In this document: positions 1-64,000 of the stretch, one piece after another | Numbering within the stretch: the first letter of the stretch is position 1 | Layout: every line of letters starts with the position of its first letter | DNA from: Paraburkholderia edwinii | Lineage (GTDB): Bacteria > Pseudomonadota > Gammaproteobacteria > Burkholderiales > Burkholderiaceae | Assembly (NCBI RefSeq): GCF_019428685.1 | Contig: NZ_CP080096.1 | Coordinates: 124,001-188,000, forward strand | Reading direction: 5' to 3' | Length of the DNA: 64,000 nt | Translations under genes and position numbers: made by a program | Notes under the pieces: model-generated | What the model was told of the DNA's origin: nothing | What the model saw: only the letters and a program-made list of their open reading frames with translations | The model's database searches: none

Positions 1-1197
1 CCAGAACTTCGCGGTGAGCGCCATGGCGATCACGAGCAGCAAGCCGAGCCCGATGATCGCGCCGAGCTGCCATGCAATGGCGGCAATGACCGCGCGCCAT
101 GGCACATAGCTGACAAGCAGACTATGCCCCGGCGTCACTGCGTCGACGAACACCACGCCGCGCGCCAGGTAGCGCATGCCGCCGGCAGACGTGCGCTCGC
201 CCAGCGCTTGCAGCCATTGCGTCGTCGCTGTCGCGAGCGGCGGTTTCGACGTGATCGGACGGTGCCGCGCCGACCCCAGCAATAGCGTCGCCGAATCGGG
301 CGGCTGGTGGAGCTTCCCCAGCATCGCGCTAGCGGGGAATGTCATCGCGATCAGCATGACCGGCTTGTCCGCGACGCGCTGCATGCTCAATGCGGCAACG
401 ACCGGCACGCCCAGCAGCGGATCGATGTACGGTCCGACCAGCACGCGCTCTCCCTTCGCGAGTACGCGTGCGCCGGATTGGGCCGCCAACGCGCCGAGAA
501 TCGCTTCGCGCAACGAACTTGCCAGCGTGGCGCCGGGTGGTGCTACTTTCCGGTCCGTGCCGGGAGCGGGCAGAACCGCAGCGTAGTCGCCGTCGAGCCC
601 AATCAGCATCACCTGATACGGCAATTCAAATGCCTCGCGCGTCGCCAGCGTCGCTTCGGCGGTTTCGGTAACCCGCCATAACTGCGTGCGCAAATCCGCG
701 CCCCAGCTCGCGCGCGTCGCGGCGGAAACAGTTACATCGAAGGGGACACCAAGCGTCGAAGACCGGCCTGCTGCCACGCCGGATCCGGCAATCTGCCGCA
801 CGAGCTCATCGGGCGCGTCGTGCGCGTCGTTCGTCTGGCGGTAGAACTGCACGGTCAATTCAGTGCGAATCAGGAACGATAGGCCGCGATGCAGGAACAG
901 CGAGACGTCAGCGGCATTCTGTGCGCTGGTTCTGCGCTGCACATCGAGTTGCTTGTCGATCGCAAGCGTGGCGAGCAAGGTGACCGATATCGCGACGATC
1001 GCGAGCAGCACTGCAATCGTCGCGAAGTACAGGCGCTGCTGGCGCCGCGCATTCGCCGCGAGCGAGGCGAATGCGTCTGGAAGCGACTCCTGCGTGCGAT
1101 CGAGGATATTCGGCATCGCATCAAGCAAGTGAGCAGGCAAATGAGCGGGCAAATGAAGAGGCGCCGCGGCGAGGCGCGTCTCACGCTTCGCTTGCAT
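1..1197 (-). CDS. Membrane sensor protein, N-terminal part (probable hybrid sensor kinase), cut by window edge
   Basis: The minus-strand frame stays open from about 1197 to base 1, giving at least 399 codons. I read a short cytoplasmic N-terminus, a transmembrane helix at about residues 56-79 (LLAIVAISVTLLATLA), a roughly 290-residue periplasmic domain, and a second membrane helix at about 366-395 that runs off the left edge. This TM-sensor-TM layout fits sensor kinases or diguanylate cyclases whose catalytic domains would lie to the left. The start is uncertain: ATG at 1197 has GGTGGA almost touching it, and the frame is open upstream with a GTG at 1239. The forward-strand ORFs here are shadows. 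The catalytic output cannot be seen, so 'kinase' is inference. Confidence 0.7.
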   Translation of the reverse strand, partial: MQAKRETRLAAAPLHLPAHLPAHLLDAMPNILDRTQESLPDAFASLAANARRQQRLYFATIAVLLAIVAISVTLLATLAIDKQLDVQRRTSAQNAADVSLFLHRGLSFLIRTELTVQFYRQTNDAHDAPDELVRQIAGSGVAAGRSSTLGVPFDVTVSAATRASWGADLRTQLWRVTETAEATLATREAFELPYQVMLIGLDGDYAAVLPAPGTDRKVAPPGATLASSLREAILGALAAQSGARVLAKGERVLVGPYIDPLLGVPVVAALSMQRVADKPVMLIAMTFPASAMLGKLHQPPDSATLLLGSARHRPITSKPPLATATTQWLQALGERTSAGGMRYLARGVVFVDAVTPGHSLLVSYVPWRAVIAAIAWQLGAIIGLGLLLVIAMALTAKFW

Positions 1198-1779
1198 TCC
1201 ACCGCATGCAGCGTGAGCGCCGCCGTTCGCGGACGACACGGTGAACTCACTATAGGTCGTTTCGATGCGGCGAGCGATGTTATGTCTGATGGATCGGCGT
1301 AAGCCCCACCTCGACAAAAATTAAGCGACCCGTCAGCATGATGATCGTCAGCGCCCCGAAGTGTGTGCGGGCCGGCTGACCCGAGTAACAACGGCGTTTT
1401 AGCGGCCCGTCCCTTATGGGACGGGCTATTTTTTATCCGCCGGAAGAGAGAACACCGGACGAGCGCTGTTTCCCGTACGGGGAAGGCAGCGGCAGCAGAG
1501 GGGCTCAAGCCTTACGCCGCGCATACGCAACGCATTCGCACTGCGCAAAGCAATAAATACCGGCACGCAATGCATCCCGGCATAAATTTCCGCATGGCAC
1601 TAGACTGCGTGCGCATCGCATTACGTGATGACTAAACCGGACGTAGCGTCCAGGAACGGTCATCGAACGGTGTTACGCTGGTCGTTCCGCGCAGGCGCTG
1701 CGTCGAACCCGTATGCATCACGGGTTCGCTTCATGCGCTTTCGCGTTTATTCATCGCAACCCGCAGCAGGAGGATCGCG
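1198..1779. other. Long intergenic region holding an orphan terminator
   Basis: This gap of nearly 600 bases separates the leftward sensor gene from the rightward DinB-like gene, so it must hold both divergent promoters. No convincing coding frame is seen. Its one clear feature is a forward-strand intrinsic terminator near 1405-1434 with no forward gene in front of it. The stretch 1540-1780 is less GC-rich and is the likely promoter area for the DinB-like gene, though I cannot fix -35/-10 boxes. Confidence 0.6.
1405..1434 (+). terminator. Intrinsic terminator with no upstream forward gene
   Basis: GCCCGTCCC (1405-1413) pairs perfectly with GGGACGGGC (1418-1426) around a TTAT loop, followed by TATTTTTT. 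Stem strength and T-run make it a textbook forward-strand terminator. No forward CDS precedes it, so it may end a small untranslated RNA made from about 1250-1400. No known riboswitch or sRNA family was recognised. Confidence 0.75.
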
Positions 1780-2331
1780 ATGCACGCACCTGTCGCTGCG
1801 CTATCGGCGCACTTTGCTGCGATGGCCCGCAATAACGCGTGGTCGAACGCGCGGCTTTATCGCGCATGCCTGACGTTGTCCGACGAGGCGTTCGCCGAGC
1901 GCCGCGTGAGCTTCTTTCCTTCGCTGCAACTGACGTTGAACCATATCCTGCTCGTCGACCGTTACTACTTCGACGCGCTCGTCGATGCCGGCGCAGGCCT
2001 CGCGATTTTTGCCGACGAAGTGGCCTACTCGCGCTGCGCGGACCTGTGGCCCGCGCAGCGCGAGCTCGACCGTCAGCTGATCGCGTTTTGCGACGCGCTC
2101 GACGACACCGCGCTTCAACGCGACGTGCTGATCGACCGCGGCCCGAATATCGGTCTGCAGCACGAGACGGTCGGCGCGGTGCTGCCGCATCTGTTTATTC
2201 ATCAGATTCATCACCGGGGCCAGGCGCATGCGATGCTTGCCGGCACCGACGTGGCGCCGCCCCAGCTCGACGAGTTCTTTCTGCTTGCCGATACGCCCGC
2301 GCGCGAGCGCGAGCTGGCAGCGCTCAGGTAA
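1780..2331 (+). CDS. DinB-family (DUF664-like) metal-binding protein
   Basis: This 183-residue protein has the DinB/YfiT four-helix architecture. The presumed metal triad is visible as His55 (LNHILLVDRYY) and His141 and His145 in HQIHHRGQ, which is the family's hallmark HxxxH arrangement near the C-terminal third. Members are damage- or stress-induced, or act as thiol-dependent transferases; the substrate here cannot be told. The start has a good Shine-Dalgarno (GCAGGAGG, 8-9 bases upstream). It stands alone on the forward strand. Family assignment is firm, biochemical role open. Confidence 0.85.
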   Translation: MHAPVAALSAHFAAMARNNAWSNARLYRACLTLSDEAFAERRVSFFPSLQLTLNHILLVDRYYFDALVDAGAGLAIFADEVAYSRCADLWPAQRELDRQLIAFCDALDDTALQRDVLIDRGPNIGLQHETVGAVLPHLFIHQIHHRGQAHAMLAGTDVAPPQLDEFFLLADTPARERELAALR

Positions 2332-2560
2332 AAAGTAGCGAGAAGCGACGAAAGAGATGAGAGGCGTCACCAGTGCAACGACCGGACGCGACGACCGCAC
2401 CGCAACAGGGCACAAAAAATGCGTCCGGCGACGCGGCAACTCGCGTTAAACTGGCTCCAGCATTCGCTCGCCGCTTCGGCGCATGGTGTGCCGGGTCGCG
2501 CGACAGAACGGGGAAGCTCCCCGTACAATGCTTGTTCTATAACGGATGAGGAAATTTTCG

Positions 2561-2821
2561 ATGCGCACCACCGGGTCTTCCGGGGCAATGGCCCTGCTCA
2601 CCGAGTACGACGACGCGACCGGGCGCGAACTGCGCATGTTACGGCTCGAAGCGACAGAAGACGGTAAAGGCATTCTTCTCGTCGAAGTCGACGAGCGCAA
2701 ACCGGGCATTCATCGCGAAGTGCGTTACGAAATTACACCCGCCGAACTGATCGCAGCCATCCGTGCGCATGGCGCGGAACTACCGGGCGAACAGCATAAC
2801 CATCACCGGCACGCAACCTGA
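2561..2821 (+). CDS. Small conserved-looking protein of unknown function
   Basis: An 86-residue soluble, acidic protein. GAGGAA at 2548-2553 lies seven bases before ATG 2561, so I chose this start over the in-frame ATG at 2546, which overlaps that ribosome-binding site. The chain alternates short beta-prone stretches (KGILLVEVDERKPGIHREV) with a final helix (PAELIAAIRAHGAEL) and ends in a His-rich tail (HNHHRH) that could bind metal. No membrane segment, signal peptide or known family was recognised. A frame with strong SD and normal codon use supports it being real. Confidence 0.65.
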   Translation: MRTTGSSGAMALLTEYDDATGRELRMLRLEATEDGKGILLVEVDERKPGIHREVRYEITPAELIAAIRAHGAELPGEQHNHHRHAT

Positions 2822-3182
2822 TCCGTGCGGCGTCGCGTTCGCGATGCCGCGTCCGCCTCGTTCTGCCGCTTTCTCCTGATTCCGCCGTTCCGTCTGCCGC
2901 CGCTTTAACCCCGCATCAATTTTCTTCGCTTCACACCGCTGTCGTTTTTCCGCACGTTTTTCTGGTAGTCTGCCGACCGTTCGAGTGTCGTCCGAATATC
3001 GTCCGTGAGCCTTGCGGACCGCATCGAGCCATCCGCCCGGCGCAAACGGAATGGCCGTCTGTAGCAGCCGCTTCAGCGCTGACGCGGGGTTGCCCCCGTT
3101 GCTTGCACGCGGCGGAAATGCGTCCATAATTCTTAACTCACCTGACGCAATTGCGGCTTCCCAGGCCGCGAAAAGTAAACCG
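2822..3182. other. Intergenic region upstream of the DedA gene
   Basis: About 360 bases without a supported gene. It has an imperfect GC-rich stem near 2827-2851 directly after the small gene's stop and a pyrimidine-rich stretch near 2925-2975 that may hold the promoter of the DedA-rhodanese gene. Forward-strand ORFs extending the DedA frame upstream lack the family's N-terminus and are not supported. Confidence 0.5.
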
Positions 3183-4175
3183 ATGCTACATGATCTCGTC
3201 GAGCAATACGGGCCGGCGATCGTCTTCGCCAATGTGCTCGCCGCATCGATCGGGCTGCCCGTGCCCGCGATGCCGTCCCTCGTCCTGTTCGGCGCGATGG
3301 CCGCCATGAATCCCGCAACGGTCGGCACACAGCTCGTTTCGGTGCTGGTGCTCGCCATTTTCGCCACGCTGATTGGCGACAGTGCGTGGTATCTCGCCGG
3401 CCGTATCTACGGCGGCAATACGCTCAAAACACTGTGCAAGCTGTCGCTCTCGCGTGACAGCTGCGTGAAGAAGACCGAGCGCTTTTTCGGCCGGTGGGGC
3501 GTGCGCGTGCTCGCGGTCGCGAAGTTTATTCCGGGCCTGTCGATCGTTTCGATTCCGCTGGCGGGCGCCATGGGCACGCCGTACCGCACGTTCCTCACCT
3601 TCGACAGTATCGGCGCCGCGCTATGGTCGGGCCTTGGCCTCACGCTTGGCGCGCTGTTCGCACAGCAGATCGACATGCTGTTCGCAGAGGCAGGTCGGCT
3701 CGGCAAGCTGACCGCGGTCGTCGTCGTCGGGTTGCTGCTGCTTTATGCCGCGTATCGCTGGACGCGCCGTCGCCAGTTGCTCAACAAGCTCGCGAAGGCG
3801 CGCATCAATGTCGACGAGTTGTACGATCTGATGCTGAATAAAGAATCGCCCGTGCTGTTCGACATCCGCTCGGAAGAGAAGCGCAAGCTCGATCCTTTCG
3901 TGATTCCGGGCTCGAAGTTCGCGGACGAACGCAACCTCGACGAGATCGTCGCAAACTATCAGCACGATCAGAAGCTCGTCATCTATTGCTCGTGCCCGAA
4001 CGAGGTGTCCGCGGCATGGATGGCCAAAGCGCTGACCGACGCCGGCTTCAAGGACGTGGTGCCGTTGCGCGGCGGCCTCGACGCATGGCGCGATGCGGGC
4101 CGCCAGCTCGAGCCGCTCGCCGATGAGCCCGCGCCGCACGTCGGCGACGTCGGGATCTCGCCGAAAGCCGTGTAG
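3183..4175 (+). CDS. DedA-family membrane protein fused to a rhodanese domain
   Basis: A 330-residue protein. Residues about 1-200 form the DedA (SNARE-associated) membrane domain: hydrophobic helices, the FxGR-like WYLAGRIYG, and the FIPGLSIVSIPLAGAMG segment with the conserved proline/glycine pattern of these undecaprenyl-phosphate or lipid carriers. After a last helix (VVVVGLLLLYAAYRW) and a basic linker comes a rhodanese domain (about 215-315) with cysteine loop YCSCPNEVSAA and C-terminal RGGLDAW. ATG 3183 is chosen because the longer frame upstream has no family resemblance. The fusion is a known arrangement; it may couple membrane transport to sulfur transfer, but the loop sequence is atypical and activity is unproven. 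Confidence 0.88.
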   Translation: MLHDLVEQYGPAIVFANVLAASIGLPVPAMPSLVLFGAMAAMNPATVGTQLVSVLVLAIFATLIGDSAWYLAGRIYGGNTLKTLCKLSLSRDSCVKKTERFFGRWGVRVLAVAKFIPGLSIVSIPLAGAMGTPYRTFLTFDSIGAALWSGLGLTLGALFAQQIDMLFAEAGRLGKLTAVVVVGLLLLYAAYRWTRRRQLLNKLAKARINVDELYDLMLNKESPVLFDIRSEEKRKLDPFVIPGSKFADERNLDEIVANYQHDQKLVIYCSCPNEVSAAWMAKALTDAGFKDVVPLRGGLDAWRDAGRQLEPLADEPAPHVGDVGISPKAV

Positions 4176-4256
4176 CGAATCGGTGTGCCGGCCGCACCGA
4201 TCATTCCTGAAGTGACGCAACTGACAGAGGCAGCAACCGATGCAAGGAGCGGTCCG

Positions 4257-5978
4257 ATGCTTGTAGCAACCCGCGATGTAGAAACACAGGCTAGCGAAGT
4301 CGTCGCGGAAGCGCCGTACTCGACGCTGTCGACTCGAAGCCACCAGATGTTCCCGACGCTGACGCCGGCCGAAATCGAGCGTGTGCGGCGTTTCGGCGAT
4401 CTCAATCACTGGCATGCGGGCGAGTATCTGTTCCGCACCGGGCATAAGGGTCCGGGCATGATCGTGATGCTGTCGGGCACGGTGCGCATCACGCAGCGCG
4501 ATGGGCTCGGCCGCGAGAACCTCGTCGTCGAACACAAGGGGGCGGGGCAATTCCTCGCCGAAGTCGGCCAGTTGTCGGGCAAGCTGGCGCTCGTCGACGG
4601 CATTGCGACGATGCCGGTCAGTGCGGTGCTGATTCCGCCCGAGCGCCTGCGCGCGCTGATCATTGCCGAAGCGGAACTCGGCGAGCGCATCATGCGCGCG
4701 CTGATCCTGCGGCGCGTGGCGCTGATCGAAAAAGGCACGGGCCCGATTCTGGTTGGCAAGAGCTACGATTCGCGGCTCGTCGCGCTGCAGAGCTTCCTGT
4801 CGCGCAACGGCCATCCGCACTCGGTCATCAACGAACGCGACGAAGAAGCGTTGGGCCTGATCGAGCAGTTCGGCGCGCAGCCCGAAGACCTGCCGCTCGT
4901 GATCTGCCCGGACGGCAGCGTGCTGCGCCGCCCGAGCGAGCCGGAACTCGCATCGTGCCTCGGTCTGTTGCCCGATCTCGACGAGAAGCATGTGTACGAC
5001 GTCGCGATTGTCGGCGCGGGCCCCGCAGGCCTCGCCACGGCCGTCTATGCGGCATCCGAAGGCCTGTCCGTGATCGTGCTCGATAGCCGCGCGCCGGGCG
5101 GCCAGGCGGGCGCAAGCTCGCGCATTGAAAACTATCTCGGCTTTCCGACCGGCATCTCCGGCCAAGCGCTCGCGGGCCGCGCGTTCGTGCAGGCGCAGAA
5201 GTTCGGCGCGCACGTCGCGATTCCGCTGAAGGTGAAGGCGCTGCATTGCGACGAGCGGCCGCACCGGCTCGAATTGACCTGCAACAAGGGTATCCGGCAC
5301 GGCAACGTGCGCTCGCATGCCGTTGTGATCGCAAGCGGCGCCGTGTACCGGCGTCCGGCGCTCGAAGGGCTCGACCGTTTCGATGGCCGTGGCATCTTCT
5401 ACTGGGCGTCGCCGGTCGAAGCGAAGCTGTGCAAGCATCAGGAGGTCGTCGTGGTGGGCGGCGGCAACTCGGCGGGGCAAGGCATCGTCTATCTCGCCTC
5501 GCACGCGGCGCACGTTCATGTGCTGATCCGCCGCAGCGGCTTCGAAGCGACGATGTCGCGCTACCTGATCGACCGGATCCGTTCGCTGCCGAATGTGACC
5601 GTGCATCCACGTTCGGAGATCGGCTGGCTCGATGCGGACGATAGCGGTCTGTCGACGATCGGCTTGAAGTCGCCGCTGCCGAGCGGTCAGGACCGCTTCG
5701 AATCGCGGCATCTGTTCCTGTTCACCGGCGCCGATCCGAATACCGCATGGCTGCGCACCTGCGGCGTGCAACTCGATGCGAAGGGCTTCGTGCTGACCGG
5801 CGCAGATTCAGCCTGCGATCTCGGCACTTCGGTTGAAGGCGTGTACGCGATCGGCGATGCGCGTGCCGGATCGACGAAGCGCGTTGCGGCCGCGGTCGGT
5901 GAAGGCGCGGCGGTGGTCGCGCAGATCCATCAGATGCTGGCCGTGAAGAATGGCGAAGCGGTCGCGCTCGGCGCTTGA
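4257..5978 (+). CDS. Cyclic-nucleotide-binding / thioredoxin-reductase-like flavoprotein fusion
   Basis: 573 residues from ATG 4257, preceded by AAGGAG with seven-base spacing; the GTG at 4185 lacks such a site. Domains in order: cNMP-binding domain (about 30-150), a thioredoxin-fold-like linker (about 165-240), then a two-dinucleotide-binding flavoprotein with FAD motif VGAGPAG (about 252) and NAD(P) motif VVGGGNSAGQ (about 397-406). The segment where thioredoxin reductases carry CxxC reads FYWASPVEAKLC (about 381-392), so the redox disulfide is absent. A regulatory ligand on the first domain is likely, the electron acceptor unknown. It follows the DedA gene by 81 bases and ends at a strong terminator. 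Confidence 0.88.
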   Translation: MLVATRDVETQASEVVAEAPYSTLSTRSHQMFPTLTPAEIERVRRFGDLNHWHAGEYLFRTGHKGPGMIVMLSGTVRITQRDGLGRENLVVEHKGAGQFLAEVGQLSGKLALVDGIATMPVSAVLIPPERLRALIIAEAELGERIMRALILRRVALIEKGTGPILVGKSYDSRLVALQSFLSRNGHPHSVINERDEEALGLIEQFGAQPEDLPLVICPDGSVLRRPSEPELASCLGLLPDLDEKHVYDVAIVGAGPAGLATAVYAASEGLSVIVLDSRAPGGQAGASSRIENYLGFPTGISGQALAGRAFVQAQKFGAHVAIPLKVKALHCDERPHRLELTCNKGIRHGNVRSHAVVIASGAVYRRPALEGLDRFDGRGIFYWASPVEAKLCKHQEVVVVGGGNSAGQGIVYLASHAAHVHVLIRRSGFEATMSRYLIDRIRSLPNVTVHPRSEIGWLDADDSGLSTIGLKSPLPSGQDRFESRHLFLFTGADPNTAWLRTCGVQLDAKGFVLTGADSACDLGTSVEGVYAIGDARAGSTKRVAAAVGEGAAVVAQIHQMLAVKNGEAVALGA

Positions 5979-6018
5979 GCCACTCGCTTGAGCAACTAAT
6001 AAGCCCAGCAATATCACG

Positions 6019-6051
6019 GTCGAGCGCTGTTTTTCGGCGCTCGACTTTTTT
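6019..6051 (+). terminator. Intrinsic terminator after the cNMP/flavoprotein gene
   Basis: GTCGAGCGC (6019-6027) pairs with GCGCTCGAC (6037-6045) across a T-rich loop, followed by six T residues. It lies 41 bases after the stop codon on the forward strand and closes the DedA-flavoprotein unit. Confidence 0.85.
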
Positions 6052-6092
6052 CGCTCAAGCCTTTCTTTGCTCGGCCCTTTCTTTGCTCGACC

Positions 6093-6365
6093 TTAGTGCT
6101 CGACCTTCGCGCGCAACTCGCGCGCCGTCTCGAGCAGGCCTTCATAGCCCGCGCGCGCATGCTCGGGCAGGTCGGGGTCGCCGACCAGCGTGCCGAGCGT
6201 CTCGATCAGGCTGTACAGAATGCCGCGCGCCGCGCTGACCGCGATATGGCCGGACTGCACCATCTCGCCCACATGGGTCACTGCCGCATCGAGATGTTGG
6301 AGGTCGGCACGTTCAGTTTCGGGCGCGTCGCCCTCGGGCCGTTTTTCAGGAGCATCGCCGGTCAT
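6093..6365 (-). CDS. Small helical protein of unknown function
   Basis: A 90-residue protein with a disordered acidic N-terminus (to about residue 20) followed by helix-forming segments such as LDAAVTHVGEMVQSGHIAVSA and ARAGYEGLLETARELRAKVE. It has no cysteines, signal peptide or membrane helix. No strong Shine-Dalgarno is visible before the start. It converges with the flavoprotein gene and sits downstream of the secreted propeller gene on the same strand. Family not recognised; codon use looks normal for the window. Confidence 0.6.
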   Translation of the reverse strand: MTGDAPEKRPEGDAPETERADLQHLDAAVTHVGEMVQSGHIAVSAARGILYSLIETLGTLVGDPDLPEHARAGYEGLLETARELRAKVEH

Positions 6366-6598
6366 GGTGGTGTGCCGTTTCGGTTAGTCCATCGTGGATC
6401 GGAAGCATTGTTTTCGTTATATACCGATCGCGCGCAGCCGTCACGCGCGCGATCGCACGCATTCGATCGATCGGTGCGGCAGCGTGTCGCATCCCGGCCT
6501 GGGGAGCCCGCAGTAGCGAAAAGCGCGAGCCGGTCATGGCCTCGCGCTCGCCGTCCGGCCGCGATTATCGAAGGCGGCGCGGGGCGATCCCCACGGCG

Positions 6599-6634
6599 GT
6601 CCTCAAAGCGGTCCTCAAAGCGGTCCTCACGGCT
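6599..6634. repeat. Three tandem 12-bp repeats over the 3' end of the propeller gene
   Basis: The unit GGTCCTCAAAGC occurs at 6599-6610 and 6611-6622, with a degenerate third copy at 6623-6634. The stop codon of the propeller gene (6627-6629) lies in the third copy, so copy-number change would alter the immediate downstream sequence but not the protein. Confidence 0.7.
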
Positions 6635-8810
6635 TCCATTGATACACGACGATCTTCGCGCGCGCGTCGTCTTCAACCAGCACGTCGTACTCGCCGTTCG
6701 AGCGCAGCGTCGCGCTGATGCCGAGCTCGACATCGACCTGGCCGCTCGTGTTGCCGATCGTCGCACCAGGCGTCATATATCCGACTTCCTGCCCAGTGCT
6801 TGCGTCGTACACGTCGATCCGCTGCGTGTACAGCTGCGCGACGAACACGTAGTTGCCCGCGGTGGCCACGCCGACCGTCGTCACCGGCGGATTCGATTGC
6901 AGGTTCCACTGTAACGGCACCACATAGCGCTGCGTCGGATGGCCCGTGGTCCAGTTGTCGTAGCGTGCAAGGACAGGCCCGGCCTCCTTCCACAGCGACG
7001 AATTCCACGGACTTGCCGCCGTAAAACCCGTGATGTACATCGTGTCCGTCTCGGCCACGTACAGCACGCGGCCGGTGCCGGTGAAAATCGCGGGCGTCGG
7101 GAAGGTTTTCGCGGCCGCGTAGTCGTAGATCGGATTGCCAAGCGAATCGAAGCCCTGCAACGGGAGTTCGCGAATGCCTTTACTCGGCGTGCCGAACCAC
7201 ACGTTGCCGGCCGAATCGACCCAGATAAAGCTGTTGCCGATTGTGCTCAACACCGACGGATTGCTAGTCATTTCGCTCGTCTCGATGCTGCCGTTGCCGT
7301 TCGTATCGCGCCACATCCACTCGCCGACCGCCGGCTGGCCCGCCGGATACCCGCCCGCGATCGGCAGCTCCGCGAACATGCCCGATGGAATCGCGATGTT
7401 GCCGTGCGCGGCATCGAATCGGTAGACGTACAGTTCGTGCGAGTAGGTATCGAGCGCATAGAGGTAAGGCTTGCCGCCGTTCAGGCGCCGCAGCATCGGT
7501 TCGCCGCGCACGAGGCGGCCGAGATGCAGTTCCGGATCGCCGGGATAGTTGAAGCGGTCCACGGTGAACGCCGAGTAGGTCCATTGCTTTCCGACCGGGT
7601 TGTTCCAGTTCATCGTGAAGATCTTCGAACCCGTGTAGATCGTGTTTTCCGACGCCGGATCGAAGGTGGCGCCATCAACGAATAGCAGCCCGTCCAGTTC
7701 CCATCGCAGCGCGCGCGACACGCCGGTGAACGCCTGCAATACCGCGCCGGCGCCGACCGATGGCGAGTTCAGCTGACGCGGCCCTTCGCTGTTCTGTCCG
7801 ACGTAGAGATTGCCGGCCTGATCGAAGCCGAAACCGGTGATGCCGTTGTAGCTGCCGAGCTGCACGGCGCCCGCGTTATGAAAGATGCCGCGCGCCGTGC
7901 CCATCGAGCCGGCCGGCGTCGTCTGGCCGCTTGCGGTCTTGTTGTAAATCAGGAGTTGCTGGCTCGGTCCGTTGTCGGAGATAAACAGCTGGCCCGAGGG
8001 CGCGATCGAGATATCCGTTGGTATCGCGCCGGCAGGCAGCATCGGGGCGCCCGCGATCGGCGCGCCGGTCGACGAGTAGTGCGCGATCGCATATTGCCCC
8101 GTCATCGCGCCGGTGATGACCCACAACGTCGAATCGGTATCGATCGCGATGCGGCCCGGCGACGTCACGTTGAACGAGCGCAGGCGCTGCATGGTGTTCG
8201 CGTCATAGGCGATGATCTGGTTCGCGTGCTGGTCGGATACATAGAGGGTCGTGTCGCTGGCCGCGAGGCCGCGAATGCCGGCGTCGACGCCCGTCGTCAC
8301 CGTATCGACCACGAGAAAGCTGTTCTTCGTCGCGTTCGCGCTATTGGCGATACCGCCGGCAAACGGCGCGCCCTGCGCGATGTTGCTGACGAGTCGCCGT
8401 GTGACGCCGTACCACTGCTGGTTGTTCGGCGGATAGTCGGCGCCGGTGAGCCCGTTGTTCTGATTGCCGATCGACATCGCCGCATACACGTACGTGTGGT
8501 TCGACGTGATCGCCTCGCCGCCGCTCGCGCCCCAGCCGTGCGTCGCGCCGCCGACGGCGAGTCTGTCGCCGTTTTTGTATGCAGCAATTTCGGCACCGCT
8601 TTCGTCCCAGCCGCTATTGACATAGACGGTACCATCCGGCGCGACATTAATGGCCTGAATGTCCTGTTGCATCCATTTACCATCGCCATAACCGAATGTA
8701 TTGCCAAGCCACGAAGTCGTGTAATTCAATTTCGATTGAGCACTACAACTAATGGGAACGAGACTGCTCAATACGAGCAGCGCCGCACCCAGATGAGATA
8801 GGGTCTTCAA
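6627..8810 (-). CDS. Secreted beta-propeller-like (NHL/SMP-30-type) protein
   Basis: 727 residues with an N-terminal signal peptide (MKTLSHLGAALLVLSSL, cleavage probably after about residue 24 near SCSAQ; a cysteine is present but the lipobox is poor). The body repeats short beta-blade patterns: APDGTVYVNSG, ASDTTLYVSDQHANQI, DTDSTLWVITG, APSGQLFISDN, DQAGNLYVGQN, DSAGNVWFGT. This is typical of NHL or SMP-30 propellers. A segment near residue 510 (DTNGNGSIETSEM) looks like a calcium-binding loop. No catalytic assignment can be made. The last codons fall in three tandem 12-bp units. It is monocistronic and preceded by unusually AT-rich DNA, suggesting a transferred or specially controlled gene. 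Confidence 0.7.
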   Translation of the reverse strand: MKTLSHLGAALLVLSSLVPISCSAQSKLNYTTSWLGNTFGYGDGKWMQQDIQAINVAPDGTVYVNSGWDESGAEIAAYKNGDRLAVGGATHGWGASGGEAITSNHTYVYAAMSIGNQNNGLTGADYPPNNQQWYGVTRRLVSNIAQGAPFAGGIANSANATKNSFLVVDTVTTGVDAGIRGLAASDTTLYVSDQHANQIIAYDANTMQRLRSFNVTSPGRIAIDTDSTLWVITGAMTGQYAIAHYSSTGAPIAGAPMLPAGAIPTDISIAPSGQLFISDNGPSQQLLIYNKTASGQTTPAGSMGTARGIFHNAGAVQLGSYNGITGFGFDQAGNLYVGQNSEGPRQLNSPSVGAGAVLQAFTGVSRALRWELDGLLFVDGATFDPASENTIYTGSKIFTMNWNNPVGKQWTYSAFTVDRFNYPGDPELHLGRLVRGEPMLRRLNGGKPYLYALDTYSHELYVYRFDAAHGNIAIPSGMFAELPIAGGYPAGQPAVGEWMWRDTNGNGSIETSEMTSNPSVLSTIGNSFIWVDSAGNVWFGTPSKGIRELPLQGFDSLGNPIYDYAAAKTFPTPAIFTGTGRVLYVAETDTMYITGFTAASPWNSSLWKEAGPVLARYDNWTTGHPTQRYVVPLQWNLQSNPPVTTVGVATAGNYVFVAQLYTQRIDVYDASTGQEVGYMTPGATIGNTSGQVDVELGISATLRSNGEYDVLVEDDARAKIVVYQWKP

Positions 8811-9124
8811 GTTCAGCGTCCTTGGGGGGGAATGACGGAGCGAATTGCAGGCGTGACGCAGGATCCGGCGCGTGACGCACCGGACTCCGGTTGCACGAGA
8901 ATTCTTCCGGAGAATACCCCGGGCCGCGAGTCGCAGAGGCGGCTTGAACTGGTTGAAATACCGCTCTATTAGCCGATTTGAAATCCGACTTGGTGGTTTA
9001 TTTTATGAAAACTGGAAAACATTACGACCCTTTAATATAATTATTATTTTAAAGATTTTATAAAGGACTCGATTGAATTTTACGGCTTATTTCAAGCCAT
9101 TTTTACTTGAACGCTTTAGCCCCC
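8811..9124. other. AT-rich intergenic region upstream of the propeller gene
   Basis: About 310 bases between the EamA gene's stop and the propeller gene's start, both leftward. From about 8990 to 9115 the sequence is strikingly AT-rich (runs such as TTTAATATAATTATTATTTT), unlike the rest of the window. It presumably contains the propeller gene's promoter; an H-NS/MvaT-like silencing target or remnant of transferred DNA is possible. No coding frame is credible. Confidence 0.6.
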
Positions 9125-10024
9125 TCAAAGCAAGCCGTTCTTGCGAAACAGCAGACGCGGCACCACGCCGAACGCAATCAGATTACCTAACGCAACCAGC
9201 GCAAGGCCGGCCACGGCAAGCGCCGACCACCGGTAGCCTTCGAATACCGTCGATACCGCGAGCGCGACGAACGGAAACAGCACCGTGCAATAGGCGGCGC
9301 GTTCCGGGCCGATCCTGCCGACCAGCGTCAGGTACGCGGTAAAGCCGATCACCGAACCCGGCACCGCGAGATAAACGAGCGCACCGAGGTACCTCGCGTC
9401 GGTTTGCGGTGCGAACGACAGCCCCGCAAGCATGCTGCCAACCGTCAGTACTGCCGCACCGATCAGCATGCCCCAGCAGTTGGTGACAAGCGGATGCAGA
9501 CCCATCGCCTGCATTCTGGTCGATAACAGGTTACCGACCGAAAAGCACATCGTGCCCGCAAACGCCACGGCGAGGCCAAGCCATACAGCCTGTTCGCCGA
9601 AATGTCCGCTGATCTGCTGCAGCGAGAGGCAAACGATGCCGGCAAAGCCGAGTAAAGCGCCGCCGATCGCGGCGGGCTGCAGCGGCCGCCCGAGAAAGAT
9701 GCGCCCGTTGATCGAATTGAGCAGCGGCGCAGTCGAAAACACGACGGCGACGAGGCCGCTCGGCACTGTGCGCTCCGCGTAGTAAAAGCACAGGAAGTTC
9801 ACGCAGAAGAGCGCGAGCCCTTGCGCCACCAGATATCGCCACGCGCCGCGCGGCGGCCGCAGCGGACGCCGCATCACCGCCACCAGCGCGAACAGCACAG
9901 CCGACGCGAGCCAGAAGCGATAAGCAATCGACACCGGCGGCGGCACGTCGCCGAGTTGCCATTTGATCGCGATCCATGTGGTGCCCCAGATCAACACAGT
10001 CACGACATAAAGCAGCAGATTCAT
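9125..10024 (-). CDS. EamA/DMT-family transporter
   Basis: 299 residues from ATG 10024, the usual EamA length; the longer frame to 10084 adds an unrelated stretch. Ten hydrophobic helices in two EamA repeats are visible, beginning MNLLLYVVTVLIWGTTWIAIK (first helix with the characteristic WGTTW) and including the mid-protein loop AERTVPSGLVAVVFS typical of the family. Such proteins usually export amino acids or related metabolites. It is divergent from an AraC regulator and an aminotransferase, suggesting export of an amino acid or derivative handled by that enzyme; the substrate is inference. Confidence 0.88.
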   Translation of the reverse strand: MNLLLYVVTVLIWGTTWIAIKWQLGDVPPPVSIAYRFWLASAVLFALVAVMRRPLRPPRGAWRYLVAQGLALFCVNFLCFYYAERTVPSGLVAVVFSTAPLLNSINGRIFLGRPLQPAAIGGALLGFAGIVCLSLQQISGHFGEQAVWLGLAVAFAGTMCFSVGNLLSTRMQAMGLHPLVTNCWGMLIGAAVLTVGSMLAGLSFAPQTDARYLGALVYLAVPGSVIGFTAYLTLVGRIGPERAAYCTVLFPFVALAVSTVFEGYRWSALAVAGLALVALGNLIAFGVVPRLLFRKNGLL

Positions 10025-10147
10025 CGAACATACCTGCATGAAGAGGAAGAGTCCGACTATGCGGTTGAGTGCGCTGCGGCGCATGTCTGGAATTGCGCAT
10101 TTTCTTCACGCGCGAACAGGCGCACCGGCCGCGCGACTTATACTCAC

Positions 10148-10189
10148 GAAAATAAGCTGAGGAAAATAAGCTGACGAAAATGAGCCTGG
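10148..10189. repeat. Three tandem 14-bp repeats in the eamA/araC divergent promoter region
   Basis: GAAAATAAGCTGAG (10148-10161), GAAAATAAGCTGAC (10162-10175) and a degenerate GAAAATGAGCCTGG (10176-10189) follow one another without gap, 34 bases before the AraC start. Directly repeated sites are typical of AraC-family operators, so this is a candidate binding region for the adjacent regulator. Confidence 0.6.
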
Positions 10190-10222
10190 CCAAATGCGCT
10201 GACCACATACGCGCCGACCAAC

Positions 10223-11161
10223 ATGACCTTCGCCCCGTTCCCTGACACTGCTGCTGCCGCAGACCCGGTCGATCCGCCGTTCGGCGTTCATTCGATCTGC
10301 CACACGCTGGCCGTGTCCGACGCGACGCTCGAGCGTTTTGCATGGCTTGGCGACAATCTGGCGGTCGCCATCTGGACTCGCGAAACGCGGGAGGCCGAAA
10401 CAGCCTACGAGCAGCCTGGCCATCACACGCTGTCGTGCTATCTCGACGGCGGCCACCGCACCGAGCGGCAGAAGCTGCCGGGCCGCTACGGCGCGCCGAG
10501 CCGGCTTTGCGCGCTGCCCGGCGACCACGAATCGCGCTGGTGGGTGCGCGGTCATATGCATTTCGTGCATCTGTACTTTCTGCCCGAACATTTCACGCGG
10601 CGCGCGATTCGCGAGCTCGACCGCGAGCCGCGCGAACTGACGCTCGCCGACCGCACGTACTTCGAAGATGCGCGCATCGCGAGCCTGTGCCAGTCGCTCG
10701 TCAACGACCGCTGGGAAGATGCCGACGGCCGTTTGCGCGCCAACGAAACCGCGCACGAGGTGCTATCGCTGCTGCTGCGCTCCCAGGGCGTGAGCCGCAC
10801 GAATGCGGCGCTCAAGGGCGGCCTCGCCGTGGCGACGCGCCGGCGTCTGCGCGACTATATCGACTCGCACCTCACGCAAGCGCTGACGCTCGGCGAACTC
10901 GCCGACGTCGCGAATCTATCCGAGTACCATCTTTCGCGCATGTTCCGAGTTTCGTTTGGATTGCCACCGCACGCGTGGATTGCGCAACAACGCGTCGAAC
11001 GCGCGCGCGAGTTGCTGCGCACGACGTCGCTGCCGCTTGCCGACGTCGCAACGCGATGCGGGTATGCGAATGCAAGCCACTTCAGCCATCGCTTTCGCGA
11101 GGCGGTCGGCGCGGCGCCGATCGTTTATCGCAGTGCGATGCGTGACGAGGAGACACAATGA
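10223..11161 (+). CDS. AraC-family transcriptional regulator
   Basis: 312 residues. The N-terminal 200 residues form an effector-binding cupin-like domain of no clear specificity; residues about 210-312 carry the two AraC helix-turn-helix motifs (LTLGELADVANLSEYHLSRMF and LADVATRCGYANASHFSHRF). The stop overlaps the next start (ATGA at 11158-11161), so it is translationally coupled to the aminotransferase. It is divergent from the EamA transporter, with tandem 14-bp repeats between them. Likely controls both flanking genes. Confidence 0.9.
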   Translation: MTFAPFPDTAAAADPVDPPFGVHSICHTLAVSDATLERFAWLGDNLAVAIWTRETREAETAYEQPGHHTLSCYLDGGHRTERQKLPGRYGAPSRLCALPGDHESRWWVRGHMHFVHLYFLPEHFTRRAIRELDREPRELTLADRTYFEDARIASLCQSLVNDRWEDADGRLRANETAHEVLSLLLRSQGVSRTNAALKGGLAVATRRRLRDYIDSHLTQALTLGELADVANLSEYHLSRMFRVSFGLPPHAWIAQQRVERARELLRTTSLPLADVATRCGYANASHFSHRFREAVGAAPIVYRSAMRDEETQ

Positions 11162-12285
11162 AAATCCGCGAATTCGGCGTCGAACGCTGGATGGATCTAT
11201 ACGAGAACCGCTGCGAGCTGAATCTCGCCGAAACCTGCGTCGAATCGCTGACGATCGGTGAATTGCTGCGCATCGCGGGCAAGGAAGAGGCACTGCTCGC
11301 GGAAATCCTGCCGATGAAACTGACCTACGGCGCGATCGACGGCAGCGAGCGGCTGCGCGCGAATATCGCTTCGCTCTACGACACGCAGCGAGTGCCGAAT
11401 GTGCTGATCACGCATGGCGCGATCAGCGCGAATGCGCTCGTCTACGAAACGCTCATCGAGCCCGGCGACCACGTCATTTCGGTGCTGCCGACCTATCAGC
11501 AGCACTATTCGATTCCGGAGAGCTACGGCGCGAACGTCGATATCCTGCGACTGCGTGAAGAAAACGGCTTCCTGCCCGATCTCGACGAACTGAGGCGCCT
11601 GGTAACCGCTAAAACACGCGTGATCGCGATCAACAATCCGAACAACCCGACCGGCTCGTTGATGGACCGCGCATTTCTCGAACAGCTTGTCGACATTGCG
11701 CGTTCATGCGGCGCGTACCTGCTCAATGACGAGGTTTATCGCGGCACCGATCAGCACGGCAACGGTTTTACCGCGTCGGTTGCGGATCTCTACGAAAACG
11801 GCATCAGCACCGGCAGCATGTCGAAGACGTGGTCGCTCGCGGGCTTGCGGGTGGGCTGGGTCGCGGCAGGCACCGACGTTATCGCGCGCGTGCGTACACA
11901 TCGCGACTACAACACGATCAGCGTCGGCATGCTCAACGATCTGCTCGCGTCGATCGCGCTAGAAAATCGCCGCGATCTGCTCGCGCGCAATCACGGCATT
12001 CTGCGCACGAATCTCGCGTTGCTCGACCGATGGGTGGAAGCGGAGCCTGCGCTATCGTATGTAAAGCCGAAATCCGGTACGACGGCGCTCGTACGCGTCG
12101 ACGTCGATATGAGTTCGCGCGACTTCTGCGTCGCGCTCGTCGAAAAGACCGGCGTGATGTTCACGCCGGGTAGCGCGCTCGATATCGAGGGCTATGTGCG
12201 GATCGGCTACGCGAATGCCACCGAGGTGCTGGAGAAGGGACTGGCGAGAGTGTCGGGCTTTTTGAAGGACCTCGCGCGCCGCTAG
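11158..12285 (+). CDS. PLP-dependent class I/II aminotransferase
   Basis: 375 residues of fold-type I. Seen: substrate/PLP motif INNPNNPTGSL (about 159-168), aspartate-tyrosine region LNDEVYRGT, and the Schiff-base lysine in SMSKTWSLAGLRVGW (about 221). The N-terminus (MKIREFGVERWMDLYENRC) and overall pattern resemble the subgroup that includes the capreomycidine-synthase-like VioD relatives as well as ordinary aminotransferases, so transamination is not assured. Coupled to the AraC gene by a four-base overlap and near an EamA exporter. Substrate is likely an amino acid, identity unknown. Confidence 0.87.
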   Translation: MKIREFGVERWMDLYENRCELNLAETCVESLTIGELLRIAGKEEALLAEILPMKLTYGAIDGSERLRANIASLYDTQRVPNVLITHGAISANALVYETLIEPGDHVISVLPTYQQHYSIPESYGANVDILRLREENGFLPDLDELRRLVTAKTRVIAINNPNNPTGSLMDRAFLEQLVDIARSCGAYLLNDEVYRGTDQHGNGFTASVADLYENGISTGSMSKTWSLAGLRVGWVAAGTDVIARVRTHRDYNTISVGMLNDLLASIALENRRDLLARNHGILRTNLALLDRWVEAEPALSYVKPKSGTTALVRVDVDMSSRDFCVALVEKTGVMFTPGSALDIEGYVRIGYANATEVLEKGLARVSGFLKDLARR

Positions 12286-12297
12286 TGCCGGTCAAAA

Positions 12298-12324
12298 GAC
12301 ACTAGCAGCACCGACACTAGCAGC
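12298..12324. repeat. Short direct repeat between convergent genes
   Basis: GACACTAGCAGC occurs at 12298-12309 and again at 12313-12324, in the 69-base gap between the aminotransferase stop and the MFS transporter stop. No terminator hairpin with a T-run is seen here. Confidence 0.6.
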
Positions 12325-12354
12325 GCCTGCCGCGACGTACGGCACAAGCCGCGC

Positions 12355-13686
12355 TTACGTCGTGTGATCTTTTCTGCGCAGCGCTTCGGGCAAGCCGAAC
12401 ATCAGAATCGCCGCGCATACGAGACTCATACAGCCGATCACGTAGAGCGCCGGCGTCGTGCTGCCGGTCACGTCGCGAATCCGGCCGACCATCACCGGGC
12501 TCACAATACCGCCCAGCTGGCCGAGCGTGTTGATCAGCGCCAGGCCGCCCGCGGCGCCCGCGCCGGTCACAAGCTTCGGCGGCAAGGCCCAGAACGCCGG
12601 AATCGAAGCGACGACGCCGCCGCCCATCACCGCAAGCGCGATCACGAGAAACACGGTCTGCTTGTCGAAAATGCCCGCGGCAAAGAAGCCGACGGTCGCC
12701 ATCAACAACAGGCCCGCAACGAACTTGCGGCGTTCGCCGGTCGCGTCGGAGATGCGTCCGACGATCACCATGCAGACCGCGCCGCAAATATACGGAATCG
12801 CGGTCAACAGACCGATGATGGTCGGGTTATGCGTGCCGGCGCTGCGAATCAGCTGCGGCGCCCAGAAGTTGAGCCCGTACGACGCGATCTGAATCAGAAA
12901 GTACACGAGGCCAAGCGTCAGAAAGCCCGGCGTGCGGATCGCTTCGCCGAGCGACTGGCCGTGATGCTTCTGCTGCGTTTGACCGTCAATCTGGCTCGAC
13001 AGATAGAGCTTTTCCTGCGGCGTGAGCCAGTTCGCGTCTTCGACGCGGTCCTTCAGCACTTTCAGCACGAGCAGGCCCAGCACGATGCAAGGCAGGCCGC
13101 CGAGCAGGAACAGCCAGTGCCAGCCGCGAATGCCGAACACGCCATCCATATTGCCGAGCACGAGGCCCGACAGTGGCGCGCCGAACAGGCCGGAAAACGC
13201 GGATGCGAGAAACAGCAGCGACGTGATGCGGCCGCGGAAGCTCGCCGGGAACCACAGCGTCAGGTAGTAGAGCACGCCGGGAGCGAAGCCCGCTTCCATC
13301 GCGCCGATTATGAAGCGCAAACCGTAGAACTGCCATTCGGTGTGCACGAACACCATGGCCGCGGTCGCGAGACCCCATGAAATCATGATGCGCGCAATCC
13401 AGCGTCGCGCACCGACCTTGAAGAGCAACATATTGCTCGGCACTTCGAAGATCACGTAGCCGACCACAAACAGGCTCGCGCCAAGACCGTACGCAGTATT
13501 CGAAAACCCGAGGTCGCTTTGCAGCTGGAACTTGGCAAAACTGATGTTGATCCGGTCGAAGAATGCGAACAGATAGCAGATCATGATGAGCGGCATCAGC
13601 CGCCATGCGACCTTGCGGATCAGCTCCGCGGCGTCTTCGATACCGGTTGTCGGTTTTTCTGCTGCAACTGCGCCTAGATCACTCAT
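12355..13686 (-). CDS. MFS transporter, anion:cation symporter type
   Basis: 443 residues with twelve predicted helices. The start of the first repeat (LMPLIMICYLFAFFDRINIS), the YGLGASLFVVGYVIFEVPSN segment and the helix-5 region FAPGVLYYLTLWFPASFRGR are signatures of the ACS (phthalate/tartrate/hexuronate permease) family, which imports organic acids. It lies 147 bases downstream of the HMG-CoA-lyase-like gene on the same strand and is probably the uptake system for that pathway's acid substrate. Confidence 0.9.
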   Translation of the reverse strand: MSDLGAVAAEKPTTGIEDAAELIRKVAWRLMPLIMICYLFAFFDRINISFAKFQLQSDLGFSNTAYGLGASLFVVGYVIFEVPSNMLLFKVGARRWIARIMISWGLATAAMVFVHTEWQFYGLRFIIGAMEAGFAPGVLYYLTLWFPASFRGRITSLLFLASAFSGLFGAPLSGLVLGNMDGVFGIRGWHWLFLLGGLPCIVLGLLVLKVLKDRVEDANWLTPQEKLYLSSQIDGQTQQKHHGQSLGEAIRTPGFLTLGLVYFLIQIASYGLNFWAPQLIRSAGTHNPTIIGLLTAIPYICGAVCMVIVGRISDATGERRKFVAGLLLMATVGFFAAGIFDKQTVFLVIALAVMGGGVVASIPAFWALPPKLVTGAGAAGGLALINTLGQLGGIVSPVMVGRIRDVTGSTTPALYVIGCMSLVCAAILMFGLPEALRRKDHTT

Positions 13687-13833
13687 TTCGCGTCTCCATG
13701 CCGGATTTGGCTTGCGCCTTCCGGTCGTCGGTGTTGTTCGTGGGCCGTGTTTGGTTCAGATCGTCAGGGGTTCGAACGGCCATTGCGGCCGTTGAGGCCG
13801 CTGCCGTTCGCGTTTTGTTAAGACGTGCCGCGC

Positions 13834-14778
13834 TCACATGCAGACGATGCCGTCCGGCACCGGGTGCAAATCCTTGTTGCGGCCGGCCTTGGCGACCTGC
13901 CCCGATGTTTCGTGGCCGAGCAGCGCGGGCAGCGCGCGCGACAGTGTGATCAGCTTGTCGAGATCGATGCCGTGCGGAATGCCGACTTCGTCGCACATGT
14001 TCACGAGGTCTTCGGTGCAGATGTTGCCCGACGCACCCGGCGCGAACGGGCAGCCGCCGAGGCCGCCGAGCGACGCGTCGAAGCGGCGCGCGCCGACTTC
14101 GTAAGCGGCCATCACGTTCACAAGGCCGAGGGCGCGCGTGTTATGGAAATGCAGCGTCAGCGCGCTAGCCGGCATGCGTTCGAGCGCGCGTTTGACGATG
14201 CGCGCCACCTGGCGCGGATTCGCCATGCCGGTCGTGTCGGCAAGCGTGATGCCCTGAAAGCCGAGCGCGAGATACCTGTCGATGATCGACATCACGAGGT
14301 CTTCGTCGATCTTGCCTTCGAACGGGCAGCCGAACGTCGTCGCGACCGTGCCGTTCAGCGAGACGGACGCGCCGCGCGTGAACTCGACGATGTCAGCGAA
14401 TCCGGCCAGCGACTGGTCGCGCGTCATTCGCATGTTCGCGAGGTTGTGCGTCTGGCTCGCCGACATCACGAGGTTCAGCTCGTTGGCGCGCGATTCGAGC
14501 GCACGCTCCGCGCCGCGCCGGTTCGGAATCAGCGCGACATAAATCACGTCGGGATTGCGGCGGATCTGATGAAACACGGCCTCGCCGTCGCGCAGCGCCG
14601 GAATCGCTTTCGGCGACACGAACGAACCTGCTTCGATGCGCGAGAAACCGGCGGTCGACAGCGCATCGATCAGCGCGACCTTGTCGGGCGTATCGACCCA
14701 TGTCTTTTCGATTTGCAGACCGTCGCGCGGAGAGACTTCCTGCACGATCAACTTGTCGTATTCGATGTCGAAGTTCAT
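13834..14778 (-). CDS. HMG-CoA-lyase-family lyase
   Basis: 314 residues, TIM-barrel of the HMGL family. Seen: N-terminal SPRDGLQ metal-site loop, LHFHNTRALGLVN with the metal histidines, and the glycine-rich catalytic loop GGLGGCPFAPGASGN whose cysteine (about 262) is the general acid. The enzyme cleaves a 3-hydroxy-3-methylacyl-CoA to acetyl-CoA or pyruvate plus a partner: HMG-CoA, citramalyl-CoA and relatives are options. Its start overlaps the CoA-transferase stop (ATGA), so the pair almost surely acts in sequence: activate a hydroxy-acid as CoA ester, then cleave. Confidence 0.9.
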   Translation of the reverse strand: MNFDIEYDKLIVQEVSPRDGLQIEKTWVDTPDKVALIDALSTAGFSRIEAGSFVSPKAIPALRDGEAVFHQIRRNPDVIYVALIPNRRGAERALESRANELNLVMSASQTHNLANMRMTRDQSLAGFADIVEFTRGASVSLNGTVATTFGCPFEGKIDEDLVMSIIDRYLALGFQGITLADTTGMANPRQVARIVKRALERMPASALTLHFHNTRALGLVNVMAAYEVGARRFDASLGGLGGCPFAPGASGNICTEDLVNMCDEVGIPHGIDLDKLITLSRALPALLGHETSGQVAKAGRNKDLHPVPDGIVCM

Positions 14779-15968
14779 TGCACTGCTCCTTCGTGACGAA
14801 GCCGCTCGATGTCGGCGGGCGCATAGCCGAGCGCGGCGAGCACGCCATCCGTGTGTTCGCCGAGCGTCGGACCGCTCCAGCGCACTTCGCCCGGCGTCTC
14901 GGACAGCTTCGGCACGATGCCCGGCATCTTGACCGATGCGCCGCCCGGCAGTTGCGCCTGCAACAACATCTCGCGAGCCTGATAATGCGGATCGCTAACG
15001 ATATCCGCTACCGAGTAGATGCGCCCCGCCGGCACTTCGGCGCGCTCGAGCGCAGCCATCACATCTTCCGTCGAATGGTGCGACGTCCATGAGGTAATCG
15101 CGGCATCGAGCATCGCGCTTTGCGCGGCGCGGCCGTCGTTGCGCGCGAGCGCCGGATCGTCGGCGAGGTCGGGGCGGCCGATCACCTGCATGAGCCGCTT
15201 GAAAATCGGATCGCTGTTGCCGGCGATCACGACGTAAGCGTTGTCTTCGGTGCGATACGTGTTCGACGGCGCGATGCCCGGCAGCGCGCCGCCGCTGCGC
15301 TCGCGCACGTGGCCGAGCAGATCGTACTCAGGCACGAGGCTTTCCATCAGATTGAACACGCTCTCGACCAGCGAGACGTCGACCACCTGGCCTTCACCCT
15401 GCCCCGTCTTCACGCGCAACACCGACATCAGCGCGCCGATCACGCCGTGCAGCGACGCAAGCGAGTCGCCGAGGCTGATACCGACGCGCGCCGGTGCGCC
15501 GTCCGGCTCGCCGGTCGTGTAGCGGATGCCGCCCATCGATTCGCCGATCGCGCCGAAGCCCGGCCGGTCGCGATACGGGCCCGTCTGTCCGTAACCGGAG
15601 ATACGGACCATCGTCAGTTTCGGGTTGATGGCGTGCAAGGTGTCCCAGCCGAGGCCCAGCTTTTCGAGTGCGCCCGGACGGAGGTTTTCAACGAGGATGT
15701 CGGCGTCGGCAACAAGCCGTTTGACGATGTCGGCGCCATCGGCCGACTTCAGATTGACGCAAATCGATTTCTTGTTGCGGGACTGGAGATACCACCAGAG
15801 CGACGTTCCCTCATGCAGCTTGCGCCATTTGCGAAGGGGGTCGCCGCCGTCGGGCGCTTCGATCTTGATCACTTCGGCGCCGAATTCCGCAAGAAGCCGT
15901 GCGGCGAACGGCGCGGCGATCAGTGTTCCGATCTCGACAACCCGGATACCCGAGAGAGGGCCACTCAT
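14775..15968 (-). CDS. CaiB/BaiF family (class III) CoA-transferase
   Basis: 397 residues, normal for class III CoA-transferases. Seen: N-terminal SGPLSGIRVVEIGTLIAAPF, the NxKKxSxxxxL-like NKKSICVNLKSADG, ISGYGQTGPY, and the catalytic aspartate about D168 in GISLGDSLASLHG. The enzyme moves CoA from a donor such as succinyl-CoA to a carboxylic acid. It is translationally coupled to the downstream lyase and sits behind a LysR gene with a perfect palindrome in between. The acid is probably a C5 or C6 branched hydroxy-acid (for example citramalate or 3-hydroxy-3-methylglutarate), by inference from the lyase. Confidence 0.92.
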   Translation of the reverse strand: MSGPLSGIRVVEIGTLIAAPFAARLLAEFGAEVIKIEAPDGGDPLRKWRKLHEGTSLWWYLQSRNKKSICVNLKSADGADIVKRLVADADILVENLRPGALEKLGLGWDTLHAINPKLTMVRISGYGQTGPYRDRPGFGAIGESMGGIRYTTGEPDGAPARVGISLGDSLASLHGVIGALMSVLRVKTGQGEGQVVDVSLVESVFNLMESLVPEYDLLGHVRERSGGALPGIAPSNTYRTEDNAYVVIAGNSDPIFKRLMQVIGRPDLADDPALARNDGRAAQSAMLDAAITSWTSHHSTEDVMAALERAEVPAGRIYSVADIVSDPHYQAREMLLQAQLPGGASVKMPGIVPKLSETPGEVRWSGPTLGEHTDGVLAALGYAPADIERLRHEGAVQ

Positions 15969-16047
15969 GATGCTGTCTCCTAATCCTTGAAAGCGTTGGA
16001 AGACAGCTTAGAAGCCCCGCAGATACAGCGTCCAACCTCCATTCACC

Positions 16048-16078
16048 AATGACCTTTCGCGATTCGCGAAAGGTCATT
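16048..16078. promoter_or_regulatory. 31-bp perfect palindrome, candidate LysR operator
   Basis: Two perfect 15-bp arms (16048-16062 and 16064-16078) flank a single T; the core is TTTCGCGATTCGCGAAA. It lies 80 bases upstream of the CoA-transferase start and just after the LysR stop. LysR proteins recognise interrupted dyads with a T-N11-A core, so this is the natural operator candidate. There is no T-run on either side, which argues against a terminator. Confidence 0.65.
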
Positions 16079-16116
16079 TCGCAGCTGATTTCTGCGCGAA
16101 TTTATTTCGCAGTGCA

Positions 16117-17034
16117 TCAAACAGCCGTTTCGACCGCCCGCAGATGGTCGAAAAGCAGCCGGCCGACCGGCGAAAGCGCGCCGGCATCGCGCACGACGAT
16201 CACCAGATTGCGTTCGGCCCATTCGTCTTCGAGCTTGACGGCCACGAGGCCGAGTGGCCGCCCCATGATCTGAAAGACGTTCGACGGTAGCACGCCGACG
16301 CCCATATCGGCCTGCACCATCCGGCAGACAGCGTCGAAGCCCGGCACGTGAATGCGCAGCCTGAGCGGCTTGCCGGCCTGGCGCGCGGCCATATGCGTGC
16401 GTGCGTTGATCGAGCTTGCCGAATGAAGGCCGACGTGGTCGCTATCGAGCGTTTCCGCGAACGCGACACGCTCGCGGCCCGCCAGCGGATGGTCTTCGCG
16501 CATCACGACCACGAGCGAATCGTGCCGGTAGTGCGTGGCTTGCAGGCCGCGCGTGTCCGCTTCGCCCGAACAGATGCCGAGGTCCGCCAGGCTGTCGGCG
16601 ACCGCTTCGACGACGCCGCCGCTGGGGCGCTCTTCGAGATCGATCTTGATCTGCTCGTTGACCGCGAGAAAGCCGCGCAAGTCCTCCGGAAGGAATTCGA
16701 CGATCGCCGACAGATTGGCCATCATGCGCACATACCCGCGTACACCGGTTGCATGACCGGCGAGCTCGATGCCGATATTCTCGACGTCGCGCATCACGCG
16801 CCGTGCGTGATGCAGCAGCGTTTCACCGGCTGGCGTCAGCGTCATGCCGCGCGCGGTGCGCTGAAACAGCGTCGCGCCGACCGCCTGTTCGAGTTCGAGC
16901 AGCCGTTTGCTGGCAGCCGAAATCGCGATCGCTTCGCGTTCGGCGGCACGTGTAAGCGTGCCTTCTTCGTAAACGGCGATAAATAACTGAAGCGTCGTGA
17001 GATCGAGTCGTCTCAGCAGGTTCTTTAAGACCAT
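16117..17034 (-). CDS. LysR-family regulator of the CoA-transferase/lyase operon
   Basis: 305 residues from ATG 17034; the longer frame to 17193 adds residues without family resemblance. N-terminal winged HTH is clear: LDLTTLQLFIAVYEEGTLTRAA, then SAASKRLLELEQAVGATLF. The rest is the two-lobed effector domain. It precedes the CoA-transferase operon in the same direction with the 31-bp palindrome between, so it is most likely that operon's activator responding to a pathway acid or CoA ester. Confidence 0.9.
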   Translation of the reverse strand: MVLKNLLRRLDLTTLQLFIAVYEEGTLTRAAEREAIAISAASKRLLELEQAVGATLFQRTARGMTLTPAGETLLHHARRVMRDVENIGIELAGHATGVRGYVRMMANLSAIVEFLPEDLRGFLAVNEQIKIDLEERPSGGVVEAVADSLADLGICSGEADTRGLQATHYRHDSLVVVMREDHPLAGRERVAFAETLDSDHVGLHSASSINARTHMAARQAGKPLRLRIHVPGFDAVCRMVQADMGVGVLPSNVFQIMGRPLGLVAVKLEDEWAERNLVIVVRDAGALSPVGRLLFDHLRAVETAV

Positions 17035-17321
17035 AGGTCGGGGTGCATGAAAGCGGGAAGTGGGAGCCGGTCCGTATTTTGCCGCGATGCGGCGCACGGT
17101 GCGTGCGAACCGGGCAAAACATGTTATGAATGGCGGTTTTCCGCACTGCACACCTTGTTTGCCACCGCTTCGCTTCGCACAGTCGCGCTGCACTTCGGCT
17201 TACGTTTCGGCGCGGACCGCCCGACATTCGCCGCTTCGAACCCTGCAAAAGGCCTTGCGGGAAGCGCTATCGTTCACTTCCCGCGAAACCTTCTTCGTGA
17301 ACCTTCTTCATCCGGCCGGGT

Positions 17322-17474
17322 TCAGTCGATCGCGCACAACGGAATCGGGTCGCTGGCTGGAAACGTATCCATCAACGCCTGATCGAGCCAGTCGAGATGA
17401 TCGCTCGCGCTTTGTTTCCCGGCGACGAAGACCTCTTCGCCAGATTCGAAAACGGGTTTGATATGCTGTTCCAT
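17322..17474 (-). CDS. Small protein with a TFPASDP motif
   Basis: A 50-residue protein beginning at ATG 17474, preceded by GAGGAG at good spacing, which sets the start against the longer frame to 17627. The C-terminal half reads LDQALMDTFPASDPIPL; the 'FPASDP' signature recurs in short proteobacterial proteins of unknown function. Soluble, acidic, no cysteines. It is divergent from the GlxA-type regulator. Confidence 0.75.
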   Translation of the reverse strand: MEQHIKPVFESGEEVFVAGKQSASDHLDWLDQALMDTFPASDPIPLCAID

Positions 17475-17625
17475 GGTGCGCTCCTCAAATGCATGAAAGG
17501 GGGTGACGTCACGATTAGTATTGGCGCGCAGCGCTTGACTCACAATCGCCGCGCACCGTTCAACGCTGCCAGACATACAGCGTCCCCTGCCAGCGCAGCG
17601 GACGATCATTCCAGGAGAACAAGGC

Positions 17626-18585
17626 ATGCCGAGCGTCGCGATCGCGATTTTTCCGGGCGTACAGGCGCTTGACGTCGCGGGGCCGGTCGACGTCTTTGCG
17701 GAAGCGAACGGTTTTATCGAAAGCGCCGAGCACTATCAGGTGACGCTGGTCGCGGCCGACGCAGGCACGATGCGCGCGTCGAACGGCATGTCGCTGACCG
17801 CCGATGCGACCTTCGACGCAGAGCGGCGCGGCTTCGATCTCGCACTGGTCGCGGGCGGTCCGGCACTGCCCGAGATCGCACCCGACGAAAGGCTGCTCGA
17901 GTGGTTACGCTATGCGTCGGAACGTTGCGGACGGTATGGCTCGATCTGCACCGGCGCGTTCGCGCTCGGCCACGCGGGCCTGCTCGACGAACGCAACGTC
18001 ACGACGCACTGGCAGCATGCGGCGCAACTCGCCGTGCAGTTTCCGCGCGCGAACGTCGACTTCGACCGTATCTATCTGCGCGACGAACGTCTCGTCACAT
18101 CGGCGGGCGTCACGGCAGGTATCGATCTCTCGCTCGCACTCGTGGCCGAAGATCATGGTCCGCAAGTTGCGCTTGCGGTCGCGAAACGGCTCGTGGTGTT
18201 CTCGCAGCGTCAGGGCGGGCAATCGCAGTTCAGCCCGTATCTGACCGCACCGGCCGACGAGACTTCGCCAGTCGCGAAGGTGCAGGCGCATGTGATGGCG
18301 CATATCAGCGAGAGCTTTACCGTAAAGCAGCTCGCCGATGTGGCAGGGATGAGCGCCCGGAATTTTGCGCGCGTGTTCGTGCAGGAAACTCACGTCACGC
18401 CGCACGAATTCATCGAACGCGCACGCATGGATGCCGCGCGCAAACTGCTCGAAAGCACCGGCCTTGCGCTAAAGACGATCGCCTACGATTGCGGCTTCGG
18501 CACCGCGGACCGCATGCGTATCGTGTTCACCAAGCGCATCGGCGCGACGCCGATGCAGTATCGCGAACGGTTCAAGAACACATAG
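17626..18585 (+). CDS. GlxA-type regulator (DJ-1/PfpI-like domain plus AraC HTH)
   Basis: 319 residues. Residues about 1-190 form a DJ-1/PfpI-like domain (AIAIFPGVQALDVAGPVDVF at the start; SICTGAFALGHAGLL around Cys107 at the nucleophile-elbow position). Residues about 215-318 carry the AraC DNA-binding domain (FTVKQLADVAGMSARNFARVF, LKTIAYDCGFGTADRMRIVF). The start follows CCAGGAGAACAAGGC. An SDR gene follows 127 bases downstream on the same strand and may be a target. A second GlxA-type gene beside another SDR lies at 42.6-44.5 kb. Confidence 0.92.
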   Translation: MPSVAIAIFPGVQALDVAGPVDVFAEANGFIESAEHYQVTLVAADAGTMRASNGMSLTADATFDAERRGFDLALVAGGPALPEIAPDERLLEWLRYASERCGRYGSICTGAFALGHAGLLDERNVTTHWQHAAQLAVQFPRANVDFDRIYLRDERLVTSAGVTAGIDLSLALVAEDHGPQVALAVAKRLVVFSQRQGGQSQFSPYLTAPADETSPVAKVQAHVMAHISESFTVKQLADVAGMSARNFARVFVQETHVTPHEFIERARMDAARKLLESTGLALKTIAYDCGFGTADRMRIVFTKRIGATPMQYRERFKNT

Positions 18586-18712
18586 CGTAAGCGCGCGATA
18601 TGGGCCGCGCGCATGGCGCGGCCGCAGCGGCGTGCAGGCGCGCCGGCGAATCCTCAACATCCCATGAGAAAATAGACAGGCAATCCAAGCCGCCTTCCAC
18701 GGGATCCACTAC

Positions 18713-19474
18713 ATGTCCAACACGTCCTCCTCTTCGTCTTCCATCCGTGCGATTGTCACGGGCCATACGCGCGGACTCGGCGAAGCGCTCGCCGCCACCC
18801 TCCTTGCACGCGGCATTCCGGTGCTCGGGATATCGCGCAACCGGCATGCAACGCTCGCCTCGCACGGCGACGCCACATTCGACCAGGTCGAACTCGATCT
18901 GTCGAGCGTCGAGGCTGTGGCGCAGTGGCTCCGCGGCGATCATCTGCAGCGCTTTATCGGCGATGCGCAGCGCGTGGTGCTGTTCAACAACGCGGGAACC
19001 GTGCAGCCGATCGGTCCGCTCGATGTGCAGGACCCATCGGCCGTCGCACAATCTGTCATCCTGAATGTTGCCGCGCCGATGATGCTCTCGACTGCGTTCG
19101 CCACCGCTAGCGCGGGCGTGGCGGACCGGCGCATCGTGCACATCTCGAGCGGCGCGGCACGTAATGCCTATGCGGGCTGGAGCGTATATTGCGCCACCAA
19201 GGCCGCGCTCGATCATCACGCGCGTTCTGTGACGCTCGATGCGAGCCCCGCGTTGCGCATCTGCAGCCTCGCGCCCGGGACGGTCGATACAGACATGCAG
19301 GCGGAATTGCGCGAATCGACTACAGACCGGTTCCCAATGCGCGAACGCTTCGTCGAATACAAGCGCACGGGCAAGCTGACCACTCCGCACGATGCAGCGG
19401 TAAAGATGATCGACTATGTGATGAGCGACGCATTCGGCAAGACGCCGACCGCAGATCTGCGCGAGTTGCCATAG
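18713..19474 (+). CDS. Short-chain dehydrogenase/reductase
   Basis: 253 residues. Nucleotide-binding TGHTRGLGEA (TGxxxGxG variant, about 16-25), NNAG motif (FNNAGTVQPIG), catalytic serine in VHISSGAARN and the YxxxK pair in YCATKAA are all present, so the fold is complete and probably active. The first residues are a serine-rich, likely disordered tail. The C-terminus (DAAVKMIDYVMSDAFGKTPTADLREL) resembles SDRs of the YueD/sepiapterin-reductase-like group. Substrate unknown. A strong forward terminator follows. Confidence 0.88.
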   Translation: MSNTSSSSSSIRAIVTGHTRGLGEALAATLLARGIPVLGISRNRHATLASHGDATFDQVELDLSSVEAVAQWLRGDHLQRFIGDAQRVVLFNNAGTVQPIGPLDVQDPSAVAQSVILNVAAPMMLSTAFATASAGVADRRIVHISSGAARNAYAGWSVYCATKAALDHHARSVTLDASPALRICSLAPGTVDTDMQAELRESTTDRFPMRERFVEYKRTGKLTTPHDAAVKMIDYVMSDAFGKTPTADLRELP

Positions 19475-19530
19475 CGCGGCACGGCGCGCATCTCGCTGTC
19501 TCGAACGGCAGATAACGTTCAAATTTTTTT

Positions 19531-19558
19531 AATCGGCTACGCAGTAGCCGATTTTTTT
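19531..19558 (+). terminator. Intrinsic terminator after the SDR gene
   Basis: ATCGGCTAC (19532-19540) pairs with GTAGCCGAT (19544-19552) around a GCA loop, followed by a run of T residues. It lies about 57 bases after the SDR stop on the forward strand. Confidence 0.85.
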
Positions 19559-19729
19559 AGGTAACCGCCCAGACGTTTTTTTTAACTGTCATTCGTTGTA
19601 GCTTGGTCAGACAAACTCACGGATAAACGAGGTTTCTGGCAAATATGTCAGTGCTACTGAATGCGCGTTACATAAGCGGTTAGATGTGCGTATTCCAGGC
19701 GGCACGATCTCGACACAACTGACCGATAT

Positions 19730-20908
19730 ATGGAACAAGTGCGAGAAAAACGGTATGAAGTACTGGACGGTTTACGAGGGGTAGCTGCGATCAGCGTCAT
19801 GTTGATGCACTACTCCGAAAACACCGCGAATCCGCTCTTCAAGAATGCGGATATCGCGGTCGATCTTTTTTTTATTCTGAGCGGCTTCGTATTGATGCAC
19901 TCGTACAGGAAAAAACTCCTGTTGGGTTTGAGCGCCCGCGAGTACATCAGAAAGCGCATCATCCGGCTTTACCCGATGTTTGCCATTTCAATGGCAATCG
20001 GTATTCCCGCGCTGTTGATTGCCGGGGCTGCCGGCCTCGCCGACTATCCGCTGCGCGCGATGATCGTCGCGTCGCTGAACAATCTGCTGTTCATCCCCTA
20101 TCTCGGCGATCACGGTGTCGGTAATTTCGTGGGCGCTGCCGCGCAGTTCCCCGTCGAGCGGTTTACGGTCGGCGAGATCTTTCCGGCCAATCCGTCGGCG
20201 TGGTCGTTGTTCTTTGAAATGATCGCGAGCGTTGCGCTACTCGTGCTGGTGCGGCTGCAAAAACGCGACCTGATCCGGATCATCGTAGGCAGCGCGTTTC
20301 TGCTGCTCGCGACCGGCGCGTTGCTCGGATGGGAGCACAAAGGCGCGGTACCGATGTTCTTCGGCGCCGGCTGGGGCACGCACAATTTTTTCGTGGGCTT
20401 CATTCGCGTCGCGTATGGCTTCACGATGGGCGTGCTCGTGTACCTGCTGCATGAAAAGCCATTGCCGCAGCCATTCGGTGGCGTGCTATCGGGCATTCTC
20501 CGTAACGACATCGCGCTTTACGTGCTGCTGGCCGTTCTCGTCGCGTGCCCGTTCGGCATCAAGGGCCTGTTCCCGATGGCGGTGATCTTTATCGTCGCGC
20601 CGCTGATGGTTTATCGCGGCGCAAGCATCGCGCCGAGCGGGCGCGTCGGCGCACAGTTCGCGCACTTCCTCGGCTGGCTGTCGTATCCGGTCTACTGCCT
20701 GCATTTCCCGATTGGCCGGCTTGTGTTTATCTATTTCCCTCACAGCCAGCAGCACCCGGTACAGACGATCGCGATATCGGTCGCGCTGACCATTGTGGTT
20801 TCGGTGATCGCGACAAAGCTGATCGAAGAGCCTGTACGCACCTATCTGACGAGGAAGTTTGCGTCGAGAAAGCGTGAGGGCCTGAAAAAGGCCGGCTCTG
20901 TCGTTTGA
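19730..20908 (+). CDS. Acyltransferase 3 family membrane protein
   Basis: 392 residues with about ten membrane helices. The family's opening motif is clear (EVLDGLRGVAAISVMLMHYS), followed by DLFFILSGFVLMHSYRKK and REYIRKRIIRLYPMF, with the conserved catalytic-site histidine in MHYS. Such OafA/NodX-type enzymes O-acylate surface polysaccharides, lipids or small molecules across the inner membrane. No glycan gene neighbours it, so the acceptor is unknown. A basic cytoplasmic tail ends the protein. Confidence 0.9.
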   Translation: MEQVREKRYEVLDGLRGVAAISVMLMHYSENTANPLFKNADIAVDLFFILSGFVLMHSYRKKLLLGLSAREYIRKRIIRLYPMFAISMAIGIPALLIAGAAGLADYPLRAMIVASLNNLLFIPYLGDHGVGNFVGAAAQFPVERFTVGEIFPANPSAWSLFFEMIASVALLVLVRLQKRDLIRIIVGSAFLLLATGALLGWEHKGAVPMFFGAGWGTHNFFVGFIRVAYGFTMGVLVYLLHEKPLPQPFGGVLSGILRNDIALYVLLAVLVACPFGIKGLFPMAVIFIVAPLMVYRGASIAPSGRVGAQFAHFLGWLSYPVYCLHFPIGRLVFIYFPHSQQHPVQTIAISVALTIVVSVIATKLIEEPVRTYLTRKFASRKREGLKKAGSVV

Positions 20909-21054
20909 CAGCTGTGATCAGTGGGGCTCCGCAGTTCCCACATATAGTGCTTCCCGAAAAACCTCACCTTTGGAGTCTCCCGCGTCGGCCGCTTCACATC
21001 GATTGAGGCAAATGCCCCTTAAAAAACGCCACTTTCCGTGCGCCCAAACAAAAA

Positions 21055-21075
21055 GCGAGTGCCAAAGGCACTCGC
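21055..21075 (-). terminator. Terminator of the arabinose transport operon
   Basis: GCGAGTGCC (21055-21063) and GGCACTCGC (21067-21075) form a perfect nine-base stem with a three-base loop; read leftward it is followed by TTTTTGTTT. It stands about 80 bases after the AraH stop, closing the leftward operon. Confidence 0.85.
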
Positions 21076-21157
21076 TCCCGAAAATCCTCACCTTGATCCG
21101 CCGCGCGCTAAATTGGCAACCGCGGCAGCAACTTCAACGCCATTCGCGACAGACGCG

Positions 21158-22168
21158 TCAAACTTTCCGACGGCTGCGGCGGAACTGGTCGAACAGCACT
21201 GCGAGCAGCAGAATGCCGCCGCGAATCAGGTACTGATAGAACGTCGGCACGTTGAGCAAGCTCATTGCGTCCTGCACCGAGCCCATGATCAGCACGCCGA
21301 CCAGCACGCCGGAGATCGTCGCGACGCCGCCCGTCAGCGAAACGCCGCCGAGCACGCACGCCGAAATCACGCCGAGTTCAAGGCCCACCGACGTCTTCGG
21401 ATCGCCAAGGCTCATCCGCGAGGCGAGCATCACGCCGGCAAAACCCGTGACGAGACCTTGCAGCACGAACACCGTGATCTTGATGCGTGTAACCGGCAAA
21501 CCGGCGAGCAGCGCCGCTTCGCCATTGCCGCCGACCGCGAGCACGTTCTTGCCGAACACGGTCTTGCGCAGCAGGAAGCCGAACACCACGAAGCCGACGA
21601 TGTTGCTCCAGATCGGGTACGAAATGCCGAGGAACGAGCCGCCGCCGAGATCGAAGAAGCGCTCTTCGGAGATCATCACCGCATCGCCGTTCGACGTGAT
21701 GTACGCGAGGCCGCGCACGACTTCCATCATCGCGAGCGTGACGATCAGCGAGTTGATCTTGTAGCGCGCGACGAGCACGCCATTCACGAGCCCGACCGCC
21801 CCGCCCGCGAGCACACCGCCGGCGACGCCGAGCATCACGCTATGCGTCGCCGTGATCAGGGTTGAGGCGGCGACACCGGAAAACGCGACGATCGACGCGA
21901 CCGACAGGTCGACTTCGCCGAGCGCCAGCACGAACATCATCGTCACCGAGATCGAGCCGATCAGCGTGACCGACAGCAACAAGCCCTGCATGTTGCGGCT
22001 TGTCAGGAAGTCGGGCACGGTCACCGACAGCACGGCAAACAGGATGATGAACACCATCACGATGCCGGACTTGTTGATCAGATCCCAGGTGCGCGCGGCG
22101 TGCGACGGCGCGCCGGGCTGCACCGCACGGGTGGCTTGAGTGGTCGGAGTTTGCATGGTCATCTTCAT
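21158..22168 (-). CDS. araH: L-arabinose ABC transporter permease
   Basis: 336 residues, RbsC/AraH permease family. A soluble N-terminal tail of about 30 residues precedes eight to ten helices; the family's GEVDLSVASIVAFSG (loop after helix 3), GLVNGVLVARYKINSLIVTLA and GLELGVISACVLGGVSLTGG are visible. It forms the membrane channel with AraG as ATPase and AraF as binding protein, and is the last gene of the leftward operon before a strong terminator. The match to AraH rather than RbsC rests on the neighbouring AraF-like protein and arabinose enzymes. Confidence 0.92.
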   Translation of the reverse strand: MKMTMQTPTTQATRAVQPGAPSHAARTWDLINKSGIVMVFIILFAVLSVTVPDFLTSRNMQGLLLSVTLIGSISVTMMFVLALGEVDLSVASIVAFSGVAASTLITATHSVMLGVAGGVLAGGAVGLVNGVLVARYKINSLIVTLAMMEVVRGLAYITSNGDAVMISEERFFDLGGGSFLGISYPIWSNIVGFVVFGFLLRKTVFGKNVLAVGGNGEAALLAGLPVTRIKITVFVLQGLVTGFAGVMLASRMSLGDPKTSVGLELGVISACVLGGVSLTGGVATISGVLVGVLIMGSVQDAMSLLNVPTFYQYLIRGGILLLAVLFDQFRRSRRKV

Positions 22169-22209
22169 CCAGTGGCGCGCTGACCCGCGCGCCCGTTGCT
22201 GTCAGCGGC

Positions 22210-23751
22210 TCAATGCGGCAGAGCCAGTTTGATCAATTGGTCAGGGGTGGCCTGCGCCTTCGGCAGATCGCCGACCACGCGCCCTTCTTTCATCACCAGC
22301 ACGCGATCGGCAATGCCGATCACTTCAGCGAGATCGCTCGACACGACGACGACCGTGCGCCCCGCTTCCGCGAGTTCGTACAGCAGGTCGTAGATTTCAG
22401 AACGCGCGCCGACGTCGATGCCGCGCGTCGGCTCGTCGAGCAGGAAAATGTCGATGCGCTCGGCAAGCCAGCGCGACAGAATCACCTTCTGCTGATTGCC
22501 GCCCGAGAGCGTGCCGATCGCGGTTTCGGTATTGCGAGTCTTGATCGACAGCTTGTCGATGTACTCGCGCGCGAGGTCGCGTTCGCGCTTCGCGTTCAAC
22601 AGGAAGCGCGCCGCGCTGAAATGGCGCCGCGCGCTGATGTTCAGATTGTCGGCCACCGACGCGATCGCGACGATGCCTTCCTGCTTACGGTCTTCGGGGC
22701 ACAGCGCAATGCCGGCGCGCACCGCGTCGCGCGGCGTCGAGAAGGTCATCTGCTTGCCGTTCAGTTCGATATGGCCGGCGGTCGGCGTCACAGCGCCGTA
22801 GATCAGCTTCATGAGCTCCGAGCGCCCCGCGCCCACGAGCCCGAAGAAGCCGACGATCTCGCCCTTCCTCGCGGAAAACGATACGGGCTCCGACAGACCC
22901 GGCCCGAGCAACCCCTTCACTTCGAGCTGCACGTCGCCGGTTTGGCGCGCACGGTAACCGTAGACATCCCGAATCGACCGGCCGACCATGCAACTGATCA
23001 GCCGGTCGCGGTCGAGGTCTGCAACCGAGTCGAACGTTTCGATGCGGCGCCCGTCACGGAACACCGTGACGCGGTCGCACAGTTCGTAGACTTCATCCAT
23101 GCGGTGCGTGACGTAGATCACTGCGCGACCTTGCGCACGCAACGCATTGATAATCCGAAAAAGATTCTCCGTTTCTCTGGCGGACAGCGAACTCGTCGGC
23201 TCGTCGAACGCGATCACGCGCGCGTCGCGCATCAGCGCCTTGCCGATCTCAATCATCTGCCGCTGCCCGATCGACAGGCGCTTCACCTGCGTATTCGGGT
23301 CGATCGATTCGCCGAGACGCTCGAGCTCGCCGATCGCGCGCTTGACCAGCGCCTTTTCGTCGAGCACACCGAAGCGGTTCGGCAATTGCCCGAGCATCAG
23401 GTTTTCAGCAACCGTCAGCTCGGGAACGAGATGCAACTCCTGGTAGATGATCGCGATGCCGGCCTCGATCGCCGCCTTCGTGGTCGTGAACTGATGCTCG
23501 ACGCCCGCGAGGCGCAGCACGCCCGACGCGGGTTGATTCACGCCCGACAGCACCTTCAACAGCGTCGATTTGCCCGCGCCGTTCTCGCCCATCAGGCCGT
23601 GCACTTCGCCACCGCGCACCTGGAACGACACGTTGTCGAGCGCGAGCACGCCCGGGAAGCTCACGGAAATTCCGTCGAGCTCCAGATGCGTGCCGCCTTC
23701 GACGCGCGGCTTCGCTGGCTGCGTAGCGGCGCTTGTTTCATTGACCGTCAT
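22210..23751 (-). CDS. araG: L-arabinose ABC transporter ATP-binding protein
   Basis: 513 residues with two tandem ABC ATPase domains, as in all sugar-type importers of the CUT2 class. First domain: Walker [10 protein letters not shown], signature [15 protein letters not shown], Walker [13 protein letters not shown]. Second domain: degenerate Walker [10 protein letters not shown], signature [15 protein letters not shown], Walker [18 protein letters not shown] 23751 is preferred to the GTG at 23787, which adds twelve residues with no clear ribosome site. It lies 41 bases upstream of araH and energises uptake. Confidence 0.93.
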
Positions 23752-23873
23752 CGTTGATGTTTCCGTTGTTGCATCCCGCAGTACCACAACTGCGCGTTAC
23801 ATCAGGCCGAGCCTTGCGAAAAGACCCGGGGCTCGTTGGCCCGGTGGCCCGGCCTGTCGAAACTCGCCCTGCC

Positions 23874-24878
23874 TTAAATCCCGAGTTCCGTGCGCACGTC
23901 CTTCCAGTTCTCGCGCGTCATCAGCTTGCCGGTGGTCTGCGTATCGGCCGGCGGCTGCTTGCCCGACTTGATCCAGTCGACGAGGTTCTGCGCGCTCTGC
24001 TTGCCGTGGTTCGTCGAACTCACGGCGATCGTGCCGTAGAAGCCCGTCGGTTCCTTCTTCTGGAACTCGGCGAACGCTTCGCCCGCGCCGTTGATGCCGA
24101 CGCCGATCACGTCCGAACCCGGAATATGCACCTGCTCGGTCGCGCGCACACCGCCCAGCACCGACTCTTCGTTCAGCGCGAAGATCACCCACTTCTTGAT
24201 GTTCGGGTGCTTCGACAGAATCGGCGATGCTGCGTTGAAGCCGCCTTCGTCGTCGGTCGTCTTTTGCGGCGCGTCGAAGATGTTGTCCTTCTTGAAGCCG
24301 TTGGCAAGCAGCGATTCGGTCGCGCCGTCGGTGCGCAGCTTGGCGGTCGGCAGTTCGTAGTCGGTGATGCGGATCGCGCCGACTTCTTCCGGCTTCCAGC
24401 CGCGCTTCTTCATTTCGTCGCTGATCGCCTGGCCGACCTGATTGCCGATCTTGAACGCCGACATGCCGAGGTGCGGCACGCCTGCAAGCGGCTTGCCGCT
24501 CGAATCGACGAGCTGGTCGTCGACCGTCACGAACTTCATGTTGTAGCGCTTCGCGCGGGCCTGAATCGCCGGTCCGAGACGCACGTCCGGCGGGCAGATC
24601 ACGAAGCCCTGCGCGCCTTGCGCGCCGAGGTTGTCGATCGCGGCGAGCACCTTCTCGCCGTCAGGCGTGCCGATGTTGACCACCGAGAAGCCTTCCTTCT
24701 GGCCGAGCGCGGTCGCTGCCTTTTCTTCATTGATGAACCATGCCTGCTCCGGCATCTTCACGAGCACGCCGATCTTCAGCGGCGCATCGGCGTGAGCGGA
24801 CAGGGGCAGCGCGAACGGCGCCGCGCACATGGCGGCCACGAGCGCGGACAGCGTCAGGCGGCGAATCGGGTTGGTCAT
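23874..24878 (-). CDS. araF: L-arabinose periplasmic binding protein
   Basis: 334 residues. A typical signal peptide (RRLTLSALVAAMCAAPFALPLSAHA, cleavage about residue 30) precedes a periplasmic-binding-protein type I fold: IGVLVKMPEQAWFINEEKAA, then QGFVICPPDVRLGPAI, and the hinge/ligand region VIFALNEESVLGGVRATEQ. These match the AraF group (L-arabinose, with D-fucose or galactose as weaker ligands) better than ribose- or xylose-binding proteins. A GGAGACACGC-type ribosome site precedes the start. Confidence 0.92.
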   Translation of the reverse strand: MTNPIRRLTLSALVAAMCAAPFALPLSAHADAPLKIGVLVKMPEQAWFINEEKAATALGQKEGFSVVNIGTPDGEKVLAAIDNLGAQGAQGFVICPPDVRLGPAIQARAKRYNMKFVTVDDQLVDSSGKPLAGVPHLGMSAFKIGNQVGQAISDEMKKRGWKPEEVGAIRITDYELPTAKLRTDGATESLLANGFKKDNIFDAPQKTTDDEGGFNAASPILSKHPNIKKWVIFALNEESVLGGVRATEQVHIPGSDVIGVGINGAGEAFAEFQKKEPTGFYGTIAVSSTNHGKQSAQNLVDWIKSGKQPPADTQTTGKLMTRENWKDVRTELGI

Positions 24879-25066
24879 GCGTGTCTCCTTTGAGTCGTTG
24901 AATCGTAGGTGCGGTTAATTACGTTGATTGCCCTGATTGGGTGTGCTGCATTTGTTGTTGCGTTTGTGTGTTGCCTGGTTACGTCCTGATTGCGGCTTCT
25001 TTGCGCACGTCGATGCCCTCGGTGCTCGCAGCGCCGCTTTCTTCCGTTACTCTGTTTTTTTCCTGC

Positions 25067-26014
<948 letters not shown>

Positions 26015-26056
26015 TTAACGGTTACGCGCTTTTTGGCCGCGCTTCATTGATCAGGT

Positions 26057-26980
26057 TCAATGACCCCAGCGCAGCGCGAGCGGATTCGCTTCGCGCGCGA
26101 GTTCGAGCAGTTCGGCGCGTGTCGCGCCCGACAGCGCTTCGAGCGGATGACGCACCGCGTCGCTTTTGATCACGCCCCCTTCCATCATGACGGTTTTGGT
26201 CGCCCGTAACCCGCACTGGCGGTTTTCGTAGTTGATGAGCGGCAGGATGCGCGCGTAGCCGGCGCGCGCCTCGTCGCGGCGTCCGGCGCGGAAGGCGTCG
26301 AACACTGGACGGATCAGATCCGGCAGCAACGCGCTCGACATCGTGCCGGTCGCGCCGGCGTCGAGGTCCGGCATCAGCGTGATCGCTTCCTCGCCGTCGA
26401 ACGGCCCTTCGATCACGTCGCCGCCCGCTGCGATCAGCGCGCGCAGCTTGGCGGCCGCGCCCGGCACTTCGATCTTGAAGTAGCGCACGAGCGGCAACTC
26501 CCTTGCCACGCGGACCAGGAACGGCACCGACAGCGCGACCCCGGAAAGAGGCGCATCCTGAATCATGACCGGCACGCCGGCGGCATCGGCGATACGCGCG
26601 AAGTGCTCGAACATGGCGTTTTCGTCGACGCGCAGCGAGGCGCCATGATACGGCGGCATCACCATGATGATGCTCGCGCCCGCGGCGACGGCGCGCTTTG
26701 CGCGGTCGCTCGCGATCTGCGTGCTGAAGTGGCTGCAGGTGGCCATCACGGGCACGCGGCCCGCGGTATGCGTCAGACACAGATCGACGAGCGTGTCGCG
26801 TTCCGCATCGGTCAGCACGAACTGCTCGGAGTAGTTCGCGAGGATGCAGATGCCGTCGACCTTCTGATCGACCATGCAATCGATCACACGCCGCTGGCCG
26901 TCGAGGTCGAGTTCGCCCGACGCGGTAAACGGCGTCGGCGCGACGGGGAAAAGACCGGAGAAGCGAGGCGAGGTAACCAC
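26057..26980 (-). CDS. DHDPS-family dehydratase, likely L-2-keto-3-deoxyarabonate dehydratase
   Basis: 307 residues from GTG 26980, which has AGGAG nine bases upstream; the longer TTG frame lacks this. The (beta/alpha)8 lyase fold of the DapA superfamily is clear: GLFPVAPTPFTASGELD, then the Schiff-base lysine in VRYFKIEVPGA (about 154). The YxxxN-GxxGE core of true DapA is altered (ILANYSEQFVLT), as in keto-deoxy-sugar-acid dehydratases. With the adjacent 1-dehydrogenase and the divergent arabonate dehydratase it should convert 2-keto-3-deoxy-L-arabonate to 2-oxoglutarate semialdehyde. First gene of the leftward arabinose operon. Confidence 0.85.
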   Translation of the reverse strand: MVTSPRFSGLFPVAPTPFTASGELDLDGQRRVIDCMVDQKVDGICILANYSEQFVLTDAERDTLVDLCLTHTAGRVPVMATCSHFSTQIASDRAKRAVAAGASIIMVMPPYHGASLRVDENAMFEHFARIADAAGVPVMIQDAPLSGVALSVPFLVRVARELPLVRYFKIEVPGAAAKLRALIAAGGDVIEGPFDGEEAITLMPDLDAGATGTMSSALLPDLIRPVFDAFRAGRRDEARAGYARILPLINYENRQCGLRATKTVMMEGGVIKSDAVRHPLEALSGATRAELLELAREANPLALRWGH

Positions 26981-27301
26981 TATTTGAGACTCCTGTTGTT
27001 CTGCCGTGCGCACAGGGCGCAACCTGGGCGCAATCTTGAATTAGCCAAACTATATGCGCGAGCGATCCGTCTAGTGATTAGTGTTTTCCCCCATTCTCGC
27101 GGCATAAAAAGTCATTCTATTTGTCCGCGAGTGAGAGTAAATTCCCGATATGCGGCACGTAATAGTGGTGTCACGGGCAAACGCGCTCCAGAATCAGACC
27201 GACGCCGCCGCAGCCAAAAGTCTAGCTGTAGCGAGGCTTGGCACGGATGGCCAGCATCGCATATAGTCTTACTATATTGAACAAAATCCGATCGAGACAA
27301 C
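26981..27301. other. Divergent arabinose promoter region
   Basis: About 320 bases between the leftward arabinose operon and the rightward arabonate dehydratase. It is clearly less GC-rich than the flanking genes and carries a perfect dyad near the dehydratase start (27261-27277), with the half-site ACTATAT also at 27049-27055 close to the leftward start. The small ORFs here are not supported. Confidence 0.6.
27261..27277. promoter_or_regulatory. 17-bp inverted repeat, candidate regulator operator
   Basis: ATATAGT-CTT-ACTATAT is a perfect seven-base dyad ending 24 bases before the arabonate dehydratase start. Its short arms and AT-rich character suit GntR/FadR-type binding sites, and a FadR-type regulator gene lies just downstream at 29265-29993. 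Confidence 0.6.
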
Positions 27302-29044
27302 ATGACTGATCAACCTCGCAAGCTCCGCTCGGCCCAGTGGTTCGGTACCGCCGACAAGAACGGCTTCATGTACCGCAGCTGGATGAAGAACCAGGGCATT
27401 CCGGACCACGAATTCAACGGTAAGCCGATCATCGGCATTTGCAATACGTTCTCGGAACTGACGCCTTGCAATGCGCATTTCCGTAAGCTCGCCGAACATG
27501 TGAAGCGCGGCGTGTTCGAAGCAGGCGGCTTCCCGGTCGAGTTCCCGGTGTTCTCGAACGGCGAATCGAATCTGCGGCCCACCGCGATGTTCACGCGCAA
27601 CCTCGCCAGCATGGACGTCGAGGAATCGATCCGCGGCAATCCGATCGACGCGGTCGTGCTGCTCGCCGGCTGCGACAAGACCACGCCCGCGCTGCTGATG
27701 GGCGCGGCAAGCTGCGACGTGCCGGCCATTCTCGTGACCGGCGGACCGATGCTGAACGGCAAGCATCATGGCCGCGACATCGGCTCGGGCACCGTGGTCT
27801 GGCAACTGTCCGAACAGGTGAAGGCCGGCAAGATTTCGATTCACGAGTTCATGTCCGCCGAAGCAGGCATGTCGCGCTCGGCCGGCACCTGCAACACGAT
27901 GGGCACCGCGTCGACGATGGCCTGCATGGCCGAAGCGCTCGGCGTGACGCTGCCGCACAACGCGGCCATTCCGGCTGTCGACGCGCGCCGCTACGTGCTC
28001 GCCCATATGTCCGGCATGCGGATCGTCGAGATGGCGCTGCAGGACCTGCGTCTGTCCAAACTGCTTACGCGCGAGGCATTCGAGAACGCGATCCGCGCGA
28101 ACGCGGCGATCGGCGGCTCGACCAATGCGGCGATTCACCTGAAGGCGATCGCCGGCCGCATCGGTGTCGACCTCTCCCTCGACGACTGGACGCGCATCGG
28201 CCGCGGCACGCCGACCGTCGTCGACCTGCAGCCGTCGGGCCGCTTCCTGATGGAAGAGTTCTATTACGCGGGCGGCCTGCCGGCCGTGCTGCGCCGCCTC
28301 GGCGAAGCGGGCCTGCTGCCGCATCCGGACGCGCTGACCGCGAACGGCCAGTCGATCTGGGACAACGTGAAGGACGCGCCGAACTATAACGACGAAGTGA
28401 TTCGCCCGCTCGACAAGCCGCTCGTCGCCGACGGCGGTCTGTGCGTGCTGCGCGGCAACCTCGCGCCGAACGGCGCGGTGCTGAAGCCGTCGGCCGCAAC
28501 GCCCGCGCTGCTCAAGCACCGCGGCCGCGCGGTCGTGTTCGAGAACTTCGACGACTACAAGAAGCGCATCGCTGACCCCGAGCTCGACGTCACCAAGGAT
28601 TCCGTGCTCGTGATGAAGAACTGCGGTCCGAAGGGTTATCCGGGCATGGCCGAAGTCGGCAACATGGGCCTGCCGCCGAAGCTGCTCGCGCAAGGCGTAA
28701 CCGATATGGTGCGCGTGTCCGACGCGCGCATGAGCGGCACCGCGTACGGCACCGTCGTGCTGCACGTCGCGCCTGAAGCACGCGCGGGCGGCCCGCTTGC
28801 GGTCGTGCGCGAGGGCGATTGGATCGAGCTCGACTGCGAGGCCGGCAAGCTGCACCTCGATATTGACGAAAAGGAAATGGTCGCGCGTCTTGCCGAATGG
28901 AAGGAAGCACAGAAGCCGAACCCGAAGGATGCGACCGGCTACCGTAACCTGTATATCGAGCACGTGCTGCAGGCCGACGAAGGCTGCGACTTCGACTTCC
29001 TGGTCGGTTGCCGCGGTGCGGAAGTGCCGTCGCATTCGCACTGA
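27302..29044 (+). CDS. L-arabonate dehydratase (IlvD/Edd family)
   Basis: 580 residues, close to the about 580 of characterised sugar-acid dehydratases of this family. The three Fe-S ligating cysteines are visible: CNTFSELTPC (about 56), AGCDKTTPA (about 124) and GTCNTMGTAS (about 197), as is the C-terminal DARMSGTAYGT motif with its catalytic serine. It removes water from L-arabonate to give 2-keto-3-deoxy-L-arabonate. It is transcribed away from the arabinose operon and closed by a strong terminator. Related pentonates or D-fuconate may also be substrates. Confidence 0.9.
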   Translation: MTDQPRKLRSAQWFGTADKNGFMYRSWMKNQGIPDHEFNGKPIIGICNTFSELTPCNAHFRKLAEHVKRGVFEAGGFPVEFPVFSNGESNLRPTAMFTRNLASMDVEESIRGNPIDAVVLLAGCDKTTPALLMGAASCDVPAILVTGGPMLNGKHHGRDIGSGTVVWQLSEQVKAGKISIHEFMSAEAGMSRSAGTCNTMGTASTMACMAEALGVTLPHNAAIPAVDARRYVLAHMSGMRIVEMALQDLRLSKLLTREAFENAIRANAAIGGSTNAAIHLKAIAGRIGVDLSLDDWTRIGRGTPTVVDLQPSGRFLMEEFYYAGGLPAVLRRLGEAGLLPHPDALTANGQSIWDNVKDAPNYNDEVIRPLDKPLVADGGLCVLRGNLAPNGAVLKPSAATPALLKHRGRAVVFENFDDYKKRIADPELDVTKDSVLVMKNCGPKGYPGMAEVGNMGLPPKLLAQGVTDMVRVSDARMSGTAYGTVVLHVAPEARAGGPLAVVREGDWIELDCEAGKLHLDIDEKEMVARLAEWKEAQKPNPKDATGYRNLYIEHVLQADEGCDFDFLVGCRGAEVPSHSH

Positions 29045-29115
29045 GTCATTCGGACTGAGACATTCGCACTGAGAATGTCGCGCGGGTAATCCGCGCGCCC
29101 GCTGTGCTTGATGTG

Positions 29116-29140
29116 AAAAAGGGCCCTCGAGGCCCTTTTT
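29116..29140 (+). terminator. Intrinsic terminator after the arabonate dehydratase gene
   Basis: AAAAAGGGCC (29116-29125) pairs with GGCCCTTTTT (29131-29140) around CTCGA. The symmetrical A and T runs mean it can stop transcription in both directions, serving the dehydratase gene and the convergent FadR-type regulator. Confidence 0.88.
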
Positions 29141-29264
29141 CGCTTTCTCCGCTTCAAGATGACGCCGGCGTGATCGTGATGGTTGCGCCGGCAACCACCC
29201 TCGCCGGGACGCGCGCGCCGCGGCAAGCCGCCCTCGCCGCGCGACCGCGCTCGCACCTCGCCTG

Positions 29265-29993
29265 CTAGCCGAGCCCGCGCGTCGCCACCCCCAGAATCGA
29301 ATCGGCGTCGGCGCGCGCGTTCTCGAGCTGCACGAGGCTCGCCTGCCGTGCGCCGAGCGCGTCGCGGTTCAGAATCGCCGTCAGGATTGCCTTGTGCCGC
29401 GGCAGCGACAGCGCATGCGTGTCCGGATGGCGGCTCGTCAGCTTGATCGACTCCGATAGCGCCAGCGACATCATGTTGCCGATATACGCGAGCATGTCGT
29501 TGTGCGTTGCAGCCATGATCGCGCGGTGAAATTCGAGGTCCGGCTCGAGCAGCGCGCCCGCGTTTTGCGCGTGCTCCATCTGGTCGTAGGCGGAGTTGAT
29601 GCGCTTGAGGTCTTCATCGGTGGCAGCGGTCGCCGCGAGCGCCGCGGCCGCCGGCTCGATGATGCGCCGCACCGTCATCAGCGCGCGGAAGAACTCGCCT
29701 TCAGGGATGCTGTTGAGCGTCCAGTACAGCACGTCGGGATCGAGCATGTGCCACTCGTCGCGCGCGCGCACGATGCTTCCCACGCGCGGCTTCGATACGA
29801 CGAGCCCTTTGGCCACGAGCACGCGCGTCGCTTCGCGCAAAACCGGCCGGCTCACTCCATACTGTTCACAGAGGGCGGATTCCGCCGGCAGCCGTTCGCC
29901 CGGCTGCAGCCGCCCGCTGACGATCTCGATGCCCAATTCCTGCACGATGCGGGCGTGCATGCTTTTTCGTTGCTGGAGGTGCCGATAGTCCAT
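29265..29993 (-). CDS. FadR-subfamily GntR regulator, probable arabinose-locus repressor
   Basis: 242 residues. N-terminal winged helix (about 14-75) with LQPGERLPAESALCEQYGVSRPVLREATRVLVAKGLV; the C-terminal FCD domain shows its metal-site residues in DLEFHRAIMAATHND and the second histidine in PRHKAILTAI. FCD regulators bind carboxylic acids or sugar acids, often with a metal. Placed directly behind the arabonate dehydratase, it most likely senses a pathway acid and acts on the dyad upstream of that gene. Confidence 0.9.
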   Translation of the reverse strand: MDYRHLQQRKSMHARIVQELGIEIVSGRLQPGERLPAESALCEQYGVSRPVLREATRVLVAKGLVVSKPRVGSIVRARDEWHMLDPDVLYWTLNSIPEGEFFRALMTVRRIIEPAAAALAATAATDEDLKRINSAYDQMEHAQNAGALLEPDLEFHRAIMAATHNDMLAYIGNMMSLALSESIKLTSRHPDTHALSLPRHKAILTAILNRDALGARQASLVQLENARADADSILGVATRGLG

Positions 29994-30224
29994 TGCCGTT
30001 TATTTTCTAAGCCGCTCGAATGCGGACTTGTGCGCGGAGCTGATTGCGGCCGAACCGCTGTGGACCGGCACACAGGGCGGGGCCCGCCGGGGTGAGCCAA
30101 GCATAGCATGCGAGTCGCGAGTTGCGGCCTGGTGCGAAGACCAGGTACAACAGGCAGGTTCGTTTTTTGCTCTTGTCAGGCTAGCGGAAGATGGACCGCT
30201 TTTTTTGCGCAAGGGAGAGGGACG

Positions 30225-30467
30225 ATGAAACGTAAATTCTTCGCTGTACTGCTGGCATTCGTTTCAGCCGGCAGCAGTGTCGCGTTCGCCGCGTCATCGG
30301 ATAAAGACGCGAACAAGGCCTGCCGTCGCGACGCATTCCGGCTTTGCTCAGCCGAAATCCCGAACAAGGACAAGATCGAGGCATGCATGAAGGAGCACTA
30401 CGACCAGCTATCGCCGCCGTGCCAGAAGTTGTTCCAATCCTCGTCGTCCAACAATGATGGGAAGTAA
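30225..30467 (+). CDS. Small secreted cysteine-rich protein (GLG1-type repeat)
   Basis: 80 residues from ATG 30225, which has GGGAGAGG at suitable spacing. A signal peptide (MKRKFFAVLLAFVSAGSSVAFA) precedes a four-cysteine module: NKACRRDAFRLCSAEIP, EACMKEHYDQLSPPCQ. The pattern C-x7-C ... C-x11-C with 'KEHYDQLSPPC' matches the cysteine-rich GLG1 repeat found in one copy in many bacterial periplasmic proteins. Two disulfides are likely. It precedes the DUF4148-like gene by 17 bases, possibly in one transcript. Function unknown. Confidence 0.82.
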   Translation: MKRKFFAVLLAFVSAGSSVAFAASSDKDANKACRRDAFRLCSAEIPNKDKIEACMKEHYDQLSPPCQKLFQSSSSNNDGK

Positions 30468-30490
30468 AACTCAAAAAGGAGAGTATGCAG

Positions 30491-30898
30491 ATGAAGACTA
30501 AGGCTCATAACAGACACACCATGAAGCTCGCCGCGTGGATCGCGGGCGCCGCGCTCGCGGCCGGCGCGGCAACCGGTGCCTTTGCACAGGACAACGCGCA
30601 GGCGGGCGGTACGCAAGGCGGCGCCGCGGTACATCCGGCGAACCCGTCGGCGAACGGGGCAACGAATGGGGCGACGAATGGGGCAACCAATGCGGCGCCA
30701 GCCGCCGCAAGCATGACCAAGGCGCAGCGCAAGGCCGCGCAGAAGCAGGCGCGCAAGGAAGCACGCGCGAAGCGCAATGCCGAGCTCAAGCAACTCGAAG
30801 AGAACGGTTACGAGCCGGGCCGCGACGATCCGAACTACCCGCAAAACCTGCAGAACGCGCAGAGAAAGGCCGGCATCGGCCAGGGCGCGAGCCAGTAA
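30491..30898 (+). CDS. DUF4148-like small periplasmic protein
   Basis: 135 residues from ATG 30491, nine bases after AAGGAG; ATG 30485 is only three bases from it. A long signal peptide (LAAWIAGAALAAGAATGAFA) leads into a low-complexity linker with GATNGATNGATN, a Lys/Arg/Ala-rich helix (KAQRKAAQKQARKEARAKR) and a C-terminal LKQLEENGYEPGRDDPNYP segment that fits the DUF4148 signature common in Burkholderiaceae. The 12-nt coding repeat near 30656-30691 encodes the NGAT units. Role unknown. Confidence 0.75.
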   Translation: MKTKAHNRHTMKLAAWIAGAALAAGAATGAFAQDNAQAGGTQGGAAVHPANPSANGATNGATNGATNAAPAAASMTKAQRKAAQKQARKEARAKRNAELKQLEENGYEPGRDDPNYPQNLQNAQRKAGIGQGASQ

Positions 30899-31147
30899 TC
30901 CGCAGCGGGCGCGCGCGACAACGCCGCGCCCCAACCCCCGCGGGCTATGGGGCACCGCCCGCGGTCCAACCACATTTCACACCGTAAGTGTCGCCGGAAC
31001 CGGACGCGTCGCTGCGCGCCTGGTACACATGGGTAAAGCGACTATGTGATACTTCCGACGCTCGACGGCCGGTATTTTTCGCTCCGCATTGCGACATTCG
31101 GCCTTGGTATACGACAATCCGACAAGCCCAAGCTATTCCAGTCAAAA

Positions 31148-34828
<3,681 letters not shown>

Positions 34829-34907
34829 CCGCGCCAGTCGCGATAGCCGCCCGCTCGAACGCGCGCCGGACCGAATGGAAAGCTGCATCAGCATGGAGAC
34901 GAACCTG

Positions 34908-35756
34908 ATGACCCGCTCGTCCTACGAGCTGTCGCCGCAGCGGATGCACGATTTCGATATCGAGCTGAAGCTGCTGCTCGAAGCGATCTACCTCAAGTAT
35001 CAGCACGACTTCCGGCATTATGCGATGTCGTCGTTGCGGCGTCGGCTCGCGCAGGCGCTCGAGGAGTTCGGGCTGACCTCGCTGTCGCAACTGCAAGACC
35101 GCATCATGCGCAGCGAGACCGAGTTCAGCCGGCTGTTTCACTACCTGACGGTGCAGGTCAGCGACATGTTCCGCGACCCGCAGTACTTTCTCGCGCTGCG
35201 CGAACATGTGCTGCCGCTCCTGCAGACGTATCCGTCGATCAAGGTGTGGGTGGCGGGCTGCAGCACCGGCGAGGAATTGTGGTCGCTGAAAATTCTCTTC
35301 GACGAAGCGGGTTTGACCGAACGCACGCTGTTTTACGCGACCGATATCAATCCGGGCGCGCTCGCACGCGCCGAAGCAGGCATTTATGCGCTCGACCGCA
35401 TTGCCGGCTTTACGCGCAACTATCTTGCAGCGGGCGGCAAGCATTCGCTGTCGGACTATTACCATGCGGCATATGGCGGCGCGCGCTTCGCCGGTTCGCT
35501 AAGCGACCGCGTCGTGTTCGCCGACCATAGCCTGTCGACCGATGAAGTGTTTCTCGAAGCGCATCTCGTGTCGTGCCGCAATGTGCTGATCTATTTCGAT
35601 CGCGGCCTGCAGGACCGCGCGCTCGGTCTGTTCGAGCGTTCGCTCGTGCGGCGCGGCTTTTTAGGGCTCGGCAGCAAGGAAAGCCTGCGCTTTTCGAACC
35701 ACTATGACGGTTTCGAAGAGTTTCGCGAACACGAACGCATCTATCAGAAACGGTAA
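34908..35756 (+). CDS. CheR-type protein-glutamate methyltransferase
   Basis: About 282 residues from ATG 34908 (GGAG nine bases upstream); ATG codons at 34875 and 34893 are alternatives. N-terminal helical CheR domain (YLKYQHDFRHYAMSSLRRRL), then a SAM-binding domain with VWVAGCSTGEELWSL, ATDINPGALARA and the conserved CRNVLIYFDRGLQ. The normal role is methylating receptor glutamates. No chemoreceptor lies nearby, so the target may be the neighbouring coiled-coil kinase or a distant receptor. Followed by CheB. Confidence 0.92.
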   Translation: MTRSSYELSPQRMHDFDIELKLLLEAIYLKYQHDFRHYAMSSLRRRLAQALEEFGLTSLSQLQDRIMRSETEFSRLFHYLTVQVSDMFRDPQYFLALREHVLPLLQTYPSIKVWVAGCSTGEELWSLKILFDEAGLTERTLFYATDINPGALARAEAGIYALDRIAGFTRNYLAAGGKHSLSDYYHAAYGGARFAGSLSDRVVFADHSLSTDEVFLEAHLVSCRNVLIYFDRGLQDRALGLFERSLVRRGFLGLGSKESLRFSNHYDGFEEFREHERIYQKR

Positions 35757-35909
35757 ATGCGGCAACGAATGCAGCATCGGACATCGCGCCGGAATCGGCG
35801 CTAAATTCGACGTTTGAATTGTCGTTAAACCGAGTAGACGTTAAATGCGGTACACATTAAACCGCTGATTTTGAACCCGGCTTCGACCGACCGACTGAAC
35901 AGGACCCTT

Positions 35910-36533
35910 ATGCGAGACGACAGAGCCCGTGCCGCCGCCGCGCCAGAAGCGCCCCGTTCCGCGCGCGCGTTCGACGCGGTCGTGCTCGGCGGCTCGGCGG
36001 GCGGCACCGAAGTGATGGCGCTGCTGCTGGCGTCGCTGCCGGCGGACTTCGCGCCGGCTATGCTGATCGTTTCGCATTTGCCGGCCGATTCGCCGAGCTA
36101 TCTCGTCGAATCGCTCCGCTACCGCTGCCGGCTGCCGGTGGTCGAACCCGATTCGGGCGAACGCGTCGTCGCGGGCCGTGTGCATGTCGCGCCGCCCGGC
36201 TATCACATGCTGGTCGACGACGACCGCACGATCGCGCTGTCGATCGATTCATCGGTGCGCTACTCGAGGCCGTCGATCGATGTGATGTTCGAATCGGCCG
36301 CGCATGTGTACGCGACGCGGCTGCTCGGTATTCTGCTGTCAGGCGCGAACGACGACGGCTCGCATGGACTTGAAGTGATTCGCGCGATGGGTGGCGTCGC
36401 GTGGGTGCAGGACCCGCAAACGGCAAGCTCGGCCACCATGCCGCGCGCGGCGATCGCTCGGGGAGCGGTCGACGACATTCTTTCTCCAACTCTCATGGCC
36501 CAGCGGCTCGCCGCATTGCCGGCCTCATCGTGA
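35910..36533 (+). CDS. CheB-type methylesterase catalytic domain without receiver
   Basis: About 207 residues from ATG 35910 (AGGA five bases upstream). Only the catalytic CheB_methylest domain is present: serine in VVLGGSAGGTE, histidine in LIVSHLPADSP, aspartate in LSGANDDGSHGL, giving the complete triad. The usual N-terminal receiver is missing, so phosphorylation control must come from elsewhere or be absent. It lies between CheR and a receiver-kinase in one direction and is ten bases from the latter. Confidence 0.92.
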   Translation: MRDDRARAAAAPEAPRSARAFDAVVLGGSAGGTEVMALLLASLPADFAPAMLIVSHLPADSPSYLVESLRYRCRLPVVEPDSGERVVAGRVHVAPPGYHMLVDDDRTIALSIDSSVRYSRPSIDVMFESAAHVYATRLLGILLSGANDDGSHGLEVIRAMGGVAWVQDPQTASSATMPRAAIARGAVDDILSPTLMAQRLAALPASS

Positions 36534-36542
36534 TCCGACGCC

Positions 36543-37733
36543 ATGGCGCATCCATCAGTCAATATCCTGATCGTCGACGACATCGCCCATAACATCACGG
36601 CGCTCGAAGCGTTGCTGTCACGTCCCGGTGTCGAGCTGCTCGTCGCCAATTCGGGGACCGCGGCGCTCGATCTGCTGCTCAAGCACGATGCCGCACTCGC
36701 GATTCTCGACGTCAATATGCCGGGCATGAACGGCTTCGAACTCGCATCGCTGATGCGCGGCAGCCCACGCACGTCACATGTGCCGATCATCTTTCTGACC
36801 GCGACCGCCGAAGACGCATCGCGCACGTTCCGCGGCTACGAAGCGGGCGCCGTCGACTTCCTGCACAAGCCGTTCGATCCGCGCATTCTGCAATCGAAGG
36901 TCGATGTGTTCGTGCAGCTCGAGCAGCACAAGCGTCAGCTCGCCGATCAACTGCTCGCGACGCGCCAGCTGCTCGAAGCAAACGAAATGCTGATGGCCGT
37001 GCTCGGACACGATCTGCGCACACCCCTTGGCACCGTGCTCGCATCGGCCGAATATCTGGTGCGCAACGCGCCCGACGAGCAGGCGGTGACCGTCGCGAAC
37101 CGCATCAGGAACAGCTCGCTACGGATGTCGCGCATGGTGCATCAGCTGCTGAACCTCGCGCGGCTGCAAGGCGGCCGCATGCCGCTTGCGCCGCGCAACG
37201 CCGATCTCGCCGCGCTGTGTCGTTCGGTGATCGAAGAATTCGCGACGCAGGAAGGCGTCGAGCGCATCGCGCTCGATGCGCGCGGCGACTGCAGCGGCAA
37301 TTGGGACACCGATCTGCTTTGGCAGGCCATTTCCAATCTGATCAGCAATGCCTTGCATCACGGCGCGCAGGACGGACGCATCGCCGTCGATATCGACGGC
37401 AGCGACACGCGGAACATTACGCTGACCATTACGAATGACGGCGCGATTCCGGCCAGCGTGATGCCGCATCTGTTCGAAGCGTTCGGCAGCACGACGCCGG
37501 GCCGGCGCGCGATGGATAGCCGTGCCACGGGCGGGCCTCAGCCTGCGGGTGGACGCCCCGCGGACGGCCAGTCTGCAGAAGCCCGCGCCCGCGGAGGACT
37601 CGGGCTCGGCCTGCATATCGTGCGCACGATCGTGCAGATGCATGGCGGCAGAGTGTCCGGCGCATCGGATGCGGAACGCGGCACCGTTTTTACGATCGAA
37701 TTGCCGCGCGCAGCGCCCGGCATGTCGCATTAA
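36543..37733 (+). CDS. Receiver-histidine kinase (N-terminal REC, HisKA, HATPase)
   Basis: 396 residues. Receiver first (about 5-120) with phospho-acceptor in AILDVNMPGM and conserved lysine in FLHKPFDP, then a coiled-coil linker, HisKA with LGHDLRTPLG (about 160) and HATPase with NLISNALHHG and LGLGLHIVRTIV. An unusual glycine/proline/alanine-rich insert (about 320-350) interrupts the ATPase domain before its G2 box. There is no membrane segment, so it is a cytosolic relay kinase that may take phosphate from the large hybrid kinase. Last gene of the cluster. Confidence 0.92.
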   Translation: MAHPSVNILIVDDIAHNITALEALLSRPGVELLVANSGTAALDLLLKHDAALAILDVNMPGMNGFELASLMRGSPRTSHVPIIFLTATAEDASRTFRGYEAGAVDFLHKPFDPRILQSKVDVFVQLEQHKRQLADQLLATRQLLEANEMLMAVLGHDLRTPLGTVLASAEYLVRNAPDEQAVTVANRIRNSSLRMSRMVHQLLNLARLQGGRMPLAPRNADLAALCRSVIEEFATQEGVERIALDARGDCSGNWDTDLLWQAISNLISNALHHGAQDGRIAVDIDGSDTRNITLTITNDGAIPASVMPHLFEAFGSTTPGRRAMDSRATGGPQPAGGRPADGQSAEARARGGLGLGLHIVRTIVQMHGGRVSGASDAERGTVFTIELPRAAPGMSH

Positions 37734-37884
37734 TGTCGCACTAGCAGCCTGCGGCGGCGTTGCAAAAATAGCGCGTGTTTTACCTCGCCGGGGCGAACCG
37801 CTCTACAATGCATCCCGGCTCTTTGGAGGCGTCGCGCGTCGACGCTTTCGTTGCCCGCCGTTTGCTGACTCGCCCGCTTTCAAC

Positions 37885-38871
37885 ATGCTCACCCGTTCAT
37901 CCCGATTCGCGCTCGTGCTGCTGCCCGGGCTCGCCGTCGCGCTTGCCGCGTGTTCATCCACGCCCAAACCGAAGCTGCAGGACGAGTTCCTCAGCAACGA
38001 GACGAGTCCGTTCATGCACACGTTCACCGTATCAAGCGCGGAAGCATGCGATTCGGCGCGGCGCGCGCTGCTGAGCCAAGGCTATATGACCACGGCCGCG
38101 CGGCCCGATACGATCGATGCGTCGAAGAATTTCCAGCCGGCCAGCGACTCGCATTACACCGTCGAATTTCATGTGGTGTGCACAGCAGGCGACGATGCCG
38201 TGAATTCGAGCGTGGTCTACGTGAACGCCGTGCAAAACGGCTATGCGCTGAAGAAAAGCGATACGTCGGCCAGCGTCGGGTTGAGCATTCTCGGCTCGGT
38301 GTCACTGCCGATTCGCTCGAACAGCGACGCGATGGTCAAGATCTCAAGCGAGACGATCCAGTCCGACAAGTTCTACGATCGATTCTTCGATCTCGTCGGA
38401 CGGTATTTGCAGGCCTCCGTGCGTACCGCGCCGGTGCCCGGTACAACGGTCGACGAGAAATCGTTGCCTGGCGATCCGTTGCCGTTGCCCGCGCCGGCAC
38501 TTGTTGCGGCGCCCGCGACGGTTACCGCGCCACCCACGCCGGTTGCCGCGCTTCCTGTGACAGCGACGCCAGCCAAGGCGTTGCCCGCGGCAGCGGCATC
38601 GAATGCGGTGGCGACATCGGCGTCGGCAGGTGCCGCGATGACACCGCCTATTTCGGGCACTGCCGCGGCCACCACGCCGGCGACTGCGGCGGCATCAGAA
38701 AAGGCCGCCGCAATGGCCGGCACAGCCGCGGCGGTCGCGCCCGCGGCCGCATCGGATGCCGCGGCGGCGTCGGCCGCCTTAACGCCGGGCCTCGAGCCCG
38801 TCGTGGAGCATGCGGGCACCGCATCGCCCGCCTCGAGCCCTGCGATCATGCCGCAGTCCCAGCCACAGTAA
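37885..38871 (+). CDS. DUF2242-like lipoprotein with Ala/Thr/Pro-rich tail
   Basis: 328 residues from ATG 37885. Lipoprotein signal with lipobox LAVALAAC (cysteine about residue 21), then a folded domain (about 25-180) with FMHTFTVSSAEACDSARRALLSQGY and SHYTVEFHVVCTAG that I associate with DUF2242. From about 185 onward the chain is almost only Ala, Pro, Thr and Val, a probable cell-wall-spanning or disordered tail. Conserved cysteines may form a disulfide. It ends two bases from the convergent LysR stop. Function unknown. Confidence 0.78.
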   Translation: MLTRSSRFALVLLPGLAVALAACSSTPKPKLQDEFLSNETSPFMHTFTVSSAEACDSARRALLSQGYMTTAARPDTIDASKNFQPASDSHYTVEFHVVCTAGDDAVNSSVVYVNAVQNGYALKKSDTSASVGLSILGSVSLPIRSNSDAMVKISSETIQSDKFYDRFFDLVGRYLQASVRTAPVPGTTVDEKSLPGDPLPLPAPALVAAPATVTAPPTPVAALPVTATPAKALPAAAASNAVATSASAGAAMTPPISGTAAATTPATAAASEKAAAMAGTAAAVAPAAASDAAAASAALTPGLEPVVEHAGTASPASSPAIMPQSQPQ

Positions 38872-38873
38872 GC

Positions 38874-39773
38874 CTAAGCACGCGCCCCGCCGCGCTCGCG
38901 AATCAGATCGATCAGCGCCCGCAACCCCGCGGGCACATGACGCCGCCCCGGATAGTAAAGAGATAAGCGATCAAATGGCGGCGTCCAGTCGGCCAGCACA
39001 CGCCGCAGCGTGCCGGCTTGCAGATCGGCGCCGACTGTCCATTCGGTCAGGTACGTCAGCCCAAGGCCCGCGCGCGCGGCCGACAGCATCAACTCGGGAT
39101 CGTCGAGCGTGATCGCGCCTTTCACGTCGATCGTCAGCGCCTCGCCGTGCCGCTCGAACTCCCAGTGATAGATCGCGCCGCTCGGCATCCGCGTGCGGAT
39201 GCAGCGATGCGCGGCGAGATCGGCAGGCGTGCGCGGCTGCGGATGCTCCACGAAATACGCGGGGCTGCCCGCCACCGCAAAGCGCAGCATCGGGCCCAGC
39301 GGCACCGCGATCATGTCTTGCGGCACGGCCTCCGCGAGACGAATACCCGCATCGAAACCTTCGACGACGATGTCGATCATCCGGCCCTCGGTGACGATGT
39401 CGAGCTTCATCTCCGGGTAGCGGCGCAGGAATTCGATAAAGATCGGCATCGCCTGGCGAGCCGCCCCTGCGGATGTGTTGATCCGCAAGTTGCCCGATGG
39501 TGTATCACGATAGCTCCCCGCCTGCTCGAGCGCAGTGCGGATCGCCGACAGCGCGGGCGCGACGCTATCGGCGAACTGGGCGCCTGCTTCGGTCAACGAA
39601 ACGCTGCGCGTAGTGCGATTGAAGAGCCGCACGCCGATGCGCGCTTCCAGCGCCGCGATGGCATGGCTCAGCGCCGACTTCGACACGCCCAGTTCGGTTG
39701 CCGCCGCGCGAAAGCTGCGGTGGCGCGCCACGGCCAGCACTGCCTCCAGTTCCGTCAGCCCGGAAGTTTCCAT
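38874..39773 (-). CDS. LysR-family regulator
   Basis: 299 residues. HTH at the N-terminus (ELEAVLAVARHRSFRAAATELGVSKSALSHAIAALEARIGVRLF) and a standard effector domain with DIVVEGFDAGIRLAEAVPQDM, typical of the CrgA/AphB-like clade that often controls a divergent redox gene. It is divergent from the aldehyde dehydrogenase gene (115 bases between starts), so that gene is its likely target. Confidence 0.92.
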   Translation of the reverse strand: METSGLTELEAVLAVARHRSFRAAATELGVSKSALSHAIAALEARIGVRLFNRTTRSVSLTEAGAQFADSVAPALSAIRTALEQAGSYRDTPSGNLRINTSAGAARQAMPIFIEFLRRYPEMKLDIVTEGRMIDIVVEGFDAGIRLAEAVPQDMIAVPLGPMLRFAVAGSPAYFVEHPQPRTPADLAAHRCIRTRMPSGAIYHWEFERHGEALTIDVKGAITLDDPELMLSAARAGLGLTYLTEWTVGADLQAGTLRRVLADWTPPFDRLSLYYPGRRHVPAGLRALIDLIRERGGARA

Positions 39774-39888
39774 TGTCCTAAATCGTTCAACAAGTCGTGC
39801 TCGATTATATGGCTAGTCAGGCCAACGGACTGGACCTATCTTTGAGAGCCACTCAGCACGTTCATGCACGTACAGGAGCCTCCGATTC

Positions 39889-41310
39889 ATGCAAAGCATC
39901 GACAAAATCTACATAGACGGCGAGTTCGTGACGCCGCACGGCGAGGAAATGTTCGATCTGTTCAACCCGGCGACTGAGCAGGTGATCGGCCGCGTGCGGC
40001 TCGCCGACGAACATGATGCGAATCGCGCGGTCGCAGCCGCGAAGCGCGCATTCGCGTCGTTCTCGCGAACCAGCAAAAGCGAGCGGCTCGACATGCTGCA
40101 AAGCATGGGCAATGCAGTCGCCGCGCGAGAAGACGAGCTTTACGAAGCGATCGTCGAGGAATACGGCTCGCCGGTGGTCCGCGCGCGCTGGATGGCCAAA
40201 TACGCGCAAACCGCGATGGCCGAAGCAGCGAAGACGCTGCGGCAATACGATTTCACGCGGCGCATCAACGAGAGCGAGGTCGTGATGCAACCGGTCGGCG
40301 TCGCCGGCCTGATCACGCCGTGGAATGCGAATGCGCATTTCATCTGCAACAAGCTTGCGACCGCGATGGCGGCGGGCTGCACCGCCGTCATCAAGCCGAG
40401 CGAGATGAGCGCGATCCAGACGCGCATCGTCACCGAAGCGCTGCACGAGGCAGGCGTGCCGGCCGGCGTGTTCAATATCGTCACGGGGCGCGGCGACGTG
40501 GTGGGCGCCACGATGAGCGCGCATCCGGACATCGCGAAGATTTCGTTCACGGGCTCGACCGCGGTCGGCAAGACGATCCTGCGCGCCGGTGCCGATACGC
40601 TCAAGCGCATCACGCTCGAGCTGGGCGGCAAATCGCCGTTTATCGTGCTCGACGACGCCAATTTCGAAGAAGCGGTGCCGCTTGCGCTGCAGGCGGGCTT
40701 TATGAACAACGGGCAGGCTTGCATCGCCGGCACACGCATTCTCGTACCGCAGCAGCGCCTCGCGGAGTTCGAGATGCGCATTCGCGCCGCAGCCGAAAAG
40801 ACGCAATCGGGCGATCCGCGCGACCCGGCAACCGTGATCGGTCCGATGGTCAGCGAGAAGCAGTGGAACCGCGTGCAGCGCTATATCCGCATCGGCATCG
40901 ATGAAGGCGCGCGTCTGCTGACCGGCGGCGAAGGGCGGCCCGATGGTCTCAAGTCGGGCTGGTTCGTGCGGCCTACGGTGTTCACCGATGTGCACAACGA
41001 TATGACGATCGCGCGCGAGGAAATCTTCGGCCCGGTGCTGTCGATCATCGCGTATCGCGATCTCGAAGAGGCGATCGCTATTGCGAACGACACGACCTAC
41101 GGGCTGCAGGCGTATGTCGTCTCGGCCGACGCGGCGAAAGCGCGTGAAGTGGTCTCGCGCATCGATGCGGGCCGCGTGATGATCAACGCGATCACGCACG
41201 ACCCGGCCGTGCCGTTCGGCGGGTTCAAGCAATCGGGTATCGGCCGCGAGATGGGGACGATGGGGCTCGAGGCTTATCTGGAGCCGAAGTCGGTGATGGG
41301 GACGTTTTAG
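39889..41310 (+). CDS. NAD(P)-dependent aldehyde dehydrogenase
   Basis: 473 residues, complete ALDH fold. Seen: cofactor region GLITPWNAN and KPSEMSA, FTGSTAVGK, catalytic Glu in LELGGKSPFIV and nucleophile Cys in NNGQACIAGTR, and the C-terminal EEIFGPVLSIIAY and PFGGFKQSGIGREMG. The clade looks like general aldehyde dehydrogenases (YwdH-like) and gives no clear substrate. I considered it as the missing 2-oxoglutarate semialdehyde dehydrogenase of the arabinose route, but the separate location and its own divergent LysR regulator argue against this. Confidence 0.92.
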   Translation: MQSIDKIYIDGEFVTPHGEEMFDLFNPATEQVIGRVRLADEHDANRAVAAAKRAFASFSRTSKSERLDMLQSMGNAVAAREDELYEAIVEEYGSPVVRARWMAKYAQTAMAEAAKTLRQYDFTRRINESEVVMQPVGVAGLITPWNANAHFICNKLATAMAAGCTAVIKPSEMSAIQTRIVTEALHEAGVPAGVFNIVTGRGDVVGATMSAHPDIAKISFTGSTAVGKTILRAGADTLKRITLELGGKSPFIVLDDANFEEAVPLALQAGFMNNGQACIAGTRILVPQQRLAEFEMRIRAAAEKTQSGDPRDPATVIGPMVSEKQWNRVQRYIRIGIDEGARLLTGGEGRPDGLKSGWFVRPTVFTDVHNDMTIAREEIFGPVLSIIAYRDLEEAIAIANDTTYGLQAYVVSADAAKAREVVSRIDAGRVMINAITHDPAVPFGGFKQSGIGREMGTMGLEAYLEPKSVMGTF

Positions 41311-41401
41311 GGCAGAGTTACGCGTGCTGTTCCGTTTTCCGGATCAGGCTGGCAACGAACGCTAGTCTGATCCGGCGCGGCTCTGACGGGGCGACGCCCT
41401 A

Positions 41402-41860
41402 TTACTTCAACAAATGCGGCTCATTTTGCCGAAGCCAGAGGCTTGTCGCTTCAAGATATCGTTTCGCGGTGTCGATTCCGTCCGCCACGTCGCGTTCCGT
41501 TGCGGAAAAGAACCCCTGGTATTTTCTGTTACGCCATTCGCGGAGCGCGTCGGCCTCGTCCATCAAAGCGGCAGGCAGCGCCATCAACGCAGCGGCAGCC
41601 TCGAGCGCGACCACATGGTGCCTCGGCCGGGATGTCACTCGCACAGCCTGTGTCGCAAGCGCCGCAAGCGCGCAGAAGAAAGTCGCGTCGTATGCGGCAT
41701 CCATCCGCGTGCTTTCGCTATTGGCCGAACGCCCTGCATCTTCGTACTTGCGTACCGCTTCCTTCAGCCAACCTTGTACCTGCGCTTTATTGACCGTCCG
41801 CTGTTTTTCCAGCGGCGTATCCGGTTCGTTCAGCCATTCATCGAGCAATTTCGGCATCAA
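41402..41860 (-). CDS. HEPN-domain protein paired with a nucleotidyltransferase
   Basis: 152 residues, all helical. The central and C-terminal helices (ATFFCALAALATQAVRV; EAAAALMALPAALMDEADALREWRNRKYQGFF; GIDTAKRYLEATSLWL) fit HEPN proteins. The active-site motif of HEPN RNases (R-x4-6-H) is replaced by WRNRKY with no histidine, closer to the R..K.Y pattern of the UPF0332-like group. It overlaps the upstream wHTH-nucleotidyltransferase gene by 23 bases, the standard MNT-HEPN arrangement, and is probably its toxin or partner. RNase activity is uncertain given the missing histidine. Confidence 0.75.
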   Translation of the reverse strand: MMPKLLDEWLNEPDTPLEKQRTVNKAQVQGWLKEAVRKYEDAGRSANSESTRMDAAYDATFFCALAALATQAVRVTSRPRHHVVALEAAAALMALPAALMDEADALREWRNRKYQGFFSATERDVADGIDTAKRYLEATSLWLRQNEPHLLK

Positions 41861-42422
41861 GATCTCCTAGCAAAGACAGCCGCGGTTGCGCCATGACTTC
41901 TCGCGCGAAACCGTCGCCTTGCTCGATCAGTTGCCTGAATTGCTCGACTGGAAATACCGATGCGTTGAACGCCCGGCCGTACTTGCGGGACAGTGGGCGC
42001 AACAACGCATTGGTCTTGAGCTCGGATACATCGCCGAGCACCAGGACATCGATGTCGCTCGTTGCCTTTTCTTCGCTGCGCGCGAAAGAGCCGAAAATCG
42101 CGGCCGCTTTCGCGCCGTCGACGCCCGCAAGCGTGTCTCGCAAATCAGCGACCAGTTCGCTGCTTTGCCGGAACAGACTCACGAGCGGCGCCAACGCGGG
42201 ATCGTCGGACGCCCGAAAGTTCGTCGCTGTCACGACGCCCCTTCTGACAAGACCCGACTCTTCCCAGCGCTGCAGCCAACGATGTGTGTTGCCGCGGTCC
42301 GTATGGGCCGCGGCGGCGAGTTCTCGCGAACTGAACTCCTCGTCGGCATGCTCGAAAAGATACCGAAGAGCTTTGAACCGCCCTTCACCGCCGAACAGTT
42401 CCGCGAACATTCTGTCGTTCAT
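41838..42422 (-). CDS. Winged-HTH / minimal nucleotidyltransferase (MNT) fusion
   Basis: 194 residues. Residues about 10-65 form a winged helix (RFKALRYLFEHADEEFSSRELAAAA, HRWLQRWEESGLVRRG). Residues about 95-190 form a nucleotidyltransferase of the MNT type with GSFARSEEKATSDIDVLVLG, that is the GS...DxD catalytic signature. In HEPN/MNT pairs the MNT partner AMPylates and silences the HEPN toxin; here an added DNA-binding domain suggests autoregulation, and repeated operator-like sequences lie just upstream. It overlaps the HEPN gene by 23 bases. Confidence 0.82.
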   Translation of the reverse strand: MNDRMFAELFGGEGRFKALRYLFEHADEEFSSRELAAAAHTDRGNTHRWLQRWEESGLVRRGVVTATNFRASDDPALAPLVSLFRQSSELVADLRDTLAGVDGAKAAAIFGSFARSEEKATSDIDVLVLGDVSELKTNALLRPLSRKYGRAFNASVFPVEQFRQLIEQGDGFAREVMAQPRLSLLGDLDAEIAR

Positions 42423-42489
42423 TTCGGATGCGAGCCAAACGCGGCGCTTGAACTCGCCCTATGAGCCAGAGAAATCGTGGTTGCTGTCG

Positions 42490-42576
42490 ATTGTACAGCG
42501 ACTGCTGTTTAATGAACAGCGCCGCCTCCATAACCGTTGCTGTACATTGTACAGCGCCCGCTGTTTAATATACAGC
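42490..42576. repeat. Two 31-bp direct repeats with nested dyads upstream of the MNT/HEPN operon
   Basis: Repeat copies 42490-42520 and 42546-42576 match at 27 of 31 positions, starting ATTGTACAGCG and ending ACAGC. A perfect dyad GCTGTAC-ATT-GTACAGC sits at 42539-42555 between and into the second copy. Half-sites of the form GCTGT/ACAGC recur at least seven times between 42483 and 42576. The block lies 68 bases upstream of the wHTH-MNT start and after the GlxA stop, so it is the obvious binding site for the wHTH domain. Confidence 0.75.
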
Positions 42577-42584
42577 AACAGGCG

Positions 42585-43523
42585 TCACATCAAACTCCGC
42601 GTCGTCCTCGCGATCGTCTGCGGCGGCTGGCCGAAGGCGCGCAGAAACGCGCGCCGCATTCTTTCGCGGTCGCCGAATCCGGTCTCGCGCGCGACGACGT
42701 CGACGCCGTGCCGACCGCTTTCGAGCATCAGCCGCGCTGCTTCGACACGCAGACGCTCGACCGCCTTCGCCGGTGTCTGCCCCGTTTCCGCGCGGAAGGT
42801 GCGCGTGAACTGTCGCGGGCTCAGATGCGCCGCGCCCGCCAGTTCGTCGACCGATAATTCCGCCTGCAGATTCTGCTTCGCATAGTTCAGCGCGTTCTGG
42901 ATGCGGTCCGATTTCGGCTCGAGGTCCAACAGCGCGGAAAACTGCGACTGTCCGCCCGCGCGCCGGTGGTACAGCACGAGTTGCCGCGCGACCGTGCGCG
43001 CCGCGTCGATGCCCGCGTCCTTCTCGACGAGCGCCAACGCCAGATCGACGCACGCGCTCATACCCGCCGACGTCCACACCGGCCCGTCGATAATAAAAAT
43101 GCGGTCCTCCTCCATCTTCACGTCCGGGTAGTCGCGCCGCAGCTTGTCCGCGAAAAACCAGTGCGTGGTGGCGCGGCGGCCCGCGAGCAGCCCCGCCTCC
43201 GCAAGATTGAACGCGCCCGTACAGGTCGAGCCGATGCGCCGCACATGCGGCGCCGAACGCTTCAAAAACGCGACGACCGCCGGCGGCGACACCAGCGCGT
43301 CGTTGTCGCCGACCACGAGCAGCGTGTCGAACGGGCTGTCGTCGAACTTCTGCGTCGTGACCGAAAATCCCGACGAACCCTGCACCGGACCGCCCTCTTC
43401 CGACAGCAGCACGAGGTCGTACAGCGGCGAGTCCACCACCCGGTTCGCGAATTCGAAGACGCTCAGCACCGACAGATTCATCATCTGAAAGCCCGGAAAC
43501 AGCACCACACCCAAGCGCAACAT
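42585..43523 (-). CDS. GlxA-type regulator (DJ-1/PfpI-like domain plus AraC HTH), second copy
   Basis: 312 residues, same architecture as the regulator at 17.6-18.6 kb. DJ-1/PfpI-like N-terminus (LGVVLFPGFQMMNLSVLSVFEF; RIGSTCTGAFNLAEAGLL) and C-terminal AraC domain (LSVDELAGAAHLSPRQFTRTF; VDVVARETGFGDRERMRRAF). It is divergent from an SDR gene (155 bases), a recurring pair in Burkholderiaceae, so the SDR is its probable target. Confidence 0.92.
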   Translation of the reverse strand: MLRLGVVLFPGFQMMNLSVLSVFEFANRVVDSPLYDLVLLSEEGGPVQGSSGFSVTTQKFDDSPFDTLLVVGDNDALVSPPAVVAFLKRSAPHVRRIGSTCTGAFNLAEAGLLAGRRATTHWFFADKLRRDYPDVKMEEDRIFIIDGPVWTSAGMSACVDLALALVEKDAGIDAARTVARQLVLYHRRAGGQSQFSALLDLEPKSDRIQNALNYAKQNLQAELSVDELAGAAHLSPRQFTRTFRAETGQTPAKAVERLRVEAARLMLESGRHGVDVVARETGFGDRERMRRAFLRAFGQPPQTIARTTRSLM

Positions 43524-43678
43524 AGCGATTCCTTGTTGACGTCTTTATTGACGCCAGATCGATGTCCTAAAAAGTGGCATATACGACATTGCCGCCATGT
43601 GAGTATGCACCTAATCTTCGGGTCATGCAGTAACGCATCGCATCCGAACCGAAATTGCTCACTTACTGGAGGCTGAAC

Positions 43679-44503
43679 ATGTCGAACACATCTTTCAAAG
43701 GTACCGCTGTCGTCACCGGCGCATCGACCGGCATTGGCGCGGTCTACGCGCAACGCCTCGCCCGCCGCGGCTATGACCTGATCGTCGTCGCCCGCAACCG
43801 CGCGCGACTCGAACAACTGGCCACGCGCATCACGAATGAAACGGGCCGCTCGGTGGAAATCGTCACCGCCGATCTTTCGAAGGACGAAGACATTCGCCGC
43901 GTCGAAAACGTGCTGCGCACCGACGCGAGCATCACGATGCTCGTCAACAACGCCGGCATCGGCGCCGCGCTGCCGCTGTTGAACTCCGACGTCGACGCGA
44001 TGGAGTCGATGATCAAGCTCAACGTCGTATCGCTCACGCGCCTCACGTATGCGATCGCGCCGGCCTTCGTCGCGCGCGGCGGCGGCAGCATCATCAACGT
44101 CGCGTCGATCGCGGGCGTGGCGCCGGAAATCCTGAATGGCGTCTATGGTGGCACGAAGTCGTTCGTCGTCGCGCTCACGCAATCGCTGCGTCATGAACTC
44201 GGCGACAAGGGCGTCCGCGCGCAAGCCGTGCTCCCGGGCGCGACGCGCACCGAGTTCTGGGACATCGCGGGTCAGCCGGTCGACAATCTTCCGGCGCAGA
44301 TCGTGATGGATGCCGGCGATATGGTCGACGCCGCGCTCGCCGGCTTCGATCAGGGCGAGGCGGTGACGATTCCGTCGCTGCCCAATGTGGCCGACTGGAA
44401 CGCGTTCGAAGCGGCACGCCAGGCATTGATGCCGAATCTGTCGCGCAGCAAGCCGGCCGAGCGCTTCGGCGTAAGCGCAGGCGAGGCAGCGGAAACGGTG
44501 TAA
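43679..44503 (+). CDS. Short-chain dehydrogenase/reductase
   Basis: 274 residues from ATG 43679 (TGGAGG upstream). Cofactor motif TGASTGIGAVYAQRL, NNAG in LVNNAGIGAAL, catalytic serine in IINVASIAGV and YGGTKSF (Y-x3-K) are intact. The C-terminal part (DMVDAALAGFDQGEAVTIPSLP) is typical of SDRs annotated as DltE/YqjQ-like oxidoreductases. Substrate unknown. Divergent from the second GlxA-type regulator. Confidence 0.92.
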   Translation: MSNTSFKGTAVVTGASTGIGAVYAQRLARRGYDLIVVARNRARLEQLATRITNETGRSVEIVTADLSKDEDIRRVENVLRTDASITMLVNNAGIGAALPLLNSDVDAMESMIKLNVVSLTRLTYAIAPAFVARGGGSIINVASIAGVAPEILNGVYGGTKSFVVALTQSLRHELGDKGVRAQAVLPGATRTEFWDIAGQPVDNLPAQIVMDAGDMVDAALAGFDQGEAVTIPSLPNVADWNAFEAARQALMPNLSRSKPAERFGVSAGEAAETV

Positions 44504-44542
44504 GCACCCGCGCGGCATCGATCCGCGCTTGCCAAGCCAACC

Positions 44543-44583
44543 GGCCATCGCAGCACCCGGTTTCACGGGTGCAAGCGATGGCC
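44543..44583. terminator. Long hairpin between convergent genes
   Basis: GGCCATCGC (44543-44551) pairs with GCGATGGCC (44575-44583), and inside it GCACCCG (44553-44559) with CGGGTGC (44566-44572). This 41-base structure lies in the 138-base gap between the SDR and the convergent dehydrogenase operon. There is no T-run, so it may act as a bidirectional barrier or RNA 3' end rather than a classical terminator. Confidence 0.55.
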
Positions 44584-44641
44584 GTTGCTTTCCGGATGAC
44601 GATCTGAAAATCGCGCCGGTGTTGGCGGAGCAGCTCCTGCG

Positions 44642-45643
44642 CTAGTTCGCCAGCGTCTGAAGTTGCGCGAGCAACGAATCCGGAATCTCGATACCGTCGC
44701 GGCCTGCCGCATCCGCAAGACCATGACGGCGCTGCCCAGGCAGACGCACATCCGGATCCTGCAACAGGCTTTCGATCAGCGCCTCGACGCGCGACAGGTA
44801 CATGTCGTTGCCGGTGAGCGCGCCCGGATCGACCGCCCAGAACAGATGGCCGATGCGCGAACGCTCGCCTTCCTCGGTCAGAAACGAGCCTGCTTCGTAG
44901 CCGAAATTCGCACCCGCGAGCGCCGCCGCGAGCAGTTCGACCATCAACGCAAGCATGGCTCCCTTCGCGCCGCCGAACGGCAGCACCATGCCGTCGAGCG
45001 CGGCCTTCGCATCGGTGGTCGGCGTGCCGTCGCGCGTGGTTGCCCAGCCTTCGGGAATCGGCTTGCCTTCGCGCGCGGCGATCATGATCTTGCCGCGCGC
45101 CGCCTGCGAGAGCGACAGGTCGATCATCAGCGGCTCGCCGCTACGGCGCGGAAACACCGCCGCAATCGGATTGGTGCCGAACAGCGGATGACGCCCGCCC
45201 CACGCCGGCATCGCGCCCGGCGAATTGCTGAATGCGAGTCCGACGAGCCCCGCTTTGCCGAGCGCTTCGAGGTGATACGCGCCGACGCCGAAGTGATGGC
45301 TGCGCGTCACGCTCGCGACCGCGCTGCCGTGTTCGCGTGCGCGCGCGATCAGCGTTTCGACGGCAAGCGCGCAAGCGGGAAAGGCCATGCCGTCGGCGGC
45401 ATCGACCAGCACGGCCGCATTGCGCGATGCGATGACCGTGGGCCGCGCATGCGGATCGACGCGACCGTTGCGCAGTTGCGAGATATACATCGGCAACCTC
45501 GCGACGCCGTGCGACGACAGGCCGCGTTCGTCCGCATAGACGAGCGCGCGCGCCGTCGCAACCGCCGTTTCATGCGGCGCGCCCGTGCGTTCGACGGCGC
45601 TCGTTGCAAGCGCAAGCAGGGCATCGGGTGAAACACGCGTCAT
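44642..45643 (-). CDS. Ldh2/ComC-family 2-hydroxyacid (malate/sulfolactate) dehydrogenase
   Basis: 333 residues from ATG 45643 (AAGGAA seven bases upstream). Family marks: DERGLSSHGVARLPMYI near the N-terminus, VTRSHHFGVGAYHLEALGKAGLVGLAFSNSPG, the substrate loop GGRHPLFGTNPIA and PLMIDLSLSQAARGKI. These enzymes reduce or oxidise 2-hydroxyacids: malate, ureidoglycolate, 2,3-diketogulonate, or 3-sulfolactate (ComC). Being in line with DctA and the SuyA/SuyB-like genes, a sulfolactate or malate role is favoured; the sequence alone does not decide. The long frame running to 47179 is a shadow of dctA. Confidence 0.85.
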   Translation of the reverse strand: MTRVSPDALLALATSAVERTGAPHETAVATARALVYADERGLSSHGVARLPMYISQLRNGRVDPHARPTVIASRNAAVLVDAADGMAFPACALAVETLIARAREHGSAVASVTRSHHFGVGAYHLEALGKAGLVGLAFSNSPGAMPAWGGRHPLFGTNPIAAVFPRRSGEPLMIDLSLSQAARGKIMIAAREGKPIPEGWATTRDGTPTTDAKAALDGMVLPFGGAKGAMLALMVELLAAALAGANFGYEAGSFLTEEGERSRIGHLFWAVDPGALTGNDMYLSRVEALIESLLQDPDVRLPGQRRHGLADAAGRDGIEIPDSLLAQLQTLAN

Positions 45644-45711
45644 AGCAGCATTCCTTTTTTCACGTTGTTGCGGCCGGGACGCGCCGCAACCGGCCGCAAC
45701 GCCCCGCCCTG

Positions 45712-47049
45712 TCAGTTCGAATGTTCGCGCGCGAAGGCCGGCGGCGCACCGCCTTCGGTCTCGCCCGTTTGAGTTTGCGGCTCGTCGCGCAGTACGTCTT
45801 GCGGCGGCGCCGCGAGAAACTCGCGCGCGGCGCGCGCGTCGAATGCGCCTTCCCAGCGTGCCACCACAATCGTCGCCACCGCGTTGCCGATCATGTTCAC
45901 GATCGCGCGCACTTCGTTGAGCACGCGGTCGATGCCCAGAATCAGCGTGATGCCCGCCACGGGAATGATATTGTGCGTCGACAGTGTAGCGGTAAGCGCA
46001 ACCAGCGCGGCGCCCGCCACACCGGCGCCGCCCTTCGACGTCAGCATCAGCACCGCGAGCAGGCCGAGCTGCTGCCATAGCGTGAGATGCGTGTTCGTGG
46101 CCTGCGCGATAAAGAGCGACGTCATGGTCAGATAGATCGCCGCGCCGTCGAGATTGAACGAGTAGCCGGTCGGCAGCACAAGACCGACCACCGTCTTCGG
46201 GCAGCCGAGGCGCTCGAGCTTTTCCATGAGCCGCGGCAGCACCGATTCGGTCGTCGACGTGCCGAGCACGATCAGCAGCTCCTCGCGCAGATACTTGAGC
46301 AGCGGCCACAAGCCGACACCGGCCCAGCGGCAGATCGTGCCGAGCACGAGCACGATAAACAGAATGCTCGTCACGTAGAAGCACACGATCAGCAAGCCAA
46401 GCTGCTGCAGCGTCGTGATGCCGTACTTGCCGACCGTGAATGCCATCGCGCCGAATGCGCCAAGCGGCGCGAGCCGCATGATCATCTCGACGATGCTCAT
46501 CAGCGTGTCGCTGGTCTGCTCGATCACGCGCATCAGAAAACGGCTGCGGCGCGAGCCGAGCGAAAGCGCAATGCCGAACAGCACTGAGAACAGCAACACT
46601 TGCAGGAGATCGCCGCGCGCGAACGCGCCGACCACCGAGTTCGGCACGATCTGCTCGAGGAAATTCGTCGATGCCTGATTGTGCACTTCGGTCACGTAAC
46701 GTCCGACTGCTTGCGGATCGAGCGTCTTCGGATCGATGTTCAGACCCGCGCCCGGATGCAGCACATTCGCAACCACGAGCCCGATCACGAGCGCGACGGT
46801 CGTGACGATTTCGAAGTAAACGATGGTCTTCAGGCCGACCCGGCCCACCGATTTCAACGACTCCATCCGCGCGATGCCGACCGACACGGTGCAAAAGATC
46901 ACCAGCGTGATCAGCATCTTGATGAGGCGGATGAAGGTGTCGCCGAACGGCTTCATTTGCACGCCGAAGTCCGGCGTGAAGTGACCGACGAGAATGCCGG
47001 CGGCAAGTCCGATCAGGACCTGCACGTAGAGATGTCGTAGCACGCGCAA
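45712..47049 (-). CDS. dctA: DctA-family C4-dicarboxylate:cation symporter
   Basis: 445 residues, DAACS family. Seen: VLIGLAAGILVGHFTPDFG, the serine-rich/loop region VLGTSTTESVLPRLMEKLE, the proline-asparagine motif VLPTGYSFNLDGAAIYLTM and GNAVATIVVARWEG. It imports succinate, fumarate, malate and similar dianions; a sulfonated analogue is possible here. The start is an unusual TTG at 47049, eight bases after GGAGGAG; an in-frame GTG at 47043 is the alternative. It lies between the SuyB-like and Ldh2 genes. Confidence 0.9.
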   Translation of the reverse strand: MRVLRHLYVQVLIGLAAGILVGHFTPDFGVQMKPFGDTFIRLIKMLITLVIFCTVSVGIARMESLKSVGRVGLKTIVYFEIVTTVALVIGLVVANVLHPGAGLNIDPKTLDPQAVGRYVTEVHNQASTNFLEQIVPNSVVGAFARGDLLQVLLFSVLFGIALSLGSRRSRFLMRVIEQTSDTLMSIVEMIMRLAPLGAFGAMAFTVGKYGITTLQQLGLLIVCFYVTSILFIVLVLGTICRWAGVGLWPLLKYLREELLIVLGTSTTESVLPRLMEKLERLGCPKTVVGLVLPTGYSFNLDGAAIYLTMTSLFIAQATNTHLTLWQQLGLLAVLMLTSKGGAGVAGAALVALTATLSTHNIIPVAGITLILGIDRVLNEVRAIVNMIGNAVATIVVARWEGAFDARAAREFLAAPPQDVLRDEPQTQTGETEGGAPPAFAREHSN

Positions 47050-47259
47050 GATGGTGTCTCCTCCACTCGCTGCTGCTCTGCTGGAAATGGAACAATGCTG
47101 CGCGACGCGTGCCGGGCTTGATATGCGTCTGCCTGCCCTTGTGCGTTATGAGGAACTGCGCGTTGCGCGAACAATGCATGTGCGGCGCCGCACGCGGGAG
47201 CGGAGTGCTCCCGCGCGTGTGCCGTAACGCGGTGCTTTCGGCCGTGCCTTGGGGCTTAA

Positions 47260-47300
47260 CGGCTGATCGGCTTATCTGCCGGAATTGCGCCGATCAGCCG
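47260..47300 (-). other. Hairpin between the suyB-like gene and dctA
   Basis: CGGCTGATCGG (47260-47270) and CCGATCAGCCG (47290-47300) form a perfect 11-base stem with a 19-base loop directly after the SuyB-like stop. No T-run follows in the leftward direction. It may protect or attenuate the transcript and so tune dctA relative to the lyase. Confidence 0.5.
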
Positions 47301-47307
47301 CTTTCGA

Positions 47308-48483
47308 TCAGGCGCTTTCGAACAGACGCGTCAGCACGAACTCGCGATGGCCGAGCGCTTCAGCGGACGTGAAGCGGCCGTTGATCGTGGCCATCATCGA
47401 TTCGAGCAGCTTGTCGCCGGCCTGGTCGAGGTTCTGCTCGCGCTGCAGCAGGCCCGACACATCGACGTCGATATGCTCGCTCATCGTGCGCACAGTGCGC
47501 GGATTCGCGCAGATCTTGATGACGGGCACGATCGGGTTGCCGATCACGTTGCCCTGACCGGTCGGGAAGAAGTGCACGGCGAAGCCCGAGGCTGCACACA
47601 GCGTGACCATTTCCGCGGCGGCCGACGACGAATCCATAAACCACAGGCCCGAATGCGTCGGTTCTTCGGCCTTGTCGAGCACGCCGTCGATCACACACTT
47701 TTTGCCGATCTTCTGGATGTTGCCGAGCGCCTTTTCTTCGATCGTCGTGAGGCCGCCCGCGATATTGCCCTTGGTCGGCTGCGATTCGGAGAGGTCGTCG
47801 GTCTTCCAGCGGTTGATCATGTCCTGATAGCGATCGAACATGAACTGGAAGCGCTCGCGCACCTTGTCGTTCGCGCAGCGCGCCGCGACGATCTGCTCGC
47901 CGCCCGTCAGCTCCGACGTCTCGCCGAACACGAGCGTCGTGCCAAGGCCGTACAGCTTGTCGAAGGCGTTGCCGACCGTCGGGTTCGCGCCGCAACCGGA
48001 CGTCGTATCCGACTCGCCGCACTTCGTCGACACCCACAGGTCGCCGATCGGGCACTCGACGCGATCGAGCGACGTGGCGTACTGCACCATCTCCTTGGCG
48101 GCCTTCGAGGCGCGCATGATCGTGTCGTGATCGCCATGCAGTTCGATGCCGAAGCCCATCACCGGCTTGCCCGACTTCGCGATGCCGTCGACCACGCGCT
48201 TGGTCCAGCCTTCCTCGATGCCGATCACGACGACCGCTGCGACGTTCGGATTGCAGCCCGCGCCGATCAGCGTGCGGAAATGCAGGTCGAGGTCGGCGCC
48301 GAATTGCAGGCGGCCGTACGGATGCGGCAGCGCCATCGTGCCCTTGATGTTGTTTTCGACCGCCAGCGCCGCGGCATTCGACAGATCGTCGACCGGCAGG
48401 ATGATCACATGGTTGCGCACGCCGACGCGGCCGTTGTCGCGACGATAGCCGCGGAAAGTGGTGTTCTTGTCAATCACGCTCAT
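47308..48483 (-). CDS. suyB: UxaA-family lyase large subunit, probable (2R)-sulfolactate sulfo-lyase beta
   Basis: 391 residues, the size of SuyB; fused altronate or galactarate dehydratases are about 500. The Fe-S/active region reads [19 protein letters not shown], differing from the CGGSD..SG of altronate and galactarate dehydratases and matching what I recall of SuyB. The N-terminus ([20 protein letters not shown]) and [19 protein letters not shown] also fit. The reaction would be sulfolactate to pyruvate plus sulfite. Its small partner is the next gene upstream. Family firm, substrate probable rather than proven; a hydroxy-acid dehydratase is the alternative. Confidence 0.75.
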
Positions 48484-48561
48484 GATGTGTCTCGATGTCT
48501 TGGATGTAGGGACGATGCTGGGACGATGCGAAGTGGGTAACCGGCCGTCGAGGCTCGGGGT

Positions 48562-48885
48562 TTACCAGCGCTTCGTCTTGATGTTGTGCACGTGAGCGTG
48601 CTCGCCCGCCTTGATCGGCGCGACGACCTTGCCGATATCGACGCCGTACTTGAACACCGTGTCGCCGACGGCCATGTCCTTCAGCGCGACTTTGTGGCCG
48701 ATCGGAATGTCCTGCTTCGCGGACACCGTAACGATTTCGTCATCGTCCATGATCCACGCATTCAGTTGCGTGCCTGCCTTGATGCCTTCCACCACCGCAA
48801 CGCCAACGGTGTCCTTCGATTCATGCAGCACGATGTGAATCGTTCTTTGCGATGCCTTTGCCGCACCTGCTTCGGTGTTGCTCAT
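48562..48885 (-). CDS. suyA: UxaA/SAF-domain small subunit, probable sulfolactate sulfo-lyase alpha
   Basis: 107 residues, the SAF-type small subunit that is fused in altronate dehydratases but separate in SuyAB. Seen: TIHIVLHESKDTVGVAVVEGIKAG, VTVSAKQDIPIGHKVALKDM and the end GEHAHVHNIKTKRW with the histidines expected to ligate metal or substrate. First gene of the leftward operon, 78 bases ahead of the large subunit, and divergent from the UTRA-type regulator with a dyad between them. Confidence 0.75.
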   Translation of the reverse strand: MSNTEAGAAKASQRTIHIVLHESKDTVGVAVVEGIKAGTQLNAWIMDDDEIVTVSAKQDIPIGHKVALKDMAVGDTVFKYGVDIGKVVAPIKAGEHAHVHNIKTKRW

Positions 48886-48970
48886 TGGTATGTCTCCACG
48901 GGTGGTTGGTTGGTCGGCTCATTGTGTCGCCGTGGAAATTATCTTAGGCGGCGACATTGCCTATGTCAAC

Positions 48971-48985
48971 CATATCATCTATATG
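48971..48985. promoter_or_regulatory. Operator-like dyad between suyA-like gene and GntR regulator
   Basis: CATA-N7-TATG is a perfect dyad in the 196-base divergent gap. Read on the minus strand it is CATATAGATGATATG, which matches 12 of 15 positions with a second site at 49912-49926 upstream of the ABC-transporter operon. It is 85 bases before the suyA-like start and 96 before the regulator start. Confidence 0.65.
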
Positions 48986-49081
48986 TGTTCAATGAGCCAG
49001 ATGAAGTAGAATTTCTGTCAAAGCCTGACGAAGAGATTGCATGCCGGCATGCTGCGAGAAAAGGGACAAGGGGCACCAGCC

Positions 49082-49846
49082 ATGAACACGCCGACCATCA
49101 TCAGCACGACTCCCGCCATCGGCGGCACGCGCTACAAGGAAGTGAAAAATGCGATGCTCGCGGCGCTATCGGCGCACGAATGGAAGGGCGGCGAGACAAT
49201 CCCTTCCGAAAAGCGCCTCGCCGAGCGCTTCGGCGTGTCAATCGGCACGTTGCGCAAGGCGATCGACGAACTGGTCGCGGACAATATCCTCGTGCGCCAT
49301 CAGGGGCTCGGCACCTTCGTGGCGCAACACCAGCGCGACCGTCATTTCTTCCGCTTTTTCCGCGTCGTGCGCGCAGACGGCGACAAGACCTATCCGACCG
49401 TGAGCCTCGTATCGTTCAGGAAGGCGAAAGCAACGCGCGACGTCGCCGCGCTGCTCAATATCGAAACTGGCGCGCGCGTTTTCACGTTCCTGAACCAGCT
49501 CGCGCTGCACGGCCAAAAAGTGATGACCGAGAACATCACAGTGCCGGAGTCGCGTTTTCCGGGACTCAGCGAAGCGACGCTGCGCGAGCGGGAAAGCACG
49601 CTCTACAACCTCTACCAGGACGTGTTTCACATCAACGTCGTGGGCACCGACGAACGCGTGCGCATCGCGCTGGCCGACGAGGTGGAAAGCGGCTTGCTCG
49701 GCGTCGAAGCGGGCGCGCCGATTCTCGAGATCCGGCGCGTCGCGTACTCGTATCATCACGTGCCCGTCGAGGTGCGCATCTCGCACGTGAATACCGAGCA
49801 CTACGAATATGTGGGTGCGTCAGCGTCGCACGACGAAGCGTCGTGA
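49082..49846 (+). CDS. GntR-family (HutC/UTRA subfamily) regulator
   Basis: 254 residues from ATG 49082 (AAGGGG eight bases upstream). Winged HTH about 20-80 with KGGETIPSEKRLAERFGVSIGTLRKAIDELVADNILVRHQGLGTFV, then a UTRA effector domain ending VPVEVRISHVNTEHYEYV. UTRA proteins bind small sugar-phosphates, acids or amines and repress. It is divergent from the sulfo-lyase operon and upstream of the ABC operon, with similar 15-bp sites in front of both. Most likely the local repressor. Confidence 0.92.
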   Translation: MNTPTIISTTPAIGGTRYKEVKNAMLAALSAHEWKGGETIPSEKRLAERFGVSIGTLRKAIDELVADNILVRHQGLGTFVAQHQRDRHFFRFFRVVRADGDKTYPTVSLVSFRKAKATRDVAALLNIETGARVFTFLNQLALHGQKVMTENITVPESRFPGLSEATLRERESTLYNLYQDVFHINVVGTDERVRIALADEVESGLLGVEAGAPILEIRRVAYSYHHVPVEVRISHVNTEHYEYVGASASHDEAS

Positions 49847-49911
49847 CCCCGTATTCGTCTTCGTATTCTGGTAATTTGCAATCGGCGAAACGATCACCTA
49901 CACTCGCTACT

Positions 49912-49926
49912 CATACAGATGATGTA
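49912..49926. promoter_or_regulatory. Second copy of the GntR-type operator
   Basis: CATACAGATGATGTA contains the dyad TACA-N5-TGTA and matches the site at 48971-48985 (minus strand) at 12 of 15 positions. It precedes the ABC-transporter operon, placing that operon under the same regulator by inference. Confidence 0.6.
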
Positions 49927-49986
49927 AATCATAAAGCTGGGGTCCGCACTCGCGTACTCACCGCCAACTATCAGGAGACCCTCACA

Positions 49987-50073
49987 ATGCATATCTCCCT
50001 GCTTTTACGAAGCTCCGAAGCGGTCCATCCCTTCCGTCGTCCGACTTCCCGTCGCGCCGCAACGAATCCTTAA
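49987..50073 (+). CDS. Possible 28-residue leader peptide
   Basis: ATG 49987 is eight bases after CAGGAG and opens a 28-codon frame, MHISLLLRSSEAVHPFRRPT..., ending TAA at 50073, 87 bases before the binding-protein gene. The peptide is short, basic and Arg/Ser/Ala-rich. It may be a regulatory upstream ORF. Its reality rests only on the ribosome site and position. Confidence 0.35.
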   Translation: MHISLLLRSSEAVHPFRRPTSRRAATNP

Positions 50074-50160
50074 TATTGGCGACTCATACTGCGCCGCTCC
50101 GTCCCCGGAAACTTTTCTAACGATTCGCCGTGCCGTTCCTCTCGCAAGGAGTGTCGAGCA

Positions 50161-51171
50161 ATGAGCTTTCGCAAAGTCGCCGTCGTACTTTCCGCGCTGG
50201 CCGCGCTGTTTGTCTGCACTGTCGCCCGCGCCGACATGACAGAGATCAAGATTGCGCGCCAGTACGGCGTCAGTTATTTGCCGCTGATGCTGATGCAAGA
50301 CCAGAAACTGCTGGAAAAACATGCCGCGCAACTCGGCATTCCCAATCTGAAGGTATCGTGGGTCGAATTCGCGGGCGGCAACGTGATGAACGACGCGCTG
50401 CTGTCCGATTCGCTGCAGATCGCCTCGGGCGGCGTCGCGCCGCTCGTGCTGCTGTGGTCGCGCACACACGGCACGCCGCTCGAAGTGAAGGCGCTCGCCG
50501 CAATCAATTCGATGCCGCTGCTGCTGAACACGACAAACTCCGCGGTGAAAACCGTGAAGGACTTCTCCGGTAAGGACAAGATCGCGCTGCCGGCCGCCAA
50601 GGTATCGATTCAGGCGATCACGCTGCAAATGGCGGCGGAAAAGGCCTTCGGTGCCGGCAACCAGGGGCAGCTCGACAAATACACGGTGTCGCTGTCGCAC
50701 CCGGATGCGCAGCAGGCGTTGCTCTCGGGCAGCAGCGAAGTGACCGCGCATTTCGGCTCTCCGCCGTTTCAGGAGCAGGAACTCACGCACCAGAACGTGC
50801 ATACGGTGCTGAATTCGTACGATGTGCTCGGCGGCAAGTCGACCTTCAATCTCGTCTGGTGCACATCGAAGTTTTATCAGCAGAACCCGAAGCTCGTGCA
50901 GGCATTCATGGCCGCGCTCGATGAAGCGGAAGCGTCGATCAACAAGGACAAGCACGCCGCCGCGCTCGCTTATCTACGCATCAGCAAGGACAAGAGCAGC
51001 GTCGACGACATCGAGAAGATGATTTCGGCGCCTGACGTGCAGTTCACGACGGTCCCGCAAAACACGGTCAAATACGCGGACTTCATGGCGCGCACCGGCC
51101 TCATCAAGACGAAGCCGGCAACGTGGAAAGACCTGTTCTTTCCGACCGCGCAATCGCAGCAAGGGAGCTGA
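50161..51171 (+). CDS. ABC transporter substrate-binding protein, NMT1/SsuA-TauA type
   Basis: 336 residues with signal peptide (VAVVLSALAALFVCTVARA, cleavage about residue 24). Mature protein begins EIKIARQYGVSYLPLMLMQD, the standard opening of NitT/TauT-family binding proteins, and contains SDSLQIASGGVAPLVLLWSR and STFNLVWCTSKF with the lobe-closing pattern. These carry nitrate, taurine, aliphatic sulfonates or other small anions and pyrimidine precursors. Ligand unknown; a sulfonate is favoured by the surrounding sulfite genes. Confidence 0.85.
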   Translation: MSFRKVAVVLSALAALFVCTVARADMTEIKIARQYGVSYLPLMLMQDQKLLEKHAAQLGIPNLKVSWVEFAGGNVMNDALLSDSLQIASGGVAPLVLLWSRTHGTPLEVKALAAINSMPLLLNTTNSAVKTVKDFSGKDKIALPAAKVSIQAITLQMAAEKAFGAGNQGQLDKYTVSLSHPDAQQALLSGSSEVTAHFGSPPFQEQELTHQNVHTVLNSYDVLGGKSTFNLVWCTSKFYQQNPKLVQAFMAALDEAEASINKDKHAAALAYLRISKDKSSVDDIEKMISAPDVQFTTVPQNTVKYADFMARTGLIKTKPATWKDLFFPTAQSQQGS

Positions 51172-51173
51172 CC

Positions 51174-51989
51174 ATGTATTCGATGCGTAATTCCAGCGGT
51201 GCGTCTTCGTCGGGACACGCGCCGGGCGACGCGCCGCTGCTCGACGTAAAGGGCGTCACGCTGCAATACAAGACACGCAAGCACCTCGTGATGGCGACCT
51301 ATCGCGTCGACTTCCAGGTGTTCCAGGGCGACCGTTTCGTGCTGCTCGGCCCGTCGGGTTGCGGCAAGTCGACCTTGCTGAAGAGCGTCGGCGGCTATCT
51401 GCCGCCCACCGAAGGCTCGATCACGCTGAAGGGCAAGACCATCACGAAGCCCGGCCCCGACCGCATGATGGTGTTTCAGGAATTCGACCAGCTGCTGCCG
51501 TGGAAAACCGTCAAGCAGAACGTGATGTTTCCGCTGCTGTCGTCGCGGCGCCTCAATGCGCGCGAAGCGGAACAGCGCGCGATGCACTATATCGACAAGG
51601 TCAACCTGACGAAATTCGCCGATAGTTACCCGCATACGCTGTCGGGCGGCATGAAGCAGCGCGTCGCGATTGCGCGCGGCATGGCGATGGAACCCGACAT
51701 TCTGCTGATGGACGAACCGTTCGCGGCACTCGATGCGCTAACGCGCCGCAAGATGCAGGACGAGCTGCTCGCGCTATGGCAGGAAACGCGCTTCACGGTG
51801 CTGTTCGTCACGCACTCGATTCCGGAAGCGATCAAGGTCGGCAGCCGCATTCTGCTGCTGTCGCCGCATCCGGGCCAGGTGAAGGCCGAGCTCAACACGG
51901 CCGTATCGGGCGAAGCCGCAGTCGCGCTTGAAAAGCGCATCCAGCACATGCTGTTCGAAGACGAGATCGAAGAGGCCGAGAATGTCTAA
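51174..51989 (+). CDS. ABC transporter ATP-binding protein (SsuB/TauB type)
   Basis: 271 residues from ATG 51174, two bases after the binding-protein stop. Walker A LGPSGCGKSTLLK, Q-loop MVFQEFDQLLPWKTV, signature LSGGMKQRVAIARG, Walker B ILLMDEPFAALDALTRR and H-loop VLFVTHSIPEA are intact. 'QLLPW' after the Q-loop is typical of nitrate/sulfonate/taurine ATPases. Translationally linked to the permease by an eight-base overlap. Confidence 0.93.
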   Translation: MYSMRNSSGASSSGHAPGDAPLLDVKGVTLQYKTRKHLVMATYRVDFQVFQGDRFVLLGPSGCGKSTLLKSVGGYLPPTEGSITLKGKTITKPGPDRMMVFQEFDQLLPWKTVKQNVMFPLLSSRRLNAREAEQRAMHYIDKVNLTKFADSYPHTLSGGMKQRVAIARGMAMEPDILLMDEPFAALDALTRRKMQDELLALWQETRFTVLFVTHSIPEAIKVGSRILLLSPHPGQVKAELNTAVSGEAAVALEKRIQHMLFEDEIEEAENV

Positions 51990-52923
51990 CGGTACTATCC
52001 GGGGCGCCGCATCCGCCACTGCTTTTCCCCCTGAAACGGCGCGCGACACCGCGGCCGGCCTCGCATCCGCGCCGCGTGAAGAGATCGTGCGCGAGACCAG
52101 CGACACGCATCAGTTCAGCGTCGTCGAAAAGCCGCTGTCGACGTTCGAGCGGCTCTACAACCAAGGATGGATTCGCAAGTTCGTGATTCTCGCGTTTCTC
52201 GCGATCGTCTGGGAAGTGTATGGGCGCATCCTCAATAACGCGCTACTGTTCCCGACTTTTAGCGCGACGGTCGAAGCATTCGTTACGAGCATCGCGAGCG
52301 GCGAGCTGCCCGGCAAGGCGTGGGCGTCGATTCATGTGCTGCTGATGGGCTACGCGGCCGGCATCGTGCTCGCCGCGGTGTTGACCGCGGCGGCGATCAC
52401 ATCGCGCATCGGCACGGATTTTCTCGAAACCATGACGTCGATGCTGAACCCATTGCCCGCGATCGCGCTGTTGCCGCTTGCGCTGATCTGGTTCGGTCTC
52501 GGCAACGGCAGCCTGATTTTCGTGCTCGTGCATTCGGTGACGTGGTCTGTCGCATTGAATACGCATTCGGGCTTTCTGTCGGTCAGCAATACGCTGAAGA
52601 TGGTCGGGCGCAACTACGGCCTGCGGGGCGGCCGCTATGTGACGAAGATTCTCGTGCCCGCCGCGTTCCCGAGCATTCTCACGGGCCTGAAGATCGGCTG
52701 GGCGTTTGCATGGCGCACGCTGATCGCCGCGGAACTCGTGTTCGGCGTCAGCTCCGGTTCGGGCGGCCTCGGCTGGTTTATCTACGAGAACAAGAACCTG
52801 CTCGATATCGCGAATGTGTTCGCCGGACTGTTCACGGTCATTCTGATCGGCCTCGCCGTCGAAAACCTGATCTTCCGCACGCTCGAACGGCATACGGTGC
52901 AGCGTTGGGGCATGCAGTCGTGA
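51982..52923 (+). CDS. ABC transporter permease (SsuC/TauC type)
   Basis: 313 residues from ATG 51982. A long cytoplasmic N-terminus (about 65 residues) precedes six helices; the EAA-like loop reads YGLRGGRYVTKILVPAAFPSILTGLKIGWAFAWR, placing it with NitT/TauT permeases, and LLPLALIWFGLG is another family mark. Forms the channel for the preceding ATPase and binding protein. A 94-base gap separates it from the TauE/SafE gene. Confidence 0.92.
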   Translation: MSNGTIRGAASATAFPPETARDTAAGLASAPREEIVRETSDTHQFSVVEKPLSTFERLYNQGWIRKFVILAFLAIVWEVYGRILNNALLFPTFSATVEAFVTSIASGELPGKAWASIHVLLMGYAAGIVLAAVLTAAAITSRIGTDFLETMTSMLNPLPAIALLPLALIWFGLGNGSLIFVLVHSVTWSVALNTHSGFLSVSNTLKMVGRNYGLRGGRYVTKILVPAAFPSILTGLKIGWAFAWRTLIAAELVFGVSSGSGGLGWFIYENKNLLDIANVFAGLFTVILIGLAVENLIFRTLERHTVQRWGMQS

Positions 52924-53017
52924 GCAGCAGCGTGAGCGGCATTTCGATACCGAAAACGCGTGGGAGCTTTGCCGCGCGCGACGTATTCGCGCCGCGCACC
53001 GTCGAGGAGCGAAAACG

Positions 53018-53767
53018 TTGAGCACGCAGCTCGCGTTGCTCGTCATCGGCGGCAGCGCGGTTGCGGGCTTCGTATCGGGTCTCGCCGGCTTTGCGTTCGG
53101 CCTCGTGGCGATGGTGTTCTGGGCGTGGACGCTGCCGCCGCAAGCAATCGGTCCGATGCTCGTGGTGGGCTCGCTGGCCGGCCAGGTGCTGACCGTCGGC
53201 ACCGTGCGCGGCCAGATTCGCCCCAAAGTAATCGGGCCGTTTATCGCAGGCGGATTGATCGGCGTGCCGATCGGCGCCGCGCTGCTGCCGATCATCAATC
53301 CGACCGGGTTCCGTATCGGCGTCGGGCTGCTGCTGATCGTCTATTGCGGTGTGATGCTCGCGGCGAAGAATCTGCCGAGGGTGACGGCGGGCGGCGCATG
53401 GGCCGATGGCGGCATCGGCGTGATCGGCGGCATACTCGGTGGCATCGCGGGTCTCGTGGGCCCGGCGCCGACCGTCTGGTGCATGCTGCGCGGCCATCAC
53501 AAGGATTTGCAGCGCGCGATCTGCCAAAGTTTTTTTATCGCCATGCAGTCGCTGACGCTCGTCATGTATGCGCTGACCGGCCTCATCGACCGGCAAACGC
53601 TCACGCTGTTCGCGTGGATGGTGCCGTCCACGTTAATTTTCGCGTGGCTCGGTTCGCGTCTGTACGTGCGTATCTCCGATACGGCATTCAAACGCGTGCT
53701 GCTCGCGCTGCTGTTTGCATCGGGTACGGTGCTGCTCGGCACATCGCTCGTCCACGCCTTGCGCTAG
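53018..53767 (+). CDS. TauE/SafE-family permease (possible sulfite/sulfonate exporter)
   Basis: 249 residues, about eight helices in two repeats: ALLVIGGSAVAGFVSGLAGFAFGLVAMVFW, then GGLIGVPIGAALLPIINPTGFRI and IGVIGGILGGIAGLVGPAPTVWC. The start is TTG at 53018, eight bases after GAGGAG. Some members export sulfite or sulfoacetate in taurine and sulfonate catabolism; many others have unknown anion substrates. Next to a sulfonate-type ABC transporter it may expel excess sulfite. Confidence 0.85.
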   Translation: MSTQLALLVIGGSAVAGFVSGLAGFAFGLVAMVFWAWTLPPQAIGPMLVVGSLAGQVLTVGTVRGQIRPKVIGPFIAGGLIGVPIGAALLPIINPTGFRIGVGLLLIVYCGVMLAAKNLPRVTAGGAWADGGIGVIGGILGGIAGLVGPAPTVWCMLRGHHKDLQRAICQSFFIAMQSLTLVMYALTGLIDRQTLTLFAWMVPSTLIFAWLGSRLYVRISDTAFKRVLLALLFASGTVLLGTSLVHALR

Positions 53768-53819
53768 CCGCTCGCGTCAGCCCAGGCCGCATCGGCGGTC
53801 AGTCCGCGGAGAACCCGCC

Positions 53820-54803
53820 ATGAGTGCGATTCGCTATTTCGTCACGTTTCTCTCGGTTGCGCGGCACGGCTCATTCGCCGCCGCCGCCGACGAGGTGTGT
53901 CTTACGCAAGCCGCCGTGAGCCAACAGATGCGTTCGCTCGAACGCGATCTGGACATGGTGCTGTTCGAACGCACGCCGCGCTCCGTTTCGCTCAGCGAGC
54001 AGGGCCGTACGATCTTGCCGCTTGCCGAAACGCTCGTCGCGAACTATCGCAAGATTCTCGCGGCCGGCGAGCGCGACGAAGTGGCCGGCGTCGTGCGTGT
54101 CGGTGCGCTGGTTTCGTCGCTAATGGGCGCGTTCGCCGATGCGATGCTGAACCTGAAGCGCCGCTATCCGCGGCTCGAGCTCAAGCTTTTTACAGGGCTG
54201 TCGAGCGATTTCGCGACACGCGTCGAAAGCGGCGAACTCGATGCCGCCATCGTTACGCGATCGCCGGCCGGATTCCCGCCGACGCTTAAATGGACCGCGC
54301 TCTACAGCGAGCCGATGGTGCTCATTACCTCAACTGAAGATCCACGCACCGACGTCGACGCGCTATTGCAGGAGCCGTATATCCGGTTCGACCGGCAGAC
54401 GTGGACCGGCATTCTGATCGAAGAGGCCTTGCAGGGGCTCGGCGCTTCGGTGCATGACATCATGGAATTGAATTCGCTCGAAGCGATCTGCGAGATGGTG
54501 AAGCGCGGCTTCGGCGTCTCGATCGTGCCGCGTCTGGCGAATGCAAACTGGAATACGGAGTCGGGCCTGCGCGTCATCGCGCTGCCCGAGCGTATCGCGC
54601 CGCGCCGGGTCGGTTTGCTGGAACGCCGCGAGCACGACCGCGAAGCGTTCACAGACGCGGTCAAGCGTCATTTCACCGGCGGCACCGATGAGCCGGCCGC
54701 GACCGGTTCGCGCGGCGCGGGTGCCGCGTCCGTCGGCGTGACCGGTGTCGACGTGGTGCTGGGTGCTCCGTTAGGCGCATCAGCGTCGTCGAGAAGCGAC
54801 TGA
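53820..54803 (+). CDS. LysR-family regulator with extended C-terminus
   Basis: 327 residues from ATG 53820. N-terminal HTH (AIRYFVTFLSVARHGSFAAAADEVCLTQAAVSQQMRSLE) and a normal effector domain to about residue 290 (VGLLERREHDREAFTDAVKRHF). The last 35 residues (Gly/Ala/Val-rich) are an unusual tail that overlaps the convergent sdhA-like gene by 136 bases. It may regulate the ABC operon, TauE gene or the sdh-fum operon. Confidence 0.9.
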   Translation: MSAIRYFVTFLSVARHGSFAAAADEVCLTQAAVSQQMRSLERDLDMVLFERTPRSVSLSEQGRTILPLAETLVANYRKILAAGERDEVAGVVRVGALVSSLMGAFADAMLNLKRRYPRLELKLFTGLSSDFATRVESGELDAAIVTRSPAGFPPTLKWTALYSEPMVLITSTEDPRTDVDALLQEPYIRFDRQTWTGILIEEALQGLGASVHDIMELNSLEAICEMVKRGFGVSIVPRLANANWNTESGLRVIALPERIAPRRVGLLERREHDREAFTDAVKRHFTGGTDEPAATGSRGAGAASVGVTGVDVVLGAPLGASASSRSD

Positions 54804-56500
54804 CCTGGCCGCACGCGCGTGAACTGCACGCGGCGGCGCGTCGTTTCGAGCGCGCCGTCGTCGAGCATGCGCAGGCACATATATTCGGATGTCTCAAGAT
54901 CGCCCGCATCGGGGAAATCTTCGCGGAAATGCGCGCCGCGCGAGTTTTCGCGCAGCAACGCCGATTCGGTGATCGCGCGGCTCACAAGCGTGAGATTCTG
55001 CAGATTCAACCAGTCGTGCCACGACAGATTGAACCGCAAGTCACGGCTGTCGACGCCCGTGCGATCGAGACGCGCCTCGATATCGAGCAAGGCATTGCGT
55101 GCGCGCTCGAGACCCTGCGCATCGCGCAGAATGCCGACGTCGTTCCACATCAGGTCGTAGAGCGTTTCGCGGATTGCTTCGAGGTCGCCATCGGGCTTGC
55201 GCGTGAGCGGCGCGCTGCATCGTTCGACCGCACGCTCGATCTGTTCGCGGTCCGCTGCCTCGTGGTGCCCGAACCGCGGCACCCATTGCGCGAGCGTTTC
55301 ACCGGCAATGCCGCCGAACACGGTCGAATTCGCGACGCCGTTGCCGCCGAGGCGATTCGCACCATGCACGCCGCCCGCATCTTCACCAGCGACAAAAAGG
55401 CCCGACAGCGTCGTCGAGCAATCGGCCGCGAACTCCACACCGCCCATCATGTAGTGCGCGGTCGGCACGACTTCGACCTGACCGCCCGCGAGATCGAAGC
55501 CGCAATCGGCGCAGCGCTCGACCATGCCCTTGAAGCGCTGCCGCACTGAGTCCGGCCCGAGATGGTCCATGCGCAGGTAAACGCCGCCGTTCGGCGTCGC
55601 GTTGCCCGCGCGCAGTTCGCGAAAAATGCTGCGCGACACGATATCGCGCGTCGCGCGTTCACCGCGCGGATCGTAGCGATGCATGAAGCGCTCGCCGTCG
55701 CCGGTCAGCAGATAACCGCCCGCGCCGCGCAAACCTTCTTCGAGCACGGTGCCGGTCATGCGTGTATGCGTGCCGGCGAGCAGCCCCGTCGGGTGGAACT
55801 GCACCATTTCCATATCGCGCAGCGTGAGCCCCGCGCGCATGGCCATCGCCATGCCGTCGCAGCTCTTGTCGCCGCTCGGTGTGTGGTACTTGTACATGGT
55901 CGGACCGCCGCCCGTTGCTAGCAGCACCGCCTTCGCGCGCACGAATACGAATTCGCCGCTGCGCATGTCGATCATCAGCACGCCGGCGAGCGCGCCGCCT
56001 GACTGCGTTTCGATAAATTCCACCGCGCGATGTTCCTCGAGCCGCGCGATACCGCGCGCCCACACCTGTTCCGCAAGCCGGTTGATAATCTCGATGCCGG
56101 TCTGGTCGCCCTTGTGCACCGTGCGATCAAAGGTCTGTCCCGCGAATGCCTTCTGCTTCAGCGTGCCGTCCGGATTGCGGTCGAAAAAGCAGCCGAGTTC
56201 GTTTTCGAGCTCGTTAATCCGTTCGACCGCGCGCGTGACGAGCGTCCAGGCGAGGTCCTGGTTCGACAGCCATTTGCCGCCCTCGATCGTGTCCATGAAA
56301 TGACGCTCGATCGAATCGCCTTGCGCAAGCGCCACGTTATAGCCGCCCTGCACCATGCGCGTACAGCCGCATTTGCCGAGCAGGCCCTTTACCGCGATCG
56401 TGATGCGCAACTGCGGCGCCGCGGCGTGCGCGTGCAGCGCGGCGAACAGGCCCGCGCCGCCGCTGCCGAGAATCAGGATGTCGGTGTCGTACTGCTTCAT
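54668..56500 (-). CDS. sdhA: Succinate dehydrogenase/fumarate reductase-type flavoprotein
   Basis: 610 residues from ATG 56500. FAD motif DILILGSGGAGLFAALHAHA; active-site marks HPTG (FHPTGLLAGTHTRMTG), RGAGGYLLTGDGERFMHRYDP, PTAHYMMGGVEF and GANRLGGNGVANS are intact. At the position of the histidine that binds FAD covalently in SdhA/FrdA (before the QGG) the sequence is KCGCTRMVQGG, so that histidine is replaced by cysteine and FAD is probably not covalently held. The last about 45 residues are a low-complexity tail overlapping the convergent LysR gene. Separated from its FeS and anchor partners by the fumarase genes. Confidence 0.85.
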   Translation of the reverse strand: MKQYDTDILILGSGGAGLFAALHAHAAAPQLRITIAVKGLLGKCGCTRMVQGGYNVALAQGDSIERHFMDTIEGGKWLSNQDLAWTLVTRAVERINELENELGCFFDRNPDGTLKQKAFAGQTFDRTVHKGDQTGIEIINRLAEQVWARGIARLEEHRAVEFIETQSGGALAGVLMIDMRSGEFVFVRAKAVLLATGGGPTMYKYHTPSGDKSCDGMAMAMRAGLTLRDMEMVQFHPTGLLAGTHTRMTGTVLEEGLRGAGGYLLTGDGERFMHRYDPRGERATRDIVSRSIFRELRAGNATPNGGVYLRMDHLGPDSVRQRFKGMVERCADCGFDLAGGQVEVVPTAHYMMGGVEFAADCSTTLSGLFVAGEDAGGVHGANRLGGNGVANSTVFGGIAGETLAQWVPRFGHHEAADREQIERAVERCSAPLTRKPDGDLEAIRETLYDLMWNDVGILRDAQGLERARNALLDIEARLDRTGVDSRDLRFNLSWHDWLNLQNLTLVSRAITESALLRENSRGAHFREDFPDAGDLETSEYMCLRMLDDGALETTRRRVQFTRVRPGQSLLDDADAPNGAPSTTSTPVTPTDAAPAPREPVAAGSSVPPVK

Positions 56501-56555
56501 CTGCGAGGGCTCCGGAATCGATCGGCTTGCATGGCTATCGCTAACACGATATTGG

Positions 56556-57167
56556 CTACGAACGAACACCGAGCGACGCGAGCACCTTGTCACGCTGCGA
56601 CTGCGTGTTCTGCTGCACCGTCGTGTAGACGCTGCCGCCATGGCTATCCATCGCGACAAGCAGCGGCCCAAACTCGCCGATCCTGAAACGCCACAACGAT
56701 TCGGGGTTCAGATCGTCGAGATCGACGTCTTCGATCTGCTCGATCCATGTCGTTTCGAGCGCCGCCGTGCCGCCGATAATCGCGAGGTACACGCCGCCGT
56801 GCTTCGCGAACGCATCGGCGGAACTCTTCGCGAGCCCCCCTTTGCCGATCACGATGCGCACGCCGTATTGCGCCATCAGCGGCTCGGTAAAGCGCTCCAT
56901 GCGCATCGATGTCGTGGTGCCGATGCAGATCGGCTCGTAGCCGGCAGGGTTTGCATCCGATACGGGCACGCGGCGCACATTAGGCGCCGTGTGAATAACC
57001 GCGTGGCCGTTCAGATCGAAGCGCGTCTTGCGGCCGCGATCGAACATATGGATTTGCGTGGCGTCGCGAATGCCGAACAGCGTGCCGGTCAGCGTCACCA
57101 TGTCGCCGATTTTCAGTTCGCGGATTTGTGCCTCGGTGACGGGCATTTGCAATACGTGGTGCGTCAT
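56556..57167 (-). CDS. Class I fumarase/tartrate dehydratase, beta subunit
   Basis: 203 residues, the C-terminal domain of class I fumarases as a separate subunit. Seen: LTGTLFGIRDATQIHMFDRG, PICIGTTTSMRMERF and the swivelling-domain IGKGGLAKSSADAF and GGTAALETTWI. With the alpha subunit it hydrates fumarate, or mesaconate, or dehydrates L-tartrate. The pair sits inside an sdh-like operon, which favours fumarate or a substituted fumarate. Confidence 0.9.
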   Translation of the reverse strand: MTHHVLQMPVTEAQIRELKIGDMVTLTGTLFGIRDATQIHMFDRGRKTRFDLNGHAVIHTAPNVRRVPVSDANPAGYEPICIGTTTSMRMERFTEPLMAQYGVRIVIGKGGLAKSSADAFAKHGGVYLAIIGGTAALETTWIEQIEDVDLDDLNPESLWRFRIGEFGPLLVAMDSHGGSVYTTVQQNTQSQRDKVLASLGVRS

Positions 57168-57218
57168 TTATCAGGTCTCCTCGCAGCCGGCGTCGCCTGG
57201 TTCCAGTGCCATGAATCG

Positions 57219-58088
57219 TCAATAGCCGTATTCGACTTCGCCGCGCGTCAACGTCGCACGCGCGCGTCGCGCCGAATGGCATTGCATGTTCACTGCGACC
57301 GGATTCATCGTGATGTGCGTCGCGGCGAGTTCGACATGCACCGCGAATGCGGTTGCATCGCCACCGAGCCCTTGCGGACCGACACCGAGCTGATTCACAG
57401 CGGCGGACAGTTCATCTTCGAGTGCCGCCGCATGCGGATCGTCATTGCGCGTGCCGAGCGCGCGCGTCGCCGCACGCTTCGCCAGCCATACGCACAGATC
57501 CGACGTGCCACCCACGCCGACGCCGACGATCGTCGGCGGACAGGTCTTGCCGCCGGCGTCGACCACGCAGTCGATCACGAACCGCTTGATCGCGTCGATG
57601 CCATCGGCGGGCGTGGCCATTTTCAGAAAAGAGTTGTTCTCGGAGCCGCTGCCCTTCGGGATCATTTCGATGACGAGCGTATCGGCGGTCGAATCGAAGT
57701 CGAGATGAATCGCAGGCATCAGCGGGCCGCACGACGTCTGTTCATTCTGTCTCGTCAACGGATGCACGACCGACGAGCGCAGCGGATGCTCGCGCGTCGC
57801 GCGTTCGCAGCCGCGACGAATCGCCTCTTTCAGCGCGACGCCATCGAGCACGAGTCCGGCGCCGATCGTTACGTTGTAGATCGGTAGGCCCGTGTCCTGG
57901 CACAGCAGGTTGTCCTCGCTTTCGGCGACGCCGATATTCGTGCGCATGATGCCTAGCACGCGGCGCGCGGTGTCGTCGGTTTCCGTGCGTTCGAGGCGCG
58001 CGATGCCGTCCTTGATGTCAGGCGGCAATTGCTTCAACGCGCGAATGTAAAGCTGCTTCGCGACTTCTTCGACTTGCTGCATGTCCAT
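57219..58088 (-). CDS. Class I fumarase/tartrate dehydratase, alpha subunit
   Basis: 289 residues from ATG 58088 (GGAG eight bases upstream). ATG 58157, in an ATGA overlap with the anchor gene, is an alternative adding 23 residues. The three Fe-S cysteines appear in LLCQDTGLP, QTSCGPLMP and GGKTCPPTIVG. GSGSENNSFLKMATPADG is characteristic of fumarases of this class rather than of other hydro-lyases. Partner of the beta subunit next in line; one leftward operon with the sdh-like genes. Confidence 0.9.
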   Translation of the reverse strand: MDMQQVEEVAKQLYIRALKQLPPDIKDGIARLERTETDDTARRVLGIMRTNIGVAESEDNLLCQDTGLPIYNVTIGAGLVLDGVALKEAIRRGCERATREHPLRSSVVHPLTRQNEQTSCGPLMPAIHLDFDSTADTLVIEMIPKGSGSENNSFLKMATPADGIDAIKRFVIDCVVDAGGKTCPPTIVGVGVGGTSDLCVWLAKRAATRALGTRNDDPHAAALEDELSAAVNQLGVGPQGLGGDATAFAVHVELAATHITMNPVAVNMQCHSARRARATLTRGEVEYGY

Positions 58089-58153
58089 CGGGTGGTCTCC
58101 ATCGCGCTCGAACGCGGGCACGTCTGGTCTTGTTGATTGGGTTTGGGTTGCGC

Positions 58154-58570
58154 TCATAACGTGAGCGACAGCGCGAATGCGAGGCCGATCACGAGCGCGC
58201 CGCCCGCGGTCGCTGCGATCAGGTCCTTGCGCAGGCCGCTCCACGGCCGGTACTCGATCAGCAGAAGCCGCACGCCGCCGATCAGATGCGCGGCGAGCAG
58301 CGTAACGAGCCCCCATTCCGCGAACACGAACGCGGGCTGACGCGTCACCGCGAGAAACGAATCGAATGCCGCGGCGCCGTGCAAAGCGGTGCCGAGCGCC
58401 CAGAAATGCATCGGCAGAAACACGGCGAGCGCGAGGCCCGACAGGCGATGCACGAGAAAGGCCCACCATGCGGGATGGTTGCGCGCGCGAGCGTCGGCAC
58501 GACGCCCCGGGGTTTTGCGCCGGCCCGCAGCAGCCGCGCCGTTGGCGTGCGATGCGTCGAGTTCGCTCAT
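58154..58570 (-). CDS. Succinate dehydrogenase-type membrane anchor (SdhC-like)
   Basis: 138 residues from ATG 58570, whose ATGA overlaps the stop of the upstream anchor gene. A disordered basic N-terminus (about 40 residues) precedes three helices. The family's HRLSGLALAVFLPMHFWALG is visible, with histidines able to ligate haem b. Its own stop overlaps the alternative fumarase alpha start, so the operon is tightly coupled. Confidence 0.85.
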   Translation of the reverse strand: MSELDASHANGAAAAGRRKTPGRRADARARNHPAWWAFLVHRLSGLALAVFLPMHFWALGTALHGAAAFDSFLAVTRQPAFVFAEWGLVTLLAAHLIGGVRLLLIEYRPWSGLRKDLIAATAGGALVIGLAFALSLTL

Positions 58571-58908
58571 AGCGGCCCTCCGGTCAGCGCGAAAACCGCG
58601 CGCAAGCCCGCGATAGCGAGCATCAGACCAATCAGCACGCTGACTGCGAATACGCTTGGCCCCCGCCAGCCGAGCCATTCTTCGGCGATGCGCCGCAAGC
58701 CGACCGGTACGTGCGCGGCCGCCGCCAGCACGAATACGGCATAAAACAGGCCCCACACCACGTTGCCGTGCAGCCGCGTGAGAATCGCGCCTGCGGAGAG
58801 ACCGCCATGCACAACAGCGATCATCGTGATCAGATGCACGGTCACGCAGACCGCGAGCACCATCGCCGAAATGCGCTGTACGCGCCAGCCGCTCATCGCT
58901 GCCTTCAT
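58567..58908 (-). CDS. Second small membrane anchor of the sdh-like complex
   Basis: 113 residues, three helices. Start overlaps the sdhB-like stop and its stop overlaps the next anchor start (ATGA on both sides). RVQRISAMVLAVCVTVHLITM and the second-helix LHGNVVWGLFYAVFVLAAAAHVPVG supply a probable haem histidine each. It is shorter than standard SdhC/SdhD but placed exactly where the second anchor should be. Confidence 0.8.
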   Translation of the reverse strand: MKAAMSGWRVQRISAMVLAVCVTVHLITMIAVVHGGLSAGAILTRLHGNVVWGLFYAVFVLAAAAHVPVGLRRIAEEWLGWRGPSVFAVSVLIGLMLAIAGLRAVFALTGGPL

Positions 58909-59639
58909 TCAGGTGCTCCTTGCGGCGCCTTGCCGTTCAGGCGCTTCAGGCCCGCAATGCTCGCGGTCGGCGCCAGCGACTTCGGACAGCGCTCCGTGCA
59001 TGAGCCGAGCGTATGGCACGAATGGCAGCCCGCATCGTTCGATATCGCCGCGACACGCGCCTGCTGCTGCGTATCGCGTACATCGTTGATGAGCGTCCAT
59101 GCGCGGTTGAGCGCGGCGGGACCGAGATAGTCAGGATTCCATGCGACGACGTCGCAGCTCGCATAACACACGCCGCAGCCGATGCATTCAATGCCGGCGT
59201 CGACGGCCTTGCGTGCGGGCGAAGCCGGATCGACACGCGCGGCCGGCTCGGCACGCGTGCGCTGCCCCGCGAAATAGCCCTTCGCGTCGCGCCATTTGTC
59301 GAAGAAACCGGTCATATCGGTGGCGAGGTCCTTGACCACCGGCAGATGATTGAGCGGCGCGATCTCGAGCACGTCGTCCGCGTGACGCAGCACTTTGGTC
59401 ACATGAGTGCGGCAGGTCCAGCGCGCGCGGCCGTTGACCGTCATCGCGCACGAGCCGCACATGCCGACGCGGCACGCGAAGCGATACGAGAGCGTCGCGT
59501 CGAGATGGCGCTGGATATAAATGACGACGTCGAGAACCGTCTGGCTCTCCATGCGCGGGACGTCGAAGCGCTGAAACTCGCCTTCGTCCGCACCGCGCCA
59601 GACGCTCACTTTCAGGGTTGTGGGGGTAGTGCCTGGCAT
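58905..59639 (-). CDS. sdhB: Succinate dehydrogenase/fumarate reductase-type iron-sulfur subunit
   Basis: 244 residues. Plant-type 2Fe-2S ligands in CRVGMCGSCAMTVNGRARWTC (split here as CRVGMCGSC and its later Cys), then 4Fe-4S/3Fe-4S ligands in CIGCGVCYASC and CHSCHTLGSCTERCPKSL. It conveys electrons between the flavoprotein and the quinone site in the anchors. First gene of the leftward operon sdhB, two anchors, fumarase alpha, fumarase beta, sdhA. Confidence 0.92.
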   Translation of the reverse strand: MPGTTPTTLKVSVWRGADEGEFQRFDVPRMESQTVLDVVIYIQRHLDATLSYRFACRVGMCGSCAMTVNGRARWTCRTHVTKVLRHADDVLEIAPLNHLPVVKDLATDMTGFFDKWRDAKGYFAGQRTRAEPAARVDPASPARKAVDAGIECIGCGVCYASCDVVAWNPDYLGPAALNRAWTLINDVRDTQQQARVAAISNDAGCHSCHTLGSCTERCPKSLAPTASIAGLKRLNGKAPQGAPE

Positions 59640-59740
59640 CCTGGCTGTATTGATTCGCGTGGTAGCGAAGCCAGTCTACGGTGCCCGCCCGACGGCTGGA
59701 AGCCAAACATTTTTGCGGCGAGCTAAAGAATTTCTTTTGC

Positions 59741-60874
59741 TCAGGGTGTCCCGGCCATGTTGCGCACCCAGCTTGCGAAATTCTCGTTTTCGAACTCGTA
59801 TGCGTCGCGCGGCGACTTGACGACGACACCGTTCGACGCGAGCCGCCCGAGCGCGCGTTGAACCTGCGTGGCGCCCAACGCCTCGATGCCCAGTTGCTTT
59901 CTGAAGCTTGCCATCGCCTCCCGGGAAAAAGGCCGGAAGAGTGGATTGCCCGCAACCTCCCGAACCAGCAAGCGTTCGAGCGCGCTCAAGCCGTCCCAGG
60001 TGGTTTCATGGCCTTCCGCTCCGGCCAGCTTGTCGAGCTGCAGTGCCACTGCCGTATCGAAGGACATTCTCGGCTGCATCATTAGCGTGATTGCTACTTC
60101 GAGCAGCGGCTCAGGCCGGCGGTGAAACTGCGCGAACGCCGCCTGCAACTTTTTCTCGTTGAGTTTGCGCGAGGTAGCGGCCGTAAACCGTTTCGCAACG
60201 AATTGCACGAACGCTTCGTCGAGCAGCGGGAAGTCTTGCAGCGGATTGGCGGCTGAATAGAGCGGCGCACGCGTGTCCGTAAAAACATGTCCGAGCTGCG
60301 TGCGCGAAGAACCGGTGAAAACGACGCGAAGATTGTCCCGATACTTCGTCAGCGACGTACGCAGCGCGCGCGCCACGTCTTCGCCTTCTTCGCTCCTGCC
60401 CAGCGACTGCGCTTCGTCGACGAGCAGCAGCACGGGCTTGCGCCGGGTCAGCTCACCGAGCAATTCGTCGAGCCGCAAGGCAGCGGCTGTGGCAGCCCGC
60501 TTTTTGTCGTCGTTGAGTTCGATCGCGCCTTCTATCGACGTGCCGGCAATTTCGGCCTTGCCCCTCAACGACTTGACCGACGGCGCCAGCTTCGCTTTCA
60601 GCTTCTTCGCGAATGTGTCGGGCTCCGCTGGCGCTTCCAGTGCGTGCAGCAGTGCAGCGCCGGGTGTTTGCCGCGTTTGCCAAAGATCGGCATAGACCAC
60701 GTGGTAGCCCATCTGCTGGGCCGCGGGCGTCAGATCCTGCCGCAGAAATACCGTTTTGCCCGTACGCCGTGGCGCAAAGATAGTGAGTGACGCGAGAATT
60801 CCCGAATTCAGCGCAGCCAGATAGGCGTTGGCCAGGTCCGGACGGGGGAAGTGCCAGAGCTCGGTCAGCTTCAT
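59741..60874 (-). CDS. AAA ATPase of unknown role
   Basis: 377 residues. P-loop FAPRRTGKTVFLRQ (a GxxxxGKT variant with alanine first), Walker B VLLLVDEAQSLG, sensor-1-like VVFTGSSRTQLG, and a C-terminal winged-helix-like segment (LGATQVQRALGRLASNGVVVKSPRDAYEF). This resembles DNA- or membrane-associated archaeal-type AAA/STAND ATPases sometimes found with toxins or as stand-alone genes. It separates the sdh-fum operon from the soe operon and has its own promoter inside a long dyad. No function can be given. Confidence 0.8.
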   Translation of the reverse strand: MKLTELWHFPRPDLANAYLAALNSGILASLTIFAPRRTGKTVFLRQDLTPAAQQMGYHVVYADLWQTRQTPGAALLHALEAPAEPDTFAKKLKAKLAPSVKSLRGKAEIAGTSIEGAIELNDDKKRAATAAALRLDELLGELTRRKPVLLLVDEAQSLGRSEEGEDVARALRTSLTKYRDNLRVVFTGSSRTQLGHVFTDTRAPLYSAANPLQDFPLLDEAFVQFVAKRFTAATSRKLNEKKLQAAFAQFHRRPEPLLEVAITLMMQPRMSFDTAVALQLDKLAGAEGHETTWDGLSALERLLVREVAGNPLFRPFSREAMASFRKQLGIEALGATQVQRALGRLASNGVVVKSPRDAYEFENENFASWVRNMAGTP

Positions 60875-60876
60875 GA

Positions 60877-60936
60877 ATTACACAGAATTATCATGGACCC
60901 GTGTAATTATACACGCGGGTGATAATTCTGTGTAAT
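60877..60936 (-). promoter_or_regulatory. 60-bp nested inverted repeat containing the ATPase promoter
   Basis: Perfect 17-bp arms at 60877-60893 and 60920-60936 (outer sequence ATTACACAGAATTATCA) surround an inner dyad GTGTA-ATTA-TACAC at 60901-60914. Read leftward, the inner dyad contains TATAAT (60906-60911), a consensus -10 box; the near arm ends three bases before the ATPase ATG and replaces any Shine-Dalgarno. The arrangement is strongly AT-rich against a GC-rich background. Confidence 0.7.
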
Positions 60937-60980
60937 GGCCGCCAGGCAAGGCTCGGGATCAGGCGCCCGGCCCCGCAGGC

Positions 60981-61931
60981 TCAAGCTGCCTGGCGGTAGT
61001 ACAGGTTCTGCGGATGACGCGCTTCGGCGAAAAAGAACCAGCGCTCGGCCACCAGCCCCGCGTACTGGATCGCACACGCGGCGCACAGCAGCACAGCCGA
61101 CAGCGCAACCGACCCAACGCTGCCGCCCAGCGCGATCAGCACGAACGGCACCGGAAACGCCGCGATCAGAAACGTCCACTTGATGCGCTGCAATGTTCGC
61201 AGGTTCTTGCCGTGGAAGAACTCGCGCAGATTGAACGCGCCGGCCGTGAAGCCGCGCGATTTCTGCACGACCTTCGCCGAGCGAATGCCGGTCGCGCTTT
61301 GTACAGTCGACTTCGGCCGCAAGCGTGCATTGCGCCTGAGCGACGCGACGCGCGCGACACCGCCGGCGAGCGTCAGCACGCATGCGCAAACCGCAAGCCC
61401 CGGCACGAGCGCGGGCGCACACCACGCGGCGCTCGCCGCCGCAACCGTGAAGCCTGAGGCGCAGCCGAGCAGCACGAAGTTCACCATCGTGAGCGGCGTT
61501 GCCCATTCCTGCAGAAAGCGTAAGCACGCATAGATCATCGACGTGCAGACGAACAGCACGCCGCTTGCGAGCACACCGATTGCACCGACCGCGAGCGAAT
61601 ACGGCGCGCCGAGCGCATGCAGAACGCCATACGCGAACACGCACGCGAGAAACACCGGCAAGGCGAGGCATTCGCGCGACAGCCACGACGTGCGCCACAT
61701 CGCAATCGCGCGCCACGCGCGCTCCGGATGGCCAAGATGGAAAAACGATGCGAATAGCCCAAGCACGCCGAGCACGACCGACAGCGCTGCGCCGACAACA
61801 AAAAACACCTGCGGCGGCATCGCGATCAAGCCGAACTGCGCGGCGAGCTCGACGCCAAAGAGCGCGATCATCAGGCCTTGGCCCGCGCCGCTCAACGTCG
61901 TCAGAAATACTACTGAGAAAGCCGGATTCAT
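60981..61931 (-). CDS. soeC: SoeC: membrane anchor of sulfite dehydrogenase
   Basis: 316 residues, DmsC-type anchor with eight helices. N-terminal MNPAFSVVFLTTLSGAGQGLM and FHLGHPERAWRAIAMWRTSWLSRE are characteristic of the SoeC/DmsC group; the cytoplasmic basic loop (RRNARLRPK... FHGKNLRTLQRIKW) is also typical. It transfers electrons from SoeAB to the quinone pool. Last gene of the leftward soeA-soeB-soeC set; 20 bases after soeB. Confidence 0.88.
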   Translation of the reverse strand: MNPAFSVVFLTTLSGAGQGLMIALFGVELAAQFGLIAMPPQVFFVVGAALSVVLGVLGLFASFFHLGHPERAWRAIAMWRTSWLSRECLALPVFLACVFAYGVLHALGAPYSLAVGAIGVLASGVLFVCTSMIYACLRFLQEWATPLTMVNFVLLGCASGFTVAAASAAWCAPALVPGLAVCACVLTLAGGVARVASLRRNARLRPKSTVQSATGIRSAKVVQKSRGFTAGAFNLREFFHGKNLRTLQRIKWTFLIAAFPVPFVLIALGGSVGSVALSAVLLCAACAIQYAGLVAERWFFFAEARHPQNLYYRQAA

Positions 61932-61951
61932 CGTGGGGTCCCCTGATTCTT

Positions 61952-62704
61952 TTAAACGCGCGTCGCCATCGACGCGAGATCGACCACGCCGTGCTCGAGC
62001 GGAGCCGTCCGCTCCGTACCGGTCTCATCTCCGATGTCCGCGCTTTCGGCGCCCGAGCCGCACGAGCATGAGCCGCTGCCGCACGCGGTCGTCTTCTGCC
62101 GCGGCAAATAGTGATTCGCCGGACGCGTGCCCCACTCCGGCATCAGTTGATACCCGCCGCGCTCGCGGATCGCCTTCGAGACCACCGATTCCGGGTCGTG
62201 AATATCGCCGAAGAGCCGCGCCGACGTCGGGCACGCGAGCACGCAGGCGGGCTGGCGATCGCGCTCGGAGAACGACTCGTTGTGAATGCGGTCCGCGCAC
62301 AGCGTGCACTTCGTCATCTCCTTGCGTTCCTCGTCGAGTTCGCGTGCGCCATACGGGCACGCCCACGCGCAGTACTTGCAGCCGATGCAGCGGTCGAAAT
62401 CGACCAGCACGAGGCCGTCTTCCTTGCGCTTGTAGCTCGCGCCGGTCGGACACACGGGTACGCAGGGCGGGTCTTCGCAGTGCAGGCACGACTTCGGAAA
62501 GTGAATCGTATCGGCAAGCGGAAATTCGCCGGCTTCGAACGTCTGCACGCGATTGAAAAACGTGCCGGACGGATCGGCATCGTAGGGACGCGCATCCGAC
62601 AGGCTCCCCGCCTCGCCGGACGTGTTCCATTCCTTGCAGCTCGTCACACATGCGTGGCAGCCCACGCACACGTTCAGATCGATCACGAGCGCCATCTGGG
62701 TCAT
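61952..62704 (-). CDS. soeB: SoeB: four-cluster ferredoxin subunit of sulfite dehydrogenase
   Basis: 250 residues from ATG 62704 (GAGGAG at good spacing). Four cysteine groups are visible: CVGCHACVTSC, CLHCEDPPCVPVC, CIGCKYCAWAC and CTLC...CVLAC, and the ending QLMPEWGTRPANHYLP. The start MTQMALVIDLNVCVG and the lack of a signal peptide fit SoeB of the cytoplasmic sulfite:quinone oxidoreductase SoeABC known from Allochromatium. The Cys-rich tail (CGSGSCSCGSG) is an extra feature. It passes electrons from SoeA to SoeC. Confidence 0.9.
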   Translation of the reverse strand: MTQMALVIDLNVCVGCHACVTSCKEWNTSGEAGSLSDARPYDADPSGTFFNRVQTFEAGEFPLADTIHFPKSCLHCEDPPCVPVCPTGASYKRKEDGLVLVDFDRCIGCKYCAWACPYGARELDEERKEMTKCTLCADRIHNESFSERDRQPACVLACPTSARLFGDIHDPESVVSKAIRERGGYQLMPEWGTRPANHYLPRQKTTACGSGSCSCGSGAESADIGDETGTERTAPLEHGVVDLASMATRV

Positions 62705-62717
62705 TGGGTGCTCCTCA

Positions 62718-64000
62718 TCAAATATCTTTCGAATCTTTGGCGGTGCGGCGCAAACGCGTCGCAAATTCGCCGCGCCCCGCGAAATAGGTCTGCACGATGC
62801 GCTTGAGCGTGCCGACCGATCCCGGCAGCGGCTGCATCGGCGCGAACTGCGGTAGCGTGTGATCCGCATCCGCTTCGGCCGGATAGACGCGCACGCGCAC
62901 GTCGTACCACGCGGCCTGGCCGGTAATCGGATCGGAGTTGGAAATGCGCGAAGGCGCCCGCGCAGAGGCGGCTTCGCCGTTGCCGCTGCGATCGGCCTCG
63001 CCATCCGCCGGCAGTTCGTCCGTGATCAGGTGATTGAGCAGAAAGCCGCGCTGCGATTCGTTCGCGTCGGGACCGAGGTTCCATGCGCCCGCGGCCTTGC
63101 CAATCGCATTCCACGTCCACACCGTGCCCGGTTCGACCGCTTCGCTGTAGCGCGCCATGCAGCGCACCTTGCCCCATTGCGACTCGACGTAAATCCAGCC
63201 GCCGTCCTCGATGCCCTGCTCACTCGCCATGCGAGGATTCATAAACAGATAGTTTTCGCCGTGAATCTGCCGCAGCCACGCGTTTTGCGAGTCCCACGAG
63301 TGATACATGGCCATCGGCCGCTGCGTGACCGCCGCCAGCGGAAAACGCGCGAGATCGGTGGTGTTGCGCTCGAGCGGTTCGTACCAGAACGGCAGCGGAT
63401 CGAAGTAACGCGCGACGCGTTCGCGCAGATGATCAGGCGGCTGACGGCCTTGGGTCTTGCCTTGCGCGGCGAGACGGAATTTCTGCATCACATCCGAGTA
63501 GAGCGCGATCACAATCGGCTCGGGAAACTTGCGAAAGCCCTTTTCGACCGCGAATTGCAGATACGGACCATTCTGGCCGCGCATGTACTGCAATGTCTCG
63601 GGCAGCGTGTAGTGGTACACGCAATTGTTTTTCGCGTACTGTTCCCATTGATTCGGATTCGGCTTGCCGACCAGCGCCTCGTCGCCGTCCTCGCCGCGCC
63701 AGCCGATCAGGAAGCCGACGCCCGAGCCGGGCGCGGTTTCGTGGCCGATGATGAACTCCGGATAGTCGCGATACTTGCGCGTGCCGTCCGGCTTCGTGAA
63801 TGCCGGCAGCTTGAGACGGCTGCCGAGTTCGATCAGCACCTCCTGGAACGGCCGGCACTCGCCGGTCGGCGGCACGACAGGCACACGCACCGAATCGACC
63901 GGCCCGTCGAATTCGGAAATCGGCCGGTCGAGCATCGACATCGCGTCGTGGCGTTCGAGGTACGTCGTGTCGGGAAGAATCAGATCCGCGAACGCGGTCA
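62718..64000 (-). CDS. soeA: SoeA: molybdopterin subunit of sulfite dehydrogenase, cut by window edge
   Basis: About 427 codons of the C-terminal part are visible; the frame is open to base 64000. Seen: TAFADLILPDTTYLER at the edge and MNPRMASEQGIEDGGWIYVES in the dinucleotide-binding domain, both typical of DMSO-reductase-family enzymes, with the long C-terminal region of SoeA. The internal ATG at 63941 is not the true start. Adjacent to soeB and soeC in the right order. Sulfite to sulfate is the expected reaction; related tetrathionate or polysulfide enzymes share much of this architecture, but SoeB decides for SoeA. Confidence 0.85.
   Translation of the reverse strand, partial: TAFADLILPDTTYLERHDAMSMLDRPISEFDGPVDSVRVPVVPPTGECRPFQEVLIELGSRLKLPAFTKPDGTRKYRDYPEFIIGHETAPGSGVGFLIGWRGEDGDEALVGKPNPNQWEQYAKNNCVYHYTLPETLQYMRGQNGPYLQFAVEKGFRKFPEPIVIALYSDVMQKFRLAAQGKTQGRQPPDHLRERVARYFDPLPFWYEPLERNTTDLARFPLAAVTQRPMAMYHSWDSQNAWLRQIHGENYLFMNPRMASEQGIEDGGWIYVESQWGKVRCMARYSEAVEPGTVWTWNAIGKAAGAWNLGPDANESQRGFLLNHLITDELPADGEADRSGNGEAASARAPSRISNSDPITGQAAWYDVRVRVYPAEADADHTLPQFAPMQPLPGSVGTLKRIVQTYFAGRGEFATRLRRTAKDSKDI

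Follow-up and report, generated by a model that had tools for sequence, protein, structure and literature searches.

The window, a 64,000 bp stretch of the Paraburkholderia edwinii genome (positions 124,001 to 188,000 of contig NZ_CP080096.1), carries an island of genes at 44642-64000. With Pfam and NCBIfam profiles, all gene families which an earlier note had claimed for this island were recovered in their places (Table 1). The SuyA/SuyB-like pair, DctA, the TauE/SafE permease, a SoeABC-like complex and an sdh-fum operon are all present, SuyA being recognised by sequence identity. The operon has the gene order sdhB-sdhC-sdhD-fumA-fumB-sdhA (59639-54668, reverse strand). The SoeA-like protein, when complete, has 989 residues (L094:719-3688).

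Table 1. Genes of the island, with window positions and the matches on which the assignments are based.
Feature	Position	Strand	Evidence
Ldh2/ComC-family dehydrogenase	44642-45643	-	PF02615
dctA, C4-dicarboxylate transporter, candidate importer	45712-47049	-	PRK01663, 605 bits vs cut-off 513
suyB, (2R)-sulfolactate sulfo-lyase large subunit (very probable), UxaA/GarD-type	47308-48483	-	86.4% identity to C. pinatubonensis, clade 100/100, cysteines
suyA, (2R)-sulfolactate sulfo-lyase small subunit (very probable)	48562-48885	-	78% identity, C. pinatubonensis hps-suyAB
GntR/UTRA regulator, divergent from suyA	49082-49846	+	PF00392, PF07702
NMT1/SsuA-superfamily ABC binding protein	50161-51171	+	PF13379
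ABC transporter ATPase	51174-51989	+	PF00005, start refined
ABC transporter permease	51982-52923	+	PF00528, start refined
TauE/SafE permease, probable sulfite or sulfonate exporter	53018-53767	+	PF01925, 97.9 bits
LysR-type regulator	53820-54803	+	PF03466, PF00126, start refined
Divergent SdhA-like flavoprotein, proposed 3-sulfopropionate dehydrogenase	54668-56500	-	PF00890, PF02910
FumB, C-terminal half of two-gene class I fumarase-like hydratase, type I	56556-57167	-	PF05683
FumA, N-terminal half of fumarase-like hydratase, proposed sulfoacrylate hydratase	57219-58088	-	PF05681
SdhD-like membrane anchor	58154-58570	-	PF01127
SdhC-like membrane anchor	58567-58908	-	PF01127
SdhB-like iron-sulfur subunit	58905-59639	-	PF13085 and 4Fe-4S domains
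AAA ATPase, between sdhB and soeC	59741-60874		
SoeC-like membrane anchor	60981-61931	-	PF04976 (DmsC), 51.3 bits vs cut-off 22.3
SoeB-like iron-sulfur subunit	61952-62704	-	PF13247 and other 4Fe-4S domains, start refined
SoeA-like molybdopterin subunit	62718-64000, continues beyond window end	-	PF04879, PF00384, PF01568

Sequence comparison makes it very probable that SuyAB is a genuine sulfolactate sulfo-lyase. In a tree of 32 rows, the outgroups of which carry a long-branch warning, SuyB joins the copies from hps-suyAB clusters in a 22-row clade (support 100/100) outside UxaA and GarD. The earlier note had named grouping of the pair with altronate or galactarate dehydratases as the outcome that would speak against its proposal, and the tree places SuyB apart from them. 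Three alignment columns have cysteine in seven, six and seven, respectively, of the seven altronate/galactarate dehydratases and no cysteine in any of the 16 SuyB rows, while one further cysteine is common to all rows of both groups. This difference, with cysteines conserved in UxaA/GarD dehydratases and absent from SuyB, is stated in PMC6336799. SuyB also stays far below the galactarate dehydratase cut-off (149.8 vs 730.85 bits), and tree, cysteines and cut-off together rule out an altronate/galactarate dehydratase. The small and the large subunit are encoded by separate, adjacent genes, giving the two-subunit architecture. SuyA has no Pfam match of its own and owes its name to a 92-residue alignment with the hps-cluster SuyA (78% identity). 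The SuyB tree and the cysteines support the previously proposed path from a sulfonate to sulfite, in which SuyAB carries out the desulfonation.

The hpsRNOUP-suyAB cluster of Cupriavidus pinatubonensis, which leads from DHPS via sulfolactate to pyruvate and sulfite, has a SuyAB almost identical in kind (SuyB 86%, SuyA 78%), and sulfolactate as branch point would be common to both systems (PMC11382572). However, sulfolactate is there formed from DHPS via HpsN, while in the island we propose that it originates from the adjacent Sdh-Fum module. The window's genome has a single member of the SuyB clade. As its hpsN, hpsO and hpsP homologues are located elsewhere without a suyAB of their own, the island SuyAB can also serve sulfolactate derived from DHPS. 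When SuyB sequences linked to Sdh (13) were compared to Sdh-free ones (20, including sequences in hps clusters), none of 391 columns separated the two sets. Because SuyB is the same in kind with or without the module, the product of the module should be ordinary sulfolactate, and this points to the C3 acid 3-sulfopropionate.

We surveyed 299 genomes of the window's family and found SdhA in 37, SuyB in 60 and both in 35; two genomes (G226, G251) have SdhA and lack SuyB. When SdhA has at least 71% identity, SuyB is found within 12 kb in 26 of 28 cases, at a distance of 3.4-10.3 kb. The association recurs in Methylobacterium, and two haloarchaea have an Sdh module together with a SuyAB-like pair. 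A relative of the GntR regulator adjoins suyAB again in related loci, and relatives of SoeA, SoeB and SoeC do so in six of 80 loci (L010, L011, L012, L016, L021, L025), with SoeC alone in L022. Since it recurs in relatives, the grouping of the island genes is more than chance. SuyAB does not depend on the module, as SdhA or FumA occurs in the fetched stretch of only 16 of the 80 SuyB loci. For the thinly covered Actinobacteria, the one Rhodococcus SuyAB cluster has no Sdh in a 29 kb stretch, and in R. jostii RHA1 an SdhA-like match lies about 19 kb from SuyB. A thiamine-diphosphate enzyme adjoins many modules elsewhere; its best match in the window's genome has 33% identity and is thus not a close copy.

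The module resembles complex II and fumarase in having subunits A, B, C and D, in the catalytic His, Arg and Glu residues, and in the class I fumarase alongside. SdhA, however, falls into a separate clade, apart from succinate dehydrogenase and fumarate reductase. With E. coli SdhA and FrdA as reference, the flavin-binding His is replaced by Cys and the substrate-site Thr254 by Glu in all 71 rows of the clade that were compared, and all 71 have a basic insert beside the latter position. Ser404 is replaced by Gly, while H242, E255, R286, H354 and R399 are kept. From work on complex II, an enzyme that has lost the histidine for covalent flavin binding would be expected to have difficulty in oxidising a succinate-like substrate. 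SdhA remains below the SdhA/FrdA cut-offs of NCBIfam (434.9 vs 567.3 and 344.3 vs 727.35 bits) and reaches none among the 25 listed of 33 matching NCBIfam families. An ordinary succinate dehydrogenase is ruled out by residues and scores. The window's genome codes for a second SdhA-like protein which has the usual residues.

FumA passes the model for two-gene fumarate hydratases (PRK06246, 307 bits vs cut-off 276), so ordinary fumarate could be its substrate. FumB is narrowly above the cut-off of the TtdB/FumA C-terminus model (147.7 vs 145.15 bits) and below those of the fumarase and tartrate dehydratase models. In the haloarchaeal modules, no fumarase-type gene occurs in the listed stretch, and a protein of the argininosuccinate-lyase family is found in its place, which scores above the cut-off for argH (323 vs 279.5) and misses that of XcbC by far (260 vs 575). 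XcbC1 from bacterial coenzyme M synthesis, a member of the same family, makes sulfoacrylic acid (PMC8727900), and the presence of a relative in the haloarchaeal modules speaks for a sulfoacrylate step. XcbC1 acts by removing phosphate from phosphosulfolactate, whereas argH is the better-scoring model for the haloarchaeal protein and the window has a fumarase-type enzyme instead. One might argue that Sdh and Fum are spare, sulfite-tolerant TCA enzymes, standing in for succinate dehydrogenase and fumarase when these are poisoned by sulfite during sulfonate degradation, as the module is always or mostly near sulfite genes and FumA scores as a fumarase. We consider this very unlikely, given the loss of the flavin-binding His and the changed Thr throughout the SdhA clade, the SdhA scores, and the haloarchaeal modules.

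On balance, we consider it probable that the island serves the catabolism of 3-sulfopropionate, with re-purposed TCA-cycle enzymes preceding a known sulfo-lyase. 3-Sulfopropionate, the sulfonate isostere of succinate, would be imported by DctA and/or the ABC importer. The divergent SdhABCD would oxidise it to 3-sulfoacrylate, an isostere of fumarate, with electrons passing to quinone, and FumAB would add water to yield (2R)-3-sulfolactate. This enantiomer, which corresponds in configuration to L-malate, is the one that SuyAB uses, so that no inversion would be needed. SuyAB would then release pyruvate and sulfite, a step supported by close homology. From their families, SoeABC is predicted to oxidise cytoplasmic sulfite to sulfate, and TauE to export sulfite or sulfonate. 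Inversion of sulfolactate by SlcC and Ldh2 was dropped as a required step: the best SlcC match in the window's genome (37%) is not a close copy, and L-malate-like hydration should by itself give (R)-sulfolactate.

The same chain of intermediates, from 3-sulfopropionate via sulfoacrylate to sulfolactate, is given for homotaurine degradation by Roseovarius nubinhibens ISM in a thesis by Mayer, as cited in PMC11489063, where the genes are unnamed in the available text. In that text (2024), bacterial degradation of 3-sulfopropionate is called unreported apart from the thesis, and a 2022 review, in the part available, states that it needs study (PMC9594981). Producers of the compound are an anaerobe, which makes it from sulfoquinovose and DHPS, and Burkholderia and Cupriavidus, which make it from homotaurine (PMC11489063, PMC9594981). 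Our literature search found no genes for the three-compound route, and genes for 3-sulfopropionate breakdown appear to be undescribed. If our reading is true, the island provides concrete genes for this process and represents a re-use of TCA enzymes for sulfonate carbon. It would also explain a large protein family whose members, among the matches listed, go by the names "L-aspartate oxidase", "FAD-binding protein" or "fumarate reductase flavoprotein".

There are also points against 3-sulfopropionate as substrate. Among them are the lost flavin-binding His, the fumarase-level score of FumA, the argH score of the haloarchaeal protein, the two genomes with SdhA and no SuyB, and the many SuyB loci without the module. 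Attack of water at C2 of sulfoacrylate should be the chemically harder direction, and sulfosuccinate, the main rival and second best, fits much of the same evidence. By that route the Sdh-like complex would produce sulfofumarate and the Fum-like enzyme 3-sulfomalate, from which SuyAB (or spontaneous loss of sulfite, if the hydroxyl group is on the sulfonated carbon) would yield oxaloacetate and sulfite. Both carboxylates would be retained, matching the kept H242, H354 and R399; DctA is a C4-dicarboxylate carrier; and SuyAB chemistry should suit any 2-hydroxy-3-sulfo acid. The altered Thr254 site argues against it, and so does SuyB being the same in sequences with and without Sdh, where the Sdh-free set includes members of hps clusters. 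Literature searches returned only surfactant and unrelated papers for sulfosuccinate degradation genes, and none for sulfomalate genes. We rank sulfosuccinate lower because of the Roseovarius route and the undivided SuyB columns, and regard it as unlikely. The earlier suggestion of a sulfonated C4 acid that feeds into the same lyase therefore stands in that the Sdh-Fum operon belongs to the system, while its C4 substrate takes second place.

Two other components also weigh against the 3-sulfopropionate reading, as their specificity is less clear than had been claimed. The ABC binding protein belongs to the NMT1/SsuA superfamily and misses the SsuA family cut-off (92 vs 163.5 bits), so "sulfonate-type" is a superfamily label only. 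The Ldh2/ComC assignment holds at family level, and the L-sulfolactate dehydrogenase ComC model is missed (NF040650, 219 vs 500 bits); by sequence, the best solved structures are piperideine-carboxylate reductase and then sulfolactate dehydrogenase. Ldh2 probably connects sulfolactate with sulfopyruvate. The Soe-type make-up is complete, with a 4Fe-4S molybdopterin subunit A, a ferredoxin-like B and a DmsC-type anchor C, and the N-terminus of the SoeA-like protein lacks a twin-arginine export signal.

Sdh-Fum modules come in two types, which differ in the hydratase motif: CQDTG, as in the island FumA, in type I, and CGDTG or CADTG in type II. Type II modules mostly occur without SuyAB, which is present in the stretch at one of 40 typed loci. 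Of 33 type II modules, 24 have a marker for sulfite or sulfonate beside them, and three are accompanied by a methylmalonate-semialdehyde dehydrogenase. The rarity of SuyAB at type II loci, the absence of the module from most SuyB loci and the distinct GntR and LysR regulators would fit two separate neighbouring units, SuyAB-DctA-Ldh2 for sulfolactate and Sdh-Fum for another dicarboxylic or sulfonated acid. The tight linkage of SdhA to SuyB, the joint arrangement in Methylobacterium and haloarchaea and the markers beside type II modules make this quite unlikely.

Type II modules may desulfonate by themselves. It is conceivable, if doubtful, that the SdhA clade is a widespread bacterial and archaeal "sulfo-TCA" family oxidising 3-sulfopropionate, in which type I hydrates sulfoacrylate to sulfolactate for SuyAB, and type II adds water at the sulfonated carbon, leading to spontaneous sulfite loss and malonate semialdehyde. 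If true, the chemistry of desulfonation in type II would be new, and many marine bacteria would have it.

The earlier note had read this region as a sulfonate-degradation and sulfite-handling island. All families it named were recovered in the island by profile searches of the window, and the reading is partly supported. The substrate, for which a sulfonated C4 acid had been considered possible, can be sharpened to 3-sulfopropionate as the preferred candidate, with the C4 acid sulfosuccinate second. The importer and Ldh2 were confirmed as families, but the ABC binding protein and Ldh2 both score below the sulfonate-specific family cut-offs. The SoeABC complex is a putative assignment from domain make-up and the absent export signal of SoeA, not from phylogeny.

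Features of the island and of related loci (window coordinates unless a handle is given; C2, contig of the window; L, fetched loci)
Feature	Position	Strand	Remark
suyA-suyB-dctA-ldh2	48885-44642	minus	apparent operon
GntR/UTRA gene			divergent from suyA-suyB-dctA-ldh2
ABC importer, TauE, LysR regulator		plus	one group
sdhB-sdhC-sdhD-fumA-fumB-sdhA	59639-54668	minus	
AAA ATPase	59741-60874	minus	between sdhB and soeC; link to island not evident
SoeABC-type complex (putative)		minus	beyond AAA ATPase, after sdh-fum genes
DJ-1/PfpI-AraC type regulator	42585-43523		downstream of island
hpsN (80%), hpsO (65%), hpsP (62%) homologues	C2 397.6-400.7 kb (L181, 6.6-9.7 kb)		ca. 215 kb from window
Haloarchaeal modules	L114:5485-12453; L115:4416-12413		
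Thiamine-diphosphate enzyme	L092:5318-6943; L102:10706-12325; also L104, L105, L095, L116, others		
Amidohydro_2 protein (PF04909)	L120:13601-14440; L146; L148		beside type II modules

The closest named relatives of SuyB are from Paraburkholderia solisilvae and P. rhizosphaerae (98%). SuyB and its counterpart from Cupriavidus pinatubonensis HN-2 are 86.4% identical, and the gene order in the latter (hpsN-hpsO-MFS transporter-dehydrogenase-suyAB) agrees with what PMC11382572 reports for the C. pinatubonensis hpsRNOUPsuyAB cluster. SuyA shares 78% identity with SuyA of that hps cluster across 92 residues. In a tree of 32 sequences, SuyB forms a 22-row clade (100/100) with Cupriavidus, Paracoccus, Methylobacterium, Sinorhizobium and Rhodococcus. 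E. coli UxaA, GarD and five paralogues from the same genome, among which a long-branch warning applies, fall outside, so that SuyB stands apart from the altronate and galactarate dehydratases; a grouping with these is what the earlier note had named as speaking against its reading. The genome (8,298,884 bases, two contigs) codes for six PF20629 proteins, five of them not in the SuyB clade. According to PMC6336799, four cysteines are kept across the UxaA/GarD superfamily, sulfolactate sulfo-lyase excepted. Three columns hold Cys in 7, 6 and 7 of the 7 dehydratases and other residues in 16 of 16 SuyB-clade rows; one further Cys column is common to all rows.

When 80 related loci were chosen by SuyB and read with up to 10 kb of flank, SdhA or FumA was seen in 16. 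Starting from SdhA, 299 genomes of the window's family were searched (SdhA E <= 1e-130, SuyB E <= 1e-100): SdhA occurs in 37, SuyB in 60 and both in 35 (Fisher p 5e-27, uncorrected for relatedness). Where SdhA has at least 71% identity (28 genomes), SuyB is found on the same contig at a distance of 3.4-10.3 kb in 26, and the other two (G219, G233) are fragmented assemblies with SuyB pieces on other contigs. At 66% identity or less (9 genomes) SuyB is nearby on the same contig in only one; two genomes (G226, G251) have SdhA and lack SuyB. The Sdh-Fum module belongs to the sulfonate system. A Methylobacterium radiotolerans plasmid carries the full set plus SlcC and TauE. Two haloarchaeal plasmids combine a SuyAB-like pair, TauE, SdhA, SdhB and an argininosuccinate-lyase-family protein, one also with Ldh. 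This lyase, scoring above the argH cut-off (323 vs 279.5) but below that of the XcbC model (260 vs 575), may act in place of the hydratase (fumarase). The argininosuccinate lyase XcbC1 produces sulfoacrylic acid, as stated in PMC8727900, which separately ties this family to sulfoacrylate.

For SdhA, 71 rows were compared (those of the window and L092, plus 69 taken from 136 loci), retained at >350 bits and >450 residues, so that the clade is set by similarity. All 71 have Cys, Glu and Gly at the positions of E. coli SdhA His45, Thr254 and Ser404, while H242, E255, R286, H354 and R399 are retained; we take the functions of these positions to be those known from complex II. After the HPTG motif and before Glu254-Glu255, all 71 also carry a basic insert, T/S-[R or K]-[M or L]-T-G (TRM 60, TKM 7, TKL 2, TRL 1, SRM 1). 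E. coli SdhA, FrdA and the second SdhA-like protein of the genome (L088) have His45 and Thr254; in two NadB proteins position 45 is Ser or Ala, Thr254 is present, and the insert is shorter and lacks the clade motif. The split between the clade and these five proteins has 100/100 support. Among the best 25 listed of 33 NCBIfam matches to the window SdhA, none reaches its cut-off. An ordinary succinate dehydrogenase is contradicted by the altered residues and these scores.

SuyB from 13 module loci was compared with SuyB from 20 of the 25 genomes that have SuyB and no such SdhA. Among 391 columns, 242 are invariant and none has disjoint residues between the classes; cross-class pairs reach 98% identity, the two sequences from genus g13 only 77-78%. 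At six of the 20 loci without Sdh, hpsN is present. As SuyB is unaltered, sulfolactate should remain the substrate of SuyAB, with the module as its expected source; sulfosuccinate, the second candidate, is a less likely substrate. Sulfolactate, sulfoacrylate and 3-sulfopropionate are the counterparts of malate, fumarate and succinate, respectively. The divergent SdhA complex would oxidise 3-sulfopropionate to sulfoacrylate, FumAB would hydrate this to (2R)-sulfolactate, and SuyAB would yield pyruvate and sulfite. Because CIP priorities switch, L-malate-like hydration gives (2R)-sulfolactate, the enantiomer SuyAB uses, and the product should be directly usable. This agrees with the absence of a close SlcC from the genome (best 37%). 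Judged from sequence, 3-sulfopropionate is on balance the most likely island substrate, and we somewhat favour a reading in which a divergent succinate dehydrogenase and fumarase have been re-purposed to supply the known SuyAB pathway. Several points speak against it. The missing flavin-binding His of SdhA argues against an easy succinate-type oxidation, an assumption taken from complex II; water attack at C2 of sulfoacrylate should be the harder direction; and FumA scores above the cut-off for ordinary fumarase (307 vs 276), so that plain fumarate may be its substrate. The low scores of the binding protein and Ldh2, the two genomes with SdhA but no SuyB (G226, G251) and the type II loci that lack a sulfur marker (nine of 33, see below) also count against it. 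No suyAB was found in the 19 kb around hpsN, hpsO and hpsP, so the window SuyAB probably also serves DHPS-derived sulfolactate.

According to PMC11489063, Enterococcus gilvus forms 3-sulfopropionate from sulfoquinovose and DHPS, and its bacterial breakdown is said not to have been reported; a thesis cited there (Jutta Mayer) has Roseovarius nubinhibens ISM degrade homotaurine via 3-sulfopropionate, sulfoacrylate and sulfolactate. The main text mentions neither 'succinate dehydrogenase' nor 'fumarase'. PMC9594981 states that 3-sulfopropionate degradation requires further investigation. Searches of the open-access literature, with most hits judged from listings, brought up no paper that assigns genes to the steps from 3-sulfopropionate to sulfolactate. 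SuyAB itself is known; the module proposed to feed it would be the new part.

Two module types exist. Of 137 loci, 71 were typed, and in each of these FumA and FumB agree in type (31 type I, 40 type II). FumA has CQDTG in 32 of 32 type I rows (window added), as in E. coli FumA and TtdA. In the 41 type II rows, where one locus is counted twice, this motif reads CGDTG (30) or CADTG (11). The FumB motif is TTTSxRME for type I and ATASFRF for type II. Type II is frequent in family f55 (34 of 295 genomes), which is probably Rhodobacteraceae, as its copies are 79-85% identical to one from Paracoccus. SuyB is found in 52 of the 295, together with SdhA in 10 (Fisher p 0.09); none of these pairs lies within 12 kb, and one shares a contig, about 500 kb apart. 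Within the stretches read, SuyB adjoins one of 40 type II loci (L100). TauE (at least 35% identity) is found beside 13 of 20 f55 loci, and for type II loci the count is 20 of 33; 0 of 20 SuyB loci without Sdh have a TauE label, a rough control from another lineage. A sulfite or sulfonate marker lies beside 24 of the 33 and is lacking in nine; methylmalonate-semialdehyde dehydrogenase lies beside three, one scoring 695 (cut-off 448.5). Speculatively, type II modules may desulfonate on their own. Their gene order is sdhBCDA-fumAB, with LysR-TauE and tripartite tricarboxylate transporters as frequent neighbours, and among the matches listed their SdhA is labelled 'L-aspartate oxidase' or 'FAD-binding protein'. 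Three adjoin an Amidohydro_2 protein.

A thiamine-diphosphate enzyme (acetolactate synthase / 2-hydroxyacyl-CoA lyase group) adjoins many modules of both types; no close copy was found in the window's genome. At five loci (L017, L018, L019, L105, L151) a second suyA-like small gene, without a suyB label of its own, and an additional, more divergent dctA (47-49% identity) head the Sdh-Fum genes. Genus g13 (L101, L102) of the window's family, perhaps Polynucleobacter, has ten genomes of about 2 Mb with SdhA, and SuyB is nearby in nine to ten; this suggests a naturally common substrate.
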